From assembly GCA_016842045.1 (NCBI GenBank), contig JAEVEY010000157.1:1-42249 (forward strand): a stretch of 42,249 bases of DNA, in the 5' to 3' direction. The DNA is from Candidatus Thermoflexus sinensis (lineage in GTDB: Bacteria > Chloroflexota > Anaerolineae > Thermoflexales > Thermoflexaceae). Shown piece by piece: positions 1-42,249 of this stretch; position 1 is the first letter of the stretch, and each line of letters starts with the position of its first letter. A program made the position numbers and the translations under genes. The notes below the pieces were generated by a model. That model saw nothing but the letters and a program-made list of their open reading frames with translations. It searched no databases and was not told where the DNA came from.

Positions 1-94
1 GATAACGCTCCAGCGTCCACCCACCCAGCCGAATCAAATAAGACTCGGGAACCGTTTCCTCTTGTTCTGCGCGAACCACCACCCTCATGGGCAT
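1..94 (-). CDS. 5' end of an unidentified gene, truncated by the window edge
   Basis: Only the first 31 codons are present; the frame runs open off the left edge. The protein begins MPMRVVVRAEQEE and then continues with PESYLIRLGG. The start at 94 is supported by GGAG six bases upstream, and a TATAAT-like -10 (minus strand, 121-126) lies just ahead, so it is probably the first gene of its own transcript. The N-terminus vaguely resembles Uma2/DUF820-type proteins, which often open with a short basic stretch and a 'Y-R-I' strand, but this is a guess. Too little is visible to assign a function. Confidence 0.5.
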   Translation of the reverse strand, partial: MPMRVVVRAEQEETVPESYLIRLGGWTLERY

Positions 95-120
95 AGCGCT
101 CTCCAGGGCGCGCTGCAATA

Positions 121-126
121 ATTATA
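121..126 (-). promoter_or_regulatory. Candidate -10 element for the truncated gene
   Basis: The minus strand reads TATAAT 27 bases ahead of the ATG at 94. No good -35 hexamer is seen at 16-18 bp spacing, so this rests on the perfect -10 and its position alone. Confidence 0.35.
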
Positions 127-204
127 ACCTGAACGGGCCATCCCTCTCGCGCGGGGATTTGAAGGGACGGGCGAGATTGCCGAAGACAGCCCACTCCCCC
201 ATGC

Positions 205-1338
205 TCATGATTCGTGAATGTTTTCGTCTTCCACCAATCCGCCCAGGATAGCCTTGCGCACTGCGGCCGCGCGGGTGTGAACGCCCAGCTTGCTCAGGAT
301 GCTGTCCACCTGTTTCTTGACGGTATTCGGGGAGACCACCAGCCGCTCCGCGATCTCCCGGTTCGTCAGCCCGTGGGCCATCCAGCGCAGCACTTCCCGC
401 TCCCGGGGCGTCAGGGAGGCCAGGGCCGCCTGGTCCTCCGGCGACAGGACCCCCGCCGGGCGCGACATTGAGAGGCCCGGCCGCCTGCTCAGGGCCTGTC
501 GGACGAATTGAAGGAAGGTCCGCCGGTTGAACGCAGCCTTGTCAAAGAAGGCGAAAACCCCCAGGCTCTGATAGGCCATTTCCACTTCATCTACCGAGGC
601 GGTGGCGCTCACCGCAATCGTTGGGAGCCCACGCCGTCGGGCGACATGCAGTAGCCGGAGGCCGTCCCGGTTCCCAAAGGGATTCATCGAGCTGGCCAAT
701 TGCAGATCGACGATCAGCATGGCAAAGGCCTCCCGTTCGAGCCAGGCCAGCGCCTCCGCATAGGAGGGCGCGGTCTCGCATGAGAGGCCCAGCTCCGCCA
801 GGAGCTCCTGATAGAGGTCCTGCCAGCCCGGATCATCCTCCACCACCAGCACCCGCGGACCTGAGGGGGAGGTTCGCTGCCGGGAGGTAGGAAGGGCTGC
901 TTGGGAGCGGCTGGCTGACGTCCGCTCCTGCTGGAGCAGGCGGGCGGCGACTTCCACAAAAGCCCGGCGCTGGAACGTTTCCTTCCTCAGGAAATCGGCC
1001 GCCCGATGGCGGGTCAGCGCCTCCACAGCCATTTCCACCGTTGCATAGCCCGTTAACGCGATAGCGGGGATCGGCGGTTCATGGGCCGCCAGGGCGTCCA
1101 GCACCTGGAAGCCGCCCCGGTTGCGGTGATCCCCTGGATCCAGGGAGATATCCACCACCGCCAGGGCATAGGTTCGTTCGCGCAGCATCGCCAGGGCTGC
1201 TCGCGCATCGGCGGCGCTGTCTACGGCAAGGCCCAGATCCTCGAACACCTCCGCGAGCAGTTGCCGCCAGGCCGGATCGTCTTCCACGATCAGCACCCGC
1301 TTTCCGATTGGAAAAATCGCTGGGAGAGCTGTGCTCAT
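205..1338 (-). CDS. Response regulator with two receiver domains and a LuxR-type HTH
   Basis: A 377-aa protein with two tandem CheY-like receivers and a NarL/LuxR DNA-binding domain. Receiver 1 (about residues 13-135) has the acidic pair E19-D20-D21 and the likely phospho-acceptor D63 in VVDISLD. Receiver 2 (about 160-285) has VEDDPGW and likely acceptor D211 in LIVDLQL. The C-terminal HTH (about 304-370) has the classic LTPREREVL start and NTVKKQVDSILSKL recognition helix. The ATG at 1338 is chosen because GGGGAGG precedes it by six bases; the frame stays open upstream, but that stretch overlaps the kinase gene and looks non-coding. It lies downstream of the GAF histidine kinase on the same strand, so they are probably partners. 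Two phosphorylatable receivers in one regulator is less common and suggests two inputs. Targets are unknown. Confidence 0.92.
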   Translation of the reverse strand: MSTALPAIFPIGKRVLIVEDDPAWRQLLAEVFEDLGLAVDSAADARAALAMLRERTYALAVVDISLDPGDHRNRGGFQVLDALAAHEPPIPAIALTGYATVEMAVEALTRHRAADFLRKETFQRRAFVEVAARLLQQERTSASRSQAALPTSRQRTSPSGPRVLVVEDDPGWQDLYQELLAELGLSCETAPSYAEALAWLEREAFAMLIVDLQLASSMNPFGNRDGLRLLHVARRRGLPTIAVSATASVDEVEMAYQSLGVFAFFDKAAFNRRTFLQFVRQALSRRPGLSMSRPAGVLSPEDQAALASLTPREREVLRWMAHGLTNREIAERLVVSPNTVKKQVDSILSKLGVHTRAAAVRKAILGGLVEDENIHES

Positions 1339-1396
1339 CCTGGTCCTCCCCTCCGGGTCAGAACGAGCGGAATCTTTTGGGCCTTCCCCCTGGTTT

Positions 1397-1432
1397 CCGG
1401 GCTGGGCGCCGAAAGGGCCTGACTCAGCCCGG
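1397..1432. repeat. GAA-loop hairpin between kinase and regulator genes
   Basis: An imperfect inverted repeat with 8-bp CCGGGCTG/CAGCCCGG ends and an inner GCGCC-GAAA-GGGC tip. It sits in the 173-bp gap between the two genes. The same tip is found at many other gene boundaries in this window, so this is probably a degenerate member of a dispersed hairpin family; it could also attenuate readthrough from the kinase gene. Confidence 0.5.
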
Positions 1433-1511
1433 CGAATCCCGCGAGACCTTCCTCCTCGCGGCCCTGCGAGCTGTGAGCATTTTGGGGCCGCGAAGGCTTG
1501 CGGCGCAGGTC

Positions 1512-3659
1512 CTATGCCAGACGATCGGGAGCGCGGGGCAATCGCACATGGAAGGCGGTGCCCTGGCCGGGGGCGCTCTCCACCCGAATCTCTCCGCCGA
1601 ACCGCTGGACCAGCATCTTGACCCACCACAGGCCAAAGCCCAGTTTCTTCGGCGATCGCTTGGTGGAGAAATCAAGTTCGAAGATGCGATCCTGGAGCTC
1701 CGGGGGGATCCCCGGCCCATTGTCCCGCACGGTGAGGATCACTTCCTCCGGCCCGGCGACGCCTTCCACCCGGATCCACCCGCTTTCCCCCAGCGCCTCC
1801 ACCGCGTTTTCCAGAAGGTTAAAGAACACCAGGGCCAGCTGGGGCTCCCCAGCCATCACGGGAGGAAGATCCTCCAGCCCCACCGTCTCCAGACGGATGC
1901 CGGGCGGGATCCGGAGGTCCCGCAGGGCCATCTCCAGACAAGGAAGCGGGGAGATCGGGCGGGGGGCCATCGGCCGCAGGTAAACCATCGCTTCCCGGAC
2001 AGCATCCAGGGCGGCCCGGGCCCGGCTTTCGATCTCCTGGAACACCAAGGCCAGGTAGGGATCCTGGAAGAGATCTGGCCGCTTCTCCTGGAGCCCTTCC
2101 AGGCGGACCGGGATCAGGCCGATGTGATTGTTCAGACGATGGAGGAGGTTGGCGGCGATGTCGCCGACCGCGGCGAAGGCTTCGGTGATCGCCTGACGCT
2201 CGCGGGCCGCCTGGAGGGCCTGGACGTGCTCGGCCAGCTGAACAGCCAGGGCCGCGTGATTGGCCAGAATGATCAACAATCGCTGGTCCCGCTCCGTGAA
2301 GGTGCGGGGTCGGGAAGAATGAACCACAAAGACGCCGCAGACGGCCCCATTCGGATCCAGCATGGGGACCGCCAGGGCCCATCCGCCCGACTCAAAGGAA
2401 AGGGGCCGGCGGGATCGGATGACCGCGTCCGCCAGCCCGGCGGTTCCGGCCATCGCGGGGTGGGTGGCGAAGGCCAGGCTCGGTGGCCCGGCGGGCGGGA
2501 TCAACCAGATGGCCCCGTCGGAAGCCTGGATCAGCTCGCAGGCCAGGGCGACCGTTCGGGCGAAGAGTGCCTCCCGGCCGCCGTGGAGCAGCTGGCCGGT
2601 GATCTCCTGCATGCCGCGCAGCAGGCGCATCTCCTGGAGGGCGATCACGGCGCGGGCTGCCAGCATCTCCAGCAATCGCTGGTCGCCTTCCGTGAACGCG
2701 CCTGGCTCCGGGCTCTCCAGGTTGAGCACACCTTCCACCTCATCCCCGGCGCCAATCAGGGGCACTGCGAGCTCGGAGCGGATCTCGTGGCCGGCCAGCC
2801 AGGGTCGATAGAGGGAGGCCCAGGGAGAGGCGTGGAGGTCGTCGATGCGTAGCGAGCGGCGGCGAACGGCCACCCATCCAACGATGCTGGTTTCATCCAG
2901 CTCCAGCTCGGGGGCGATATTCGGGAGGAGCGGACGGCCGATCAGCGCCCCTAACACCAGGCGCTGGCGCTGACGATCCACCAGGCGCAGCGTGCCGAAG
3001 CGGGCCCCCGTCAGCTCCATGGCGATCCGCAGGATCGCTTCCAGGACCTCCTGGGGATCGGCCCGGGCGCTCAGGAGGTGATCCATCCGGCGCAGCTCAT
3101 CCAGCTCCCGGGTTGCCCGATGAAGGTTCTGTCGAAGCCGTTCTATGGCCTGAGCGCGCCGGAGCAGCAGGGCGGCCATGCCGGTGAAGATCTCCAGGGC
3201 GCTCAGCTCGAGCGCGGTGAAGGATCGTTCCTCCTGGCAGGAGAGGTAAAGCACCCCGACCGGTTCCCCGGCAGCGAGCAGCGGCCAGCATCCGACCATT
3301 CGGGCTCCCGCCGCCTGCTTGGCTGGATGGATCGGTGTGTCGGGCTCCTCCCAGGAGAGGACCCGCCGGCCGCGGGCCAGGGCCCGCGCCGCCATCCCAT
3401 CCGGTCGGGGCCAGTCGGGGCCCATCGGTTCCCCGACCTCCCCCACGGCGATCCGGGAGGCTGGATCCAGGCTATGCTGCTCAAGGTCATAGGAAAAGAG
3501 GATCGCGGTGGCGGACCCTTCCAGAGCCAGCAACCGAAGGGCCTCTTCCCCGATGCGTCGCATGCACTCCGAGGCAGGGGTCTCGGGGGGAAGGCTCGCC
3601 AGCCGCTCCCCTGCAGTTTTCAGGCGCTGGAGGATTCCTTCGATCTCCGCCGCCATCAT
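1512..3659 (-). CDS. Multi-GAF sensor histidine kinase
   Basis: A 715-aa soluble sensor kinase; no transmembrane segment is seen, so it is probably cytoplasmic. Roughly three GAF-like sensor domains lie at about residues 20-170, 195-345 and 350-490. A helical region follows with a likely phospho-accepting histidine, H507, in the motif HRLNNH. The C-terminal HATPase domain (about 590-710) shows the N box (NLLENAVEAL), the G1 box DNGPGIP near 646, the F box FSTK and the G2 box GFGLWWVK. The start is one of two adjacent ATGs (3659 or 3656), with AAGGA upstream. It is followed on the same strand by the two-receiver regulator, its likely partner. GAF domains bind small ligands or chromophores; the ligand cannot be told from sequence, and no phytochrome-type cysteine was recognised. 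Confidence 0.9.
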   Translation of the reverse strand: MMAAEIEGILQRLKTAGERLASLPPETPASECMRRIGEEALRLLALEGSATAILFSYDLEQHSLDPASRIAVGEVGEPMGPDWPRPDGMAARALARGRRVLSWEEPDTPIHPAKQAAGARMVGCWPLLAAGEPVGVLYLSCQEERSFTALELSALEIFTGMAALLLRRAQAIERLRQNLHRATRELDELRRMDHLLSARADPQEVLEAILRIAMELTGARFGTLRLVDRQRQRLVLGALIGRPLLPNIAPELELDETSIVGWVAVRRRSLRIDDLHASPWASLYRPWLAGHEIRSELAVPLIGAGDEVEGVLNLESPEPGAFTEGDQRLLEMLAARAVIALQEMRLLRGMQEITGQLLHGGREALFARTVALACELIQASDGAIWLIPPAGPPSLAFATHPAMAGTAGLADAVIRSRRPLSFESGGWALAVPMLDPNGAVCGVFVVHSSRPRTFTERDQRLLIILANHAALAVQLAEHVQALQAARERQAITEAFAAVGDIAANLLHRLNNHIGLIPVRLEGLQEKRPDLFQDPYLALVFQEIESRARAALDAVREAMVYLRPMAPRPISPLPCLEMALRDLRIPPGIRLETVGLEDLPPVMAGEPQLALVFFNLLENAVEALGESGWIRVEGVAGPEEVILTVRDNGPGIPPELQDRIFELDFSTKRSPKKLGFGLWWVKMLVQRFGGEIRVESAPGQGTAFHVRLPRAPDRLA

Positions 3660-3708
3660 CCCCCATCCTTACCGCATCAACTATGAGTGCGGTCCTTTTA
3701 AATTCCCA

Positions 3709-3714
3709 ATTATA
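3709..3714 (-). promoter_or_regulatory. -10 element upstream of the kinase gene
   Basis: TATAAT on the minus strand, about 50 bases ahead of the kinase start. The -35 region is poor. With the plus-strand TATAAT at 3871 it makes the 256-bp gap 3660-3915 a divergent promoter region; nothing else was recognised there. Confidence 0.4.
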
Positions 3715-3870
3715 CACCGGACCAGACAGGATTTGCGCAGGCGGCCCATTCCTGAAGAACATTGAAAGGAGAAGCGGACGCGGCTCCTGTCGATTCGCTC
3801 GTCCGTTCTCAAAACGAGATAGAGCCCGAATTGGCAACCGGCCCCCGCATGGCTTTCGATCGGGTGAGGA

Positions 3871-3876
3871 TATAAT
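3871..3876 (+). promoter_or_regulatory. -10 element upstream of the NADP reductase gene
   Basis: A perfect TATAAT 40 bases ahead of the ATG at 3916. No convincing -35 lies at 16-18 bp, so it may depend on an activator or an alternative sigma factor. Confidence 0.4.
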
Positions 3877-3915
3877 ACAAATCGCCAGGCAGATTTTCTT
3901 CCTGAGGAGGAAAGG

Positions 3916-4938
3916 ATGTCGTCCACCTTAACCCATAGGAACACCGAATCGGTAGATCTGACGATCATTGGAGCGGGGCCCACCGGGCTGTTCGGCGCCT
4001 TTTACGCTGGCCTGCGGGGGCTCAGCGTTCGGATCATCGATGCCCTTCCCCAGCCGGGAGGGCAACTGGCCGTGCTTTACCCGGAGAAGTTTATCTATGA
4101 TGTCCCGGGCCATCCCAAGATCCTGGCGAAAGATCTGGTGCGCCTCCTGGTTGAGCAGGCCTCCACCTTCAACCCCATCTTCTGTCTGGGGGAACGGGCC
4201 CTCTCGCTGCGCCGGGAAGACACCCTGTGGATCGTGGAGACCGATAAGTCCGTTTATTCATCGCGGGCGGTGCTGATCGCGGCGGGCATCGGGGCCTTCC
4301 AGCCGAACCGCCTGGGGAAGCCGGAGATCGATCAATATGAGGGGCGGGGGCTCTACTATGTGGTGACCGAGCGGCGGCCCTTCCGCAACAAGCGATTGCT
4401 CATTGTGGGTGGAGGCGACACGGCGGTGGACTGGGCGCTGAACCTCAAGGATTTCGCTGCGCACATCACGCTGATCCATCGCCGCGATCAGTTCCGCGCC
4501 CATCCGGGCAGCGTCGCTGAGCTGATGCGCTCGAACATTGATATTCGCCTTTTCCACGAATTGAGGGCGGTCCACCCGGGGCCGGACGGCCACATTCGCG
4601 AGGCGGTGATCTTCAACAACCGGACCGGGGAGGAAACGGTCATTCCGGTGGATGCGATTATCATGAGCCTGGGGTTCAAGGCGGATCTGGGGCCCATCAA
4701 GACGTGGGGGCTGGAGACGGTCGGGAATCGTTACATTAAGGTAAACGCGCGGATGGAAACCAATCTGCCGGGGGTCTACGCGGCTGGAGATATCACCGCC
4801 CCGGAGGGGGTGGAGCCCCTCAACCTGATTGTCATCGGGTTCGCCCAGGCAGCTACAGCGGTCAACTATGCAGCGACGTATATCAACCCGCAGGCGAAGG
4901 TCTTCCCCGGACACTCCAGCGAAATGCGGCTGGGGTAA
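3916..4938 (+). CDS. Ferredoxin/flavodoxin-NADP+ reductase, thioredoxin-reductase-like type
   Basis: A 340-aa cytoplasmic flavoprotein expected to pass electrons between NADPH and ferredoxin or flavodoxin. The FAD-binding GAGPTG motif is at residues 19-24, followed by the PGGQL segment typical of the thioredoxin-reductase superfamily. The NADPH-binding motif VGGGDTAVDW is near 164-173, and a late FAD motif, YAAGDI, is near the C-terminus. There is no CxxC redox pair in the NADPH domain, which separates it from true thioredoxin reductase and fits the type 2 FNR (YumC-like) family; length also fits (about 330-350). The start has GAGGAGGAAAGG directly upstream. It is divergent from the kinase gene. 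Confidence 0.92.
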   Translation: MSSTLTHRNTESVDLTIIGAGPTGLFGAFYAGLRGLSVRIIDALPQPGGQLAVLYPEKFIYDVPGHPKILAKDLVRLLVEQASTFNPIFCLGERALSLRREDTLWIVETDKSVYSSRAVLIAAGIGAFQPNRLGKPEIDQYEGRGLYYVVTERRPFRNKRLLIVGGGDTAVDWALNLKDFAAHITLIHRRDQFRAHPGSVAELMRSNIDIRLFHELRAVHPGPDGHIREAVIFNNRTGEETVIPVDAIIMSLGFKADLGPIKTWGLETVGNRYIKVNARMETNLPGVYAAGDITAPEGVEPLNLIVIGFAQAATAVNYAATYINPQAKVFPGHSSEMRLG

Positions 4939-5020
4939 GATGGGACTTACGCCGTTGGCCGCTATCTGGGGGGAATCAGGGGTGGAATCTGCCCGGAATT
5001 CCATCTGAGCGACACTGGCG

Positions 5021-5524
5021 ATGGTGAACTGGGGCGAATGGGTGGAGCAGAGGATCCTGGAAGCGATGCGCCGGGGCGAGTTCGACCATCTCCCGGGGAA
5101 GGGGAAGCCGCTCCAGCTGGAGGAGAACCCCTACCTGGAGCCGGGCCTGGCTATCGCCTATCACCTCCTCCGTCAGAACGATGCCCGCCCGGAGTGGATC
5201 GAGGCGGATCTGGCGATCCGGCGGGGGATCGAGCTTGCCCGCCAGGATTTGCGGCGGACGATGCAATGGCGGGAGGAGGCGCTGCGAGCTCTGGAAGGGA
5301 AGACCGATCCCCGAAGCCGATCGGAGCGGGAATGGGTGGAGGCGGAGTGGGATCGGGCCCTGCGGGCCTTCGCCCGGCGGATCGCTGAGCTCAACGAACA
5401 GGTCTTCCTCTATAACCTGAAAGTCCCCATCTACTGGCTTCAGCGGTTCAAATTTGACCTCCGAGAGGAGCTCCGGGCACTGGGGGTTCCAGAAGCCGAT
5501 ATCCAGCGCCTTGGCGTGGGGTGA
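5021..5524 (+). CDS. DUF1992 (DnaJC28-like conserved region) protein
   Basis: A 167-aa protein that matches the DUF1992 family by its N-terminal pattern: an E-x-x-I-x-E-A stretch, the G-E-F-D-x-L-P-G-K-G-K-P-L motif (about residues 19-32), and a downstream AYHLLRQN segment. The family is named for its similarity to the conserved region of human DNAJC28; it carries no J domain here, and its function is not established. The rest is helical and rich in Glu and Arg. It starts 82 bp after the reductase gene, with only a weak ribosome site (GCGACACTGGCG), so translation may be modest. Confidence 0.85.
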   Translation: MVNWGEWVEQRILEAMRRGEFDHLPGKGKPLQLEENPYLEPGLAIAYHLLRQNDARPEWIEADLAIRRGIELARQDLRRTMQWREEALRALEGKTDPRSRSEREWVEAEWDRALRAFARRIAELNEQVFLYNLKVPIYWLQRFKFDLREELRALGVPEADIQRLGVG

Positions 5525-5643
5525 TCGAACCGTTCCCATTCGTAGGATGTTAATTCCTGAGAGCCATCAAACAAAGAAAAACTTAAAGGAGCGAGGAAGA
5601 TCCACTTTTGGTGGAAGAGAAGATCGGCCGAGTTTCATTGGCC

Positions 5644-5672
5644 TTGACAGATATCTGGCAGGTCTCTAAAAT
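5644..5672 (+). promoter_or_regulatory. Sigma70-type promoter ahead of livK
   Basis: TTGACA (5644-5649), a 17-bp spacer and TAAAAT (5667-5672): a near-consensus housekeeping promoter. Transcription would start near 5680, giving a leader of about 158 bases before the livK-like gene. The 313-bp gap 5525-5837 holds this promoter, a strong Shine-Dalgarno-like AAAGGAGG at 5695-5702, a 14-bp perfect palindrome at 5752-5765 and a GTTTCC/GGAAAC pair (5770-5800). Confidence 0.75.
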
Positions 5673-5751
5673 TTGAAACAAACCCTTGTTCTGGAAAGGA
5701 GGTGCCTGGGGCGCGCGTGAACCGGAATGGTTTTCCACACGCCGGAAAGAG

Positions 5752-5765
5752 ATCCCTCGAGGGAT
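5752..5765. promoter_or_regulatory. Perfect 14-bp palindrome in the livK leader
   Basis: ATCCCTCGAGGGAT reads the same on both strands. It lies downstream of the predicted transcription start and 73 bases ahead of the coding start. It could be an operator or an RNA stem; nothing in the sequence decides between these. Confidence 0.35.
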
Positions 5766-5837
5766 GAGGTTTCCCTCCGACAGCTGCCATTTCCGGAAAC
5801 TCATGCATCCTTTATACTTTGCTAAAAGGAGGAGGCC

Positions 5838-7142
5838 ATGAGGTTTTCCAGGATCCTGATGAGCCTGGCGGTGTTCAGCCTGCTGCTGGCTGCCTGTGCT
5901 GCGCCGGCTACTCCAACCCCCACAGCACCGCCGGCTGCGCCGGCGGCCACGCCTACGACTGCGCCGACGGAGACGCCCGCTCCAGCGGTGAAGGGCACCA
6001 TTAAGATTGCCACTCAAAGCCCGCTCTCGGGCGGCCAGGCGGCTCTGGGGGAGGGCCTGAAGAATGGTGCCCAGCTGGCGATTGAACAGCTCAAGGGACC
6101 CATTGAGGCGCTTGGTTTCAAGGTTGAGCTGGTGCCCTTTGACGATCAGGCCAAGCCGGATGTGGGGGTAGCGAACGCCAAGCAAATCGTCAACGATCCG
6201 GATATCCTGGCCGTGGTCGGCCACCTGAACTCCGGCGTGGCGATCCCCTCCTCGGAGACTTATAAGGACTTCGACCTGGTGATGGTCTCCCCGGCCAACA
6301 CCAACCCCTGCATCACCGACCGCGGTTATCTAACCGTAAACCGGGTGTGCGGGCGAGATGACGTGCAGGGTGCGGTGGGTGCGGAGTTCGCCTTCAACGA
6401 GCTTAAGGTCAAGACCGCCTTCGTGATCCACGACAAGACCACCTACGGCCAGGGCGTGGCCGAGTTCTTCCGCAAGCGCTTCGAGGAGCTCGGCGGCAAG
6501 GTCCTGGGCTTCGAGGGCACGGAGGAGAAGGCCAACTTTGACCCCCTGATCACCGCGATCCAGGCGGTGAACCCCGAAGTGATCTATTTCGGCGGCATCT
6601 ATGACCAGGCGGGGGTCTTCTTCAAGCAGGCCCGGGAGAAGGGCGTGAACGCGATCTTCCTGGGTCCGGATGGGATGGACTCCTCGGAGCTGGCCAAGAT
6701 CGCCGGCGATGCCCTTGTGACGGGCGGCGGGATGTATTACACGAGCGTTGCTGCTCCGCCGACGGTCTATGAGGGAGCCAAGAAGTTCATCGAAGATTAC
6801 AAAGCTAAGTTCGGCAAGGATCCGGAGCCCTTCTCCGCCCAGGCCTATGACGCCACGGCCATCGTCCTGAAGGCCATCGAGGAGGCGATCAAGGAGGCCG
6901 GCGGCAACAAGCCGACCCGTAAGGCCGTGGCCGAGAAGGTCCGGGCCACCAAGGACTTCCAGGGAATCACCGGTGTGATCACATTCGATGAGCGGGGTGA
7001 CCCGGTTAAGGCCAAGTATTTCGTGATCAAGGTGATCTCCGGAAATCCGGAGGATTGGGGCAAGAACCAGCTGGTGAAGACCCTGGAGCTGGCGCCGCCG
7101 CCCTTCACGCCGGAGCTGAAGGCGGCCTGTGGGGTCAAGTAA
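5838..7142 (+). CDS. livK: Branched-chain amino acid ABC transporter, substrate-binding lipoprotein
   Basis: A 434-aa periplasm-facing lipoprotein of the Peripla_BP_6/LivK family, which captures branched-chain amino acids or related compounds for the LivHMGF importer. The N-terminal hydrophobic stretch ends in the lipobox LLAAC, with the lipidated cysteine at residue 20, and is followed by an Ala/Pro/Thr linker. The mature part starts with the family's I-K-I-A-T-Q-S-P-L-S-G pattern and contains ANTNP and DKTTYGQG segments. AAAAGGAGGAGG directly precedes the start. It heads a five-gene island. The exact substrate could be an amino acid, urea or an aromatic compound, as this family is broad. 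Confidence 0.93.
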   Translation: MRFSRILMSLAVFSLLLAACAAPATPTPTAPPAAPAATPTTAPTETPAPAVKGTIKIATQSPLSGGQAALGEGLKNGAQLAIEQLKGPIEALGFKVELVPFDDQAKPDVGVANAKQIVNDPDILAVVGHLNSGVAIPSSETYKDFDLVMVSPANTNPCITDRGYLTVNRVCGRDDVQGAVGAEFAFNELKVKTAFVIHDKTTYGQGVAEFFRKRFEELGGKVLGFEGTEEKANFDPLITAIQAVNPEVIYFGGIYDQAGVFFKQAREKGVNAIFLGPDGMDSSELAKIAGDALVTGGGMYYTSVAAPPTVYEGAKKFIEDYKAKFGKDPEPFSAQAYDATAIVLKAIEEAIKEAGGNKPTRKAVAEKVRATKDFQGITGVITFDERGDPVKAKYFVIKVISGNPEDWGKNQLVKTLELAPPPFTPELKAACGVK

Positions 7143-7154
7143 AGAGATGATTCG

Positions 7155-7186
7155 GGGCGGGAAGGGGGATCCCCCCTTTCCCGCCC
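7155..7186 (+). terminator. Hairpin after livK, likely attenuator or mRNA-stabilising stem
   Basis: A GC-rich inverted repeat pairs GGGCGGGAAGGGGG with CCCCCTTTCCCGCCC, 13 bases after the livK stop. No T-tract follows, so it is more likely a partial terminator or 3' stabilising stem that lets the binding protein be made in excess over the permeases, a common pattern in ABC operons. Confidence 0.55.
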
Positions 7187-7296
7187 TGCTTCGCCAGGAG
7201 ATCCCGTCGATCCTTCCATCCGGTTCCTGAAGTCTCCCGGGGTGGAGATCGGAGATCGCGCTTGGGTAGAGGAATCCCATAACCGAGTGAGTTGGA

Positions 7297-8445
7297 ATGC
7301 GCAAGGCGATTTCGCAATCCGTTCTTTACCAGGCCCTGGTTGTTCCGCTGATCCAGCTGTTTGTCTTTGTGGCGATCAGCCTGGTGGTGATTGGGTCCGT
7401 GGTTCTGATCCTCGCGGCCCTCTTCAATCGCCCCGTGGCCGGCGGGATGACCCTTCTCCAATTCGTGATCCGCACGCTTCCCCAGGTGGCCATCGATGGG
7501 CTGGTGATCGGTTTCCTCTACGCCATGATCGCCCTGGGCTATACGATGGTCTATGGGGTGCTGCAGTTCATCAACTTCGCGCACAGCGAGATCTTCATGG
7601 TCGGGGCCTTCATCGGCGTCGAGCTCATGCTGGCGCTGGCCATCCCTTCAACCGCGCCGCTGATGCTGATCATGGCGGGGATCCTGCTCGCTGTGGCGGG
7701 GGGGATGATCGGCAGCGGTCTCCTGGCGGTGGTTGTTGAGCGGGTCGCTTACCGGCCGTTGCGGGGAGCGCCCCGTCTGGTGCCCCTGATCTCGGCCATC
7801 GGGGTCTCGTTCTTCCTGCAGGATGCCGTGCGGGCGATCGAGGGGTTGCTCAATAACGCCTTCTATCGCAATTATCCTTCCTTCCCCGTTTTGAACCAGC
7901 AGATCCCTCTCGCCTCGTTCACCGTCGCTGGCCAGCCGGTCCAGATGCAGATCCAGGCCAAGGTGATCTTCATCATCATCGCCTCCCTGGTGATGTTGAG
8001 CGGATTGAACTTTGTGGTGAACGCCACACGGCTGGGCCGGGCGATCCGGGCGGTGGCTCAGGACCGCCCAACGGCGGCGCTGATGGGAGTGGATGTCGAT
8101 CGCATCATTATGTTGACCTTCCTGATCGGCGGGGCTTTGGGCGGGGCCACCGGCGTGCTGTTCGGGGTCCGGGTCGGCCGGATCGATCCCTACGTGGGGT
8201 TCATCCCTGGGATCAAAGCCTTCACCGCCGCGGTGCTGGGTGGCATCGGCAACATCACCGGGGCGATGTTGGGTGGGATCGTCCTGGGGGTTCTGGAGGG
8301 ATTCGCCGGCGCTTATCTTTCCCAATTCACCGGCGGGGCCTTTGGGGCCGAGTATAAGGATATCTTTGCTTTCGCCATTTTGATCCTGATCCTCATGTTC
8401 CGTCCGACCGGCCTGCTGGGCGAGATGGTCGGCCAGAGGGCCTGA
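7297..8445 (+). CDS. livH: Branched-chain amino acid ABC transporter permease, LivH type
   Basis: A 382-aa inner-membrane permease of the BPD_transp_2 family. The family core begins near residue 65 with the typical G-L-V-I-G-x-x-Y-A-M-I-A-L-G-Y-T-M-V-Y-G stretch followed by NFAHSEIFM, and the cytoplasmic coupling region ATRLGRAIRAVAQD is near residue 250. Typical LivH proteins are about 290-310 aa; here an additional N-terminal segment of about 65 residues carries an extra hydrophobic helix (about 10-45). It follows livK by 154 bp and precedes LivM, with which it forms the channel. Confidence 0.92.
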   Translation: MRKAISQSVLYQALVVPLIQLFVFVAISLVVIGSVVLILAALFNRPVAGGMTLLQFVIRTLPQVAIDGLVIGFLYAMIALGYTMVYGVLQFINFAHSEIFMVGAFIGVELMLALAIPSTAPLMLIMAGILLAVAGGMIGSGLLAVVVERVAYRPLRGAPRLVPLISAIGVSFFLQDAVRAIEGLLNNAFYRNYPSFPVLNQQIPLASFTVAGQPVQMQIQAKVIFIIIASLVMLSGLNFVVNATRLGRAIRAVAQDRPTAALMGVDVDRIIMLTFLIGGALGGATGVLFGVRVGRIDPYVGFIPGIKAFTAAVLGGIGNITGAMLGGIVLGVLEGFAGAYLSQFTGGAFGAEYKDIFAFAILILILMFRPTGLLGEMVGQRA

Positions 8446-8576
8446 TGGCTTCTGTGGCAAACCTTAGAGGTGGCGGGGTGGACGGCTCTGGTGTCTGCTT
8501 CGTTACCCCCTAAACCCGCGCGCTTTGGGCTGCGGGGAGGCCCCTTGAGGAAGAACGATGTGAAACGAGGTGCCGG

Positions 8577-10001
8577 ATGATCGGTGCGAAGGCCAAAGTC
8601 TGGATCGAACGGGTTCAGAATGGGCGGTCGCTTTATCTCGTGGGTGTTCTGGCTTACATCCTGGCCGCCCTTCTCCTGATGAACTGGTTGAACCGGCCCG
8701 GGTTACGGGATGCGGTGTGGTATCCTCTCGTGTCCGCTCTCGCCTTCGCCGCGTTCCTGGGCTCTCTCCTCCTGATTTACTACGCGCCGCTCGCCGGGCT
8801 GGTGAAGGGGATCCTGGGCTTGAGCATCCTGCTGGTGCTCCTTCCCTTCCTGGGGGTTCGCAACACCTTCCTCCTGGAGGTGGCAACCCAGGTGGGGATC
8901 TTCGCTGCCATGGCCCTGGGCCTGAACATCGTGGTGGGCTTCGCCGGGTTGCTGGACCTGGGGTATGTCGCGTTTTATGCCGTTGGCGCTTACCTGTGGG
9001 CCATCTTCGGTTCTCATCAGGCCAACATCGCCTTTGGGACGAACCGCTTCCCCCTGGAGCCGGAGTGGTTCTTTCTCTTCCTTTTCCTGGCGGTGGGGGT
9101 GGCGGCCTTCACCGGGATCCTGCTGGGGCTGCCCGTGTTGCGATTGCGCGGGGATTATCTGGCCATTGTGACCCTGGCCTTCGGCGAGGTGATCCGGGTA
9201 ATCGTCAACAATCTGGATAAGCCGATCAACTTGACGAATGGCCCTCAGGGGATCCGGCCGGTGCAGCGCCCGCCCCTGTTCTTCAAGCCATGGTTAAACG
9301 CGCTGGGGATCCGGCTGGACGATCCAACGCTGTATGCGCTGTATTTCTACTTCCTGGTCCTTGTGGTGATCGGCTTCGCCATCTGGCTGGCCCGGCGTCT
9401 GGAGAACTCCTGGGTCGGGCGGGCATGGACGGCTATCCGGGAGGATGAGCTGGCGGCTCAGGCCATGGGGATCCCTCTGGTGCGGATGAAGCTGGCAGCC
9501 TTCGCCACCGGCGCCTCTTTCGCTGGGGCGATGGGCATGATCTTCGCCGCGAAGCAATATTTCATCAACCCCGAGAGCTTTACTTTTATGGAATCCATCG
9601 GGGTCCTGGTGATGGTGATTGTGGGAGGCATGGGGAGCATCCCTGGGGCCATCGTGGGGGCCACGGTGGTGACCATCCTGAACCTCCAGATCCTGAAGGG
9701 CCTGTCGCTGATGCTGAACAAGCTGCGCCAGGCCGGGGTGGTGATCCCGATCCTTAACTTCCCGCTCAGTCAGTGGCCGACCCAGCTGGAGCCTGCCAAG
9801 TATGAACGGCTGGTCTTCGGGATCCTCCTGATTCTGATGATGATCCTGCGTCCTCAGGGCATCATCCCAGAGCGACGCCATCGCATGGAGCTGGCCGAGG
9901 CCCTGGGCCGGGAGGAGGCTCCTGAGCTGGAGCGGTTGCCGGCGGAGGAAGAGCTTCCACCGGTGATCCCGGCACCGGAGGTCAAGCCGGCCAGGGATTG
10001 A
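8577..10001 (+). CDS. livM: Branched-chain amino acid ABC transporter permease, LivM type
   Basis: A 474-aa multi-pass membrane protein and the second half of the LivHM channel. The LivM core is recognisable from ALGLNIVVGFAGLLDLGYVA (about residues 114-133), then the coupling segment GRAWTAIREDELAAQAMGI near 281-299 and a late VGGMGSIPGAIVGA segment. It is longer than usual because of two additional N-terminal hydrophobic helices and an acidic, Pro/Glu-rich cytoplasmic tail of about 40 residues. GAGGTGCCGG precedes the ATG. The 131-bp gap after livH shows no clear promoter. Confidence 0.92.
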   Translation: MIGAKAKVWIERVQNGRSLYLVGVLAYILAALLLMNWLNRPGLRDAVWYPLVSALAFAAFLGSLLLIYYAPLAGLVKGILGLSILLVLLPFLGVRNTFLLEVATQVGIFAAMALGLNIVVGFAGLLDLGYVAFYAVGAYLWAIFGSHQANIAFGTNRFPLEPEWFFLFLFLAVGVAAFTGILLGLPVLRLRGDYLAIVTLAFGEVIRVIVNNLDKPINLTNGPQGIRPVQRPPLFFKPWLNALGIRLDDPTLYALYFYFLVLVVIGFAIWLARRLENSWVGRAWTAIREDELAAQAMGIPLVRMKLAAFATGASFAGAMGMIFAAKQYFINPESFTFMESIGVLVMVIVGGMGSIPGAIVGATVVTILNLQILKGLSLMLNKLRQAGVVIPILNFPLSQWPTQLEPAKYERLVFGILLILMMILRPQGIIPERRHRMELAEALGREEAPELERLPAEEELPPVIPAPEVKPARD

Positions 10002-10024
10002 AATTCACCGGAAAAGGTCGAAGA

Positions 10025-10057
10025 GTCGAGGCAGGCGACAAAGCCGTCTGCCTCGAC
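10025..10057. terminator. Hairpin between livM and livG
   Basis: A stem with perfect 10-bp arms GTCGAGGCAG/CTGCCTCGAC and a GC-containing loop, followed by TTCCCTCAGCTTTTGGG. The T-run is weak. It may dampen readthrough into the ATPase genes or protect the upstream mRNA. Confidence 0.45.
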
Positions 10058-10127
10058 TTCCCTCAGCTTTTGGGTTTGGAACCAGCCGTGGGTTAGAGAA
10101 AAAATGGAAACGCCAGGAGGCGTGGGA

Positions 10128-10913
10128 ATGGCCAACCTGCTTGAGCTCAGGAAGGTCACCAAGCGCTTTGGGGGGTTGGTCGCGGTTAACCAGGTGGATT
10201 TCACGCTGGAACCGGGCCGCATCGTTAGCATTATCGGACCCAACGGGGCGGGGAAGACCACGCTGTTCAATCTCATCACCGGGATCTATAAACCGGACGA
10301 GGGTGAGATCCTTTTCGAGGGCCGTTCGCTGGTTGGGCTGCGGCCGGATCAGGTTACGGCGCGAGGCATCTCCCGAACTTTTCAGAACATCCGTTTGTTC
10401 GGGAATATGACGGTGATGGAAAACATCCTGGTTGGCATGCACACCCGCTTCCGGGCGAGCCCGGTGGATATCCTGTTTCAAACCCCTCGTTTCCGAGGGG
10501 AGGAGCGAGAGCTGCGGGAGGAAGCCCTGCGGCTGATCCGGTTTGTGGGGTTACGGGCCTCGCCGGATGAGCTGGCCAAGAACCTGCCTTATGGGGAACA
10601 GCGCAAGGTGGAGATCGCGCGGGCCCTTGCAGCCCGTCCAAAGCTGATCCTTCTGGATGAGCCCACGGCCGGGATGAACCCTCAGGAGACGGCGGAGACC
10701 ACCCGGCTGATCCGTCGTCTACGGGATGAATTGGGCATCACAGTGATCCTGATCGAGCATCAGATGCGGGTCGTGATGGGGATCTCCGAACGGGTCACGG
10801 TGCTGGATTATGGGGAGAAGATCGCCGAGGGGAGCCCGGAGGAGGTTCGACGGAACCCGCGGGTGATCGAAGCCTATCTGGGACGAGGGGTTGCGATAGG
10901 AGCGATCGCGTAA
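10128..10913 (+). CDS. livG: Branched-chain amino acid ABC transporter ATPase, LivG type
   Basis: A 261-aa cytoplasmic ATPase that powers LivHM. It has Walker A GPNGAGKTTLFN (about residues 38-49), the LivG-type signature LPYGEQRKVEIARAL (instead of LSGGQ), Walker B LILLDEPTAGMNP and the switch histidine in IEHQM. The start at 10128 is preferred over an in-frame ATG at 10104 because AGGAGG lies seven bases ahead of it and the family sequence (LLELRKVTKRFGG) begins right after. It is followed by its heterodimer partner LivF. Confidence 0.93.
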   Translation: MANLLELRKVTKRFGGLVAVNQVDFTLEPGRIVSIIGPNGAGKTTLFNLITGIYKPDEGEILFEGRSLVGLRPDQVTARGISRTFQNIRLFGNMTVMENILVGMHTRFRASPVDILFQTPRFRGEERELREEALRLIRFVGLRASPDELAKNLPYGEQRKVEIARALAARPKLILLDEPTAGMNPQETAETTRLIRRLRDELGITVILIEHQMRVVMGISERVTVLDYGEKIAEGSPEEVRRNPRVIEAYLGRGVAIGAIA

Positions 10914-10943
10914 AAAATCAAGAGAGAACGTTTCTCAGAGGCG

Positions 10944-11690
<747 letters not shown>

Positions 11691-11815
11691 ACTTGTTGTG
11701 TGATCATGGTAATCTCCTTCCTCGTGCGTTTGACAAGCCTCTACATGGCATGCGGCGAATTGCGTGATCGGTGCAACCCGGCCGCCGCTTGACGATCTTT
11801 GTTAAGGAGGAGACC

Positions 11816-12619
11816 ATGAGGCGCCTGCTGTGGGGGATTCTGGTCCTTGCCTTGCTGGCGGTTGCATGTCAGCCGGCCGCCACGCCGACCCCGACTCCGG
11901 CCCCAGCCGCGCAGCTCCCCAATCTGGGTGGGCGAGAGTTAAGGATCGCCAGCGACACCACGTATCCGCCCTTTGAGTTTGTCGACCCGAAGACCAACGA
12001 GATCGTGGGCTTCGATGTCGACCTGGTGAATGAGATCTGCAAGCTCATCAACTGCAAGCCGACGATCATCTCCACTGCCTGGGAAGGGATCTTTGCTGGC
12101 CTGGAGCAGAAGCAGTTCGACCTGGCCGCCTCCGGCATCACCATCACCGAGGAGCGCAAGCAGAAGTTCGACTTCTCGGACTCCTACCTCCGCTACGGCC
12201 AGGTGGTCCTGGTGCGCGCCGATGAAGAGCGCATCAAGAGCAAGGACGATCTGAAGGACAAGATCGTGGGGGTTCAGATCGGGACCACCAATGAGGAGAC
12301 AGCCAAGACGCTGGTAGCCGACGAGGCGAAACAGCTGAAGCGCTATGACACCTTCGACCTGGCGGTGCGCGCTTTGCTGGCAAAGGATGTGGATGCGGTC
12401 GTGATCGATAGCCCGGCCGCTGACGGTTTCATGGCTCAGAACCCGGGCAAGCTCAAGATCGCCGGGCAGCCCTTCACCAGCGAGGATCTGGGCCTTTGCT
12501 TCCCGAAGGGGAGCGACCTCGTCGGCCCCTTCAACGCCGCCCTGAAGGTCCTCAAGGAGAACGGCACGCTGGACCGGCTTTATCGGAAGTGGTTCGTCGA
12601 ATTTAAGCCGGGGCAGTAG
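11816..12619 (+). CDS. Polar amino acid ABC transporter substrate-binding lipoprotein
   Basis: A 267-aa extracytoplasmic lipoprotein of the family-3 solute-binding proteins (SBP_bac_3; glutamine, arginine, histidine and similar). The lipobox LLAVAC is at the end of the N-terminal hydrophobic helix, followed by an Ala/Pro/Thr spacer. Family hallmarks are [36 protein letters not shown] and [15 protein letters not shown] precedes the chosen ATG at 11816; an earlier in-frame ATG (11771) would bury the signal peptide behind 15 more residues and lacks a ribosome site. The matching permease is 246 bp downstream, but no polar-amino-acid-type ATPase is present in the window. Confidence 0.93.
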
Positions 12620-12649
12620 GTCGTTTGAGCAAGCGGACATGGCACTTCA

Positions 12650-12681
12650 GAATGGGTCGCGGGGGATCTCGCGGCCCATTC
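12650..12681 (+). terminator. Hairpin after the polar amino acid binding protein
   Basis: Arms GAATGGGTCGCG/CGCGGCCCATTC (11 of 12 paired) around an 8-nt loop, followed by TATTTC. The T-run is weak, so it could act as a partial terminator separating the highly needed binding protein from its permease. Confidence 0.5.
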
Positions 12682-12749
12682 TATTTCACGCAACCTGTCA
12701 CCGGATCTTCTGAGGGCGGGGAAGGCCGCCCAGGGCAGTGCTGCTCCTT

Positions 12750-12820
12750 GCCCTGTTGCAAACTGGGGGGAAGGGGCAAACGTTGAACCCGCGACCACCA
12801 CCCGAATCGCAACGGTTTAT
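12750..12820. mobile_element. MITE-like element B1 (family B), 71 bp
   Basis: The shortest copy of family B. It carries the inward-facing ends GTTGCAAAC and GAATCGCAAC and the family tail GGGGCAAAC...GAACC...CACCACCCGAATCGCAAC. It is flanked by CTGCTCCTT (12741-12749) and CTGTTCCTT (12821-12829), a 9-bp target duplication with one mismatch. The distances from the flank to GTTGC (5 bp) and from GCAAC to the flank (7 bp) are the same as in the other two copies. It has no coding capacity. Confidence 0.65.
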
Positions 12821-12864
12821 CTGTTCCTTCCAAAACATGCTAAGGATTTAAAGGAGTTCGGAAG

Positions 12865-13713
12865 ATGGCGGTCTCTGTGGAAACCCAGACCGTGTCGCCT
12901 TCGATTCCGCCTCCACGACGGGTTGGATTGAATTGGCGAACCTGGCCCTGGTGGGCCGTATTGCTGGGAACGTTTGGGCTCTGGACCGTGGTGGCGATTC
13001 TGTATTCTCCGGACTATCAGGCCACAGTCCGCTTTCTGTTCCGCGGGATCCCCGTCACCCTCCAATTAACCGTCATCGCTTACTCGATCGCTCTCGTTCT
13101 GGGCCTGATCGCCGGTCTGGGTCGGGTATCTCGAAATGTCATCTTTTACAATCTGAGCACCTTATATGTCGAGTTCATCCGGGGGGTCCCGCTGCTGGTC
13201 GTGCTGTTTTACGTGGCTTTTGTGGCCGCGCCGCCGATGGGCGATGCGCTGATCGGAGCCGGCCAGGCCTGGGGTCTTCCCCCGCTGGTTCAGCTGGGCC
13301 GTCTGATCCGGAGCGAGATGGGACGGGCGGTGACCGGCCTGGCGATCGGTTACGGGGCCTATCTGGCCGAAGTTTATCGGGCGGGCATTGAGTCGATCCC
13401 CAAGGGGCAGATGGAGGCGGCTCGTAGCCTGGGCATGACCTACTGGCAGGCGATGCGCTTTGTGATCCTCCCCCAGGCCATCCGCAACGTATTGCCTCCT
13501 CTGGGGAACGACTTCATCGCGATGCTCAAGGACACCGCGCTGGCCTCGGCGATCGCAGTGCCAGAACTCATGTATGTGGGACGCCAGCGAGCGGCGGGGA
13601 CGTTCCGGTATTTTGAGGTCTACAATACGGTTGCCCTTCTCTATCTGGCCATGACCCTGCTGCTCTCTCTCCTGGTGCGAGCGCTGGAGCGTCGAACTGC
13701 GATCCCCCGATGA
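12865..13713 (+). CDS. Polar amino acid ABC transporter permease (HisM/GlnP family)
   Basis: A 282-aa inner-membrane permease of the His/Glu/Gln/Arg/opine family. After a short hydrophilic N-terminus there is one extra helix (about 31-50), then the BPD_transp_1 domain beginning FRGIPVTLQLTVIAYSIA, with EFIRGVPLLV and the EAA coupling loop EAARSLGMTYWQAMRFVILPQAIRNVLPPLGN (about residues 180-215). AAGGAGTTCGGAAG precedes the start. It belongs with the upstream binding protein. Members of this family work either as homodimers or with a second permease; only one is present, as is no dedicated ATPase. Confidence 0.92.
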   Translation: MAVSVETQTVSPSIPPPRRVGLNWRTWPWWAVLLGTFGLWTVVAILYSPDYQATVRFLFRGIPVTLQLTVIAYSIALVLGLIAGLGRVSRNVIFYNLSTLYVEFIRGVPLLVVLFYVAFVAAPPMGDALIGAGQAWGLPPLVQLGRLIRSEMGRAVTGLAIGYGAYLAEVYRAGIESIPKGQMEAARSLGMTYWQAMRFVILPQAIRNVLPPLGNDFIAMLKDTALASAIAVPELMYVGRQRAAGTFRYFEVYNTVALLYLAMTLLLSLLVRALERRTAIPR

Positions 13714-13791
13714 TGAAGGTCGTCGAAAACAGGTGTGGACTTTGGGACGAAGGAGGATCACCACCGACAGGCATACAATCCGGTCTAATGT

Positions 13792-13820
13792 TTGCTACGT
13801 AAAATGAGATGAGCTATAAT
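13792..13820 (+). promoter_or_regulatory. Sigma70-type promoter in the long gap before the peptide transporter
   Basis: TTGCTA (13792-13797), a 17-bp spacer and a perfect TATAAT (13815-13820). It points towards the oligopeptide transporter, which begins 436 bases after the predicted start. Element B2 sits immediately downstream, so any transcript would begin in or at the edge of its target duplication. Confidence 0.6.
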
Positions 13821-13831
13821 GACAGGAGTTT

Positions 13832-14009
13832 GCGCTATTGCAAGCTGAGGGCTTTTTTGGGGGGTGGGGCGGCCAGCGGAGGAGGGCGTCCCACCCCAAA
13901 AGCCTGACTTACCCCTCTCCCCATGCCGTGAATCGGTGTGGGGAGAGGGGTAGGGGGAAGGGGCAAACGCGGAACCTGAGCGGGCACCGCCAGGACCGCA
14001 ACCGGGCAC
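13832..14009. mobile_element. MITE-like element B2 (family B), 178 bp
   Basis: Ends ATTGC (5 bp in from the left edge) and GCAAC (7 bp in from the right edge), flanked by CAGGAGTTT (13823-13831) and CAGGGGTTA (14010-14018), 7 of 9 identical. Inside are a degenerate GGGGTGGGGCGG / CCCACCCC hairpin and a second hairpin pairing ACCCCTCTCCCC (13911-13922) with GGGGAGAGGGGT (13940-13951). The right part shares the family tail CTGAGCGGGCACC...GCAAC. The rest of the 549-bp gap 13714-14262 holds only the promoter at 13792 and about 250 bp (14019-14262) in which I recognise nothing but the ribosome site of the next gene. Confidence 0.6.
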
Positions 14010-14262
14010 CAGGGGTTACATAGACCGTTGAGGGTTCAAAACCCGTTCGAGCAGGAGAGGCGCCGTCGATCCTTCCCGGAGTTTGGGGGCCAGGTGGGCT
14101 CCCAAAGGCGACTCGCTCAGCCCGAAATCTTCTGTTCTCTTCCCCTGCAGCCCTTTGAGCTACAGGGAGGGGTGATCCTGGACCTTTCCTATAAGAGCCG
14201 GCTGTGGAAGCCTGATCGTTCCGGATCATGGATGGGCGATTCGGAGAATTGAGGAGGGCGGA

Positions 14263-15381
14263 ATGATCAACTACCTGATCCGCCGTCTGTTTCAAATGAT
14301 GGTGGTGATCCTCCTCTCCTCCATGGCGATCTATGCCATTATGAACCTGGCTCCCGGGGGACCATTAAGCGGGATCAATCTGGGGGCGGATCGGAAAAGC
14401 CGATTAAGCCCGGAGGAGATCCGGAGGATCGAGGAGTTTCTGGGGCTGCACCGGCCGCTGCACTGGCGTTATATCGTCTGGTTGCTGGGGGAGGACTGGC
14501 TGGATGAGGTGGGGTTGAAATCCCTTCAGCGGACCAGCTGTCGGGAGATCCCCACGGAATGCACGCGAGGGGTGATCCGTTTTGATTTCGGCGATTCCTG
14601 GCGCCTGGCCGCCGGGCAGAAAGTTATCGATCTGATCTGGTTCCGGCTCCCCAACACATTGCTCCTGATGACCTCCGCCACGCTCCTCTCCCTGCTGGTG
14701 GCCATTCCCATCGGGATCTATTCGGCGGTGCGGCAATACTCCCTGCTGGATTACGCGGCCACCACTTTTGCGTTCTTCGGCACCGCCATGCCCGTCTTCT
14801 GGTTCGGGCTCATGATGATCTTCATCTTCAGCGGCCCCCGTTCCCCCTGGCATCAGGTCCTCGGATTGCCGTATTTGCCCACCGGGAACAACTACAGCCT
14901 GCGCCCCCCTCAACCGGGGAGTCTCCTCTACGTGCTGGGGGCCACGCCCGGTTCCCCGCTGGATCGCGCGGTCCACCTGATCCTGCCCACCATTGTGCTG
15001 AGCCTGCTATATATGGCCGGGTGGAGCCGTTATACCCGCTCCTCCATGCTTGAGGTGTTGCGCCAGGATTATGTGCGCACGGCGCGGGCAAAGGGACTGG
15101 TGGAGCGGGTGGTGATCATGAAGCACGCGCTGCGCAACGCCCTTATTCCGATCGTGACCATCCTCACCCTGGAGATCCCGGGCATTTTCAGCGGGGCGGT
15201 GCTTACCGAGACAATCTTCAACTACAAGGGCATGGGGCGGTTATATTACGACGCCCTGCAGGCAGACGATTGGCCGGTGGTGATGGCGTTGCTGTTCATC
15301 ACTGCTTTGCTGGTGGTGTTTGCGAACCTGCTGGCGGATATCCTTTACACCATTGTGGATCCCAGGATCCGACTGGAGTAA
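14263..15381 (+). CDS. Oligopeptide/dipeptide ABC transporter permease (DppB/OppB type)
   Basis: A 372-aa inner-membrane permease. It starts with the family's Y-L-I-R-R-L-x-Q-M hydrophobic helix, has a large extracytoplasmic stretch (about residues 30-110), then the BPD_transp_1 core with five or so helices and the EAA-type loop RTARAKGLVERVVIMKHALRNALIPIV (about 270-296). The C-terminus LLADILYTIVDPRIRLE is typical of the DppB family. GAGGAGGGCGG precedes the ATG. It is 11 bp upstream of its partner permease and is the first gene of a four-gene transporter set. Confidence 0.93.
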   Translation: MINYLIRRLFQMMVVILLSSMAIYAIMNLAPGGPLSGINLGADRKSRLSPEEIRRIEEFLGLHRPLHWRYIVWLLGEDWLDEVGLKSLQRTSCREIPTECTRGVIRFDFGDSWRLAAGQKVIDLIWFRLPNTLLLMTSATLLSLLVAIPIGIYSAVRQYSLLDYAATTFAFFGTAMPVFWFGLMMIFIFSGPRSPWHQVLGLPYLPTGNNYSLRPPQPGSLLYVLGATPGSPLDRAVHLILPTIVLSLLYMAGWSRYTRSSMLEVLRQDYVRTARAKGLVERVVIMKHALRNALIPIVTILTLEIPGIFSGAVLTETIFNYKGMGRLYYDALQADDWPVVMALLFITALLVVFANLLADILYTIVDPRIRLE

Positions 15382-15392
15382 GGGGGTGATGG

Positions 15393-16313
15393 ATGGCCAC
15401 AGCGGAGCTTCGGGCGGAAGCCCTCCTGACGGTTCGGGAAGAAAGTTATCTGCTGATTGTCTGGCGGCGGTTCCGTCGTCACCGGGTGGCCCTGGTGGGG
15501 GCGGTGATCCTGCTGGCCTTTATCCTGATCGCGGTGCTGGCCCCCTGGATCGCGCCCTATGATCCCTATGCCCAGAATTTGCTGCTGAAGAACGCCGGCC
15601 CTTCCCCTGCCCACTGGCTGGGGACGGATGAGCTGGGGCGGGATGTGCTCTCCCGATTGATCTATGCCGCCCGGATCTCCCTGACGGTGGCCTTTGTAGT
15701 CACCCTGATCAGCCAGACCACGGGAGCATTGATCGGAGCGATTTCGGGCTACTTCGGAGGGTGGGTGGATAACGTCATCCAGCGGGTGGTGGACTTCATG
15801 CTGACGCTTCCCCTCCTGCCCCTTCTGCTCACCGTCTCCGCCCTCCTGAGCGACGTCACGCTCCCCGGCCTGACCCGGGAATGGAGCAGTGTGGTGATCA
15901 TTATTCTGGTGCTGAGCCTGTTCGGCTGGATGGGATCGGCGCGATTGGTACGGGGGGTGGTGCTGTCGCTGCGGGAGCAGACGTTCACCGAGGCCGCGCG
16001 GGCCCTCGGGATGTCGGACCTGCAGATTGTGATCCGCCATATGATTCCTAACGCGATGGCTCCCATTATCGTCAGCGCGACCCTGAGCCTGGGCACGGTG
16101 ATCATCCTGGAGGCAGCCCTCAGTTTCCTGGGCTTCGGAGTCCAGCCCCCTGTCCCCACGTGGGGGAATATGTTGAACAACGCCCAGGCGGATATGTGGA
16201 CCCAGCCCTTCAAAGCGATCATCCCGGGGTTCTGTATCTTCCTTACCTCGCTCTCCTTCAATTTTGTGGGCGATGGCCTTCGGGATGCGCTGGATCCGCG
16301 CCTGAAGCGTTGA
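15393..16313 (+). CDS. Oligopeptide/dipeptide ABC transporter permease (DppC/OppC type)
   Basis: A 306-aa partner permease. It has the OppC N-terminal cytoplasmic segment and helix (RFRRHRVALVGAVILL, about 29-44), the conserved HWLGTDELGRDVLSRLIYAAR motif near residues 71-91, and the EAA loop EAARALGMSDLQIVIRHMIPNAMAPI (about 200-225). The C-terminus ends LRDALDPRLKR as in the family. AAGGGGGTGATGG precedes the start. Together with the previous gene it forms the membrane channel for peptides or, in some relatives, nickel or oligosaccharides. Confidence 0.93.
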   Translation: MATAELRAEALLTVREESYLLIVWRRFRRHRVALVGAVILLAFILIAVLAPWIAPYDPYAQNLLLKNAGPSPAHWLGTDELGRDVLSRLIYAARISLTVAFVVTLISQTTGALIGAISGYFGGWVDNVIQRVVDFMLTLPLLPLLLTVSALLSDVTLPGLTREWSSVVIIILVLSLFGWMGSARLVRGVVLSLREQTFTEAARALGMSDLQIVIRHMIPNAMAPIIVSATLSLGTVIILEAALSFLGFGVQPPVPTWGNMLNNAQADMWTQPFKAIIPGFCIFLTSLSFNFVGDGLRDALDPRLKR

Positions 16314-16325
16314 TGGGGAAGGGGA

Positions 16326-17372
16326 ATGACCTTCTCTGCTTTCGCAGCCTCACAAAGGGAGGAACAGGCTTCCATGCAGCGAGACGGTCGCGAGATCCTG
16401 CTGGAAGTTCGGGATTTGCGGACCTATTTTTTCACTGAGGACGGTGTGGTGAAGGCCGTGGATGGAGTGAGTTTCCACGTGCGGCGGGGGGAGATCCTGG
16501 GGCTGGTTGGGGAATCCGGCTGTGGAAAAAGCGTGACCTCGCTTTCCATCATGCGCCTGATCACCCCGCCCGGGCGGATTCTCGGAGGGCAGGTGCTCTT
16601 CGATGGGATAGACCTCCTGAAACTGCCGGAGCCGGAAATGGTCCGGCTGCGAGGAAGCCGGATCTCCATGATCTTCCAGCAGCCGGTGAGCTGCCTGAAC
16701 CCGGTCTTCAAGATAGGCGATCAGATCGCAGAAGTCTTTCAGGTCCACGAGGGGTTGAGCCGTATCGAAGGATGGAAGCGGGCTATCGAGCTGCTGCAGA
16801 TGGTGGGCATCCCGGATCCGGAGCGTCGGGCCCATTCGTATCCCCACGAGCTGTCCGGCGGGATGGCCCAGCGGGTCATGATCGCGATGGCCCTCGCGTT
16901 GGGGCCGGAGCTGTTGATCGCGGATGAGCCCACCACTGCCCTGGACGTGACCATCCAGGCCCAGATCCTGGACCTGATGCGGGAGCTCCAGCGTCGCATG
17001 CATACCGCGATCATCCTCATCACCCACGATATGGGGATCGTCGCCGAGATGTGCGATCGGGTGGCGGTGATGTATGCCGGACAGATCATCGAAGAAGCGG
17101 ATGTGCGCACCATCTTCGCGGATCCCCAGCATCCCTACACGCGCGGGCTGTTAGGTTCCATCCCGGTGATGGGAGTGGTCAAGCCACGGCTGGACACGAT
17201 TCCGGGAACGGTGCCGAATCTGATCAATTTGCCGCCCGGGTGCCGTTTCGCGCCGCGTTGTCAGGCGCGGCTGGAGCATCAGGCCCGGCTGGGGAATCGC
17301 TGCCTGGAAGAGAACCCTCCACTCTTCCATACCGGCCCTGGTCATCAGGTTCGTTGCTGGCTTTATCGCTAA
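16326..17372 (+). CDS. Oligopeptide/dipeptide ABC transporter ATPase (DppD/OppD type)
   Basis: A 348-aa cytoplasmic ATPase. It has Walker [18 protein letters not shown], a Q-loop [11 protein letters not shown], signature [17 protein letters not shown], Walker [15 protein letters not shown] and switch histidine ITHDMG. The C-terminal oligopeptide-transporter extension ([12 protein letters not shown] ... [10 protein letters not shown] ... C ... C) keeps four cysteines; related DppD proteins can bind an iron-sulfur cluster there. An alternative ATG at 16374, with AGGGAGGA ten bases upstream, would remove 16 residues that look unlike the family and may well be the true start. Confidence 0.93.
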
Positions 17373-17445
17373 CGCCACTGACCGCCCGTAGATGGGTTGG
17401 GTCACTACGGCTTTCATAAAAGCTCTTTTGGGGAGGCATTCACGG

Positions 17446-18468
17446 ATGACCCTGACTCAAATGCAGGTTCAGACCTCGCTGGACCTTTCCACCGATCAGG
17501 ATCTTGTGGTGGTTCGAGGATTGAAAAAATACTTCCCGGTGCGCCGGGGGCTGCTTCAGCGGGTCGTGGCATGGGTGAAGGCCGTGGATGGCGTGAGCTT
17601 CACGATCCGCCGCGGTGAGACCATGGGGCTGGTCGGCGAATCCGGGTGCGGGAAAACCACGGTGGGGCGCACCATTTTGCGCCTGATCGAGCCTACGGCA
17701 GGGGAGGTTTATTTCGAGGGACGGAACATTTTCGCCCTTACCAAACCTGAGCTGAAAACCCTGCGGCGGGACATGCAGATTATCTTTCAGGATCCTTATT
17801 CCTCGCTGGATCCCCGCATGCCGGTGGGGGCCAGCATTGCGGAAGGGCTGGCGGTGCATGGGATCGGAACGCCGAAGGAACGCTTTGAGATGGTGGTCGA
17901 TCTGCTTCGCAAGGTCGGCCTGGAAGACTATCACGCCCGTCGTTATCCCCATGAGTTCTCCGGAGGCCAGCGCCAGCGTATTGTGATCGCTCGCGCCCTT
18001 GCCCTGCGTCCGAAGTTCATTGTGTGCGATGAGCCGATCTCCGCCCTCGATGTATCTATTCAGGCCCAGATCATCAACCTGCTGAAGGAGCTCCAGGAGG
18101 AATTCAAGCTGACCTATCTCTTCATCGCCCACAATCTCAGCGTGATCGAGCACGTGAGCGATCGGGTGGCGGTGATGTATCTGGGCAAGATCGTGGAGCT
18201 GACCTCCCGGGAGGAGCTCTATCGAAACCCCCTCCATCCTTACACTCAGGCGCTGCTTTCCGCAGTCCCGATCCCGGACCCCACGCTCAGGCGGGAGCGT
18301 ATTCTCCTGAAAGGAGATGTCCCCAGTCCTCTGAATCCGCCCTCTGGCTGTCGCTTCCACCCCCGCTGCCCGGTCGCCACTCGTTATTGCGCCCAGGAGG
18401 AACCGCCATTCGTGAATATTGGAACCCGAGGGCAAGAACATTGGGTGGCTTGCTGGCGAGTCATGTGA
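17446..18468 (+). CDS. Oligopeptide/dipeptide ABC transporter ATPase (DppF/OppF type)
   Basis: A 340-aa ATPase, partner of the preceding one. It has the OppF-type [14 protein letters not shown] opening, Walker [18 protein letters not shown], signature [17 protein letters not shown], Walker [15 protein letters not shown] and switch histidine IAHNLS. The C-terminal tail carries GCRFHPRCP and further cysteines. The ATG at 17446 is chosen because GGGGAGG lies nine bases upstream; an earlier in-frame ATG (17392) lacks one. It ends the transporter set. No peptide-binding protein gene is found in the window. Confidence 0.93.
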
Positions 18469-18535
18469 CACAATCTACCCCGCGATCAACTCTCGTGCTC
18501 CTTCCAGCTTTGATTTTTGGTTTTGGTCCCCTGGG

Positions 18536-18639
18536 GATTTAGGGGGCGAGCCGGGCGCCGAAGGCGCCCGGCTCGCCCCCTAAATCTCTTTTATCCCCCC
18601 TCCCCACGGCCCTTTGGGCCGTGGGGAGGGGGGATAAAA
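18536..18639. repeat. Pair of perfect 24-bp hairpins after the peptide transporter
   Basis: Hairpin 1 (18536-18586) has 24-bp perfect arms beginning GATTTAGGGGGCGAG and a GAA loop flanked by GGCGCC/GGCGCC. Hairpin 2 (18589-18639) has 24-bp perfect arms beginning TTTTATCCCCCC and a TTT loop. The same two-hairpin order is found in MITE-like elements A1 and A2 with different arm sequences. Recognisable family-A ends are missing here. It could end transcription in both directions. The rest of the 319-bp gap 18469-18787 shows nothing I recognise. Confidence 0.75.
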
Positions 18640-18787
18640 GGGGGCGGGGCCATTGACCCACACCCTCTCGTATCCTCAAAGCAAATCTGGACGAAGCACT
18701 AGGGATAAGGGGATGGAGCAGACACCGATATCCACCAGGTGAAGCGGTCTCCTTCCCGGTCAGGCGAGATGGCTCCTGGGTTCGCTT

Positions 18788-19492
18788 CTATGGAGACTCG
18801 GGGACGCGAAACTCCAGCACTGGATTGCCCTCTGAATCCTCTAAAATGCCCCGTTCGCCAGGCCGCCACACGGCTTCAGTGCGACCCCAATAAAGATCTG
18901 TTACGGTGTTTGCTCCCTCGCGTGTATGCACGGTCACAGAGCTCCCGGCCCATAGCGTCAGCGCCGGGAATGTAAATGAATTCCCTGCCTCATCCCGAAT
19001 CCGCCATCCCGCCAGGCTGATGGTTGCTCCTCTGTTCACCAGCACCAGCGCCTCCACGGCCAGATCCCCAGGGCCTTTCACTTCGAGAACCTGCAGGTTG
19101 ATCTCTACCGGCATGGAGGAAGGCGGGGAGGAGATCGTGGGGGTTAGAGGGATCGGCAGAGGAGCAGGACCACCAGCGGGGATCCATAACACCTGCCCGG
19201 GATAGATGGTGGTTTCAGGGCTTAAATGGTTGGCCTGAAGCAGAGCATCCAGGGAAACCTCGAAGCGGGCAGCGATCGACGAAAGCGTATCCCCTGGCTG
19301 TATGGTGTAGGTGAAGGGCCGACGGGGAGTCGGCGTGGGTGCCGGAGTGGATGTGGGATGCGGCGTGGGCAGAGGAGGAAGCGGTCGAATCCGATCCAAT
19401 GCCCACATCGCCAGGAACAACGCGCCACAGGCGGCCAGCGCGTTCAATCCCATCCCCCAGAGCCAGCTTCTGGAAGTCCTAGTATTGCGCAT
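18788..19492 (-). CDS. LysM and lamin-tail domain protein, membrane-anchored
   Basis: A 234-aa protein with an N-terminal membrane helix (about residues 11-33), a Pro/Thr linker (about 37-57), a LysM peptidoglycan/chitin-binding domain (about 60-105: YTIQPGDTLSSIAARFEVS ... NHL ... IYPGQVLWIP), a second Pro/Ser linker and a C-terminal lamin-tail-like domain (about 135-230: LVNRGATISLAGWRIRDEAG and SFTFP). It should be anchored in the membrane with both domains outside. The start is the ATG at 19492, five bases after GGAG; a GTG six bases earlier is possible. LysM plus lamin-tail pairs are frequent in Chloroflexota envelope proteins; the exact role is unknown. It is divergent from ftsY. Confidence 0.85.
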   Translation of the reverse strand: MRNTRTSRSWLWGMGLNALAACGALFLAMWALDRIRPLPPLPTPHPTSTPAPTPTPRRPFTYTIQPGDTLSSIAARFEVSLDALLQANHLSPETTIYPGQVLWIPAGGPAPLPIPLTPTISSPPSSMPVEINLQVLEVKGPGDLAVEALVLVNRGATISLAGWRIRDEAGNSFTFPALTLWAGSSVTVHTREGANTVTDLYWGRTEAVWRPGERGILEDSEGNPVLEFRVPESP

Positions 19493-19589
19493 GTTCACTC
19501 CGATCTCTCTATATCGCTTCCAGGGATTTGGGGCTGGTGAGTTACCTCTATTTTACGTAGTTGGATGGTCTCTCTCCTAATACCGATTA

Positions 19590-19709
19590 TGTTTGTTTCG
19601 GTCACTGCGGTTGGACACCAGCCAGGGAAAAGAAATATTGTTTTTGTGGCGGCTTCGCCGCTGCCACAAAAATATCGGCGCGGGTTTCCATCACGGACTC
19701 AAACAAACA
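19590..19709. repeat. Candidate MITE-like element D with central hairpin
   Basis: Ends TGTTTGTTTCGGTC (19590-19603) and GACTCAAACAAACA (19696-19709) are inverted copies, 12 of 14 paired. Near the centre a strong hairpin (19641-19672) has arms TTTTTGTGGCGGC / CCGCTGCCACAAAAA and a TTCG tip, which could terminate transcription on either strand. No clear target duplication was found. The rest of the 468-bp gap 19493-19960 includes a lone TATAAT (19906-19911) that may serve ftsY. Confidence 0.45.
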
Positions 19710-19960
19710 CAATTGGATAGGGGTTGCGGAAAGTGCGTCGGTGTCTCACGGTGTCCTGGGCCTGGGCGTACTCGGTTGGGGGCTGGGTTGGAGGCCCTGG
19801 CCCAGCTCCCAAAATGATTTTTCTCCTGCTCACGGGTCTCAGGCCGGGTCCGGGGGAGGAGGCCATTTCGTCCAGACAGGAGCCAGCAGCGTGAGTCTTA
19901 GGGTTTATAATTCATACAGCGATGCATTCACGATCCTCCGCTGTGGAGTGAAAACGATTT

Positions 19961-20896
19961 ATGCGCAAGGTGCTTCAATCGTTGCGGGATGGCCTGGCGC
20001 GGACGCGCCAGGCCGCCTTCGGTCGGATCGCCCAGTTATTGGGGGCGACGGAAATCACGGAGGCCCTGTGGGAGGATCTGGAGGCGGCCCTGATCCAGGC
20101 TGACGTCGGGGTTCGGGTCACAATGGAGCTTATAGAACGCCTGCGGGAGCGGGTTCGACGGGAGGGGATCACCCGGGCGGATTCCTTACGGGTGTTGCTG
20201 AAGCAGGAGCTGCGGGCGATCCTGGGGGATCCTCCGCCGCTGAACCTGGGCCGAAGGCCCCTGGAGGTGGTCCTGGTGGTGGGTGTGAACGGTTCGGGGA
20301 AGACCACTACGGTTGCCAAGCTGGCCTATCAATTCCAGCAGCAGGGTCGACGGGTGTTGCTGGCGGCAGCGGATACCTTCCGGGCTGCAGCGGGGGAGCA
20401 GCTGGAGATCTGGGCGGAACGGGCCGGGGTGCCCTGCATCAGCGGTCAGCCGGGAGCGGATCCGGGGGCTGTGCTCTTTGATACCTTACAGGCTGCCCGC
20501 GCCCGAGGCTATGACCTCGTCCTTGCGGACACAGCTGGCCGGCTTCACACCAAATACAATCTGATGCAGGAGCTTAAGAAAGTCCGGAACGTCGCTGCGA
20601 AGGTGATTCCGGACGCCCCTCATGAAGTCTGGCTGGTGCTGGACGCAACCACGGGTCAGAACGCCCTCCCGCAGGCCCGGGAATTTCATCAGGCAGTGGG
20701 CGTCACGGGCCTGATCCTCACCAAGCTGGACGGCACAGCCAAGGGCGGGGCGATTTTCGCCATCGCCCGGGAGCTGGGCCTGCCGGTGCGATTCATAGGG
20801 GTCGGGGAAGGACTGGAAGATCTGTTGCCGTTTGATGCGGATACCTTTGTGGAGGGATTATTTGAAAATGCGCCGGGGGCGTCGCCCGGAGCATGA
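19961..20896 (+). CDS. ftsY: Signal recognition particle receptor FtsY
   Basis: A 311-aa SRP GTPase that docks SRP-ribosome complexes at the membrane for co-translational insertion. The N-terminal four-helix domain (about 1-85) is followed by the NG GTPase domain: G1 loop [13 protein letters not shown] from about residue 108, the insertion-box [12 protein letters not shown]3 [17 protein letters not shown]4 [10 protein letters not shown] and the closing [13 protein letters not shown]. It lacks the long acidic A domain of the E. coli protein, as is usual outside enterobacteria. TGTGGAG lies upstream of the ATG. It precedes prfB by 105 bp. Confidence 0.96.
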
Positions 20897-21001
20897 GATC
20901 TCTAACATATAACATTCTCATGCTGGATTTAATCCCAGGGAACCGGTTGGTGCATCTATACTGGGAAGATGTGCAGGTAAATAAAAATCGAGGGAGGAAC
21001 C

Positions 21002-22109
21002 ATGAGCGAGCTTCAGGAACGGCTGGAAGCATTGGCGCTGACCCTGGAAGATCTTCTGGACCGTCTTTGACATCCCGAAGAAACAGGCGGAGATCCAGAA
21101 GCTGGAAGAAGAGGCCGCGCGGCCGGACCTCTGGGATCAGCCGGCGCGGGCTCAGGAGATCCTGAAGCGGCTGGGCCGGTTGAAGGAGGAGGTGGAGAGC
21201 TGGCTCCGCCTGCGCCATCGGATCCAGGAAGCCCGTGAGCTGCTGGATCTGACAGAGGCGGAGGGAGACGAAGCTCTGAGGGCAGATCTGGAGCGCGAGA
21301 TCAGCGCCCTGGAGGAGGAGGTTCGACGTCATCAATTCGAGGTCTGGATGTCCGGCCCCTACGATCGTAACGATGCGATCCTGGCCATCCATGCCGGGGC
21401 GGGCGGGACCGACGCGCAGGATTGGGCGGAGATGCTGTTGCGCATGTATATCCGCTGGGCCGAACGCCGCGGGTGGGAGGCCGAGCTGCTGGATAAGGTA
21501 GACGGCGAGGAGGCGGGCATCAAGAGCGCCACGGTTCTGGTGAAGGGCCCTTACGCCTACGGTTATCTGAAGGCCGAAAAAGGAGTCCACCGGCTGGTCC
21601 GCATTTCCCCCTTCGATGCGGCACACCGCCGGCATACTTCCTTCGCCCTGGTGGAGGTGTGGCCGGACATCGGGGAGAGCCCGGAGATCGTGATCCGTCC
21701 GGAGGACATCATCATTGAGACCTTCCGGGCTTCCACCGCGGGCGGTCAGCATATGCAGAAGAATGAGACCGCGGTCCGCATCCGTCATATCCCGACCGGG
21801 ATCGTGGTCTCATGCCAGAACGAGCGCAGCCAGACCCAGAACAAAGAGACCGCATTGAAGATCCTGAAGGCCCGTCTGGCGGAGCTGGAGGAGCAGAAAC
21901 GACGGGCGGAGATCGCGGCCCTGAAGGGAGAGCACGTGAGCGCCGAGTGGGGGAATCAAATCCGTTCCTATGTCCTTCACCCCTATCAGCTGGTGAAGGA
22001 TCACCGCACGGACTACGAGACCAGCCAGGTTGAACGGGTGCTGGATGGGGAGCTAGATGCGTTCATGGAGGCCTATCTCCGGCAGGCAGTTGCGACCCCT
22101 CGCTCTTGA
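21002..22109 (+). CDS. prfB: Peptide chain release factor 2, expressed by programmed +1 frameshift
   Basis: A release factor for UGA and UAA stop codons. The ATG at 21002 (GGGAGGAACC upstream) opens a 22-codon frame that ends at an in-frame TGA (21068-21070) inside CTTTGAC, the classic RF2 autoregulatory site. A +1 shift after CTT continues at GAC (21069) for another 346 codons, giving about 368 aa, close to the 365 of E. coli RF2. The stop-codon recognition tripeptide SPF is in RISPFDAAHRRHTSFA and the catalytic GGQ in STAGGQHMQKNETAVR. When RF2 is scarce the ribosome pauses at TGA and shifts, so RF2 limits its own synthesis. The usual strong Shine-Dalgarno-like stimulator just before the site is only weakly present (TGGA). 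Confidence 0.95.
21065..21071 (+). promoter_or_regulatory. RF2 programmed frameshift site CTTTGAC
   Basis: CTT in the P site and TGA in the A site, followed by C, the poor-termination context used by most bacterial prfB genes. Reading jumps from CTT to GAC. The two frames match RF2 on both sides of the site, so it is not a sequencing error. Confidence 0.93.
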
Positions 22110-22142
22110 AGCTCACGTGCTCCACGCATCGTTCGCGTTTGA

Positions 22143-22179
22143 GGGATGGGGTGGACAGCGAAGCGGTCCACCCCATCCC
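22143..22179. repeat. GAA-loop hairpin between prfB and the HTH gene
   Basis: 17-bp arms beginning GGGATGGGGTGGAC with one internal mismatch, around a GAA loop. It lies 33 bp after the prfB stop and is a solo member of the dispersed GAA-loop family. It may work as a terminator-like or mRNA-stabilising stem. Confidence 0.65.
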
Positions 22180-22214
22180 CGCGATTGCCGGAGGCTGGTT
22201 GGGAGAGGCTGCCT

Positions 22215-22862
22215 ATGAAAAAGCGAAGGAAAAATGCTTCGGGAGAGTGGCTTTCCCTCAAGGCGGCGGCCGCGATGCTGGGGGTACATCCGGCAACCCT
22301 TCGGGCCTGGGCGGACGCGGGGCGGATTCCCTCTCGCCGTACGGCTGGGGGGCATCGGCGGTTTGCCCGTCAGGATCTGGAGGCATGGCTGCAGGCCCAC
22401 GGAGCGGAGCCCGGGGTGCAGATGCTGATCGCGTATACCCTGGGCCAGCTCCGCCTTGAGCTCGCCCGAGGGGCAGGTCCGCAGGCCCCCTGGTTTGAAC
22501 GGATGCGGGGGGAGATCGCGCAGGCTTTCCAGGCCACCTGTTATCAGTTGCTGGAGGAGCTTCAGGCCTACATCCGGGATCCCGATCCCCAGCGCCCTCG
22601 GCGCATCGGCGCGCGCTATACGGAGCAGGCCATCGCGGCAGGACTGGAGCTGGGGGATCTGTTGCGGGCCTTTCTGCATTTCGGAGGATACCTGTTGGAG
22701 AGTGTGTTCCGGATGGTGGAGATGGGCGGCTCGCCGGAACGCTGGCACGAGGTCTATCGGGCAATTATGGCTTTTTACAACGAAACGTTACTGGCTATGG
22801 TCGAGCGCTACCTGGAACAGGCACCATGGGCAAGGGCTACTGCAGGCTTCCCAACGGGTTGA
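22215..22862 (+). CDS. MerR-like HTH protein with a C-terminal helical (RsbRD-like) domain
   Basis: A 215-aa putative transcription regulator. Residues about 10-60 form a MerR/excisionase-type winged helix: WLSLKAAAAMLGVHPATLRAW followed by AGRIPSRRTAGGHRRFARQDLEAWL. The remainder (about 70-205) is all-helical, with a GLELGDLLRAFLHFGGYLLE segment resembling the N-terminal domain of RsbR-type or PucR-like sensors. ATG at 22215 is chosen with GGGAGAGG upstream. Its 3' end overlaps the sortase gene by 37 bp, so it may control or be co-expressed with it. Ligand and targets are unknown. Confidence 0.8.
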   Translation: MKKRRKNASGEWLSLKAAAAMLGVHPATLRAWADAGRIPSRRTAGGHRRFARQDLEAWLQAHGAEPGVQMLIAYTLGQLRLELARGAGPQAPWFERMRGEIAQAFQATCYQLLEELQAYIRDPDPQRPRRIGARYTEQAIAAGLELGDLLRAFLHFGGYLLESVFRMVEMGGSPERWHEVYRAIMAFYNETLLAMVERYLEQAPWARATAGFPTG

Positions 22863-23536
22863 GCTGGATCCTGCTGGGGGCTGGTCTGGCGGCCTGGGTA
22901 GGGGGCATGGGGCTCGCATGGCGCGCGCTGGCTGCCTATGTGGTCCCCATGGAACCTTCCCGGGAATCCGTGCCTTCCTATACACCGGAGACGATCCCCT
23001 CGCCCCCTGCTCCTCTGGAAACGCCTCAACCCGTATCGGTCATGCGACTTCCGCCCTTGCCGACTGCAACGCCAGAGGCGGAGCCTCCCCATCGCCTATC
23101 GATCCCGGCGATCCGGCTGGATGCTCCTGTGGTCCCTGCGGGACTGACGACGGTGCGGGAGGGAGGACAGGAATGGATCACCTGGAAGCCGCCCGATGAT
23201 TTTGCCGCCGGTTGGCTGACCACCTCGGCCTATCCCGGCCAGCCGGGCAATGTGGTTCTTATCGGCCACCACAACATCTATGGGAAAGTGTTTGCGAACC
23301 TTTATCGCCTGCGCCCGGGAGATCGGATATATCTGGAAACCCGTCGGCAGGTCTATGTCTACCGGGTAGAGGCGACCCATATCCTGCCGGAGAAGGGACA
23401 GCCTCTGGAGGTCCGACAGCGCAATCTGCAATGGGTTCTACCCACGCCGGATGAGCGGCTAACCCTGGTCACATGCTGGCCCGCATATACCAACACCCAT
23501 CGCCTGATTGTGGTGGCACGGCCGGTAAAGCAATGA
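22826..23536 (+). CDS. Sortase (class D/E-like) transpeptidase
   Basis: A 236-aa membrane-anchored cysteine transpeptidase that cuts LPxTG-type signals and joins the protein to an acceptor outside the cell. An N-terminal membrane helix (about 12-38) and a Pro-rich linker (about 45-85) lead to the sortase barrel. Catalytic residues are visible: His148 in VLIGHHNIYG, Cys217 in TLVTCWP and Arg226 in THRLIVV. It overlaps the end of the HTH gene. The ribosome site is weak, suggesting translational coupling. A small protein with an LPQTG signal is encoded at 37175-37642, the only obvious substrate in the window. Class is inferred from length and motif only. Confidence 0.92.
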   Translation: MGKGYCRLPNGLSWILLGAGLAAWVGGMGLAWRALAAYVVPMEPSRESVPSYTPETIPSPPAPLETPQPVSVMRLPPLPTATPEAEPPHRLSIPAIRLDAPVVPAGLTTVREGGQEWITWKPPDDFAAGWLTTSAYPGQPGNVVLIGHHNIYGKVFANLYRLRPGDRIYLETRRQVYVYRVEATHILPEKGQPLEVRQRNLQWVLPTPDERLTLVTCWPAYTNTHRLIVVARPVKQ

Positions 23537-23567
23537 ACCCTGATCCACCCGGGTAGGAGGGAGGAAG

Positions 23568-24071
23568 ATGTCTCTTCTGGATTGGACGCCTGTGCGACGG
23601 ATCCGGCGCAACCATGCGCTGGAGCATGCGACGATTCATCTGCTAAGCCAGCGATTTCCTGGTCGGCCGATGGCCGGTCGTTCCACGCCTTTCGGGTTTT
23701 ACATTTATGGAAATGTGCCGCTGGAGGCGGTGGCGACAGCATCCCAGGAGGCCCTGGAACGGTTGCGGCGCGGGGAGCATCACTGGGCCATCCATCCGGG
23801 ATGCGGCACGAACTACGTGGCTTCCGGCACCACCGCGGGCCTGGCCGCCTTTCTGACCCTGGGATTGGTTCCCTACCGTCGCCGGCGGGATGTGTTGCCG
23901 CTGGTGATCCTGGCGACGGTTCTGGCCCTCATCGCGGCTCAGCCCCTGGGCCCATGGCTGCAGACTCATCTCACCACCCGGGCGGATCCGGGAGATCTGG
24001 AGATCATAGGGGTGCGAGCGCTTCCGGGCGGGTGGGTCCATGGATATTTTGTGGAAACCCGCGGAGGATGA
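23568..24071 (+). CDS. DUF6391 family membrane protein
   Basis: A 167-aa protein of the type annotated DUF6391, recognised by RNHALEHATIHLLSQR (about residues 14-29) and HPGCGTNYVASG (about 83-94). The repeated conserved His and Cys residues suggest a metal or redox site, though no function is established. Two hydrophobic segments follow (about 93-110 and 117-137). AGGAGGGAGGAAG precedes the start. It is 31 bp after the sortase gene and likely in the same transcript. Element A1 is inserted eight bases beyond its stop codon. Confidence 0.75.
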   Translation: MSLLDWTPVRRIRRNHALEHATIHLLSQRFPGRPMAGRSTPFGFYIYGNVPLEAVATASQEALERLRRGEHHWAIHPGCGTNYVASGTTAGLAAFLTLGLVPYRRRRDVLPLVILATVLALIAAQPLGPWLQTHLTTRADPGDLEIIGVRALPGGWVHGYFVETRGG

Positions 24072-24079
24072 ATCTTTGG

Positions 24080-24260
24080 TAGGAGTTACGCAGTTGGTTT
24101 TCTCCTGGGGGTTTTGGGGGGAGTCGCGCGCCGAAGGCGCGCGACTCCCCCCAAAATATATTTCCCCCTCCCCACGGCCCACAGGGCCGTGGGGAGGGGG
24201 GATCAAGGGGGGTGGGGCCATTCTACCTCTTCTCGCGAGCCCCGAACTGCGTAACTCCTA
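24080..24260. mobile_element. MITE-like element A1 (family A), 181 bp
   Basis: Perfect 16-bp terminal inverted repeats, TAGGAGTTACGCAGTT at the left and AACTGCGTAACTCCTA at the right. It is flanked by the direct repeat TTTGG (24075-24079 and 24261-24265). It holds two hairpins: 24112-24156 with 21-bp perfect arms and a GAA loop, and 24164-24200 with 17-bp perfect arms and an ACA loop. There is no open frame, so any movement would need a transposase from elsewhere. The gap 24072-24501 (430 bp) consists of A1 and the decayed copy A4. Confidence 0.85.
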
Positions 24261-24265
24261 TTTGG

Positions 24266-24440
24266 GATAACGATTCATCCCGAACCCATTCAGTTCGGAG
24301 CGCTTGCGAAGAGGTGGGAGGACCCCAAAGCCCCCCGCGGTTGGCCTTTTTGAGGCTGGGTCGGGCGCTGAAGGCACCCGACCCAGCCTGGAGAGGGGCT
24401 CCTTGACTCCCCTCCGCCAGAGGCAACTGCGTAAGTCCTG
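24266..24440. mobile_element. Degenerate family-A copy A4
   Basis: Only the right end CAACTGCGTAAGTCCTG (24424-24440) still resembles the family-A terminus; the left edge is unclear and is set at the end of A1. A hairpin at 24353-24389 has 17-bp arms beginning AGGCTGGGTCGGG with one mismatch and the family GAA loop. It is adjacent to A1, which may have landed beside or inside it. Confidence 0.5.
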
Positions 24441-24501
24441 TCCATATGGCGTAGCATGAGAATGGCGCAATCGTTATGGGATGACCTCGTGAGGCGCTCT
24501 C

Positions 24502-25470
24502 ATGGTGATCGTCCTGCATGGGGAAAACGAACTGGAAATTGAGGAGGCGCTGCTGGAGCTCCGGGAGTCCGTCGGGGACGCCGCCGCCCAATCGATGAAT
24601 GTCATGACCCTGGATGGGCGGCGGGTGACCCCCGCCGAATTACAGGCTGCGTGCGCGGCCATGCCGTTCCTGGCCGCCCGCCGTCTGATCGTAGTGGAGG
24701 GACTGTTCGCACGGGAGCGCCGTCGGGCCCGGGAGGAAACCGCTTTCCTGGAGGCGCTGTCCGCGGTCCCCCCCACGACCCTGCTCGTCCTGATCGAGCC
24801 CAGGACGCTCCCCGAAGACCACCCCCTGTTGCGCTGGATCGCGGACCATCCCAATTGGGGGGAGGCGCGGCACTTTCCACTTCCTTCTCCCCGGGCGTTG
24901 CCGGAGTGGGTGATGGCCCGGGCCCGACGCTATGGAGGAACGTTCACGCCGCAGGCTGCCTCTGCCCTGGCGGCTCTCCTCACCGATCCCCGTCTCCTGG
25001 ATCAGGAGATCCGGAAGCTGGTTACCTGGGCGGCCGGCCGGCCGGTGACGCCCCAGGATGTCGAGCGGCTGGTGCCCTACGCGGCGCCGATCAGCCTGTT
25101 CGAGCTGACGGAGGCGCTGGGCCGTCGGGATGTGCGCCGCGCTCTGGCGGCCCTGCACCGACTGCTGGCGGAAGGGGAACACCCCTTAGGTCTGTTCGGC
25201 ATGATCGTCCGTCAGTTCCGCCTGATGCTCCTGATGAAGGAGCAGCTGGAGAAGGGCCTCTCGCCCGCTGAGGCGGGGAACCTGCTGGGGCTTCATCCTT
25301 ATGCCGCCCGCAAAATCGCTGAGGCGGTGGTGGCGTTCTCCCTGCCACAACTGGAGGCTTTCTATCGGACCCTGGCGGAACTGGACGTGGCGATCAAGAC
25401 CGGTCAGATCCCTGACGTGGTGGCGCTGGAGACCTTCATTGTCTCCGTGGGCCGACGGGAGCTGGCTTAG
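24502..25470 (+). CDS. holA: DNA polymerase III subunit delta
   Basis: A 322-aa clamp-loader subunit that opens the sliding clamp. The family's opening V-x-x-L-H-G-E-N-E (residues 1-9, where the degenerate Walker-A region lies), the LDGRRVTPAEL and ACAAMPFLAARRLIVVEGL segments (about 38-70) and the late ISLFELTEALGRRDVRRAL and EHPLGLFGMIVRQFRLML segments (about 195-255) identify it. Length is typical (about 320-340). GTGAGG lies upstream of the ATG. The ATPase site is not functional in this subunit, as expected. Confidence 0.92.
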   Translation: MVIVLHGENELEIEEALLELRESVGDAAAQSMNVMTLDGRRVTPAELQAACAAMPFLAARRLIVVEGLFARERRRAREETAFLEALSAVPPTTLLVLIEPRTLPEDHPLLRWIADHPNWGEARHFPLPSPRALPEWVMARARRYGGTFTPQAASALAALLTDPRLLDQEIRKLVTWAAGRPVTPQDVERLVPYAAPISLFELTEALGRRDVRRALAALHRLLAEGEHPLGLFGMIVRQFRLMLLMKEQLEKGLSPAEAGNLLGLHPYAARKIAEAVVAFSLPQLEAFYRTLAELDVAIKTGQIPDVVALETFIVSVGRRELA

Positions 25471-25633
25471 CGCCCATCTGGATCCCCCGGATCCGCTAAA
25501 AGGGTTTATGGGGGCATGAGCCCGGCCTCCCACAAAACGGACTGGTTGCGGAATGGCCTTACTCCCCTTTTACCTCCTCTCGGGGGGCTTTGGGGTGGGG
25601 ATGGCCTTCACAAGCCCTCTCGGGGAAAGCGAG

Positions 25634-26821
25634 ATGCGGCCGAGCGTGATCCTCAAACCTCATGCTGAGCGCAAGCTTCGGAACTTCTATCCCTGGGCCT
25701 TTCACGACGATATCGCAGATATCCAGGGCGATCCGGAGCCGGGGGCGATCGTTCTGGTTCGGGATTCCTCCGGCGCTCTGGTTGGGCAGGCGTTTTATAA
25801 CCCTGGCGCCTCCATCCCTCTGCGGATGCTCAGCCGGGGTGAGGAGCGCATCGATGCCGGATGGCTCCGTCGACGCCTGATGGAGGCAGCGGCCCGCCGA
25901 CGGGAGATCCATGGAACCAATGCGGTGCGTCTGGTCCATGGAGAAGCGGATGGCCTTCCCGGCCTCATCGTGGACCGTTACAGCGAAGTGCTGGTGGTGC
26001 AGATCCGGAATCTGGGGATGGAGCGCTGGCGGGAAACCCTCGTCGAGGTCCTGCGGGAATTGTTTGCCCCCCGCGGGATCTATGAGCGCAGCGATGTGGA
26101 GGCCCGGGAAGATGAAGGGCTCGAACCCCGCGCAGGCCTCCTGTGGGGAGAGGTGCCGGATCCGGTAGAGGTTGTGGAAGATGGGCTGGTGTTTGAGACC
26201 AGCGTGGCGCGGGGGCAGAAGACCGGGTTTTACCTGGACCAGCGGGACAACCGGCGGCGATTGCGGGGGTGGGTGCGGCCGGGCGATCGAGTGCTGGATG
26301 TTTACGGTTATATCGGGCCCTTCGCGCTTCACGCAGCCGTGGCGGGAGCCACTGCCGTGGTGATCGATAAGGATCCCTGGGCGTTGGGACAGGTGGAGCG
26401 GAACGCCATCCGGAACGGCATGGCAGATCGCATCACAGTCCGTATGGGGGATGCCCTGGAGATGATGGAGGCGCTGCTCGCCGAGGGCCGGCGCTTCGAC
26501 TGGGTGGTGCTGGATCCTCCGGCGATGGTGAAGCGTCGGGTCGAGTGGGAGCGAGGGGTGCGACGGCGGTTTGTGGAGATGGCTCACCTGGCCTTGCGTC
26601 TGTTGAAGGATGGCGGGGGACTCTTTTTCTCGTCGTGCGCCTACGCGATCCGCCTGGAGGATCTCATCGAGGCCGCCCGCATGGCCGCCGCCGATGTCGG
26701 CTGCCGCCTGGTGGTGCGGGATGTGACCTATCAGCCCCCCGATCATCCCTGGATCCTTCAGATCCCGGAGACCCTATATCTCAAAACTCTGATCGTAGAG
26801 AAGCAATCGCCCAGCGATTAA
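25634..26821 (+). CDS. Class I SAM-dependent rRNA cytosine methyltransferase, RlmI-like
   Basis: A 395-aa methyltransferase of the RlmI/RlmK group, which makes m5C in 23S rRNA in E. coli. Domains in order: PUA RNA-binding domain (about 3-75: ILKPHAERKLRNFYPWAF), a central RlmI domain, and the Rossmann methyltransferase domain, with SAM motif DVYGYIGPFALHAA (about 224-237), VLDPPAM (about 292-298) and FSSCAYAI, whose cysteine would be the catalytic nucleophile. The ATG at 25634 (GGGGAAAG upstream) fits the family start; an in-frame ATG at 25553 adds 27 residues unlike the family. The specific target base is inferred by homology. Confidence 0.9.
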   Translation: MRPSVILKPHAERKLRNFYPWAFHDDIADIQGDPEPGAIVLVRDSSGALVGQAFYNPGASIPLRMLSRGEERIDAGWLRRRLMEAAARRREIHGTNAVRLVHGEADGLPGLIVDRYSEVLVVQIRNLGMERWRETLVEVLRELFAPRGIYERSDVEAREDEGLEPRAGLLWGEVPDPVEVVEDGLVFETSVARGQKTGFYLDQRDNRRRLRGWVRPGDRVLDVYGYIGPFALHAAVAGATAVVIDKDPWALGQVERNAIRNGMADRITVRMGDALEMMEALLAEGRRFDWVVLDPPAMVKRRVEWERGVRRRFVEMAHLALRLLKDGGGLFFSSCAYAIRLEDLIEAARMAAADVGCRLVVRDVTYQPPDHPWILQIPETLYLKTLIVEKQSPSD

Positions 26822-26882
26822 GGGATGGGGGTTAACTCAAATCCTCCGGAAAGGCCGAATCGGGTCCACTTAATTGGGTTTT

Positions 26883-27011
26883 GTTCGGTTGCAAACCGGG
26901 GGCTTCCGGGTTATGGGGCGGCCAGCGAAGCCGGCCGCCCCATAACCCGAACCCTATGGAAGGAGCAAACCCCGAACTTGAGCGGGCACCACCCGGATCG
27001 CAACGGAGCAG
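26883..27011. mobile_element. MITE-like element B3 (family B), 129 bp
   Basis: Inward-facing ends GTTCGGTTGCAAACCGGG and CCCGGATCGCAACGG (14 of 18 positions match when one is inverted), flanked by a perfect 9-bp duplication TTGGGTTTT (26874-26882 and 27012-27020). It contains a GAA-loop hairpin, 26908-26948, with 19-bp arms beginning GGGTTATGGGGCGGCC and one mismatch, then the family tail ending GGATCGCAAC. It fills most of the gap between the methyltransferase and the next membrane protein. Confidence 0.75.
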
Positions 27012-27019
27012 TTGGGTTT

Positions 27020-27048
27020 TTTAAAGGATTTGCGGTCTGTTATATCAT
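27020..27048 (+). promoter_or_regulatory. Candidate promoter at the edge of element B3
   Basis: TTTAAA (27020-27025), a 17-bp spacer and TATCAT (27043-27048), 39 bases before the GTG at 27087. The -35 begins on the last base of the B3 target duplication, so the insertion may have helped create it. Confidence 0.4.
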
Positions 27049-27086
27049 AGTGGGGATGGAGGGAGAATCATCCCCTGGGGGCTGCG

Positions 27087-27881
27087 GTGAACTCAAAAAA
27101 AGATGAACAAACACTGCCGCCTGGATTGCAAATGCTGGGCCCGGCGCTGATGCTGCTGGGAGTGATGTTGCCGTGGGGCGCATCCCCCGAAGCGCAGGGT
27201 CTGGATCGCTGGGGGCTCATGGTCCTCCTCGTCGGGGTCCCCGCCCTGTTGTTGCCGTGGGCGGCCCGCGAGACGGTTAGGGCGCATTGGGTCCTGGCCA
27301 GCTTGGCGCTGATCGCAGCGATCGGGGCTCTCGGGGGATGGATCGCCGCCTGGCGGGCGATTCCAGCGGGCATCCCGGACCCGATGACCCGAGTGGGGAA
27401 GGGCCCTCTTTTCACGCTGGCCGGGGCGGCTCTCACGTGGGCCACCCTCCCGGGCCCGCTCAGGGGCTGGCACCGGGCGCTGATGGCGGGAGGGGGATTC
27501 AGCTTAATGCTCGCCATCGCCGTGGCGATGTCCGCCTGGCTTTCCGCCGAAAAGGAAGTCTCGGCGGCCATGGGAGGCGCCACCCTCGCTCCGGTTAAGA
27601 CGCCATGGATCATCATTGAGGTTCGCTCCTCTCCGGAAGCCCCGGGGATACGCGGGATGGAACAGCCCTTGCCGGCGATGCCCACTCCGACTCCCCAGCC
27701 GTTTCCTTATGAAACAGGTCCTGAGCCCGGCGGCTTCAGCTCTCCGGAGTTTCCGACCGCCACCCCCTGGGGTGAGGATCTGGAACCTCCATCGCCCACA
27801 CCTGCGCCAGCGGCGACGGTTCCGCCATTGCCCTCACCAACACCACCGCCGTCACCATTAACGTCGCCATTAAGCCCATAA
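27087..27881 (+). CDS. Small multi-pass membrane protein of unknown function
   Basis: A 264-aa protein I do not recognise. Residues about 15-150 hold four to five hydrophobic helices (around 17-30, 42-59, 68-90, 106-122, 129-150). The C-terminal third is hydrophilic and very rich in Pro, Thr and Ser, with PTPTP runs, and is probably outside the membrane. GTG at 27087, following CCTGGGGGCTGCG, gives the full N-terminus; an ATG at 27132 is an alternative. The stop codon's last base lies in the target duplication of element A3, so the element landed exactly at the gene's end without cutting it. Confidence 0.65.
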   Translation: MNSKKDEQTLPPGLQMLGPALMLLGVMLPWGASPEAQGLDRWGLMVLLVGVPALLLPWAARETVRAHWVLASLALIAAIGALGGWIAAWRAIPAGIPDPMTRVGKGPLFTLAGAALTWATLPGPLRGWHRALMAGGGFSLMLAIAVAMSAWLSAEKEVSAAMGGATLAPVKTPWIIIEVRSSPEAPGIRGMEQPLPAMPTPTPQPFPYETGPEPGGFSSPEFPTATPWGEDLEPPSPTPAPAATVPPLPSPTPPPSPLTSPLSP

Positions 27882-27886
27882 CAAAA

Positions 27887-28025
27887 TAGGACTTACCCAG
27901 TTCGTTTCTCATGGGGGCTTTGGGGGCGGAGCGGGGCGCCGAAGGCGCCCCGCTCCGCCCCCAAAAGGATTTTGGGGTGGGGCCATTTCGTCCCACCTTT
28001 AGAGCTTTCAACTGCGTAACTCCTA
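27887..28025. mobile_element. MITE-like element A3 (family A), 139 bp
   Basis: Left end TAGGACTTACCCAGTT and right end AACTGCGTAACTCCTA (14 of 16 paired), flanked by a perfect 6-bp duplication ACAAAA (27881-27886 and 28026-28031). It carries only the first hairpin (27919-27965: 22-bp perfect arms beginning TTTGGGGGCGGAG, GAA loop); the second is missing, making this the short form. Confidence 0.85.
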
Positions 28026-28090
28026 ACAAAATGTCAGCCTGTTGATCCATAGGATCCAGCAGGCGGATGACCCTTACAGGAGGTTCTGGA

Positions 28091-29041
28091 ATGACCGGAT
28101 TCGCCCGGGATGTAGCCCGTCGCCTGGTCGAGAACATCGAGCGGGTGATCTTTGGGAAGCGAGATGCGGTTGAGCTGGCGGTGATCGGCCTGCTGGCTCA
28201 AGGCCATATTCTGATCGAGGATGTGCCCGGGGTAGGGAAGACGATGCTGGCCAAGGCGATGGCGCGCTCCATCGGAGGAACCTTCCGTCGCATTCAGTTC
28301 ACCCCTGATATGCTCCCCAGTGATATCACCGGCGTGTCGATCTTCAATCCCGGGACCCGCGTTTTCGAATTCCGCCCCGGACCCATTATGGCAAACATCG
28401 TCCTGGCGGATGAGATCAATCGCGCCACCCCGAAGACTCAGGCCGCGCTGCTGGAGGCGATGGAGGAGCGGCAGGTCAGCGTGGATGGCGTGACGTATAC
28501 ACTCCCTCAACCTTTCCTGGTGCTGGCTACTCAGAACCCCATCGAATACGAGGGGACGTTCCCGTTGCCAGAGGCAGAGCTGGACCGTTTCATGCTGCGG
28601 ATCCGTCTGGGTTACCCCTCTCGAAAGGACGAGCTGGCCATCCTGGAGGCCCAGCAGTTCCGTCATCCCATTGAGACGCTGGAGCAGGTGGTGCAGCTGG
28701 AGGAGCTGCATCGGGCTCAGGAGGAGATCCGGGGCGTTCACGTATCCGTTGAGGTGAAGGGGTATCTCTTGGAGATCGTGGAACGAACGCGGGAGCATCC
28801 GGATATTTACCTGGGAGCCAGTCCGCGGGGCGCCCTGGCGCTGTTTCGAACGGCTCAAGCTCGTGCCGTTTTGCGCGGGCGGGACTATGTGCTCCCGGAT
28901 GATGTGAAGGCGCTGGTTCATCCGTGTCTGGCCCACCGGCTGATCCTGAACCCCGAGGCCCGGATGCGAGACGTCACCCCCGAGCAGATCCTGACTGAAA
29001 TTGTGAACCGGATCCCGGTGCCAGGGGCCGCCCTGGCTTGA
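28091..29041 (+). CDS. MoxR-family AAA+ ATPase
   Basis: A 316-aa cytoplasmic AAA+ ATPase of the MoxR group, thought to act as a chaperone that helps assemble or activate partner complexes. Walker [10 protein letters not shown] is at residues 43-51; then come [13 protein letters not shown], Walker [22 protein letters not shown], sensor-1 [11 protein letters not shown] and the lid domain with [18 protein letters not shown] precedes the ATG at 28091; an upstream ATG (28067) lacks a site. MoxR genes usually sit next to DUF58/VWA genes; none follow here. Instead a promoter and a group of little-known membrane proteins come next. Confidence 0.92.
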
Positions 29042-29222
29042 CGGGACGGATTGGGGCTGGAGGTCGTCCTCCACAGGGAGCCCCATAACCCTTCCCGTGA
29101 GGAAACGATCAACCTGTGACCGAATTCGCTCCACCTCCCTTCCTGCCCCGTTTTGCGGCGGAGGAAGGGGGAGATAAGCACCGAATCCCTGGTCGGGATC
29201 CCGCAGATCGCGACCCGGCCAG

Positions 29223-29251
29223 TTGTAAGCGGATGGGAACGCTCTTATACT
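29223..29251 (+). promoter_or_regulatory. Sigma70-type promoter for the DUF6754 gene group
   Basis: TTGTAA (29223-29228), a 17-bp spacer and TATACT (29246-29251). Transcription would start near 29258, 26 bases before the ATG at 29284. This argues that the small gene starts at 29284 rather than farther upstream. The 242-bp gap 29042-29283 has no other feature I can name. Confidence 0.6.
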
Positions 29252-29283
29252 CGAGTCAGGCCACCGCCGGGGAGTTGATTCGG

Positions 29284-29505
29284 ATGGAGCAGCGGATGAG
29301 AGAGCCGGGAAGCGCCCGCCATGAAAACAGAGCCTCCCGGGTGGATTTCGACTGGATCCTGGAGGCCATCGCGCCGCTTCGGTTTCCTCTGGCTCAGGGA
29401 TTGTGGCTTCTGCGCCCCTGGTTGGGGTCCGAGCGGGTCGCCCGCTGGGTAGCGGATCTGGAAGGCACCCCTCGAGTTCGGGATCACAAGGAGGGTTCCC
29501 CATGA
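29284..29505 (+). CDS. Small protein of unknown function, translationally coupled to the DUF6754 gene
   Basis: A 73-aa protein without recognised relatives. It has a charged N-terminus, a central amphipathic/hydrophobic part (FDWILEAIAPLRFPLAQGLW, about residues 22-41) and a charged tail ending EGSP. GGGGAG lies nine bases before the ATG, and a good promoter just upstream fits this start. The frame is open farther upstream to a GTG at 29116, which would lie across the promoter. Its stop overlaps the next start in ATGA, a common sign of coupling. It might be a membrane-associated helper of its neighbour. Confidence 0.6.
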   Translation: MEQRMREPGSARHENRASRVDFDWILEAIAPLRFPLAQGLWLLRPWLGSERVARWVADLEGTPRVRDHKEGSP

Positions 29506-30230
29506 TCATTGGAGCGTTGCTCCTCCTCTTCGTCCTGCTGACGCTCCTGGCCGTTCGGATGGCCCGACGGATTCAGAATCCTCCCCGGGAGCTGGAGCCT
29601 TTCCGAAGGCTCCCCCGACAGATCGGGCAGGCTCTGGAGACCGGACAGCCACCCCATCTCGCCCTGGGCTCCGGTGGGTTGATCGGCAACGAGGCGGCGT
29701 TAACGCTGAGCGGCGGGCGGATCCTGGAGCGCCTGGCCCAGGACAGCGCGGTCGGGGAAGTCTTTCCTTTTGTAACAGTGGCGGATCCGGTCGCGCTGCT
29801 TTATGCCCGACACGTGCTCCAGGACGCCTGCCATCGCCAGGGCGTTCTTGCCTCCCTGCCCCCGGATCGCGTGTGGTGGGCTGGCGCCAGCCCGATGGCC
29901 TATGCGGCAGGCCTCACGCTTCTGTTGGGGACGCAGCCGGTGGCGACCAGCATCATGAGCGGTCTGTTTCGGGAAGAGGCGGTGCTGGCCGGGGAGATCG
30001 GTCAGCGCTATGGAGCCCATCTGATCTTCGCGATGCCTGAACCGGGCGGAGCCGCCGCGCTGTGGCCTTTCGATCCCAACCTGGCCGTTGGCGAGGAGGC
30101 CTTCGCGGCCTTCCCCCAGGGGGAGATCCCTGGACGGCCCTCGGCCCTCCTCCTGGCCCACGATCTGATCCGCTGGTTGTTGATCGCGTTCCTCGCGATT
30201 GTAGCTCTGGGATTTGCTCTGCGCGGTTAA
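29502..30230 (+). CDS. DUF6754-type membrane protein
   Basis: A 242-aa protein with a membrane helix at each end (about 3-18 and 219-239) and a soluble domain of about 190 residues in between, featuring LALGSGGLIGNEAALTLSGGRIL and WWAGASPMAYAAGLTLLLG. This resembles the DUF6754 family found in Chloroflexota; I assign it by pattern only and its function is not known. ATG at 29502 overlaps the previous stop; GGAGGG is upstream. It is followed 13 bp later by a second membrane protein. Confidence 0.7.
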   Translation: MIIGALLLLFVLLTLLAVRMARRIQNPPRELEPFRRLPRQIGQALETGQPPHLALGSGGLIGNEAALTLSGGRILERLAQDSAVGEVFPFVTVADPVALLYARHVLQDACHRQGVLASLPPDRVWWAGASPMAYAAGLTLLLGTQPVATSIMSGLFREEAVLAGEIGQRYGAHLIFAMPEPGGAAALWPFDPNLAVGEEAFAAFPQGEIPGRPSALLLAHDLIRWLLIAFLAIVALGFALRG

Positions 30231-30243
30231 GGGAGGGATCCGG

Positions 30244-30867
30244 ATGTTTCGACGCGCACTGCCGGCTGGCCTTTTGAGCCTGGTCATTGCCCTGGCCCTG
30301 GTGCCTTATATGTGGCCCCAGCCAGCTCTTCGTCAGAGCCTGACCGAACTGGGCTCCACGCTTCTGGCTTATGCCGCAGTGGTCGGCTTCCTTTCCTTCC
30401 TGGAAGCTCATTTTCACCGGGTGGGAGCACGCGCGGAGGGCTGGCCCTATAGCCTGGTAACCGCGCTCACGGCTCTGGCGTTCCTGCTGCTTTCTCTCGC
30501 GGAAGGCGGGCTCAGAGGGAACGGCCTCGCCGGGCCCTGGACTGGCTGGCTCTATCAGTATGGGCTGTTGCCATTAGAGGCCTCAGTAGGCGCTTTGTTG
30601 CCCTTCTTCATGGTTCTTGCCCTCTGGCGTCTGCTGCGCACCCGTCGCTCCGCTTATGTTTTGTTCTTCGTTGCAGGCGTCCTGACCACGCTCGTCCTCC
30701 ACTCCGGGGGAACCCTTCTTCCCACCCTGTTCGGTTCTTTTTATGAAACCTTTTTATCCCCGCTGGCTACCGGCGGGATCCGCGGGATCCTGATTGGGGT
30801 GGCAATCGGAGTGGTGGTGATGATGATGCGGGCCTTCCTGTGGATAGACCGACCGCTGGGTCGATGA
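30244..30867 (+). CDS. Multi-pass membrane protein of unknown function
   Basis: A 207-aa hydrophobic protein with about six predicted helices (around 6-25, 36-54, 69-90, 112-132, 142-160, 177-198) and short loops. No motif of a known transporter or enzyme is seen. GGGAGGGATCCGG precedes the ATG at 30244; a TTG/ATG farther upstream would overlap the DUF6754 gene. It is tightly packed with its neighbours and ends 25 bp before the zinc-ribbon gene, so these proteins probably act together. Confidence 0.75.
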   Translation: MFRRALPAGLLSLVIALALVPYMWPQPALRQSLTELGSTLLAYAAVVGFLSFLEAHFHRVGARAEGWPYSLVTALTALAFLLLSLAEGGLRGNGLAGPWTGWLYQYGLLPLEASVGALLPFFMVLALWRLLRTRRSAYVLFFVAGVLTTLVLHSGGTLLPTLFGSFYETFLSPLATGGIRGILIGVAIGVVVMMMRAFLWIDRPLGR

Positions 30868-30892
30868 ATGGGAAAATCGGAGGAGGTTGGGG

Positions 30893-33097
30893 ATGAAATC
30901 CTGTCCGATTTGCGGGGCTCCCAACCCGGATGATGGGATGATCTGTGAGCAGTGCGGAGCCAGCCTGGTTCTTGTCCCCGAAGCGGAGGGGGGAATCCTG
31001 TGCCCGGTCTGCGGCTATCGGAATCCCCCCGGGACGATCTTCTGCGAGCAGTGCGGCGCTCGTCTGGAGTCCGAAGCGATACCGGGAGCGGAAGGGCCTT
31101 CCGGCGAAGAGGTCCTCGAGACGGCCGAGGTCGAGCTGGATTGGGTCGCGACCCTGGAGGAGTTTTTCCCTGAGATCCCATCGGAGGTGCAGCCTTCCGG
31201 TCCAGCGGCCGCCCCAGCGGAGGCGGGCAGGGAAGAGGAGATCGCTACTCCTCCGCCTGTTGAGGCGGAAGGACTGCTCAGCACGGAAGCTCCTCCCGTG
31301 TCATGGGAACGGTTGGAGGAGGAATCTGCACCACCCTTGCCAGAATCTGCTCCCTGGATGCCATCCGGGGAGGAGATCCCTCTGACTTTCGAACCCGAGC
31401 GTTCCCCGGAAGGGGTTCCTGCTCCTCCTTTTGAGGGTATTCCACCGGAGATTGCTGAACCATGGCCTCTGACCGAATCCCTGGAGGAGGAACCGGAGTC
31501 TTTCCCCTTCCCTGGCGTTTCGCCAGTCCAGGAAGAGGAAGAGCGCCCACCCTTCCCCTGGCTGGAAACGTCCGGCGAGGCGCCGGAAACGAGCCCTGAG
31601 GTTTCCCTGTTAGAGACCGCGCCGTTTATCGAGTGGCCCCCGGAGTTAGACATGGAGACTTCGGCTCCTTCCCAGGTGGCGGAAACAAAGGAAACAGAAG
31701 CAGCGCCTCCACCCGAGTCAGGCATGGGGGAAATCCCGGAGTGGCTGAGGGGATGGGAGGGAGTAGAGAAGCCTTCGGAGGAAGCTATCCCTGAAGTGCC
31801 CTACGGGCTTTTTGAGGCAGGGGAACTCGGGGAGCGACCGCTAACGGCGCTGGAGATACCGGCAGAAGAGGAGCTGCTGGCACAGGCGAGCGCTTTGCTG
31901 GTCCCGGAGGAGCCTCCCGCTGAAGCGCCTCCGGCGCCTGCGGAGGTCCCCCCTTTCACGGATCTGGAGGCGGTGCTCGCTGAGATGCCGGAGTGGCTGC
32001 AGACCCTCCAGCCGGTTCCAGAAGAAGAAGGCCAGGCTCCCTCCGAAGCGATCCCCGCGCTTGAACCGGCGGTGATGGAGACCCAAGGGCCGCTGGCCGG
32101 TCTGGTGGATGTGTTGCCTCTGAACCTGCGGCTGGCGGAGATCCATGGGCCGGCGGCCCGGCTGCAATCGGAACCAGCCCCCGAGCTCCGCACCCGAGCC
32201 CAGGCGTGGCAGAGCTTGCTGGGTCAGGGTTTGAACTTCCTGTTTGGGGAACAGGTAGCAGAACCTGTTCCCGCTGGCCTGGGGGCTGCTCTGGAGCGCT
32301 GGCTGCTCTTTGCCCTTCTCGCCGGCGCGTTGATTCTGGGGCTCTACTGGCCGCTGCCGTTCTTCCAGCCCGCCCTCCTGACTCCTCCTGGGGATTTCCT
32401 GGCCCGGCTGGATCAGGTGCCCCCTGGAGGCATCGCCCTGGTGGCGGTGGATTATGGGCCGGATCGCGCGGCGGAGCTGGAGATCTATCTCCACCGGATT
32501 CTCGAGCGGCTCACCGCCCGGGGGGTTCGCGTGTTAACGGTTAGCCTTTCCCCCTGGGGAGCCGCTCAGGCGGCTCTGGCGGTTCAGGCGCGTCCAGATT
32601 ACGGAGAGCAGGTGGTCCACCTGGGATACTATCCGGGTCAGGAGGTAGGAGTCGTCCGCCTGCTCACCCGTCCGCTCAGCCAGTTGGGGGTGGATTATCG
32701 CGGGCAGCCGCTGTCAGGGCTTCCGGTCGCCCGGGATTTCAAGGAAGATCCCCTGGCCGCCCGATTGGGCCTGGTGGTTCTGATCACCGGATCGCCGGAT
32801 GCCTTGCGAGGGTGGATTCAGCAGGCGCGGGGCGTTCTCCCTTCGGAAGTGCCGCTGGTTGCCGCGGTCGGCGCGAACCTTGCCCCTTATGTGGCTCCTT
32901 ATCGAGAGAGTGGGCAGCTGCACGCGGTCGCGATCGGCCTGCGGGATGCATTGCTGCTGGACGGGCCGGCTCCGGAGGGCAGTCCGGCCTTCTTTGATCT
33001 CCAGGCGCAGACCATTCTTCAGTTGTTTATCATCGGGCTCATTGGCGTGGGATTGGTGATCCGTCTCTTCCGAAGCCTGAGGGCCCCGGGGCTGTGA
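30893..33097 (+). CDS. Double zinc-ribbon membrane protein with a long acidic linker
   Basis: A 734-aa protein. Two treble-clef-like zinc ribbons are at the N-terminus: Cys4, 7, 18, 21 and Cys37, 40, 51, 54, each in CPxCG...CEQCG form. A very acidic Glu/Pro-rich region follows (about 56-440), with three repeated E-W-L-containing motifs (EIPEWLRGWEG, EMPEWLQTLQP and similar). A membrane helix (about 468-490), an extracytoplasmic domain (about 495-705) and a final helix (about 706-727) complete it. GGAGGAGG precedes the ATG. The zinc ribbons should be cytoplasmic. It is the last gene before an intrinsic terminator. Function unknown; it may be the scaffold of the DUF6754 group. Confidence 0.8.
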   Translation: MKSCPICGAPNPDDGMICEQCGASLVLVPEAEGGILCPVCGYRNPPGTIFCEQCGARLESEAIPGAEGPSGEEVLETAEVELDWVATLEEFFPEIPSEVQPSGPAAAPAEAGREEEIATPPPVEAEGLLSTEAPPVSWERLEEESAPPLPESAPWMPSGEEIPLTFEPERSPEGVPAPPFEGIPPEIAEPWPLTESLEEEPESFPFPGVSPVQEEEERPPFPWLETSGEAPETSPEVSLLETAPFIEWPPELDMETSAPSQVAETKETEAAPPPESGMGEIPEWLRGWEGVEKPSEEAIPEVPYGLFEAGELGERPLTALEIPAEEELLAQASALLVPEEPPAEAPPAPAEVPPFTDLEAVLAEMPEWLQTLQPVPEEEGQAPSEAIPALEPAVMETQGPLAGLVDVLPLNLRLAEIHGPAARLQSEPAPELRTRAQAWQSLLGQGLNFLFGEQVAEPVPAGLGAALERWLLFALLAGALILGLYWPLPFFQPALLTPPGDFLARLDQVPPGGIALVAVDYGPDRAAELEIYLHRILERLTARGVRVLTVSLSPWGAAQAALAVQARPDYGEQVVHLGYYPGQEVGVVRLLTRPLSQLGVDYRGQPLSGLPVARDFKEDPLAARLGLVVLITGSPDALRGWIQQARGVLPSEVPLVAAVGANLAPYVAPYRESGQLHAVAIGLRDALLLDGPAPEGSPAFFDLQAQTILQLFIIGLIGVGLVIRLFRSLRAPGL

Positions 33098-33129
33098 GGG
33101 GTCCGGTCAGGCGGCAAGCCGCCCCACGG

Positions 33130-33163
33130 CCGGAAACGGGGGAGACCCTGTTCCCGGGTTTTT
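33130..33163 (+). terminator. Intrinsic terminator after the zinc-ribbon gene
   Basis: Two 12-nt arms (CCGGAAACGGGG and CCCTGTTCCCGG; 11 of 12 paired including one G-U) around a GAGA loop, followed by GTTTTT. It lies 33 bp after the stop and ends the transcript that starts near 29258. Confidence 0.75.
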
Positions 33164-33285
33164 AATAACGGAGCGTTCCCCATGGCCCTTCAAGTCGTGG
33201 GGAAGGAAGATCCTGGGGGTGTGGGGCCATCCGCTGGACCCGAGCGGGATGATGACGGAAAAGCCCTGGCTCTATTTTCCTTTGT

Positions 33286-33469
33286 TAGGAGTTACGCGGT
33301 TCGGGGCTCGCGAGAAGGGGTAAAATGGCCCCACCCCCCTTTATCCCCCCTCCCCACGGCCCTTTGGGCCGTGGGGAGGGGGGATCAATATATTTTTGGG
33401 GGAGTCGCGCGCCTTCGGCGCGTGACTCCCCCAAAAACCCCCAGGAGAAAACCAACTGCGTAACTCCTA
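33286..33469. mobile_element. MITE-like element A2 (family A), 184 bp
   Basis: It lies in reverse orientation to A1. Ends TAGGAGTTACGCGGTT and AACTGCGTAACTCCTA (15 of 16 paired), flanked by a perfect 6-bp duplication CTTTGT (33280-33285 and 33470-33475). It holds hairpin 2 (33343-33385, 20-bp perfect arms, TTT loop) and hairpin 1 (33393-33437, 21-bp arms, TTC loop, which is GAA on the other strand). The 404-bp gap 33098-33501 is this element, the terminator at 33130 and about 115 bp of sequence with nothing recognised. Confidence 0.85.
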
Positions 33470-33501
33470 CTTTGTTATGAAAGCCGTCATGGAGGAGCTC
33501 G

Positions 33502-34116
33502 ATGGAGCTCATGGGGATAGTTGTGGCTTTGCTCCTCACCCTGATGATCCTGAGCTATCTGATCGATGACACGGCTGTATATCGTCTGGCTGCCAGCCTG
33601 CTGGTCGGGCTCAGCGTGGGTTACTTCATGGCCGTGATGCTCTGGAACGTCCTGATCCCCCAGTGGCGGGAGATCATGACCACGACCGATTCCCTGCGGC
33701 GGAGCCTGTTGTTTCTGGAGGTGGGGCTGGGGGTTTTGATCCTGGCCAAAGGAGTGCCCCGACTGGGCCTGATCGGAGATCTCGGGCTGGCGGTCGCCCT
33801 GGGGATCGGTTTGGGGACCGCGGGGGCGGGGGCTGTATTCGGGACCCTGGGGCCCCAGCTGATGGCCGGGACGGGCCAGGGGATCACCCTGGGGCTGGCG
33901 GCGACCCTGCTGGCATTGCTGGCGGCTCAGTTCTATCGCCCCCCGACCCGGGGCCGCATCCTGGAATCAATCTGGACCGGGATTCAGGCTCTGGGGCGCG
34001 CGGTGTGGGCGTTCGCGCTCGGCACGCTGTTCGGCGGCGCGCTGATCACCGGGATCTCCCTCCTGATCGGCCGCGCCGAGTTCCTGATCCAGACGCTGAG
34101 CCAGTGGTGGCGTTAG
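33502..34116 (+). CDS. Multi-pass membrane protein of unknown function
   Basis: A 204-aa hydrophobic protein with about six helices (around 3-21, 28-49, 67-82, 92-118, 125-143, 165-187). Gly-rich stretches such as LGLAVALGIGLGTAGAGAVF suggest tight helix packing. No family is recognised. GGAGGAGCTCG precedes the ATG. It starts 32 bp after element A2, so its natural promoter was either replaced or split by the insertion. Ten bp separate it from the MutL-like gene, so the two are co-transcribed. Confidence 0.75.
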   Translation: MELMGIVVALLLTLMILSYLIDDTAVYRLAASLLVGLSVGYFMAVMLWNVLIPQWREIMTTTDSLRRSLLFLEVGLGVLILAKGVPRLGLIGDLGLAVALGIGLGTAGAGAVFGTLGPQLMAGTGQGITLGLAATLLALLAAQFYRPPTRGRILESIWTGIQALGRAVWAFALGTLFGGALITGISLLIGRAEFLIQTLSQWWR

Positions 34117-34126
34117 TGGAGCAGCG

Positions 34127-35896
34127 ATGAGCCTGAAAAGCCTGGTGACCATCGATGTGGGAAGCACACAGACCCGCGCGCTCCTGTTTGCCCGGGTGGA
34201 GGATCGCTTCCGCTTTGTGGCAGCTGGTAGCGCCCCCACCCATCTGCGCGCGGCCCATCCCGATCTGGCCCTGGGGGGGATCCGGGCGCTGGAGCATCTC
34301 AGCGCGATCTCCGGACGCCTTCTTCTGGATCCCCAGGGGATCCTGATCGTCCCGGAGCTCTCCAATGGGGCAGGCGTGGATGCGTGCCTGGTGACGCTCA
34401 GCGCAGCGCCCCCTATCCGGGTGGTCCTGGGAGGGCTTTCGTCGGAGTGGAGCCTCGCCAGCCTCCGACGGGCGGCATCCAGCGCCTATGCGCAGGTAGT
34501 GGAGATCCTCTCGCTGAGCCCTCTAAATGGGCAACGTCAAACCGAGGAGGCGTGGCTGCAGGCCCTGATCGCCGCTGAACCTCATCTGGTGGTGATCGCG
34601 GGAGGCATTGATGGCGGGGCGACCCGGCCAGTTCAGGCGCTCCTGGAAACAGCGGCCCTGGCAGCCCGATTGCACCCTGAGGGAGAGCGTCCCTGGATCC
34701 TCTTCGCCGGGAACGCGGTCCTGCGGGAGGAGGCGGTGGCCCTGGCCGGTCGAGAGCTTCCCCTCCGGGTGTTGCCCAATGTGCGCCCCCAGCTAAATGT
34801 CGAGCAAATCGGCCCGGTTGTGGAAGCGATGGACCAGCGATATGTGGAACGGGCGATGGCCAGCCTCCCCGGGATCCCTCTTTTGCAGGGCTGGGCGCGG
34901 GGGGATGTTCTGCCAACGGCCCGGGCGCTGAGCCATGTGGCTCGTTACCTGAGCCTGGAGACCCCGGATCGAGGGACCCTGGTGGTTGATGTGGGGGGCC
35001 GTCATACGGTGGTTACTGCCGCTCACGGGGGGTTGCTGGCTCAGCTTGTGCGATCGGAGAGCGGGATCGGGCCTGGGATTCTGAGCCTCTATCAACGTCG
35101 CGGATATGAGCGGATCGCCCGATGGCTGCCCCATGAGGTCCGTCCCGAAGCCCTGGAAGCCTTCGTCTGGACGAAGGCGATGCATCCGCTCTCGATCCCG
35201 CAAACGATCGAGGAGATGTGGATCGAGCTGGCGTTCGCCCGCGAGGCCCTGGCCGAGGCCTGGGAGCAATTGCGGACGCTCTGGCCGGAATTGGGGCGGC
35301 CGGCTCGGGCCTTCGAGCCTATTCTCCTGACCGGCGGGGCGTTTGCCTCCCACGCCCGTCCGGGCGCGCTGGCGCTGGTCGCCCTGGACGCCCTGCAGCC
35401 GGTGGGCATAACGACTCTGTTGTGGGATCCGGTTGGCCTCACTCCGGGATTAGGGGCTCTGGCGGCCCTGGACGCTTTGCTGGCGGTGGAGGTGGTGAAC
35501 AGTCGGCCGTGGATTCCTCTGGCCACTGTTCTGGCCCCCGCCCTGGATGGCCCGGTGGCTCTGGACGAGTTGCTGTTCACCGTCGAGGTGCATCATCGCG
35601 GGCCGGATGGCTCAGAGTCCGTATATGAAATCGAGGCGCGAGGGGGCCGGCTGGAAGTGGTTCCGATCCCTGAGGTTGGGGAAACTGAGCTGCGACGGTT
35701 CCGGATGCGACGCCCGGTGGACCTGGGTTGGGGTCCTCGACGCGCCCCCCGACGGGTCCGTATTGCGGGCGGATTGCTGGGGCTCATCGTGGATGGGCGG
35801 GGCCGTCCGTTGCGACTGGCGGAAACTCCTGAAGCGCGCCGGGAGCAAATCCAGCGCTGGCTCTGGGATATCGGGGCGCTGGGAGGGAGTCTTTGA
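34127..35896 (+). CDS. MutL-like ASKHA ATPase (glutamate mutase L family fold)
   Basis: A 589-aa protein of the actin/sugar-kinase/Hsp70 ATPase fold that resembles the glutamate mutase L (GlmL/MutL) family, not the mismatch-repair MutL. The phosphate-1 loop TIDVGSTQTRALLF is at about 8-21, phosphate-2 VVDVGGRHTVVTA at about 286-298 and the adenosine segment LLTGGAFASHARPG at about 401-414. GlmL is linked to repair of B12-dependent mutases, yet no mutase subunit is nearby; its neighbours are membrane and envelope genes. Here it might play a structural or assembly role like other ASKHA proteins (FtsA, PilM), which is my inference. Confidence 0.8.
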   Translation: MSLKSLVTIDVGSTQTRALLFARVEDRFRFVAAGSAPTHLRAAHPDLALGGIRALEHLSAISGRLLLDPQGILIVPELSNGAGVDACLVTLSAAPPIRVVLGGLSSEWSLASLRRAASSAYAQVVEILSLSPLNGQRQTEEAWLQALIAAEPHLVVIAGGIDGGATRPVQALLETAALAARLHPEGERPWILFAGNAVLREEAVALAGRELPLRVLPNVRPQLNVEQIGPVVEAMDQRYVERAMASLPGIPLLQGWARGDVLPTARALSHVARYLSLETPDRGTLVVDVGGRHTVVTAAHGGLLAQLVRSESGIGPGILSLYQRRGYERIARWLPHEVRPEALEAFVWTKAMHPLSIPQTIEEMWIELAFAREALAEAWEQLRTLWPELGRPARAFEPILLTGGAFASHARPGALALVALDALQPVGITTLLWDPVGLTPGLGALAALDALLAVEVVNSRPWIPLATVLAPALDGPVALDELLFTVEVHHRGPDGSESVYEIEARGGRLEVVPIPEVGETELRRFRMRRPVDLGWGPRRAPRRVRIAGGLLGLIVDGRGRPLRLAETPEARREQIQRWLWDIGALGGSL

Positions 35897-35902
35897 TTTC
35901 CC

Positions 35903-35930
35903 GCAGGGCAACTGCGAGCAGTTGCCCTGC
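35903..35930. repeat. Perfect 13-bp hairpin after the MutL-like gene
   Basis: GCAGGGCAACTGC and its exact complement with a GA centre, seven bases after the stop. A following TCAAGCAACC has no T-run, so it is unlikely to be a normal terminator. It may be an attenuator, an RNase site or a relic of a mobile element. Confidence 0.6.
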
Positions 35931-35960
35931 TCAAGCAACCTTCACCTTCGAGCTCAACCG

Positions 35961-37052
35961 ATGATGGAAACCTTGCATTTTTACCCGGAGGCCGTTAAGT
36001 TCACACCCCTGGCGACGATCCGCCGGGAGCGCCAGCTGCCGATCCCGGGGAAAGTGCTGGTTCAACGCGGGGATGCGGTGGAAGCCACCACAGTTCTCGC
36101 GATCGCGGAGCAGCCAGCCGGGGTGGTGATCGTGGATATCGCCCGGGCGCTGAAGGTCTCGCCCGAGCGAGCGACTGCTTATCTGCAGCGGAAGCCTGGC
36201 GCTTCCGTGCGGGCCCAGGAAGTCCTGGCGCGGCGGCGGATCTGGCTGGGGCTGCGCACCTTACGGGCGCGCTCGCCGGTAGATGGAGAGATCGTCGTGG
36301 CAGGGGGAGGGAAGGTCCTGATCCGGGCCGGGGCGCGCTCCCTGGAGCTGCGGGCGGGGTTCCCGGGAAGGGTTGTGGAGGTCCTTCCCGCTTATGGTGC
36401 GGTGATCGAAACCACCGGTGCTCTGATCCAGGCCTTCTGGTCCAGCGGCGCCGATTTCAGCGGGATGATCCGCATCGTCACCAGCGGGGCGGAGCCGTTG
36501 CGGGCGCGGGCGATCGATCCGGTCGCTCAGGGCACCATCGTGGTCGGAGGGGCATGGATCGAACCCAGCGCCCTGGAGCAGGCGGAGCGGCTCCAGGTCC
36601 GGGGGATCATCGCCGGGAGTATGGAGGCTTCCCTTCTGCCGATGCTGCGAGATCTCTCCTTCCCGGTTGTTCTGACCGAGGGGTTCGGCCGTCTTCCCAT
36701 GCATCCCGGGATCTTTCGAATTTTCTCCCTCTATCAGGGACGAGAGGCCTTTGTGCTGCGGCCGCCCGCCGGCCCGGATGGCTGGCCAGGCCGCCCGGAG
36801 ATCCTGATCCCGGTTCCCACAGAGAGCCCACCTCCTCCTGAGCCCGCAGGAGAGGTCCATCTTCATCCCGGCGTCCGGGTGCGCCTGTTGCGGGAGCCCT
36901 ATCGGGGGCGCACCGGAACGGTGTCGGAGCTCTCTCCTCGCCCGTGGACGCTGGATAGCGGTCTGCGAAGCTGGTGTGCGGAAATCCAGCTGGACGGAGA
37001 GGAGGGCAGGGTTTGGGTCCCGGTTTATAATGTGGAAGTTCTCCGCTCCTAA
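35961..37052 (+). CDS. Protein of unknown function with a KOW-like C-terminus
   Basis: A 363-aa soluble protein. Residues about 85-150 (SPVDGEIVVAGGGKVLIRAG ... FPGRVVEVLPAYGAVIET) look like a beta-barrel sandwich or hammerhead fold such as lipoyl/biotinyl-like domains, without the modified lysine. The C-terminal part (about 300-360: HPGVRVRLLREPYRGRTGTVSEL ... VPVYNVEVL) is KOW/SH3-like, as in nucleic-acid or ribosome-associated proteins. The start is one of two adjacent ATGs (35961/35964) with a poor ribosome site, so coupling to the MutL-like gene is plausible. No known family is identified. Confidence 0.7.
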   Translation: MMETLHFYPEAVKFTPLATIRRERQLPIPGKVLVQRGDAVEATTVLAIAEQPAGVVIVDIARALKVSPERATAYLQRKPGASVRAQEVLARRRIWLGLRTLRARSPVDGEIVVAGGGKVLIRAGARSLELRAGFPGRVVEVLPAYGAVIETTGALIQAFWSSGADFSGMIRIVTSGAEPLRARAIDPVAQGTIVVGGAWIEPSALEQAERLQVRGIIAGSMEASLLPMLRDLSFPVVLTEGFGRLPMHPGIFRIFSLYQGREAFVLRPPAGPDGWPGRPEILIPVPTESPPPPEPAGEVHLHPGVRVRLLREPYRGRTGTVSELSPRPWTLDSGLRSWCAEIQLDGEEGRVWVPVYNVEVLRS

Positions 37053-37097
37053 TCGGACTTCAGACGAACACAAAGATTCCCCTCTCGCGGGGATTTT

Positions 37098-37137
37098 AGG
37101 GATGGGTAGGGCCACCGAAGGAGGCCTGCTCATCCCT
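37098..37137. repeat. GAA-loop hairpin before the LPQTG gene
   Basis: Outer arms AGGGATG/CATCCCT and inner GGCC/GGCC pairs around ACCGAAGGA. It is a diverged solo member of the GAA-loop family, located 37 bases ahead of the LPQTG protein's start. Confidence 0.5.
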
Positions 37138-37174
37138 GAGAGATGCGGAAGATCCTGACCAGGAGGCAACTCCA

Positions 37175-37642
37175 ATGGCCGACGTCGATCTGGAAGAGCT
37201 GCCCCCGGAGGAAGGACAAAACCGGGCGTTCCTGCTGGGCGTGCTGGTCCTGGGGGGGCTTTTCGTGGCGCTTCTTTTCGCCATCGGCCTGTATCTGGCC
37301 CTGAGCGGCCCCGCTCGGGGGCGGCCGGCTGCGCCTGCGGGCGCGCCGACCCGAACACCGGTTCCCTCGCCGAGCCCGCTGCCGCCCACATATACACCCA
37401 CCCCGAGTCCCACCCCGGTCCCGATCGCCACGCCGACCCCGCCGGTAGGTGTGGCCGGCGAGCCGACGGCTACCCCAACCCCCAGGGCCACCGCTACCCC
37501 GGTTCGTCCAACGCCCACTCCACAGCCGGGCGGGTTGCCGCAGACTGGGGGGAGCGGCCTCGGATGGGGGCTCGGCGCCATCGGTGTGCTGTTGCTGGCC
37601 TTCCTGGCCCGACGGCTCCGTTTGCGTCCCCGGGCTTCGTGA
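37175..37642 (+). CDS. Small sortase substrate with LPQTG signal and Pro/Thr stalk
   Basis: A 155-aa protein built from a short acidic head (1-16), a membrane helix (about 18-43), a Pro/Thr/Ala stalk (about 46-118) and a canonical cell-wall sorting signal: LPQTG at 121-125, a hydrophobic helix (about 129-145) and a basic tail RRLRLRPR. Such signals are cut between Thr and Gly by sortase and the new end is attached to an acceptor. The head is very small, so it may be a spacer or anchor rather than an enzyme. AGGAGGCAACTCC precedes the ATG. A sortase gene lies 14 kb upstream. Two membrane helices are unusual for such substrates. Confidence 0.85.
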   Translation: MADVDLEELPPEEGQNRAFLLGVLVLGGLFVALLFAIGLYLALSGPARGRPAAPAGAPTRTPVPSPSPLPPTYTPTPSPTPVPIATPTPPVGVAGEPTATPTPRATATPVRPTPTPQPGGLPQTGGSGLGWGLGAIGVLLLAFLARRLRLRPRAS

Positions 37643-37691
37643 TCAACGCGCGCTGCGAATTGAAACAAAATGATGGATCCTTCCCGGGTTG

Positions 37692-37730
37692 GGGGCTGGG
37701 TAAGCCGCCGAAGGTGGCCTGCCCAGCCCC
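37692..37730. repeat. GAA-loop hairpin between convergent genes
   Basis: Arms GGGGCTGGG/CCCAGCCCC, an unpaired TAA/CTG bulge, then GCCGCC-GAA-GGTGGC. It lies between the LPQTG gene (plus) and coaX (minus), where both transcripts end, and could act as a shared bidirectional terminator. Confidence 0.6.
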
Positions 37731-37763
37731 GAGGTCTTTCAGCCGCATCGTCCCGTCCGCTCC

Positions 37764-38537
37764 CTATTTCCCCCGGCGGTTCATCTCGAAGAGGAATCGA
37801 AGCCCGTGCAGGGTCAGGTGAGGGTCAACCACCTGGATGGCCCGAACCTCATGGGCGATGATATCGGCCAGGCCGCCGGTGGCGATCACCCGCGCGGGTT
37901 CCTCCAGCTCCGCCTGGATTCGATGGATCATCCCCTCCACCATGCTCGCGAACCCCAGGATCAGGCCTGATTGCATGGCCTGGATCGTATTACGGCCGAT
38001 GGCCCGGGGAGGCCGGGTGAGTTCCACCTGATACAGCTGCGCAGCCGCGGTGACCAGCGCTTCCGCGGCCACCAGGATCCCCGGGGCGATCGCCCCGCCC
38101 AGATATTCTCCTTCCCGTGAGATCACATCGAATACCGTGGCTGTCCCGAAGGCGATCGCGATGGCGGGCCCTCCATATAGCCGAAAGGTCGCCACCGCGT
38201 TCGCCACCCGGTCTGCGCCCACCTCCCGCGGGTTCTCCACGGCCAGCCGGATCCCGGTTTTGATCCCGGGCCCGACCATGAGAGGTTCAAGACCCAGGTA
38301 GTGCCGCACCATCTCTTCAAACACGGCCCGAAGGGGAGGCACCACACAGGCGATCGCGCAACCCCGGATCTCGCGCGGGCGGATCTTGTGAAGGGTGAAG
38401 AGGTTCATAAAGAGGGCGGCGTATTCATCGGCCAGGCGATGGCGCTGGGTGGAGAACCGCCAGTGGGCGATAAGGGATTCCCCATCAAAGACCCCCGCCT
38501 TGATATTGGTGTTCCCGATATCCAGACAGAGCAGCAT
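37764..38537 (-). CDS. coaX: Type III pantothenate kinase
   Basis: A 257-aa cytoplasmic enzyme that phosphorylates pantothenate, the first committed step to coenzyme A. It has the ASKHA-fold phosphate-1 motif LDIGNTNIKAG (residues 5-15), the pantothenate/metal region ENPREVGADRVANAVA (about 101-116), and IAIAFGTATVFDVI plus YLGGAIAPG further on. All are typical of CoaX, and length fits (about 255). GGAGGAGACGCAG precedes the start. It is the last gene of the minus-strand pan group. Confidence 0.95.
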   Translation of the reverse strand: MLLCLDIGNTNIKAGVFDGESLIAHWRFSTQRHRLADEYAALFMNLFTLHKIRPREIRGCAIACVVPPLRAVFEEMVRHYLGLEPLMVGPGIKTGIRLAVENPREVGADRVANAVATFRLYGGPAIAIAFGTATVFDVISREGEYLGGAIAPGILVAAEALVTAAAQLYQVELTRPPRAIGRNTIQAMQSGLILGFASMVEGMIHRIQAELEEPARVIATGGLADIIAHEVRAIQVVDPHLTLHGLRFLFEMNRRGK

Positions 38538-38599
38538 CTGCGTCTCCTCCTCGCCCGGCTGTCATCCATGGCCCAAACCTTGCTTCCCCTCTGGACATG

Positions 38600-38800
38600 C
38601 GTCATTGGCCGCTGTCAAAGGAGGACAAGGGGTTTTCCTCCCTGCGGCTCCTGGGCCGTGGGGAGGGAATAGATATTTCATGGGCCGGGCGCCTCCGATG
38701 CCCGGCCTGTCGGTGACGAGTCCAGGGAAAGTGGGGATCCCTCATCTCCCTCCCCACGACCCGAAGGGCGCGGAGAGGGAAAGAGGGATGGGACGAGGGA
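38600..38800. repeat. Decayed hairpin element between coaX and panC
   Basis: One hairpin (38683-38707) pairs GGCCGGGC with GCCCGGCC around GCCTCCGAT. A second (about 38747-38785) pairs CTCCCTCCCCACG with a mutated GCGCGGAGAGGGA around CCCGAAGGG, and resembles hairpin 2 of elements A1/A2. Family-A ends are not recognisable. It fills most of the 281-bp gap. Confidence 0.45.
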
Positions 38801-38818
38801 CCCCCCGCGCTATTCCCG

Positions 38819-39655
38819 TCATTCTGGGAGGAGGATATTGTCAATCAACCGGGTCTTCCCGATGTAGACGGCCAGCGAGAGCAGCGCCCGATCCTCCACC
38901 CGGTCCAGCTCCTGCAGGGTTTCCGGATCCGCCACACTCACATAATCCAGGCGGGCCAGCGGCTCGGCCTGGATCACCTCCCGCATGGCCTCTCGCAGGC
39001 GCTCCGCATCTCGTTCCCCCTGCTCATAGCGCGCTTTAGCGGCCTGGAGGGCCCGGAACAGCACAGTGGCCGCCCGTCGTTCCTCCGGGTTGAGATAGGT
39101 GTTCCGACTGCTCATGGCCAGGCCGTCCGGCTCCCGAACCGTTGGACAGACCACAATCTCCACCGGGATATTGAGGTCCTGAACCATGCGCCGGATCACA
39201 ACGGCCTGCTGGGCGTCCTTCTGGCCGAAATACGCCCGGTCGGGCTGGACGATATTGAAGAGCTTGGTCACGACGGTGGCTACGCCCCGGAAGTGGCCGG
39301 GCCGGGCCGCGCCCTCCAGCGGTCGGCTGACCTCCTCAACGATCACCCAGGTTTGAAAGCCCGGCGGATACATCTCTTCCACCGAGGGGGCGAAGACGAG
39401 ATCCACCCCCAGGGGCTCTAACAGTCGGAGATCTCGCTCCAGATCACGGGGATAACGGTTGTAGTCTTCGTGGGGCCCGAACTGCGTGGGATTGACAAAA
39501 ATGCTGACGGCCACATGGTCGTTCTCCGCGCGGGCCCGACGGACCAGGGAGAGATGTCCTTCGTGGAGATACCCCATCGTCGGCACGAACCCCCATGTGC
39601 CCGGGAGGGCACGCCGGATGGCGCGGACTTCGGCGATCGTGCGAACCACCTGCAT
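38819..39655 (-). CDS. panC: Pantothenate synthetase
   Basis: A 278-aa ligase that joins pantoate and beta-alanine with ATP to form pantothenate. It has the HIGH-like motif PTMGYLHEGHLSL (HEGH at 31-34), the IFVNPTQFGPHEDYNRYPRD substrate loop, GVATVVTKLFNIVQPDRAYFGQKDAQQ, and the KMSKS-equivalent MSSRN at 181-185. Length is normal (about 280). GGAGGTAGAGT lies upstream of the ATG. It is separated from panE by 457 bp of repeats, so it may have its own promoter. Confidence 0.96.
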   Translation of the reverse strand: MQVVRTIAEVRAIRRALPGTWGFVPTMGYLHEGHLSLVRRARAENDHVAVSIFVNPTQFGPHEDYNRYPRDLERDLRLLEPLGVDLVFAPSVEEMYPPGFQTWVIVEEVSRPLEGAARPGHFRGVATVVTKLFNIVQPDRAYFGQKDAQQAVVIRRMVQDLNIPVEIVVCPTVREPDGLAMSSRNTYLNPEERRAATVLFRALQAAKARYEQGERDAERLREAMREVIQAEPLARLDYVSVADPETLQELDRVEDRALLSLAVYIGKTRLIDNILLPE

Positions 39656-39783
39656 ACTCTACCTCCACTTCATCGGCTTCAAGGCTGGGTGAGGGATTCT
39701 GGCCTCTTCAATATCAGGCACTCCCAGCCTGGCTTTTCCTTCGCAGTCCGGCATGGGAGTGCCCGTTCTTTTTGTGAACACCT

Positions 39784-39977
39784 GTGACGGGCACGCAAGT
39801 GCCCGCCCTCTTTTTGGGAACGCTTAGACGGGCACTCCGCTTCGCTCCGTGCCCGACTACAAACAAGGGGTTTTCCGTTCGTAGTAGGGCACGCAAGTGC
39901 CCGTTATTTCTGCAAGCGCCTATAACGTGCACTCCGCTTCGCCTCATGCCCTGCTACAAACAGGGCTTTTCCTGTCC
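39784..39977. repeat. 97-bp tandem repeat, two full copies plus partial flanking copies
   Basis: Copy 1 (39784-39880) and copy 2 (39881-39977) are each 97 bp. Both hold GGGCACGCAAGTGCCCG, then CACTCCGCTTCGC, then CTACAAACA and a T-rich TTTTCC end. Partial copies lie on the left (about 39750-39783, GGGAGTGCCCGTTCTTT) and right (39978 to about 40018, TCAGTGCTCGTTCTTTT). Each unit has a short palindrome, GGGCACGCAAGTGCCC. Small frames cross it but none looks coding. The remaining part of the gap 39656-40112 holds nothing I recognise. Confidence 0.7.
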
Positions 39978-40112
39978 GTAGTCAGGCGCGTCAGTGCTCG
40001 TTCTTTTGATGGGCCTGGAAACGCGACGAGGCCCCGCTATGAGACTGGCCTGCCCGGGATTTCGGAACGGGCTCCCGGAGGAAAGGACCCGGGCACCCAT
40101 CGGGCTCTCCTC

Positions 40113-41102
40113 TTAACGTTGAGCCGGCTCCATCCGCGGGGTGATGGCCGATGGAGGCCATGCGCCCGAAGGGACCGGGCGCCCGGTCCGGGCCCGCTGT
40201 TCCTCCGCGGCCTTGACCCACCGCCAGAGCGCCTCGTTCAGCGGGGCCGGGACCCCAATCCGCCGGCCGATCGCGGCCACCGCGCCGTTCAGCGCATCGA
40301 TCTCGGTCGGGCGTCCCCGGTGTAGATCCTGGCGCATGGAGGAAGAGTTCTCCGCTGTCCGCCGGCAGACCTCCGCCACAAAGCCTTCCGGGTCCTCGAA
40401 AGGCAGGGAGATGCCCTGGGCCCAGGCTATCGCCGCCGTTTCCCGCGCCACCCTCCGGGCCAGCCTCCAGAGATCCGATCGCTCCAGCAGGGCCCCATTC
40501 GGAACATCGAAGAGGGCCGTGATGGGGTTGATGGCCGTGTTAGCCACCAGTTTCCCCCAGATCACTCCCTGCAGGTCCTCCTGGAGTTCCACCTGGAATC
40601 CCGCTCGCTCCAGGAGATCTACAATCCTATCTACCTGCTCCCGGTTCGGGAGCGCAGCGCCCAGCCAGATTGGACCCTTCCCGCCCAGCCGGGCGTGACC
40701 GGGCGCAAGAAGGGTGGCGCCCATGGTGGTGACCCCCTGAAGGGCGCGAGGAGGGCCCAGGATCTCCCGAAGGGTCTCCAGCGGCCCCAACCCGTTTTGA
40801 AGGGTCAGGGCCACCCCCTCCGGCCGCAGGACCTGCTTCGCCCACCGCGCGGCCCGTTCGGTCTGATAGGCCTTCACCAGGATCAGCGCGAGGTCGCATG
40901 GGGGGACTTCCGCCGGATCCCCGGCGACCGCCACGCGGGCGGTTTCCTCCCCCTCGGCCGTCGTCAGGCGTAAGCCATGCCTCCGGGTGGCCTCCAGGGC
41001 CTCCGCCCACGTGCCCAGCATCCAGACCTCGGCAACGCGAGCCAGGCGGACCCCGAACAGGGTCCCCATGGCGCCGGTGCCCAGCAGGGCGATCCGCATC
41101 AT
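40113..41102 (-). CDS. panE: 2-dehydropantoate 2-reductase (ketopantoate reductase)
   Basis: A 329-aa NADPH-dependent enzyme that reduces ketopantoate to pantoate. The Rossmann motif GTGAMGTLFG starts at residue 8; the ketopantoate-binding lysine and asparagine region is in WGKLVANTAINPITAL (about 185-200), and SSMRQDLHRGRPTEIDALNG (about 265-284) is the conserved C-terminal signature. Its ATG overlaps the panB stop codon by 4 bp (ATGA), so the two are translated together. The C-terminal tail of about 25 residues past the family core is Pro/Arg-rich. Confidence 0.95.
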   Translation of the reverse strand: MMRIALLGTGAMGTLFGVRLARVAEVWMLGTWAEALEATRRHGLRLTTAEGEETARVAVAGDPAEVPPCDLALILVKAYQTERAARWAKQVLRPEGVALTLQNGLGPLETLREILGPPRALQGVTTMGATLLAPGHARLGGKGPIWLGAALPNREQVDRIVDLLERAGFQVELQEDLQGVIWGKLVANTAINPITALFDVPNGALLERSDLWRLARRVARETAAIAWAQGISLPFEDPEGFVAEVCRRTAENSSSMRQDLHRGRPTEIDALNGAVAAIGRRIGVPAPLNEALWRWVKAAEEQRARTGRPVPSGAWPPSAITPRMEPAQR

Positions 41103-41983
41103 CGCGGCTCCTCCACCGGTGTGGGAGTGGGGAAGGTCTCCAGCATGGCCTGGAAGGCTGCCAGCTCGTCCGGATCCATCGGGAAGGTGTGCTCCGGGCT
41201 GGGGAAGCGACGGCTTCGCACGTCCTCACAGTAGGCCTGAACGGCCCGCACGATCTCGTTGTGGAGGTCCGCATACTTCTTGACAAAGCGCGGCGTGAAG
41301 CGTTCAAAGAGGCCCAGGAGGTCGTGGAGGACCAGCACCTGTCCGTCGCAGCCGGCCCCTGCCCCGATGCCGATGGTGGGGATCCGCAGGCGCTGCGTGA
41401 TCGCCGCGGCTACCGGCTCTGGGACCATCTCCAGGACGATGGCGAAGCAACCGGCGGCTTCGAGGGCCAGAGCGTCCTCCAGCAATCGTCGGGCGTCGGT
41501 TGCCGTGCGCCCCTGAAGGCGGTAGCCGCCCAGCTTGTGGAGGGATTGGGGGGTGAGGCCGATGTGGCCCATCACCGGGATCCCGGCCCGCACAATGGCC
41601 TCGATGGTGGGAACCATCTCCCGCCCTCCCTCCAGTTTGACGGCGTCCATACCGGCCTCTTTCAGGAACCGGCCGGCATTTCGAACCGCCTCCGCGATGT
41701 CCGCCTGGTAGGTCATAAAGGGAAGATCCCCCACCAGCAGTGCGGAAGGGTTCGCCCGGGCAACTGCTTTCGCGTGGTGGAGCATTTCCTCCATCGTCAC
41801 CGGAAGCGTGTTGGGGTAACCGAGGACGACCATGCCGAGGGAGTCCCCCACCAGGATCACATCGACGCCCGCCTGATCCACGGCGAGGGCCGTCGGATAA
41901 TCATAGGCCGTGATCATGGTGATCGGCTCACGGGCCGCCTTCCGGGCCTGCAGTGTGTGGATGGTGACTTTTTTGCGGGCCAT
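41099..41983 (-). CDS. panB: 3-methyl-2-oxobutanoate hydroxymethyltransferase
   Basis: A 294-aa enzyme that transfers a hydroxymethyl group from methylene-tetrahydrofolate to 2-oxoisovalerate, giving ketopantoate. TIM-barrel hallmarks: metal ligand Asp47 in LVGDSLGMV, LPVTMEEMLHH, LVGDLPFMTY, KLEGG, GHIGLTPQS and PTIGIGAGAGCDGQVLVLHD. Length is slightly above the usual 265-280 because of a C-terminal tail. GGAGGGGACC lies upstream of the ATG. It heads the minus-strand pan group; an imperfect palindrome (about 41991-42005) just upstream might be an operator. The remaining 250 bp to the window edge show nothing I recognise. Confidence 0.96.
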   Translation of the reverse strand: MARKKVTIHTLQARKAAREPITMITAYDYPTALAVDQAGVDVILVGDSLGMVVLGYPNTLPVTMEEMLHHAKAVARANPSALLVGDLPFMTYQADIAEAVRNAGRFLKEAGMDAVKLEGGREMVPTIEAIVRAGIPVMGHIGLTPQSLHKLGGYRLQGRTATDARRLLEDALALEAAGCFAIVLEMVPEPVAAAITQRLRIPTIGIGAGAGCDGQVLVLHDLLGLFERFTPRFVKKYADLHNEIVRAVQAYCEDVRSRRFPSPEHTFPMDPDELAAFQAMLETFPTPTPVEEPR

Positions 41984-42249
41984 GGTCCCCTCCGGAACGT
42001 TCGGAAAGCCTGTGAGGATAGAGGTATACCGGTGAAGCCATACGGGCGGCGCGGATGGATGGAGCGCGCAAGCCGCCCGGATGGATCAAGGGGAGGCGCT
42101 GGGTGATCTTTCCGCCCTCCCCCTGGCCTGGCCTTTCGGTCGAGGCCGGGGGCGGTCGGGGGTGAGGATAGAAAGGGAGCCGCCTCCGAAAGGCGAGCAT
42201 CACCGGAAAGGGGCAATGAGGGTCGGAAGAGGTCACGTGGGTTGAACCG

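What the first reader, a model, noticed from the sequence alone, without database searches (positions are those of the whole stretch)
1397..38785. Dispersed GAA-loop hairpins whose arms covary
At least ten intergenic hairpins (1397, 18536, 22143, 24112, 24353, 26908, 27919, 33393, 37098, 37692) share a GCC-GAA-GGC-like tip but have different arm sequences that stay almost fully paired over 17-24 bp. Arms differ both from copy to copy and within the same element family, so structure is kept while sequence changes. They occupy ends of genes and also ride inside both MITE families. This looks like a REP-like or terminator-like module that has been copied, or selected, across the chromosome.
Basis: partly seen in the sequence, partly recalled or inferred. 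Interest (0 to 1): 0.8.

Follow-up and report, generated by a model that had tools for sequence, protein, structure and literature searches.

The report
Flipping hairpins inside tiny jumping elements
The scattered GAA-tipped hairpins are mostly parts of very small jumping DNA elements in a hot-spring bacterium; their two arms change together and their tips flip direction, most likely because DNA copying slips between the arms, so matched arms here are not by themselves a sign of a working RNA.

Summary
All ten hairpins exist (1397 is weak), their arms covary, and strong hairpins are far above chance: 339 in 1.28 Mb of this Thermoflexus genome against 0 in a 400-kb randomised control. They are not REPs (no Y1/RAYT gene found), and the GAA class as a whole does not behave like terminators. 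Many are the internal palindrome of MITEs: short, 16-bp terminal inverted repeats, 4-9 bp target duplications in 51 of 86, intergenic, absent from the orthologous sites checked. MITE families with unrelated ends carry similar hairpins.

The covariation looks mainly mutational. In copies whose tails differ by about 2.5%, arms show matched two-sided substitutions (9 cells, at least 6 distinct; about 0.4 expected if arms mutated independently) and matched run-length changes. The triloop is inverted about half the time relative to the element (19 GAA:18 TTC; 23 TTT:19 AAA), even between copies with at most one other difference. One insertion shared with a near-identical contig of another draft genome has its loop inverted together with an arm mismatch. 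Arm homogenisation plus spacer inversion is the published signature of replication template switching. Hairpin 37692, between convergent genes, occurs in five genomes and may be a terminator. Caveat: draft assemblies, no reads.

The parts
24080..24260 (+). MITE, family A, 181 bp: 16-bp TIRs, GAA hairpin plus C-rich hairpin, flanks TTTGG/TTTGG; absent in L123 and L125
27887..28025 (+). MITE, family B, 139 bp: TIRs, GAA hairpin only; flanks ACAAAA/ACAAAA; absent in L125 and L126
33286..33469 (-). MITE, family A, 184 bp, inverted; both hairpins; flanks ACAAAG/ACAAAG; absent in L123-L126
13831..14008 (+). MITE family 2 (TIR TGCTCTGTTGC-like), 178 bp, with a G-rich and a C-rich hairpin
   Evidence: ends counted by hand
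26882..27010 (+). MITE family 2, 129 bp, carrying the 26907 hairpin
   Evidence: ends counted by hand
18533..18654 (+). two-hairpin core without recognisable TIRs (relic or another MITE family)
1392..1437 (+). weak GAA hairpin, bulged, between two minus-strand genes
   Evidence: (23.2 bits)
13854..13904 (+).
   Evidence: 52.9 bits
18539..18583 (+). GAA hairpin, perfect arms
22143..22179 (+). GAA hairpin (GCGAAGC tip), no TIR nearby
24112..24156 (+). GAA hairpin of the 24080 MITE, 21 bp perfect
24345..24397 (+). GAA hairpin beside one surviving TIR (24425-24440)
26907..26949 (+). GAA hairpin (GCGAAGC tip); not seen in L123 and L125
27919..27965 (+). GAA hairpin of the 27887 MITE, 22 bp perfect
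33393..33437 (-). hairpin of the 33286 MITE, tip TTC on + strand
37092..37143 (+). GAA hairpin upstream of the 37175 ORF; only its left half survives in L124
37692..37730 (+). GAA hairpin between convergent genes; hairpin at the same place in L123, L124, L125, L126
13908..13954 (.). C-rich hairpin of the 13831 element
18586..18642 (.). C-rich hairpin, TTT tip
24162..24202 (.). C-rich hairpin of the 24080 MITE, ACA tip
33343..33385 (.). C-rich hairpin of the 33286 MITE, TTT tip on + strand
24425..24440 (-). single TIR beside the 24345 hairpin

Best explanation
[quoted passage not shown] The elements spread through their terminal inverted repeats, by a transposase not found here, and settle between genes. 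[quoted passage not shown] This keeps stems near perfect while their sequence drifts and leaves the tip orientation random. The preference for a GAA/TTC tip fits a hairpin formed by DNA: C(GAA)G is an exceptionally stable single-stranded DNA triloop. Shown: MITE structure, intergenic placement, lineage-specific insertion at three sites, matched arm changes, tip inversion (all on assembled sequence). Inferred: template switching as the cause, DNA hairpin stability as the reason for the tip, and that a transposase acts in trans. A minority (37692 best) may have become transcription terminators.
For: MITE: the 15-base end RGGASTTACGCAGTT occurs 299 times in the genome against 0 for the reversed pattern; of 86 TIR-bounded elements in 1.28 Mb, 51 have identical 4-9 bp flanks (26 of 5 bp, 15 of 6 bp); no insertion at 24080, 27887 or 33286 in the relatives that cover those sites. 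Matched arm changes: 71 family A/B elements, 85 hairpins, tails 2.4-2.8% substitutions per site; 9 two-sided substitution cells (at least 6 distinct) and 10 matched G-run changes in 8 copies, against 23 one-sided substitutions and 4 one-sided G-run changes; independence at the tail rate predicts about 0.4 two-sided substitutions (1778 pairs x 0.025^2 / 3, my arithmetic). Tip inversion: 19 GAA/18 TTC and 23 TTT/19 AAA in those 71; among copy pairs with at most 1 other difference, 11 of 18 tip comparisons are inverted (pairs share members). Family 2 (unrelated TIR): 13 GAA/9 TTC of 37 ends; a third family in another genome (G005): 8 GAA/4 TTC in the 12 of 40 loci that could be oriented. L194 vs L005, one shared insertion, 98.8% over 2971 bp: tip inverted and the arm mismatch at the mirror position. 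The same two signatures are attributed to template switching in yeast, including a gaa/ttc tip (PMC8604942, abstract and passages), and in rRNA and microRNA genes (PMC8794818, abstract and passages). GCGAAGC DNA hairpin Tm 78 C (PMC4686876, passages).
Against: No reads were available: the copies come from draft assemblies, and G007 contigs often end inside these hairpins; L192 looks chimeric. Several two-sided changes are shared by two related copies, so distinct events are few, and the relatedness of copies was not modelled. Of five tip comparisons at shared insertions three are inverted, one is the same and one is a point change; only L194/L005 is colinear on both sides. Loop inversions are reported as very rare in rRNA (PMC8794818), and a chloroplast paper ascribes similar small inversions to recombination between arms (PMC12928735, passages), so the tips alone do not single out template switching. 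No intact transposase with these TIRs was found, but only Y1, PF13358 and PF01609 were searched. A hairpin at one junction in five genomes with two-sided changes (8 of 18 pairs) shows that selection on structure may act at some sites. 15 of 86 elements matched neither family and were left out of the arm count.
Confidence: 0.75

Rival explanations
1. A functional RNA or transcription terminator module: stems are kept by purifying selection and compensatory substitution, and MITEs carry it because it shields neighbours from read-through.
For: Covariation; a hairpin at one convergent junction in five genomes; 7 of 41 placed TIR-less GAA/TTC hairpins and 7 of 25 placed TIR-less TTT/AAA hairpins are convergent, against 7% of intergenic bases; in 20000-39000 the 24112 hairpin and both C-rich hairpins meet a lax T-run rule.
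Against: MITE copies of the GAA hairpin show no convergent enrichment (2 of 53 placed) and random tip direction; 7 of the 8 GAA-type hairpins in 20000-39000 fail the T-run rule; two-sided changes and symmetric run-length changes occur in copies too young for two independent hits; tips invert, which selection on an RNA loop would not favour.
Confidence: 0.13
2. REP/REPIN-type repeat moved by a RAYT (Y1) transposase.
For: Short intergenic palindromes in many copies.
Against: No Y1_Tnp match in the genome; hairpins lie inside elements with TIRs and target duplications, which Y1 systems do not make (recalled).
Confidence: 0.03
3. The tip inversions, and part of the perfect pairing, are artefacts of assembling palindromic repeats from short reads.
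For: Contigs of G007 end inside the hairpins; arms of 20 bp are about the size of small k-mers; single copies cannot be checked without reads.
Against: Inversions occur where arm mismatches leave only 3-4 bp of perfect inner stem (L049/L086; L194/L005); they occur in three element families and in two draft genomes; an assembler has no evident reason to create rare matched substitutions in both arms.
Confidence: 0.08

Closest known systems
Bacterial MITEs (review PMC10969869, one passage seen)
   Same: Short, non-coding, TIRs, target duplications, AT-rich intergenic sites, stem-loop transcripts possible
   Different: Carry one or two long internal palindromes of a similar kind in families with unrelated TIRs; tips found in both orientations
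Template-switch evolution of inverted repeats (PMC8604942, abstract and passages; PMC8794818, abstract and passages)
   Same: Arm homogenisation and spacer/loop inversion; a yeast case has the same gaa/ttc tip
   Different: There single loci in yeast genes, or rare loop inversions in rRNA; here tens of copies in one bacterium with tips near 1:1
Small hairpin-associated inversions of chloroplast DNA (PMC12928735, passages)
   Same: Short loops between inverted repeats found in both orientations
   Different: Organelle DNA, single loci, ascribed there to recombination; here a dispersed mobile family
REP/REPIN/BIME with RAYT (PMC3733652, PMC3116915, PMC2817692: search listings only)
   Same: Many short intergenic palindromes
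   Different: No Y1 transposase found; TIR/TSD elements instead
Fanzor/TnpB-bearing elements with TIRs in eukaryotes (PMC3627910 and PMC10711439, passages)
   Same: TnpB-like gene inside a TIR/TSD element, as in the Thermoflexus elements that share these TIRs
   Different: Those are eukaryotic or viral; here bacterial, and linked to the MITEs only through shared TIRs

Membership tests
MITE | terminal inverted repeats | tested here: met
   299 exact 15-base ends, 0 in control; 86 bounded elements within 4 mismatches per end
MITE | target-site duplication | tested here: met
   51 of 86 have identical 4-9 bp flanks, mostly 5-6 bp; 32 of 86 have none. Family 2: 2 of 21 have 9 bp
MITE | short and non-coding | tested here: met
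   81-189 bp for 52 of the 53 TIR pairs listed; no ORF search was run on each
MITE | autonomous partner with the same TIRs and a transposase | tested here: inconclusive
   TIR partners in G002/G008/G003 hold a TnpB-like gene; no DDE gene with these TIRs found with the two Pfam families searched
REP/RAYT | Y1 (RAYT) transposase gene | tested here: not met
   0 of 1 (own genome, 94.5% complete); 5 of 14 controls ring
REP/RAYT | conserved tetranucleotide tag at the hairpin base | tested here: not met
   no such invariant columns in alignment A1; the tag is known to me from recall and a search listing
Intrinsic terminator | GC hairpin followed by U-tract | tested here: inconclusive
   in 20000-39000, 1 of 8 GAA-type hairpins (24112) and both C-rich hairpins (24162 on -, 33343 on +) meet the tool's T-run rule; 14 sites found against 13.2 in shuffles
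Intrinsic terminator | placement at gene 3' ends, convergent gaps enriched | tested here: not met
   2 of 53 placed GAA/TTC hairpins in family-1 elements convergent, background 7%; TIR-less ones 7 of 41; 37692 is convergent
Template-switch homogenised inverted repeat | arm homogenisation | tested here: met
Template-switch homogenised inverted repeat | spacer inversion | tested here: met
   (assembled sequence only)
Template-switch homogenised inverted repeat | dependence on replication/repair genes | not testable with these tools
   needs mutants

The most novel reading that the evidence does not exclude
A palindromic cassette (G-rich hairpin with GAA/TTC tip, C-rich hairpin with TTT/AAA tip) has been exchanged among MITE families with unrelated ends across a bacterial genus, and its tips invert so fast that they behave as random two-state switches at hundreds of loci: a natural meter of replication template switching at high temperature. 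Its TIRs are shared with bacterial elements in which the only gene seen is TnpB-like, which would make TnpB a passenger (or helper) of a TIR/TSD transposon in bacteria.
Probability: 0.3. Interest if true: 0.75.

Novelty: new variant of a known kind. Interest (0 to 1): 0.55.

Why it matters
Covarying arms are usually read as strong evidence of a selected RNA structure. Here a family of young mobile copies suggests that matched arm changes can arise by mutation alone, and it supplies many replicate loci in which to measure that process. It also warns against calling such hairpins terminators or regulatory RNAs from covariation. The TIRs shared with TnpB-like elements raise a separate question about how TnpB genes move.

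Tried and rejected
REP/RAYT: no Y1 gene. Rfam: no family in the window at gathering scores. Simple terminator scan: 14 found against 13.2 in shuffles, mostly uninformative. First covariance model R1 was built with the pairing shifted by two columns by my mistake and was not used; R2 replaced it. DDE searches: PF13358 gave one truncated hit at a contig end, below its cut-off; PF01609 gave one IS with other ends inserted into a MITE copy; neither is the partner. R2 numbers from the genome search are capped (150 candidates scored per genome), so they are lower bounds: G000 150 (E<=1e-3), then at E<=1e-6 G007 97, G005 85, G008 19, G003 13, G006 8, G002 1, G004 1, G001 0. G005 has only one exact family-1 TIR but many hairpins, which first seemed to speak against the MITE reading; 40 of its hairpin stretches showed another MITE family. 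A first look at G005 suggested no tip inversion; the later count gave 8:4. The L192/L190 pair was dropped as chimeric; its C tip is inverted too, so dropping it does not favour my reading. The junction search at 37692 placed only L223, L224 and L226; three other loci were misplaced by my pattern and I rely on L123, L125 and L126 for those genomes; G004 and G007 gave no match. Viral contigs with the TIR (14 loci) were checked only for TIR pairs and led nowhere. A search for Thermoflexus plus 'inverted repeat' gave 0 papers, and Thermoflexus plus 'insertion sequence' gave one review not opened; a MITE/template-switching search showed 10 of 55 papers and none of the titles was on this (listing only). 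These searches cover one open-access library only.
Full report
Observation. Nine are strong; 1397 is weak. In 1,277,061 bases of the same genome (81 stretches, the window included) there are 339 strong hairpins with loops of 3-5 bases, against 0 in 400 kb of Markov control; the commonest tips are GAA 59, TTC 53, TTT 45, AAA 37. The genome is a Thermoflexus (Chloroflexota) judged by its named relatives, 3.44 Mb in 212 contigs.

What they are. The hairpins at 24112, 27919 and 33393 lie inside elements with 16-bp terminal inverted repeats TAGGA(G/C)TTACGCAGTT. The inner 15 bases occur 299 times in the genome, 0 times reversed. In the 1.28-Mb sample 86 elements are bounded by such ends (up to 4 mismatches each); 51 have identical flanks of 4-9 bp, mostly 5 or 6, and 32 have none. 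They come in a modular series: 81-93 bp without a hairpin, 130-149 bp with either the G-rich or the C-rich hairpin, 164-189 bp with both, apart from one 259-bp pair of ends that spans a smaller copy. In syntenic relatives L123-L126 the insertions at 24080, 27887 and 33286 are absent where the site is covered. So these are MITEs. The 13831 and 26882 elements belong to a second family with ends like TGCTCTGTTGC / GCAACAGAGCA; of 37 right ends in the sample 21 have both ends, and only 2 of those have a 9-bp duplication, so its mobility is less well shown. Copies without two ends (18533, 22143, 24345) look like relics, though some may be independent.

Arms change together. For 71 elements of families A and B (32 and 39; 15 others did not fit and were left out) I compared 85 hairpins with family consensus arms. 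Tails differ from consensus at 2.4-2.8% of sites. In the arms there are 9 substitution cells matched on both sides, at least 6 distinct, and 23 one-sided ones. G-run length changes are matched in 10 cells (8 copies) and one-sided in 4. There are 4 further matched and 15 further one-sided length changes; 11 of those 15 are at the outermost base, where trimming decides. If arms mutated independently at the tail rate about 0.4 matched substitutions would be expected (1778 pairs x 0.025 squared / 3; my arithmetic). Selection alone could hardly exceed that product of neutral rates in copies so young, so a process that writes one arm onto the other is the simplest cause.

Tips invert. Read in the direction fixed by the tails, the same 71 elements have 19 GAA and 18 TTC tips, and 23 TTT and 19 AAA tips. 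Among pairs of copies with no more than one difference elsewhere, 11 of 18 tip comparisons are inverted (pairs share members). Family 2 has 13 GAA and 9 TTC (12 of 37 ends had no scored hairpin, 3 had other tips); the G005 family has 8 GAA and 4 TTC in the 12 of 40 loci that could be oriented. Between G000 and near-identical contigs of G007, five tips at shared insertions can be compared: three inverted (L194/L005 G tip; L196/L007 and L199/L190 C tip), one the same, one a point change. In L194/L005, 98.8% identical over 2971 bp and colinear on both sides, the inverted tip comes with an arm mismatch at the mirror position, as a true inversion of at least the inner stem predicts; one further substitution separates the two hairpins. 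L049 and L086 share a mispair four pairs from the tip and a matched arm change but have opposite tips. These cases leave only 3-4 bp of perfect inner stem, which makes k-mer ambiguity an unlikely cause.

Mechanism. Arm homogenisation together with spacer inversion is described as the result of polymerase template switching between short inverted repeats, with a gaa/ttc tip among the yeast cases (PMC8604942, abstract and passages); multi-base compensatory changes, and rare loop inversions in bacterial rRNA, are attributed to it as well (PMC8794818, abstract and passages). I infer the same here. Recombination between arms, proposed for small chloroplast inversions (PMC12928735, passages), would also invert tips but would not by itself match the arms. 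C(GAA)G is an unusually stable DNA triloop, GCGAAGC melting at 78 C (PMC4686876, passages), which would favour this tip in a hairpin made by DNA in a thermophile; the DNA folding model itself gives both tip states the same energy (-30.4 kcal/mol), so that part is inference from the paper.

Not a terminator class, with exceptions. GAA/TTC hairpins in family-1 elements fall in 37 tandem, 14 divergent and 2 convergent gaps (13 at edges not placed), close to the 71/22/7% of intergenic bases. TIR-less hairpins with other tips fall 53 tandem, 8 divergent, 24 convergent, which is what terminators should do, and TIR-less TTT/AAA hairpins 15, 3 and 7, which is similar. GAA points along the gene in 20 and against it in 17 tandem cases for MITE copies, 14 and 11 for TIR-less ones. 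TIR-less GAA/TTC hairpins are 25 tandem, 9 divergent, 7 convergent, a mild convergent excess. In 20000-39000 the 24112 hairpin and both C-rich hairpins meet a lax T-run rule, the other seven GAA-type hairpins do not. One TIR-less hairpin, 37692, has a hairpin at the same junction in L123, L124, L125 and L126, with 8 of 18 pairs changed on both sides, and none in G001 and G002, where the two genes almost touch. That one may be a working terminator. No RAYT was found.

Spread in the genus. With 150 scored candidates per genome, matches at E<=1e-6 (strands counted apart) are G007 97, G005 85, G008 19, G003 13, G006 8, G002 1, G004 1, G001 0. G002 gave three loci at E<=0.1 in 200 kb.

Partner. In G002 the same TIRs bound 1.3-kb elements; in the two listed for ORFs (L127, L128) the long frame that matches a family is a TnpB-like protein (Pfam Cas12f1-like_TNB; NCBIfam TIGR01766 over its cut-off, guided_TnpB just under it). 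12 near-full-length copies at 90-100% identity are listed in G002, and relatives at 50-51% in G008 and G003. Of nine G002 loci inspected all have paired TIRs within two mismatches and seven have a 5- or 6-bp duplication; both G008 elements have 5 bp; the G003 one has ends with 3 and 0 mismatches and no duplication. No transposase was found with these ends. Elements of this sort are described in eukaryotes as Fanzor elements (PMC3627910, PMC10711439, passages). In this genome the only match is a weak one with stops (34%).

Limits. No reads, no isolate of this species; draft assemblies; a simple gene caller; relatedness among MITE copies not modelled; family names A, B and 2 are mine.

Noticed in passing
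L127 345-1586, L128 530-1789, L129; L147-L171 (G002); L149, L155 (G008); L150 (G003): TnpB-like elements (about 1.3-1.6 kb) with 16-bp TIRs and, in 9 of 12 loci inspected, 5-6 bp target duplications in three Thermoflexus genomes; no TnpA or DDE gene seen in the two listed for ORFs.
   Followed up: partly
L102 about 1393-2331: An IS with a DDE_Tnp_1 gene is inserted into a family A MITE copy.
   Followed up: no
L101 3-362: Truncated IS630-type transposase (weak PF13358 match) at a contig end.
   Followed up: no
window 39828-40006: Two 82-bp direct repeats (77% alike), starts 97 bp apart, with inner inverted repeats, between the 39655 and 40113 genes.
   Followed up: no
L125 14490-15230: What looks like an array of long GC-rich repeats between orthologs of the window genes ending at 38537 and starting at 38819; not in the window.
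   Followed up: no
L126 about 6160-6260: A diverged element with TIR-like ends (CAGGGCTTACGCAGC..) beside a hairpin in Ca. T. japonica.
   Followed up: no
L130 741-854 and 13914-14027: 114-bp MITEs in G002 with the same TIRs but a different interior; one has TTTCA on both sides.
   Followed up: no
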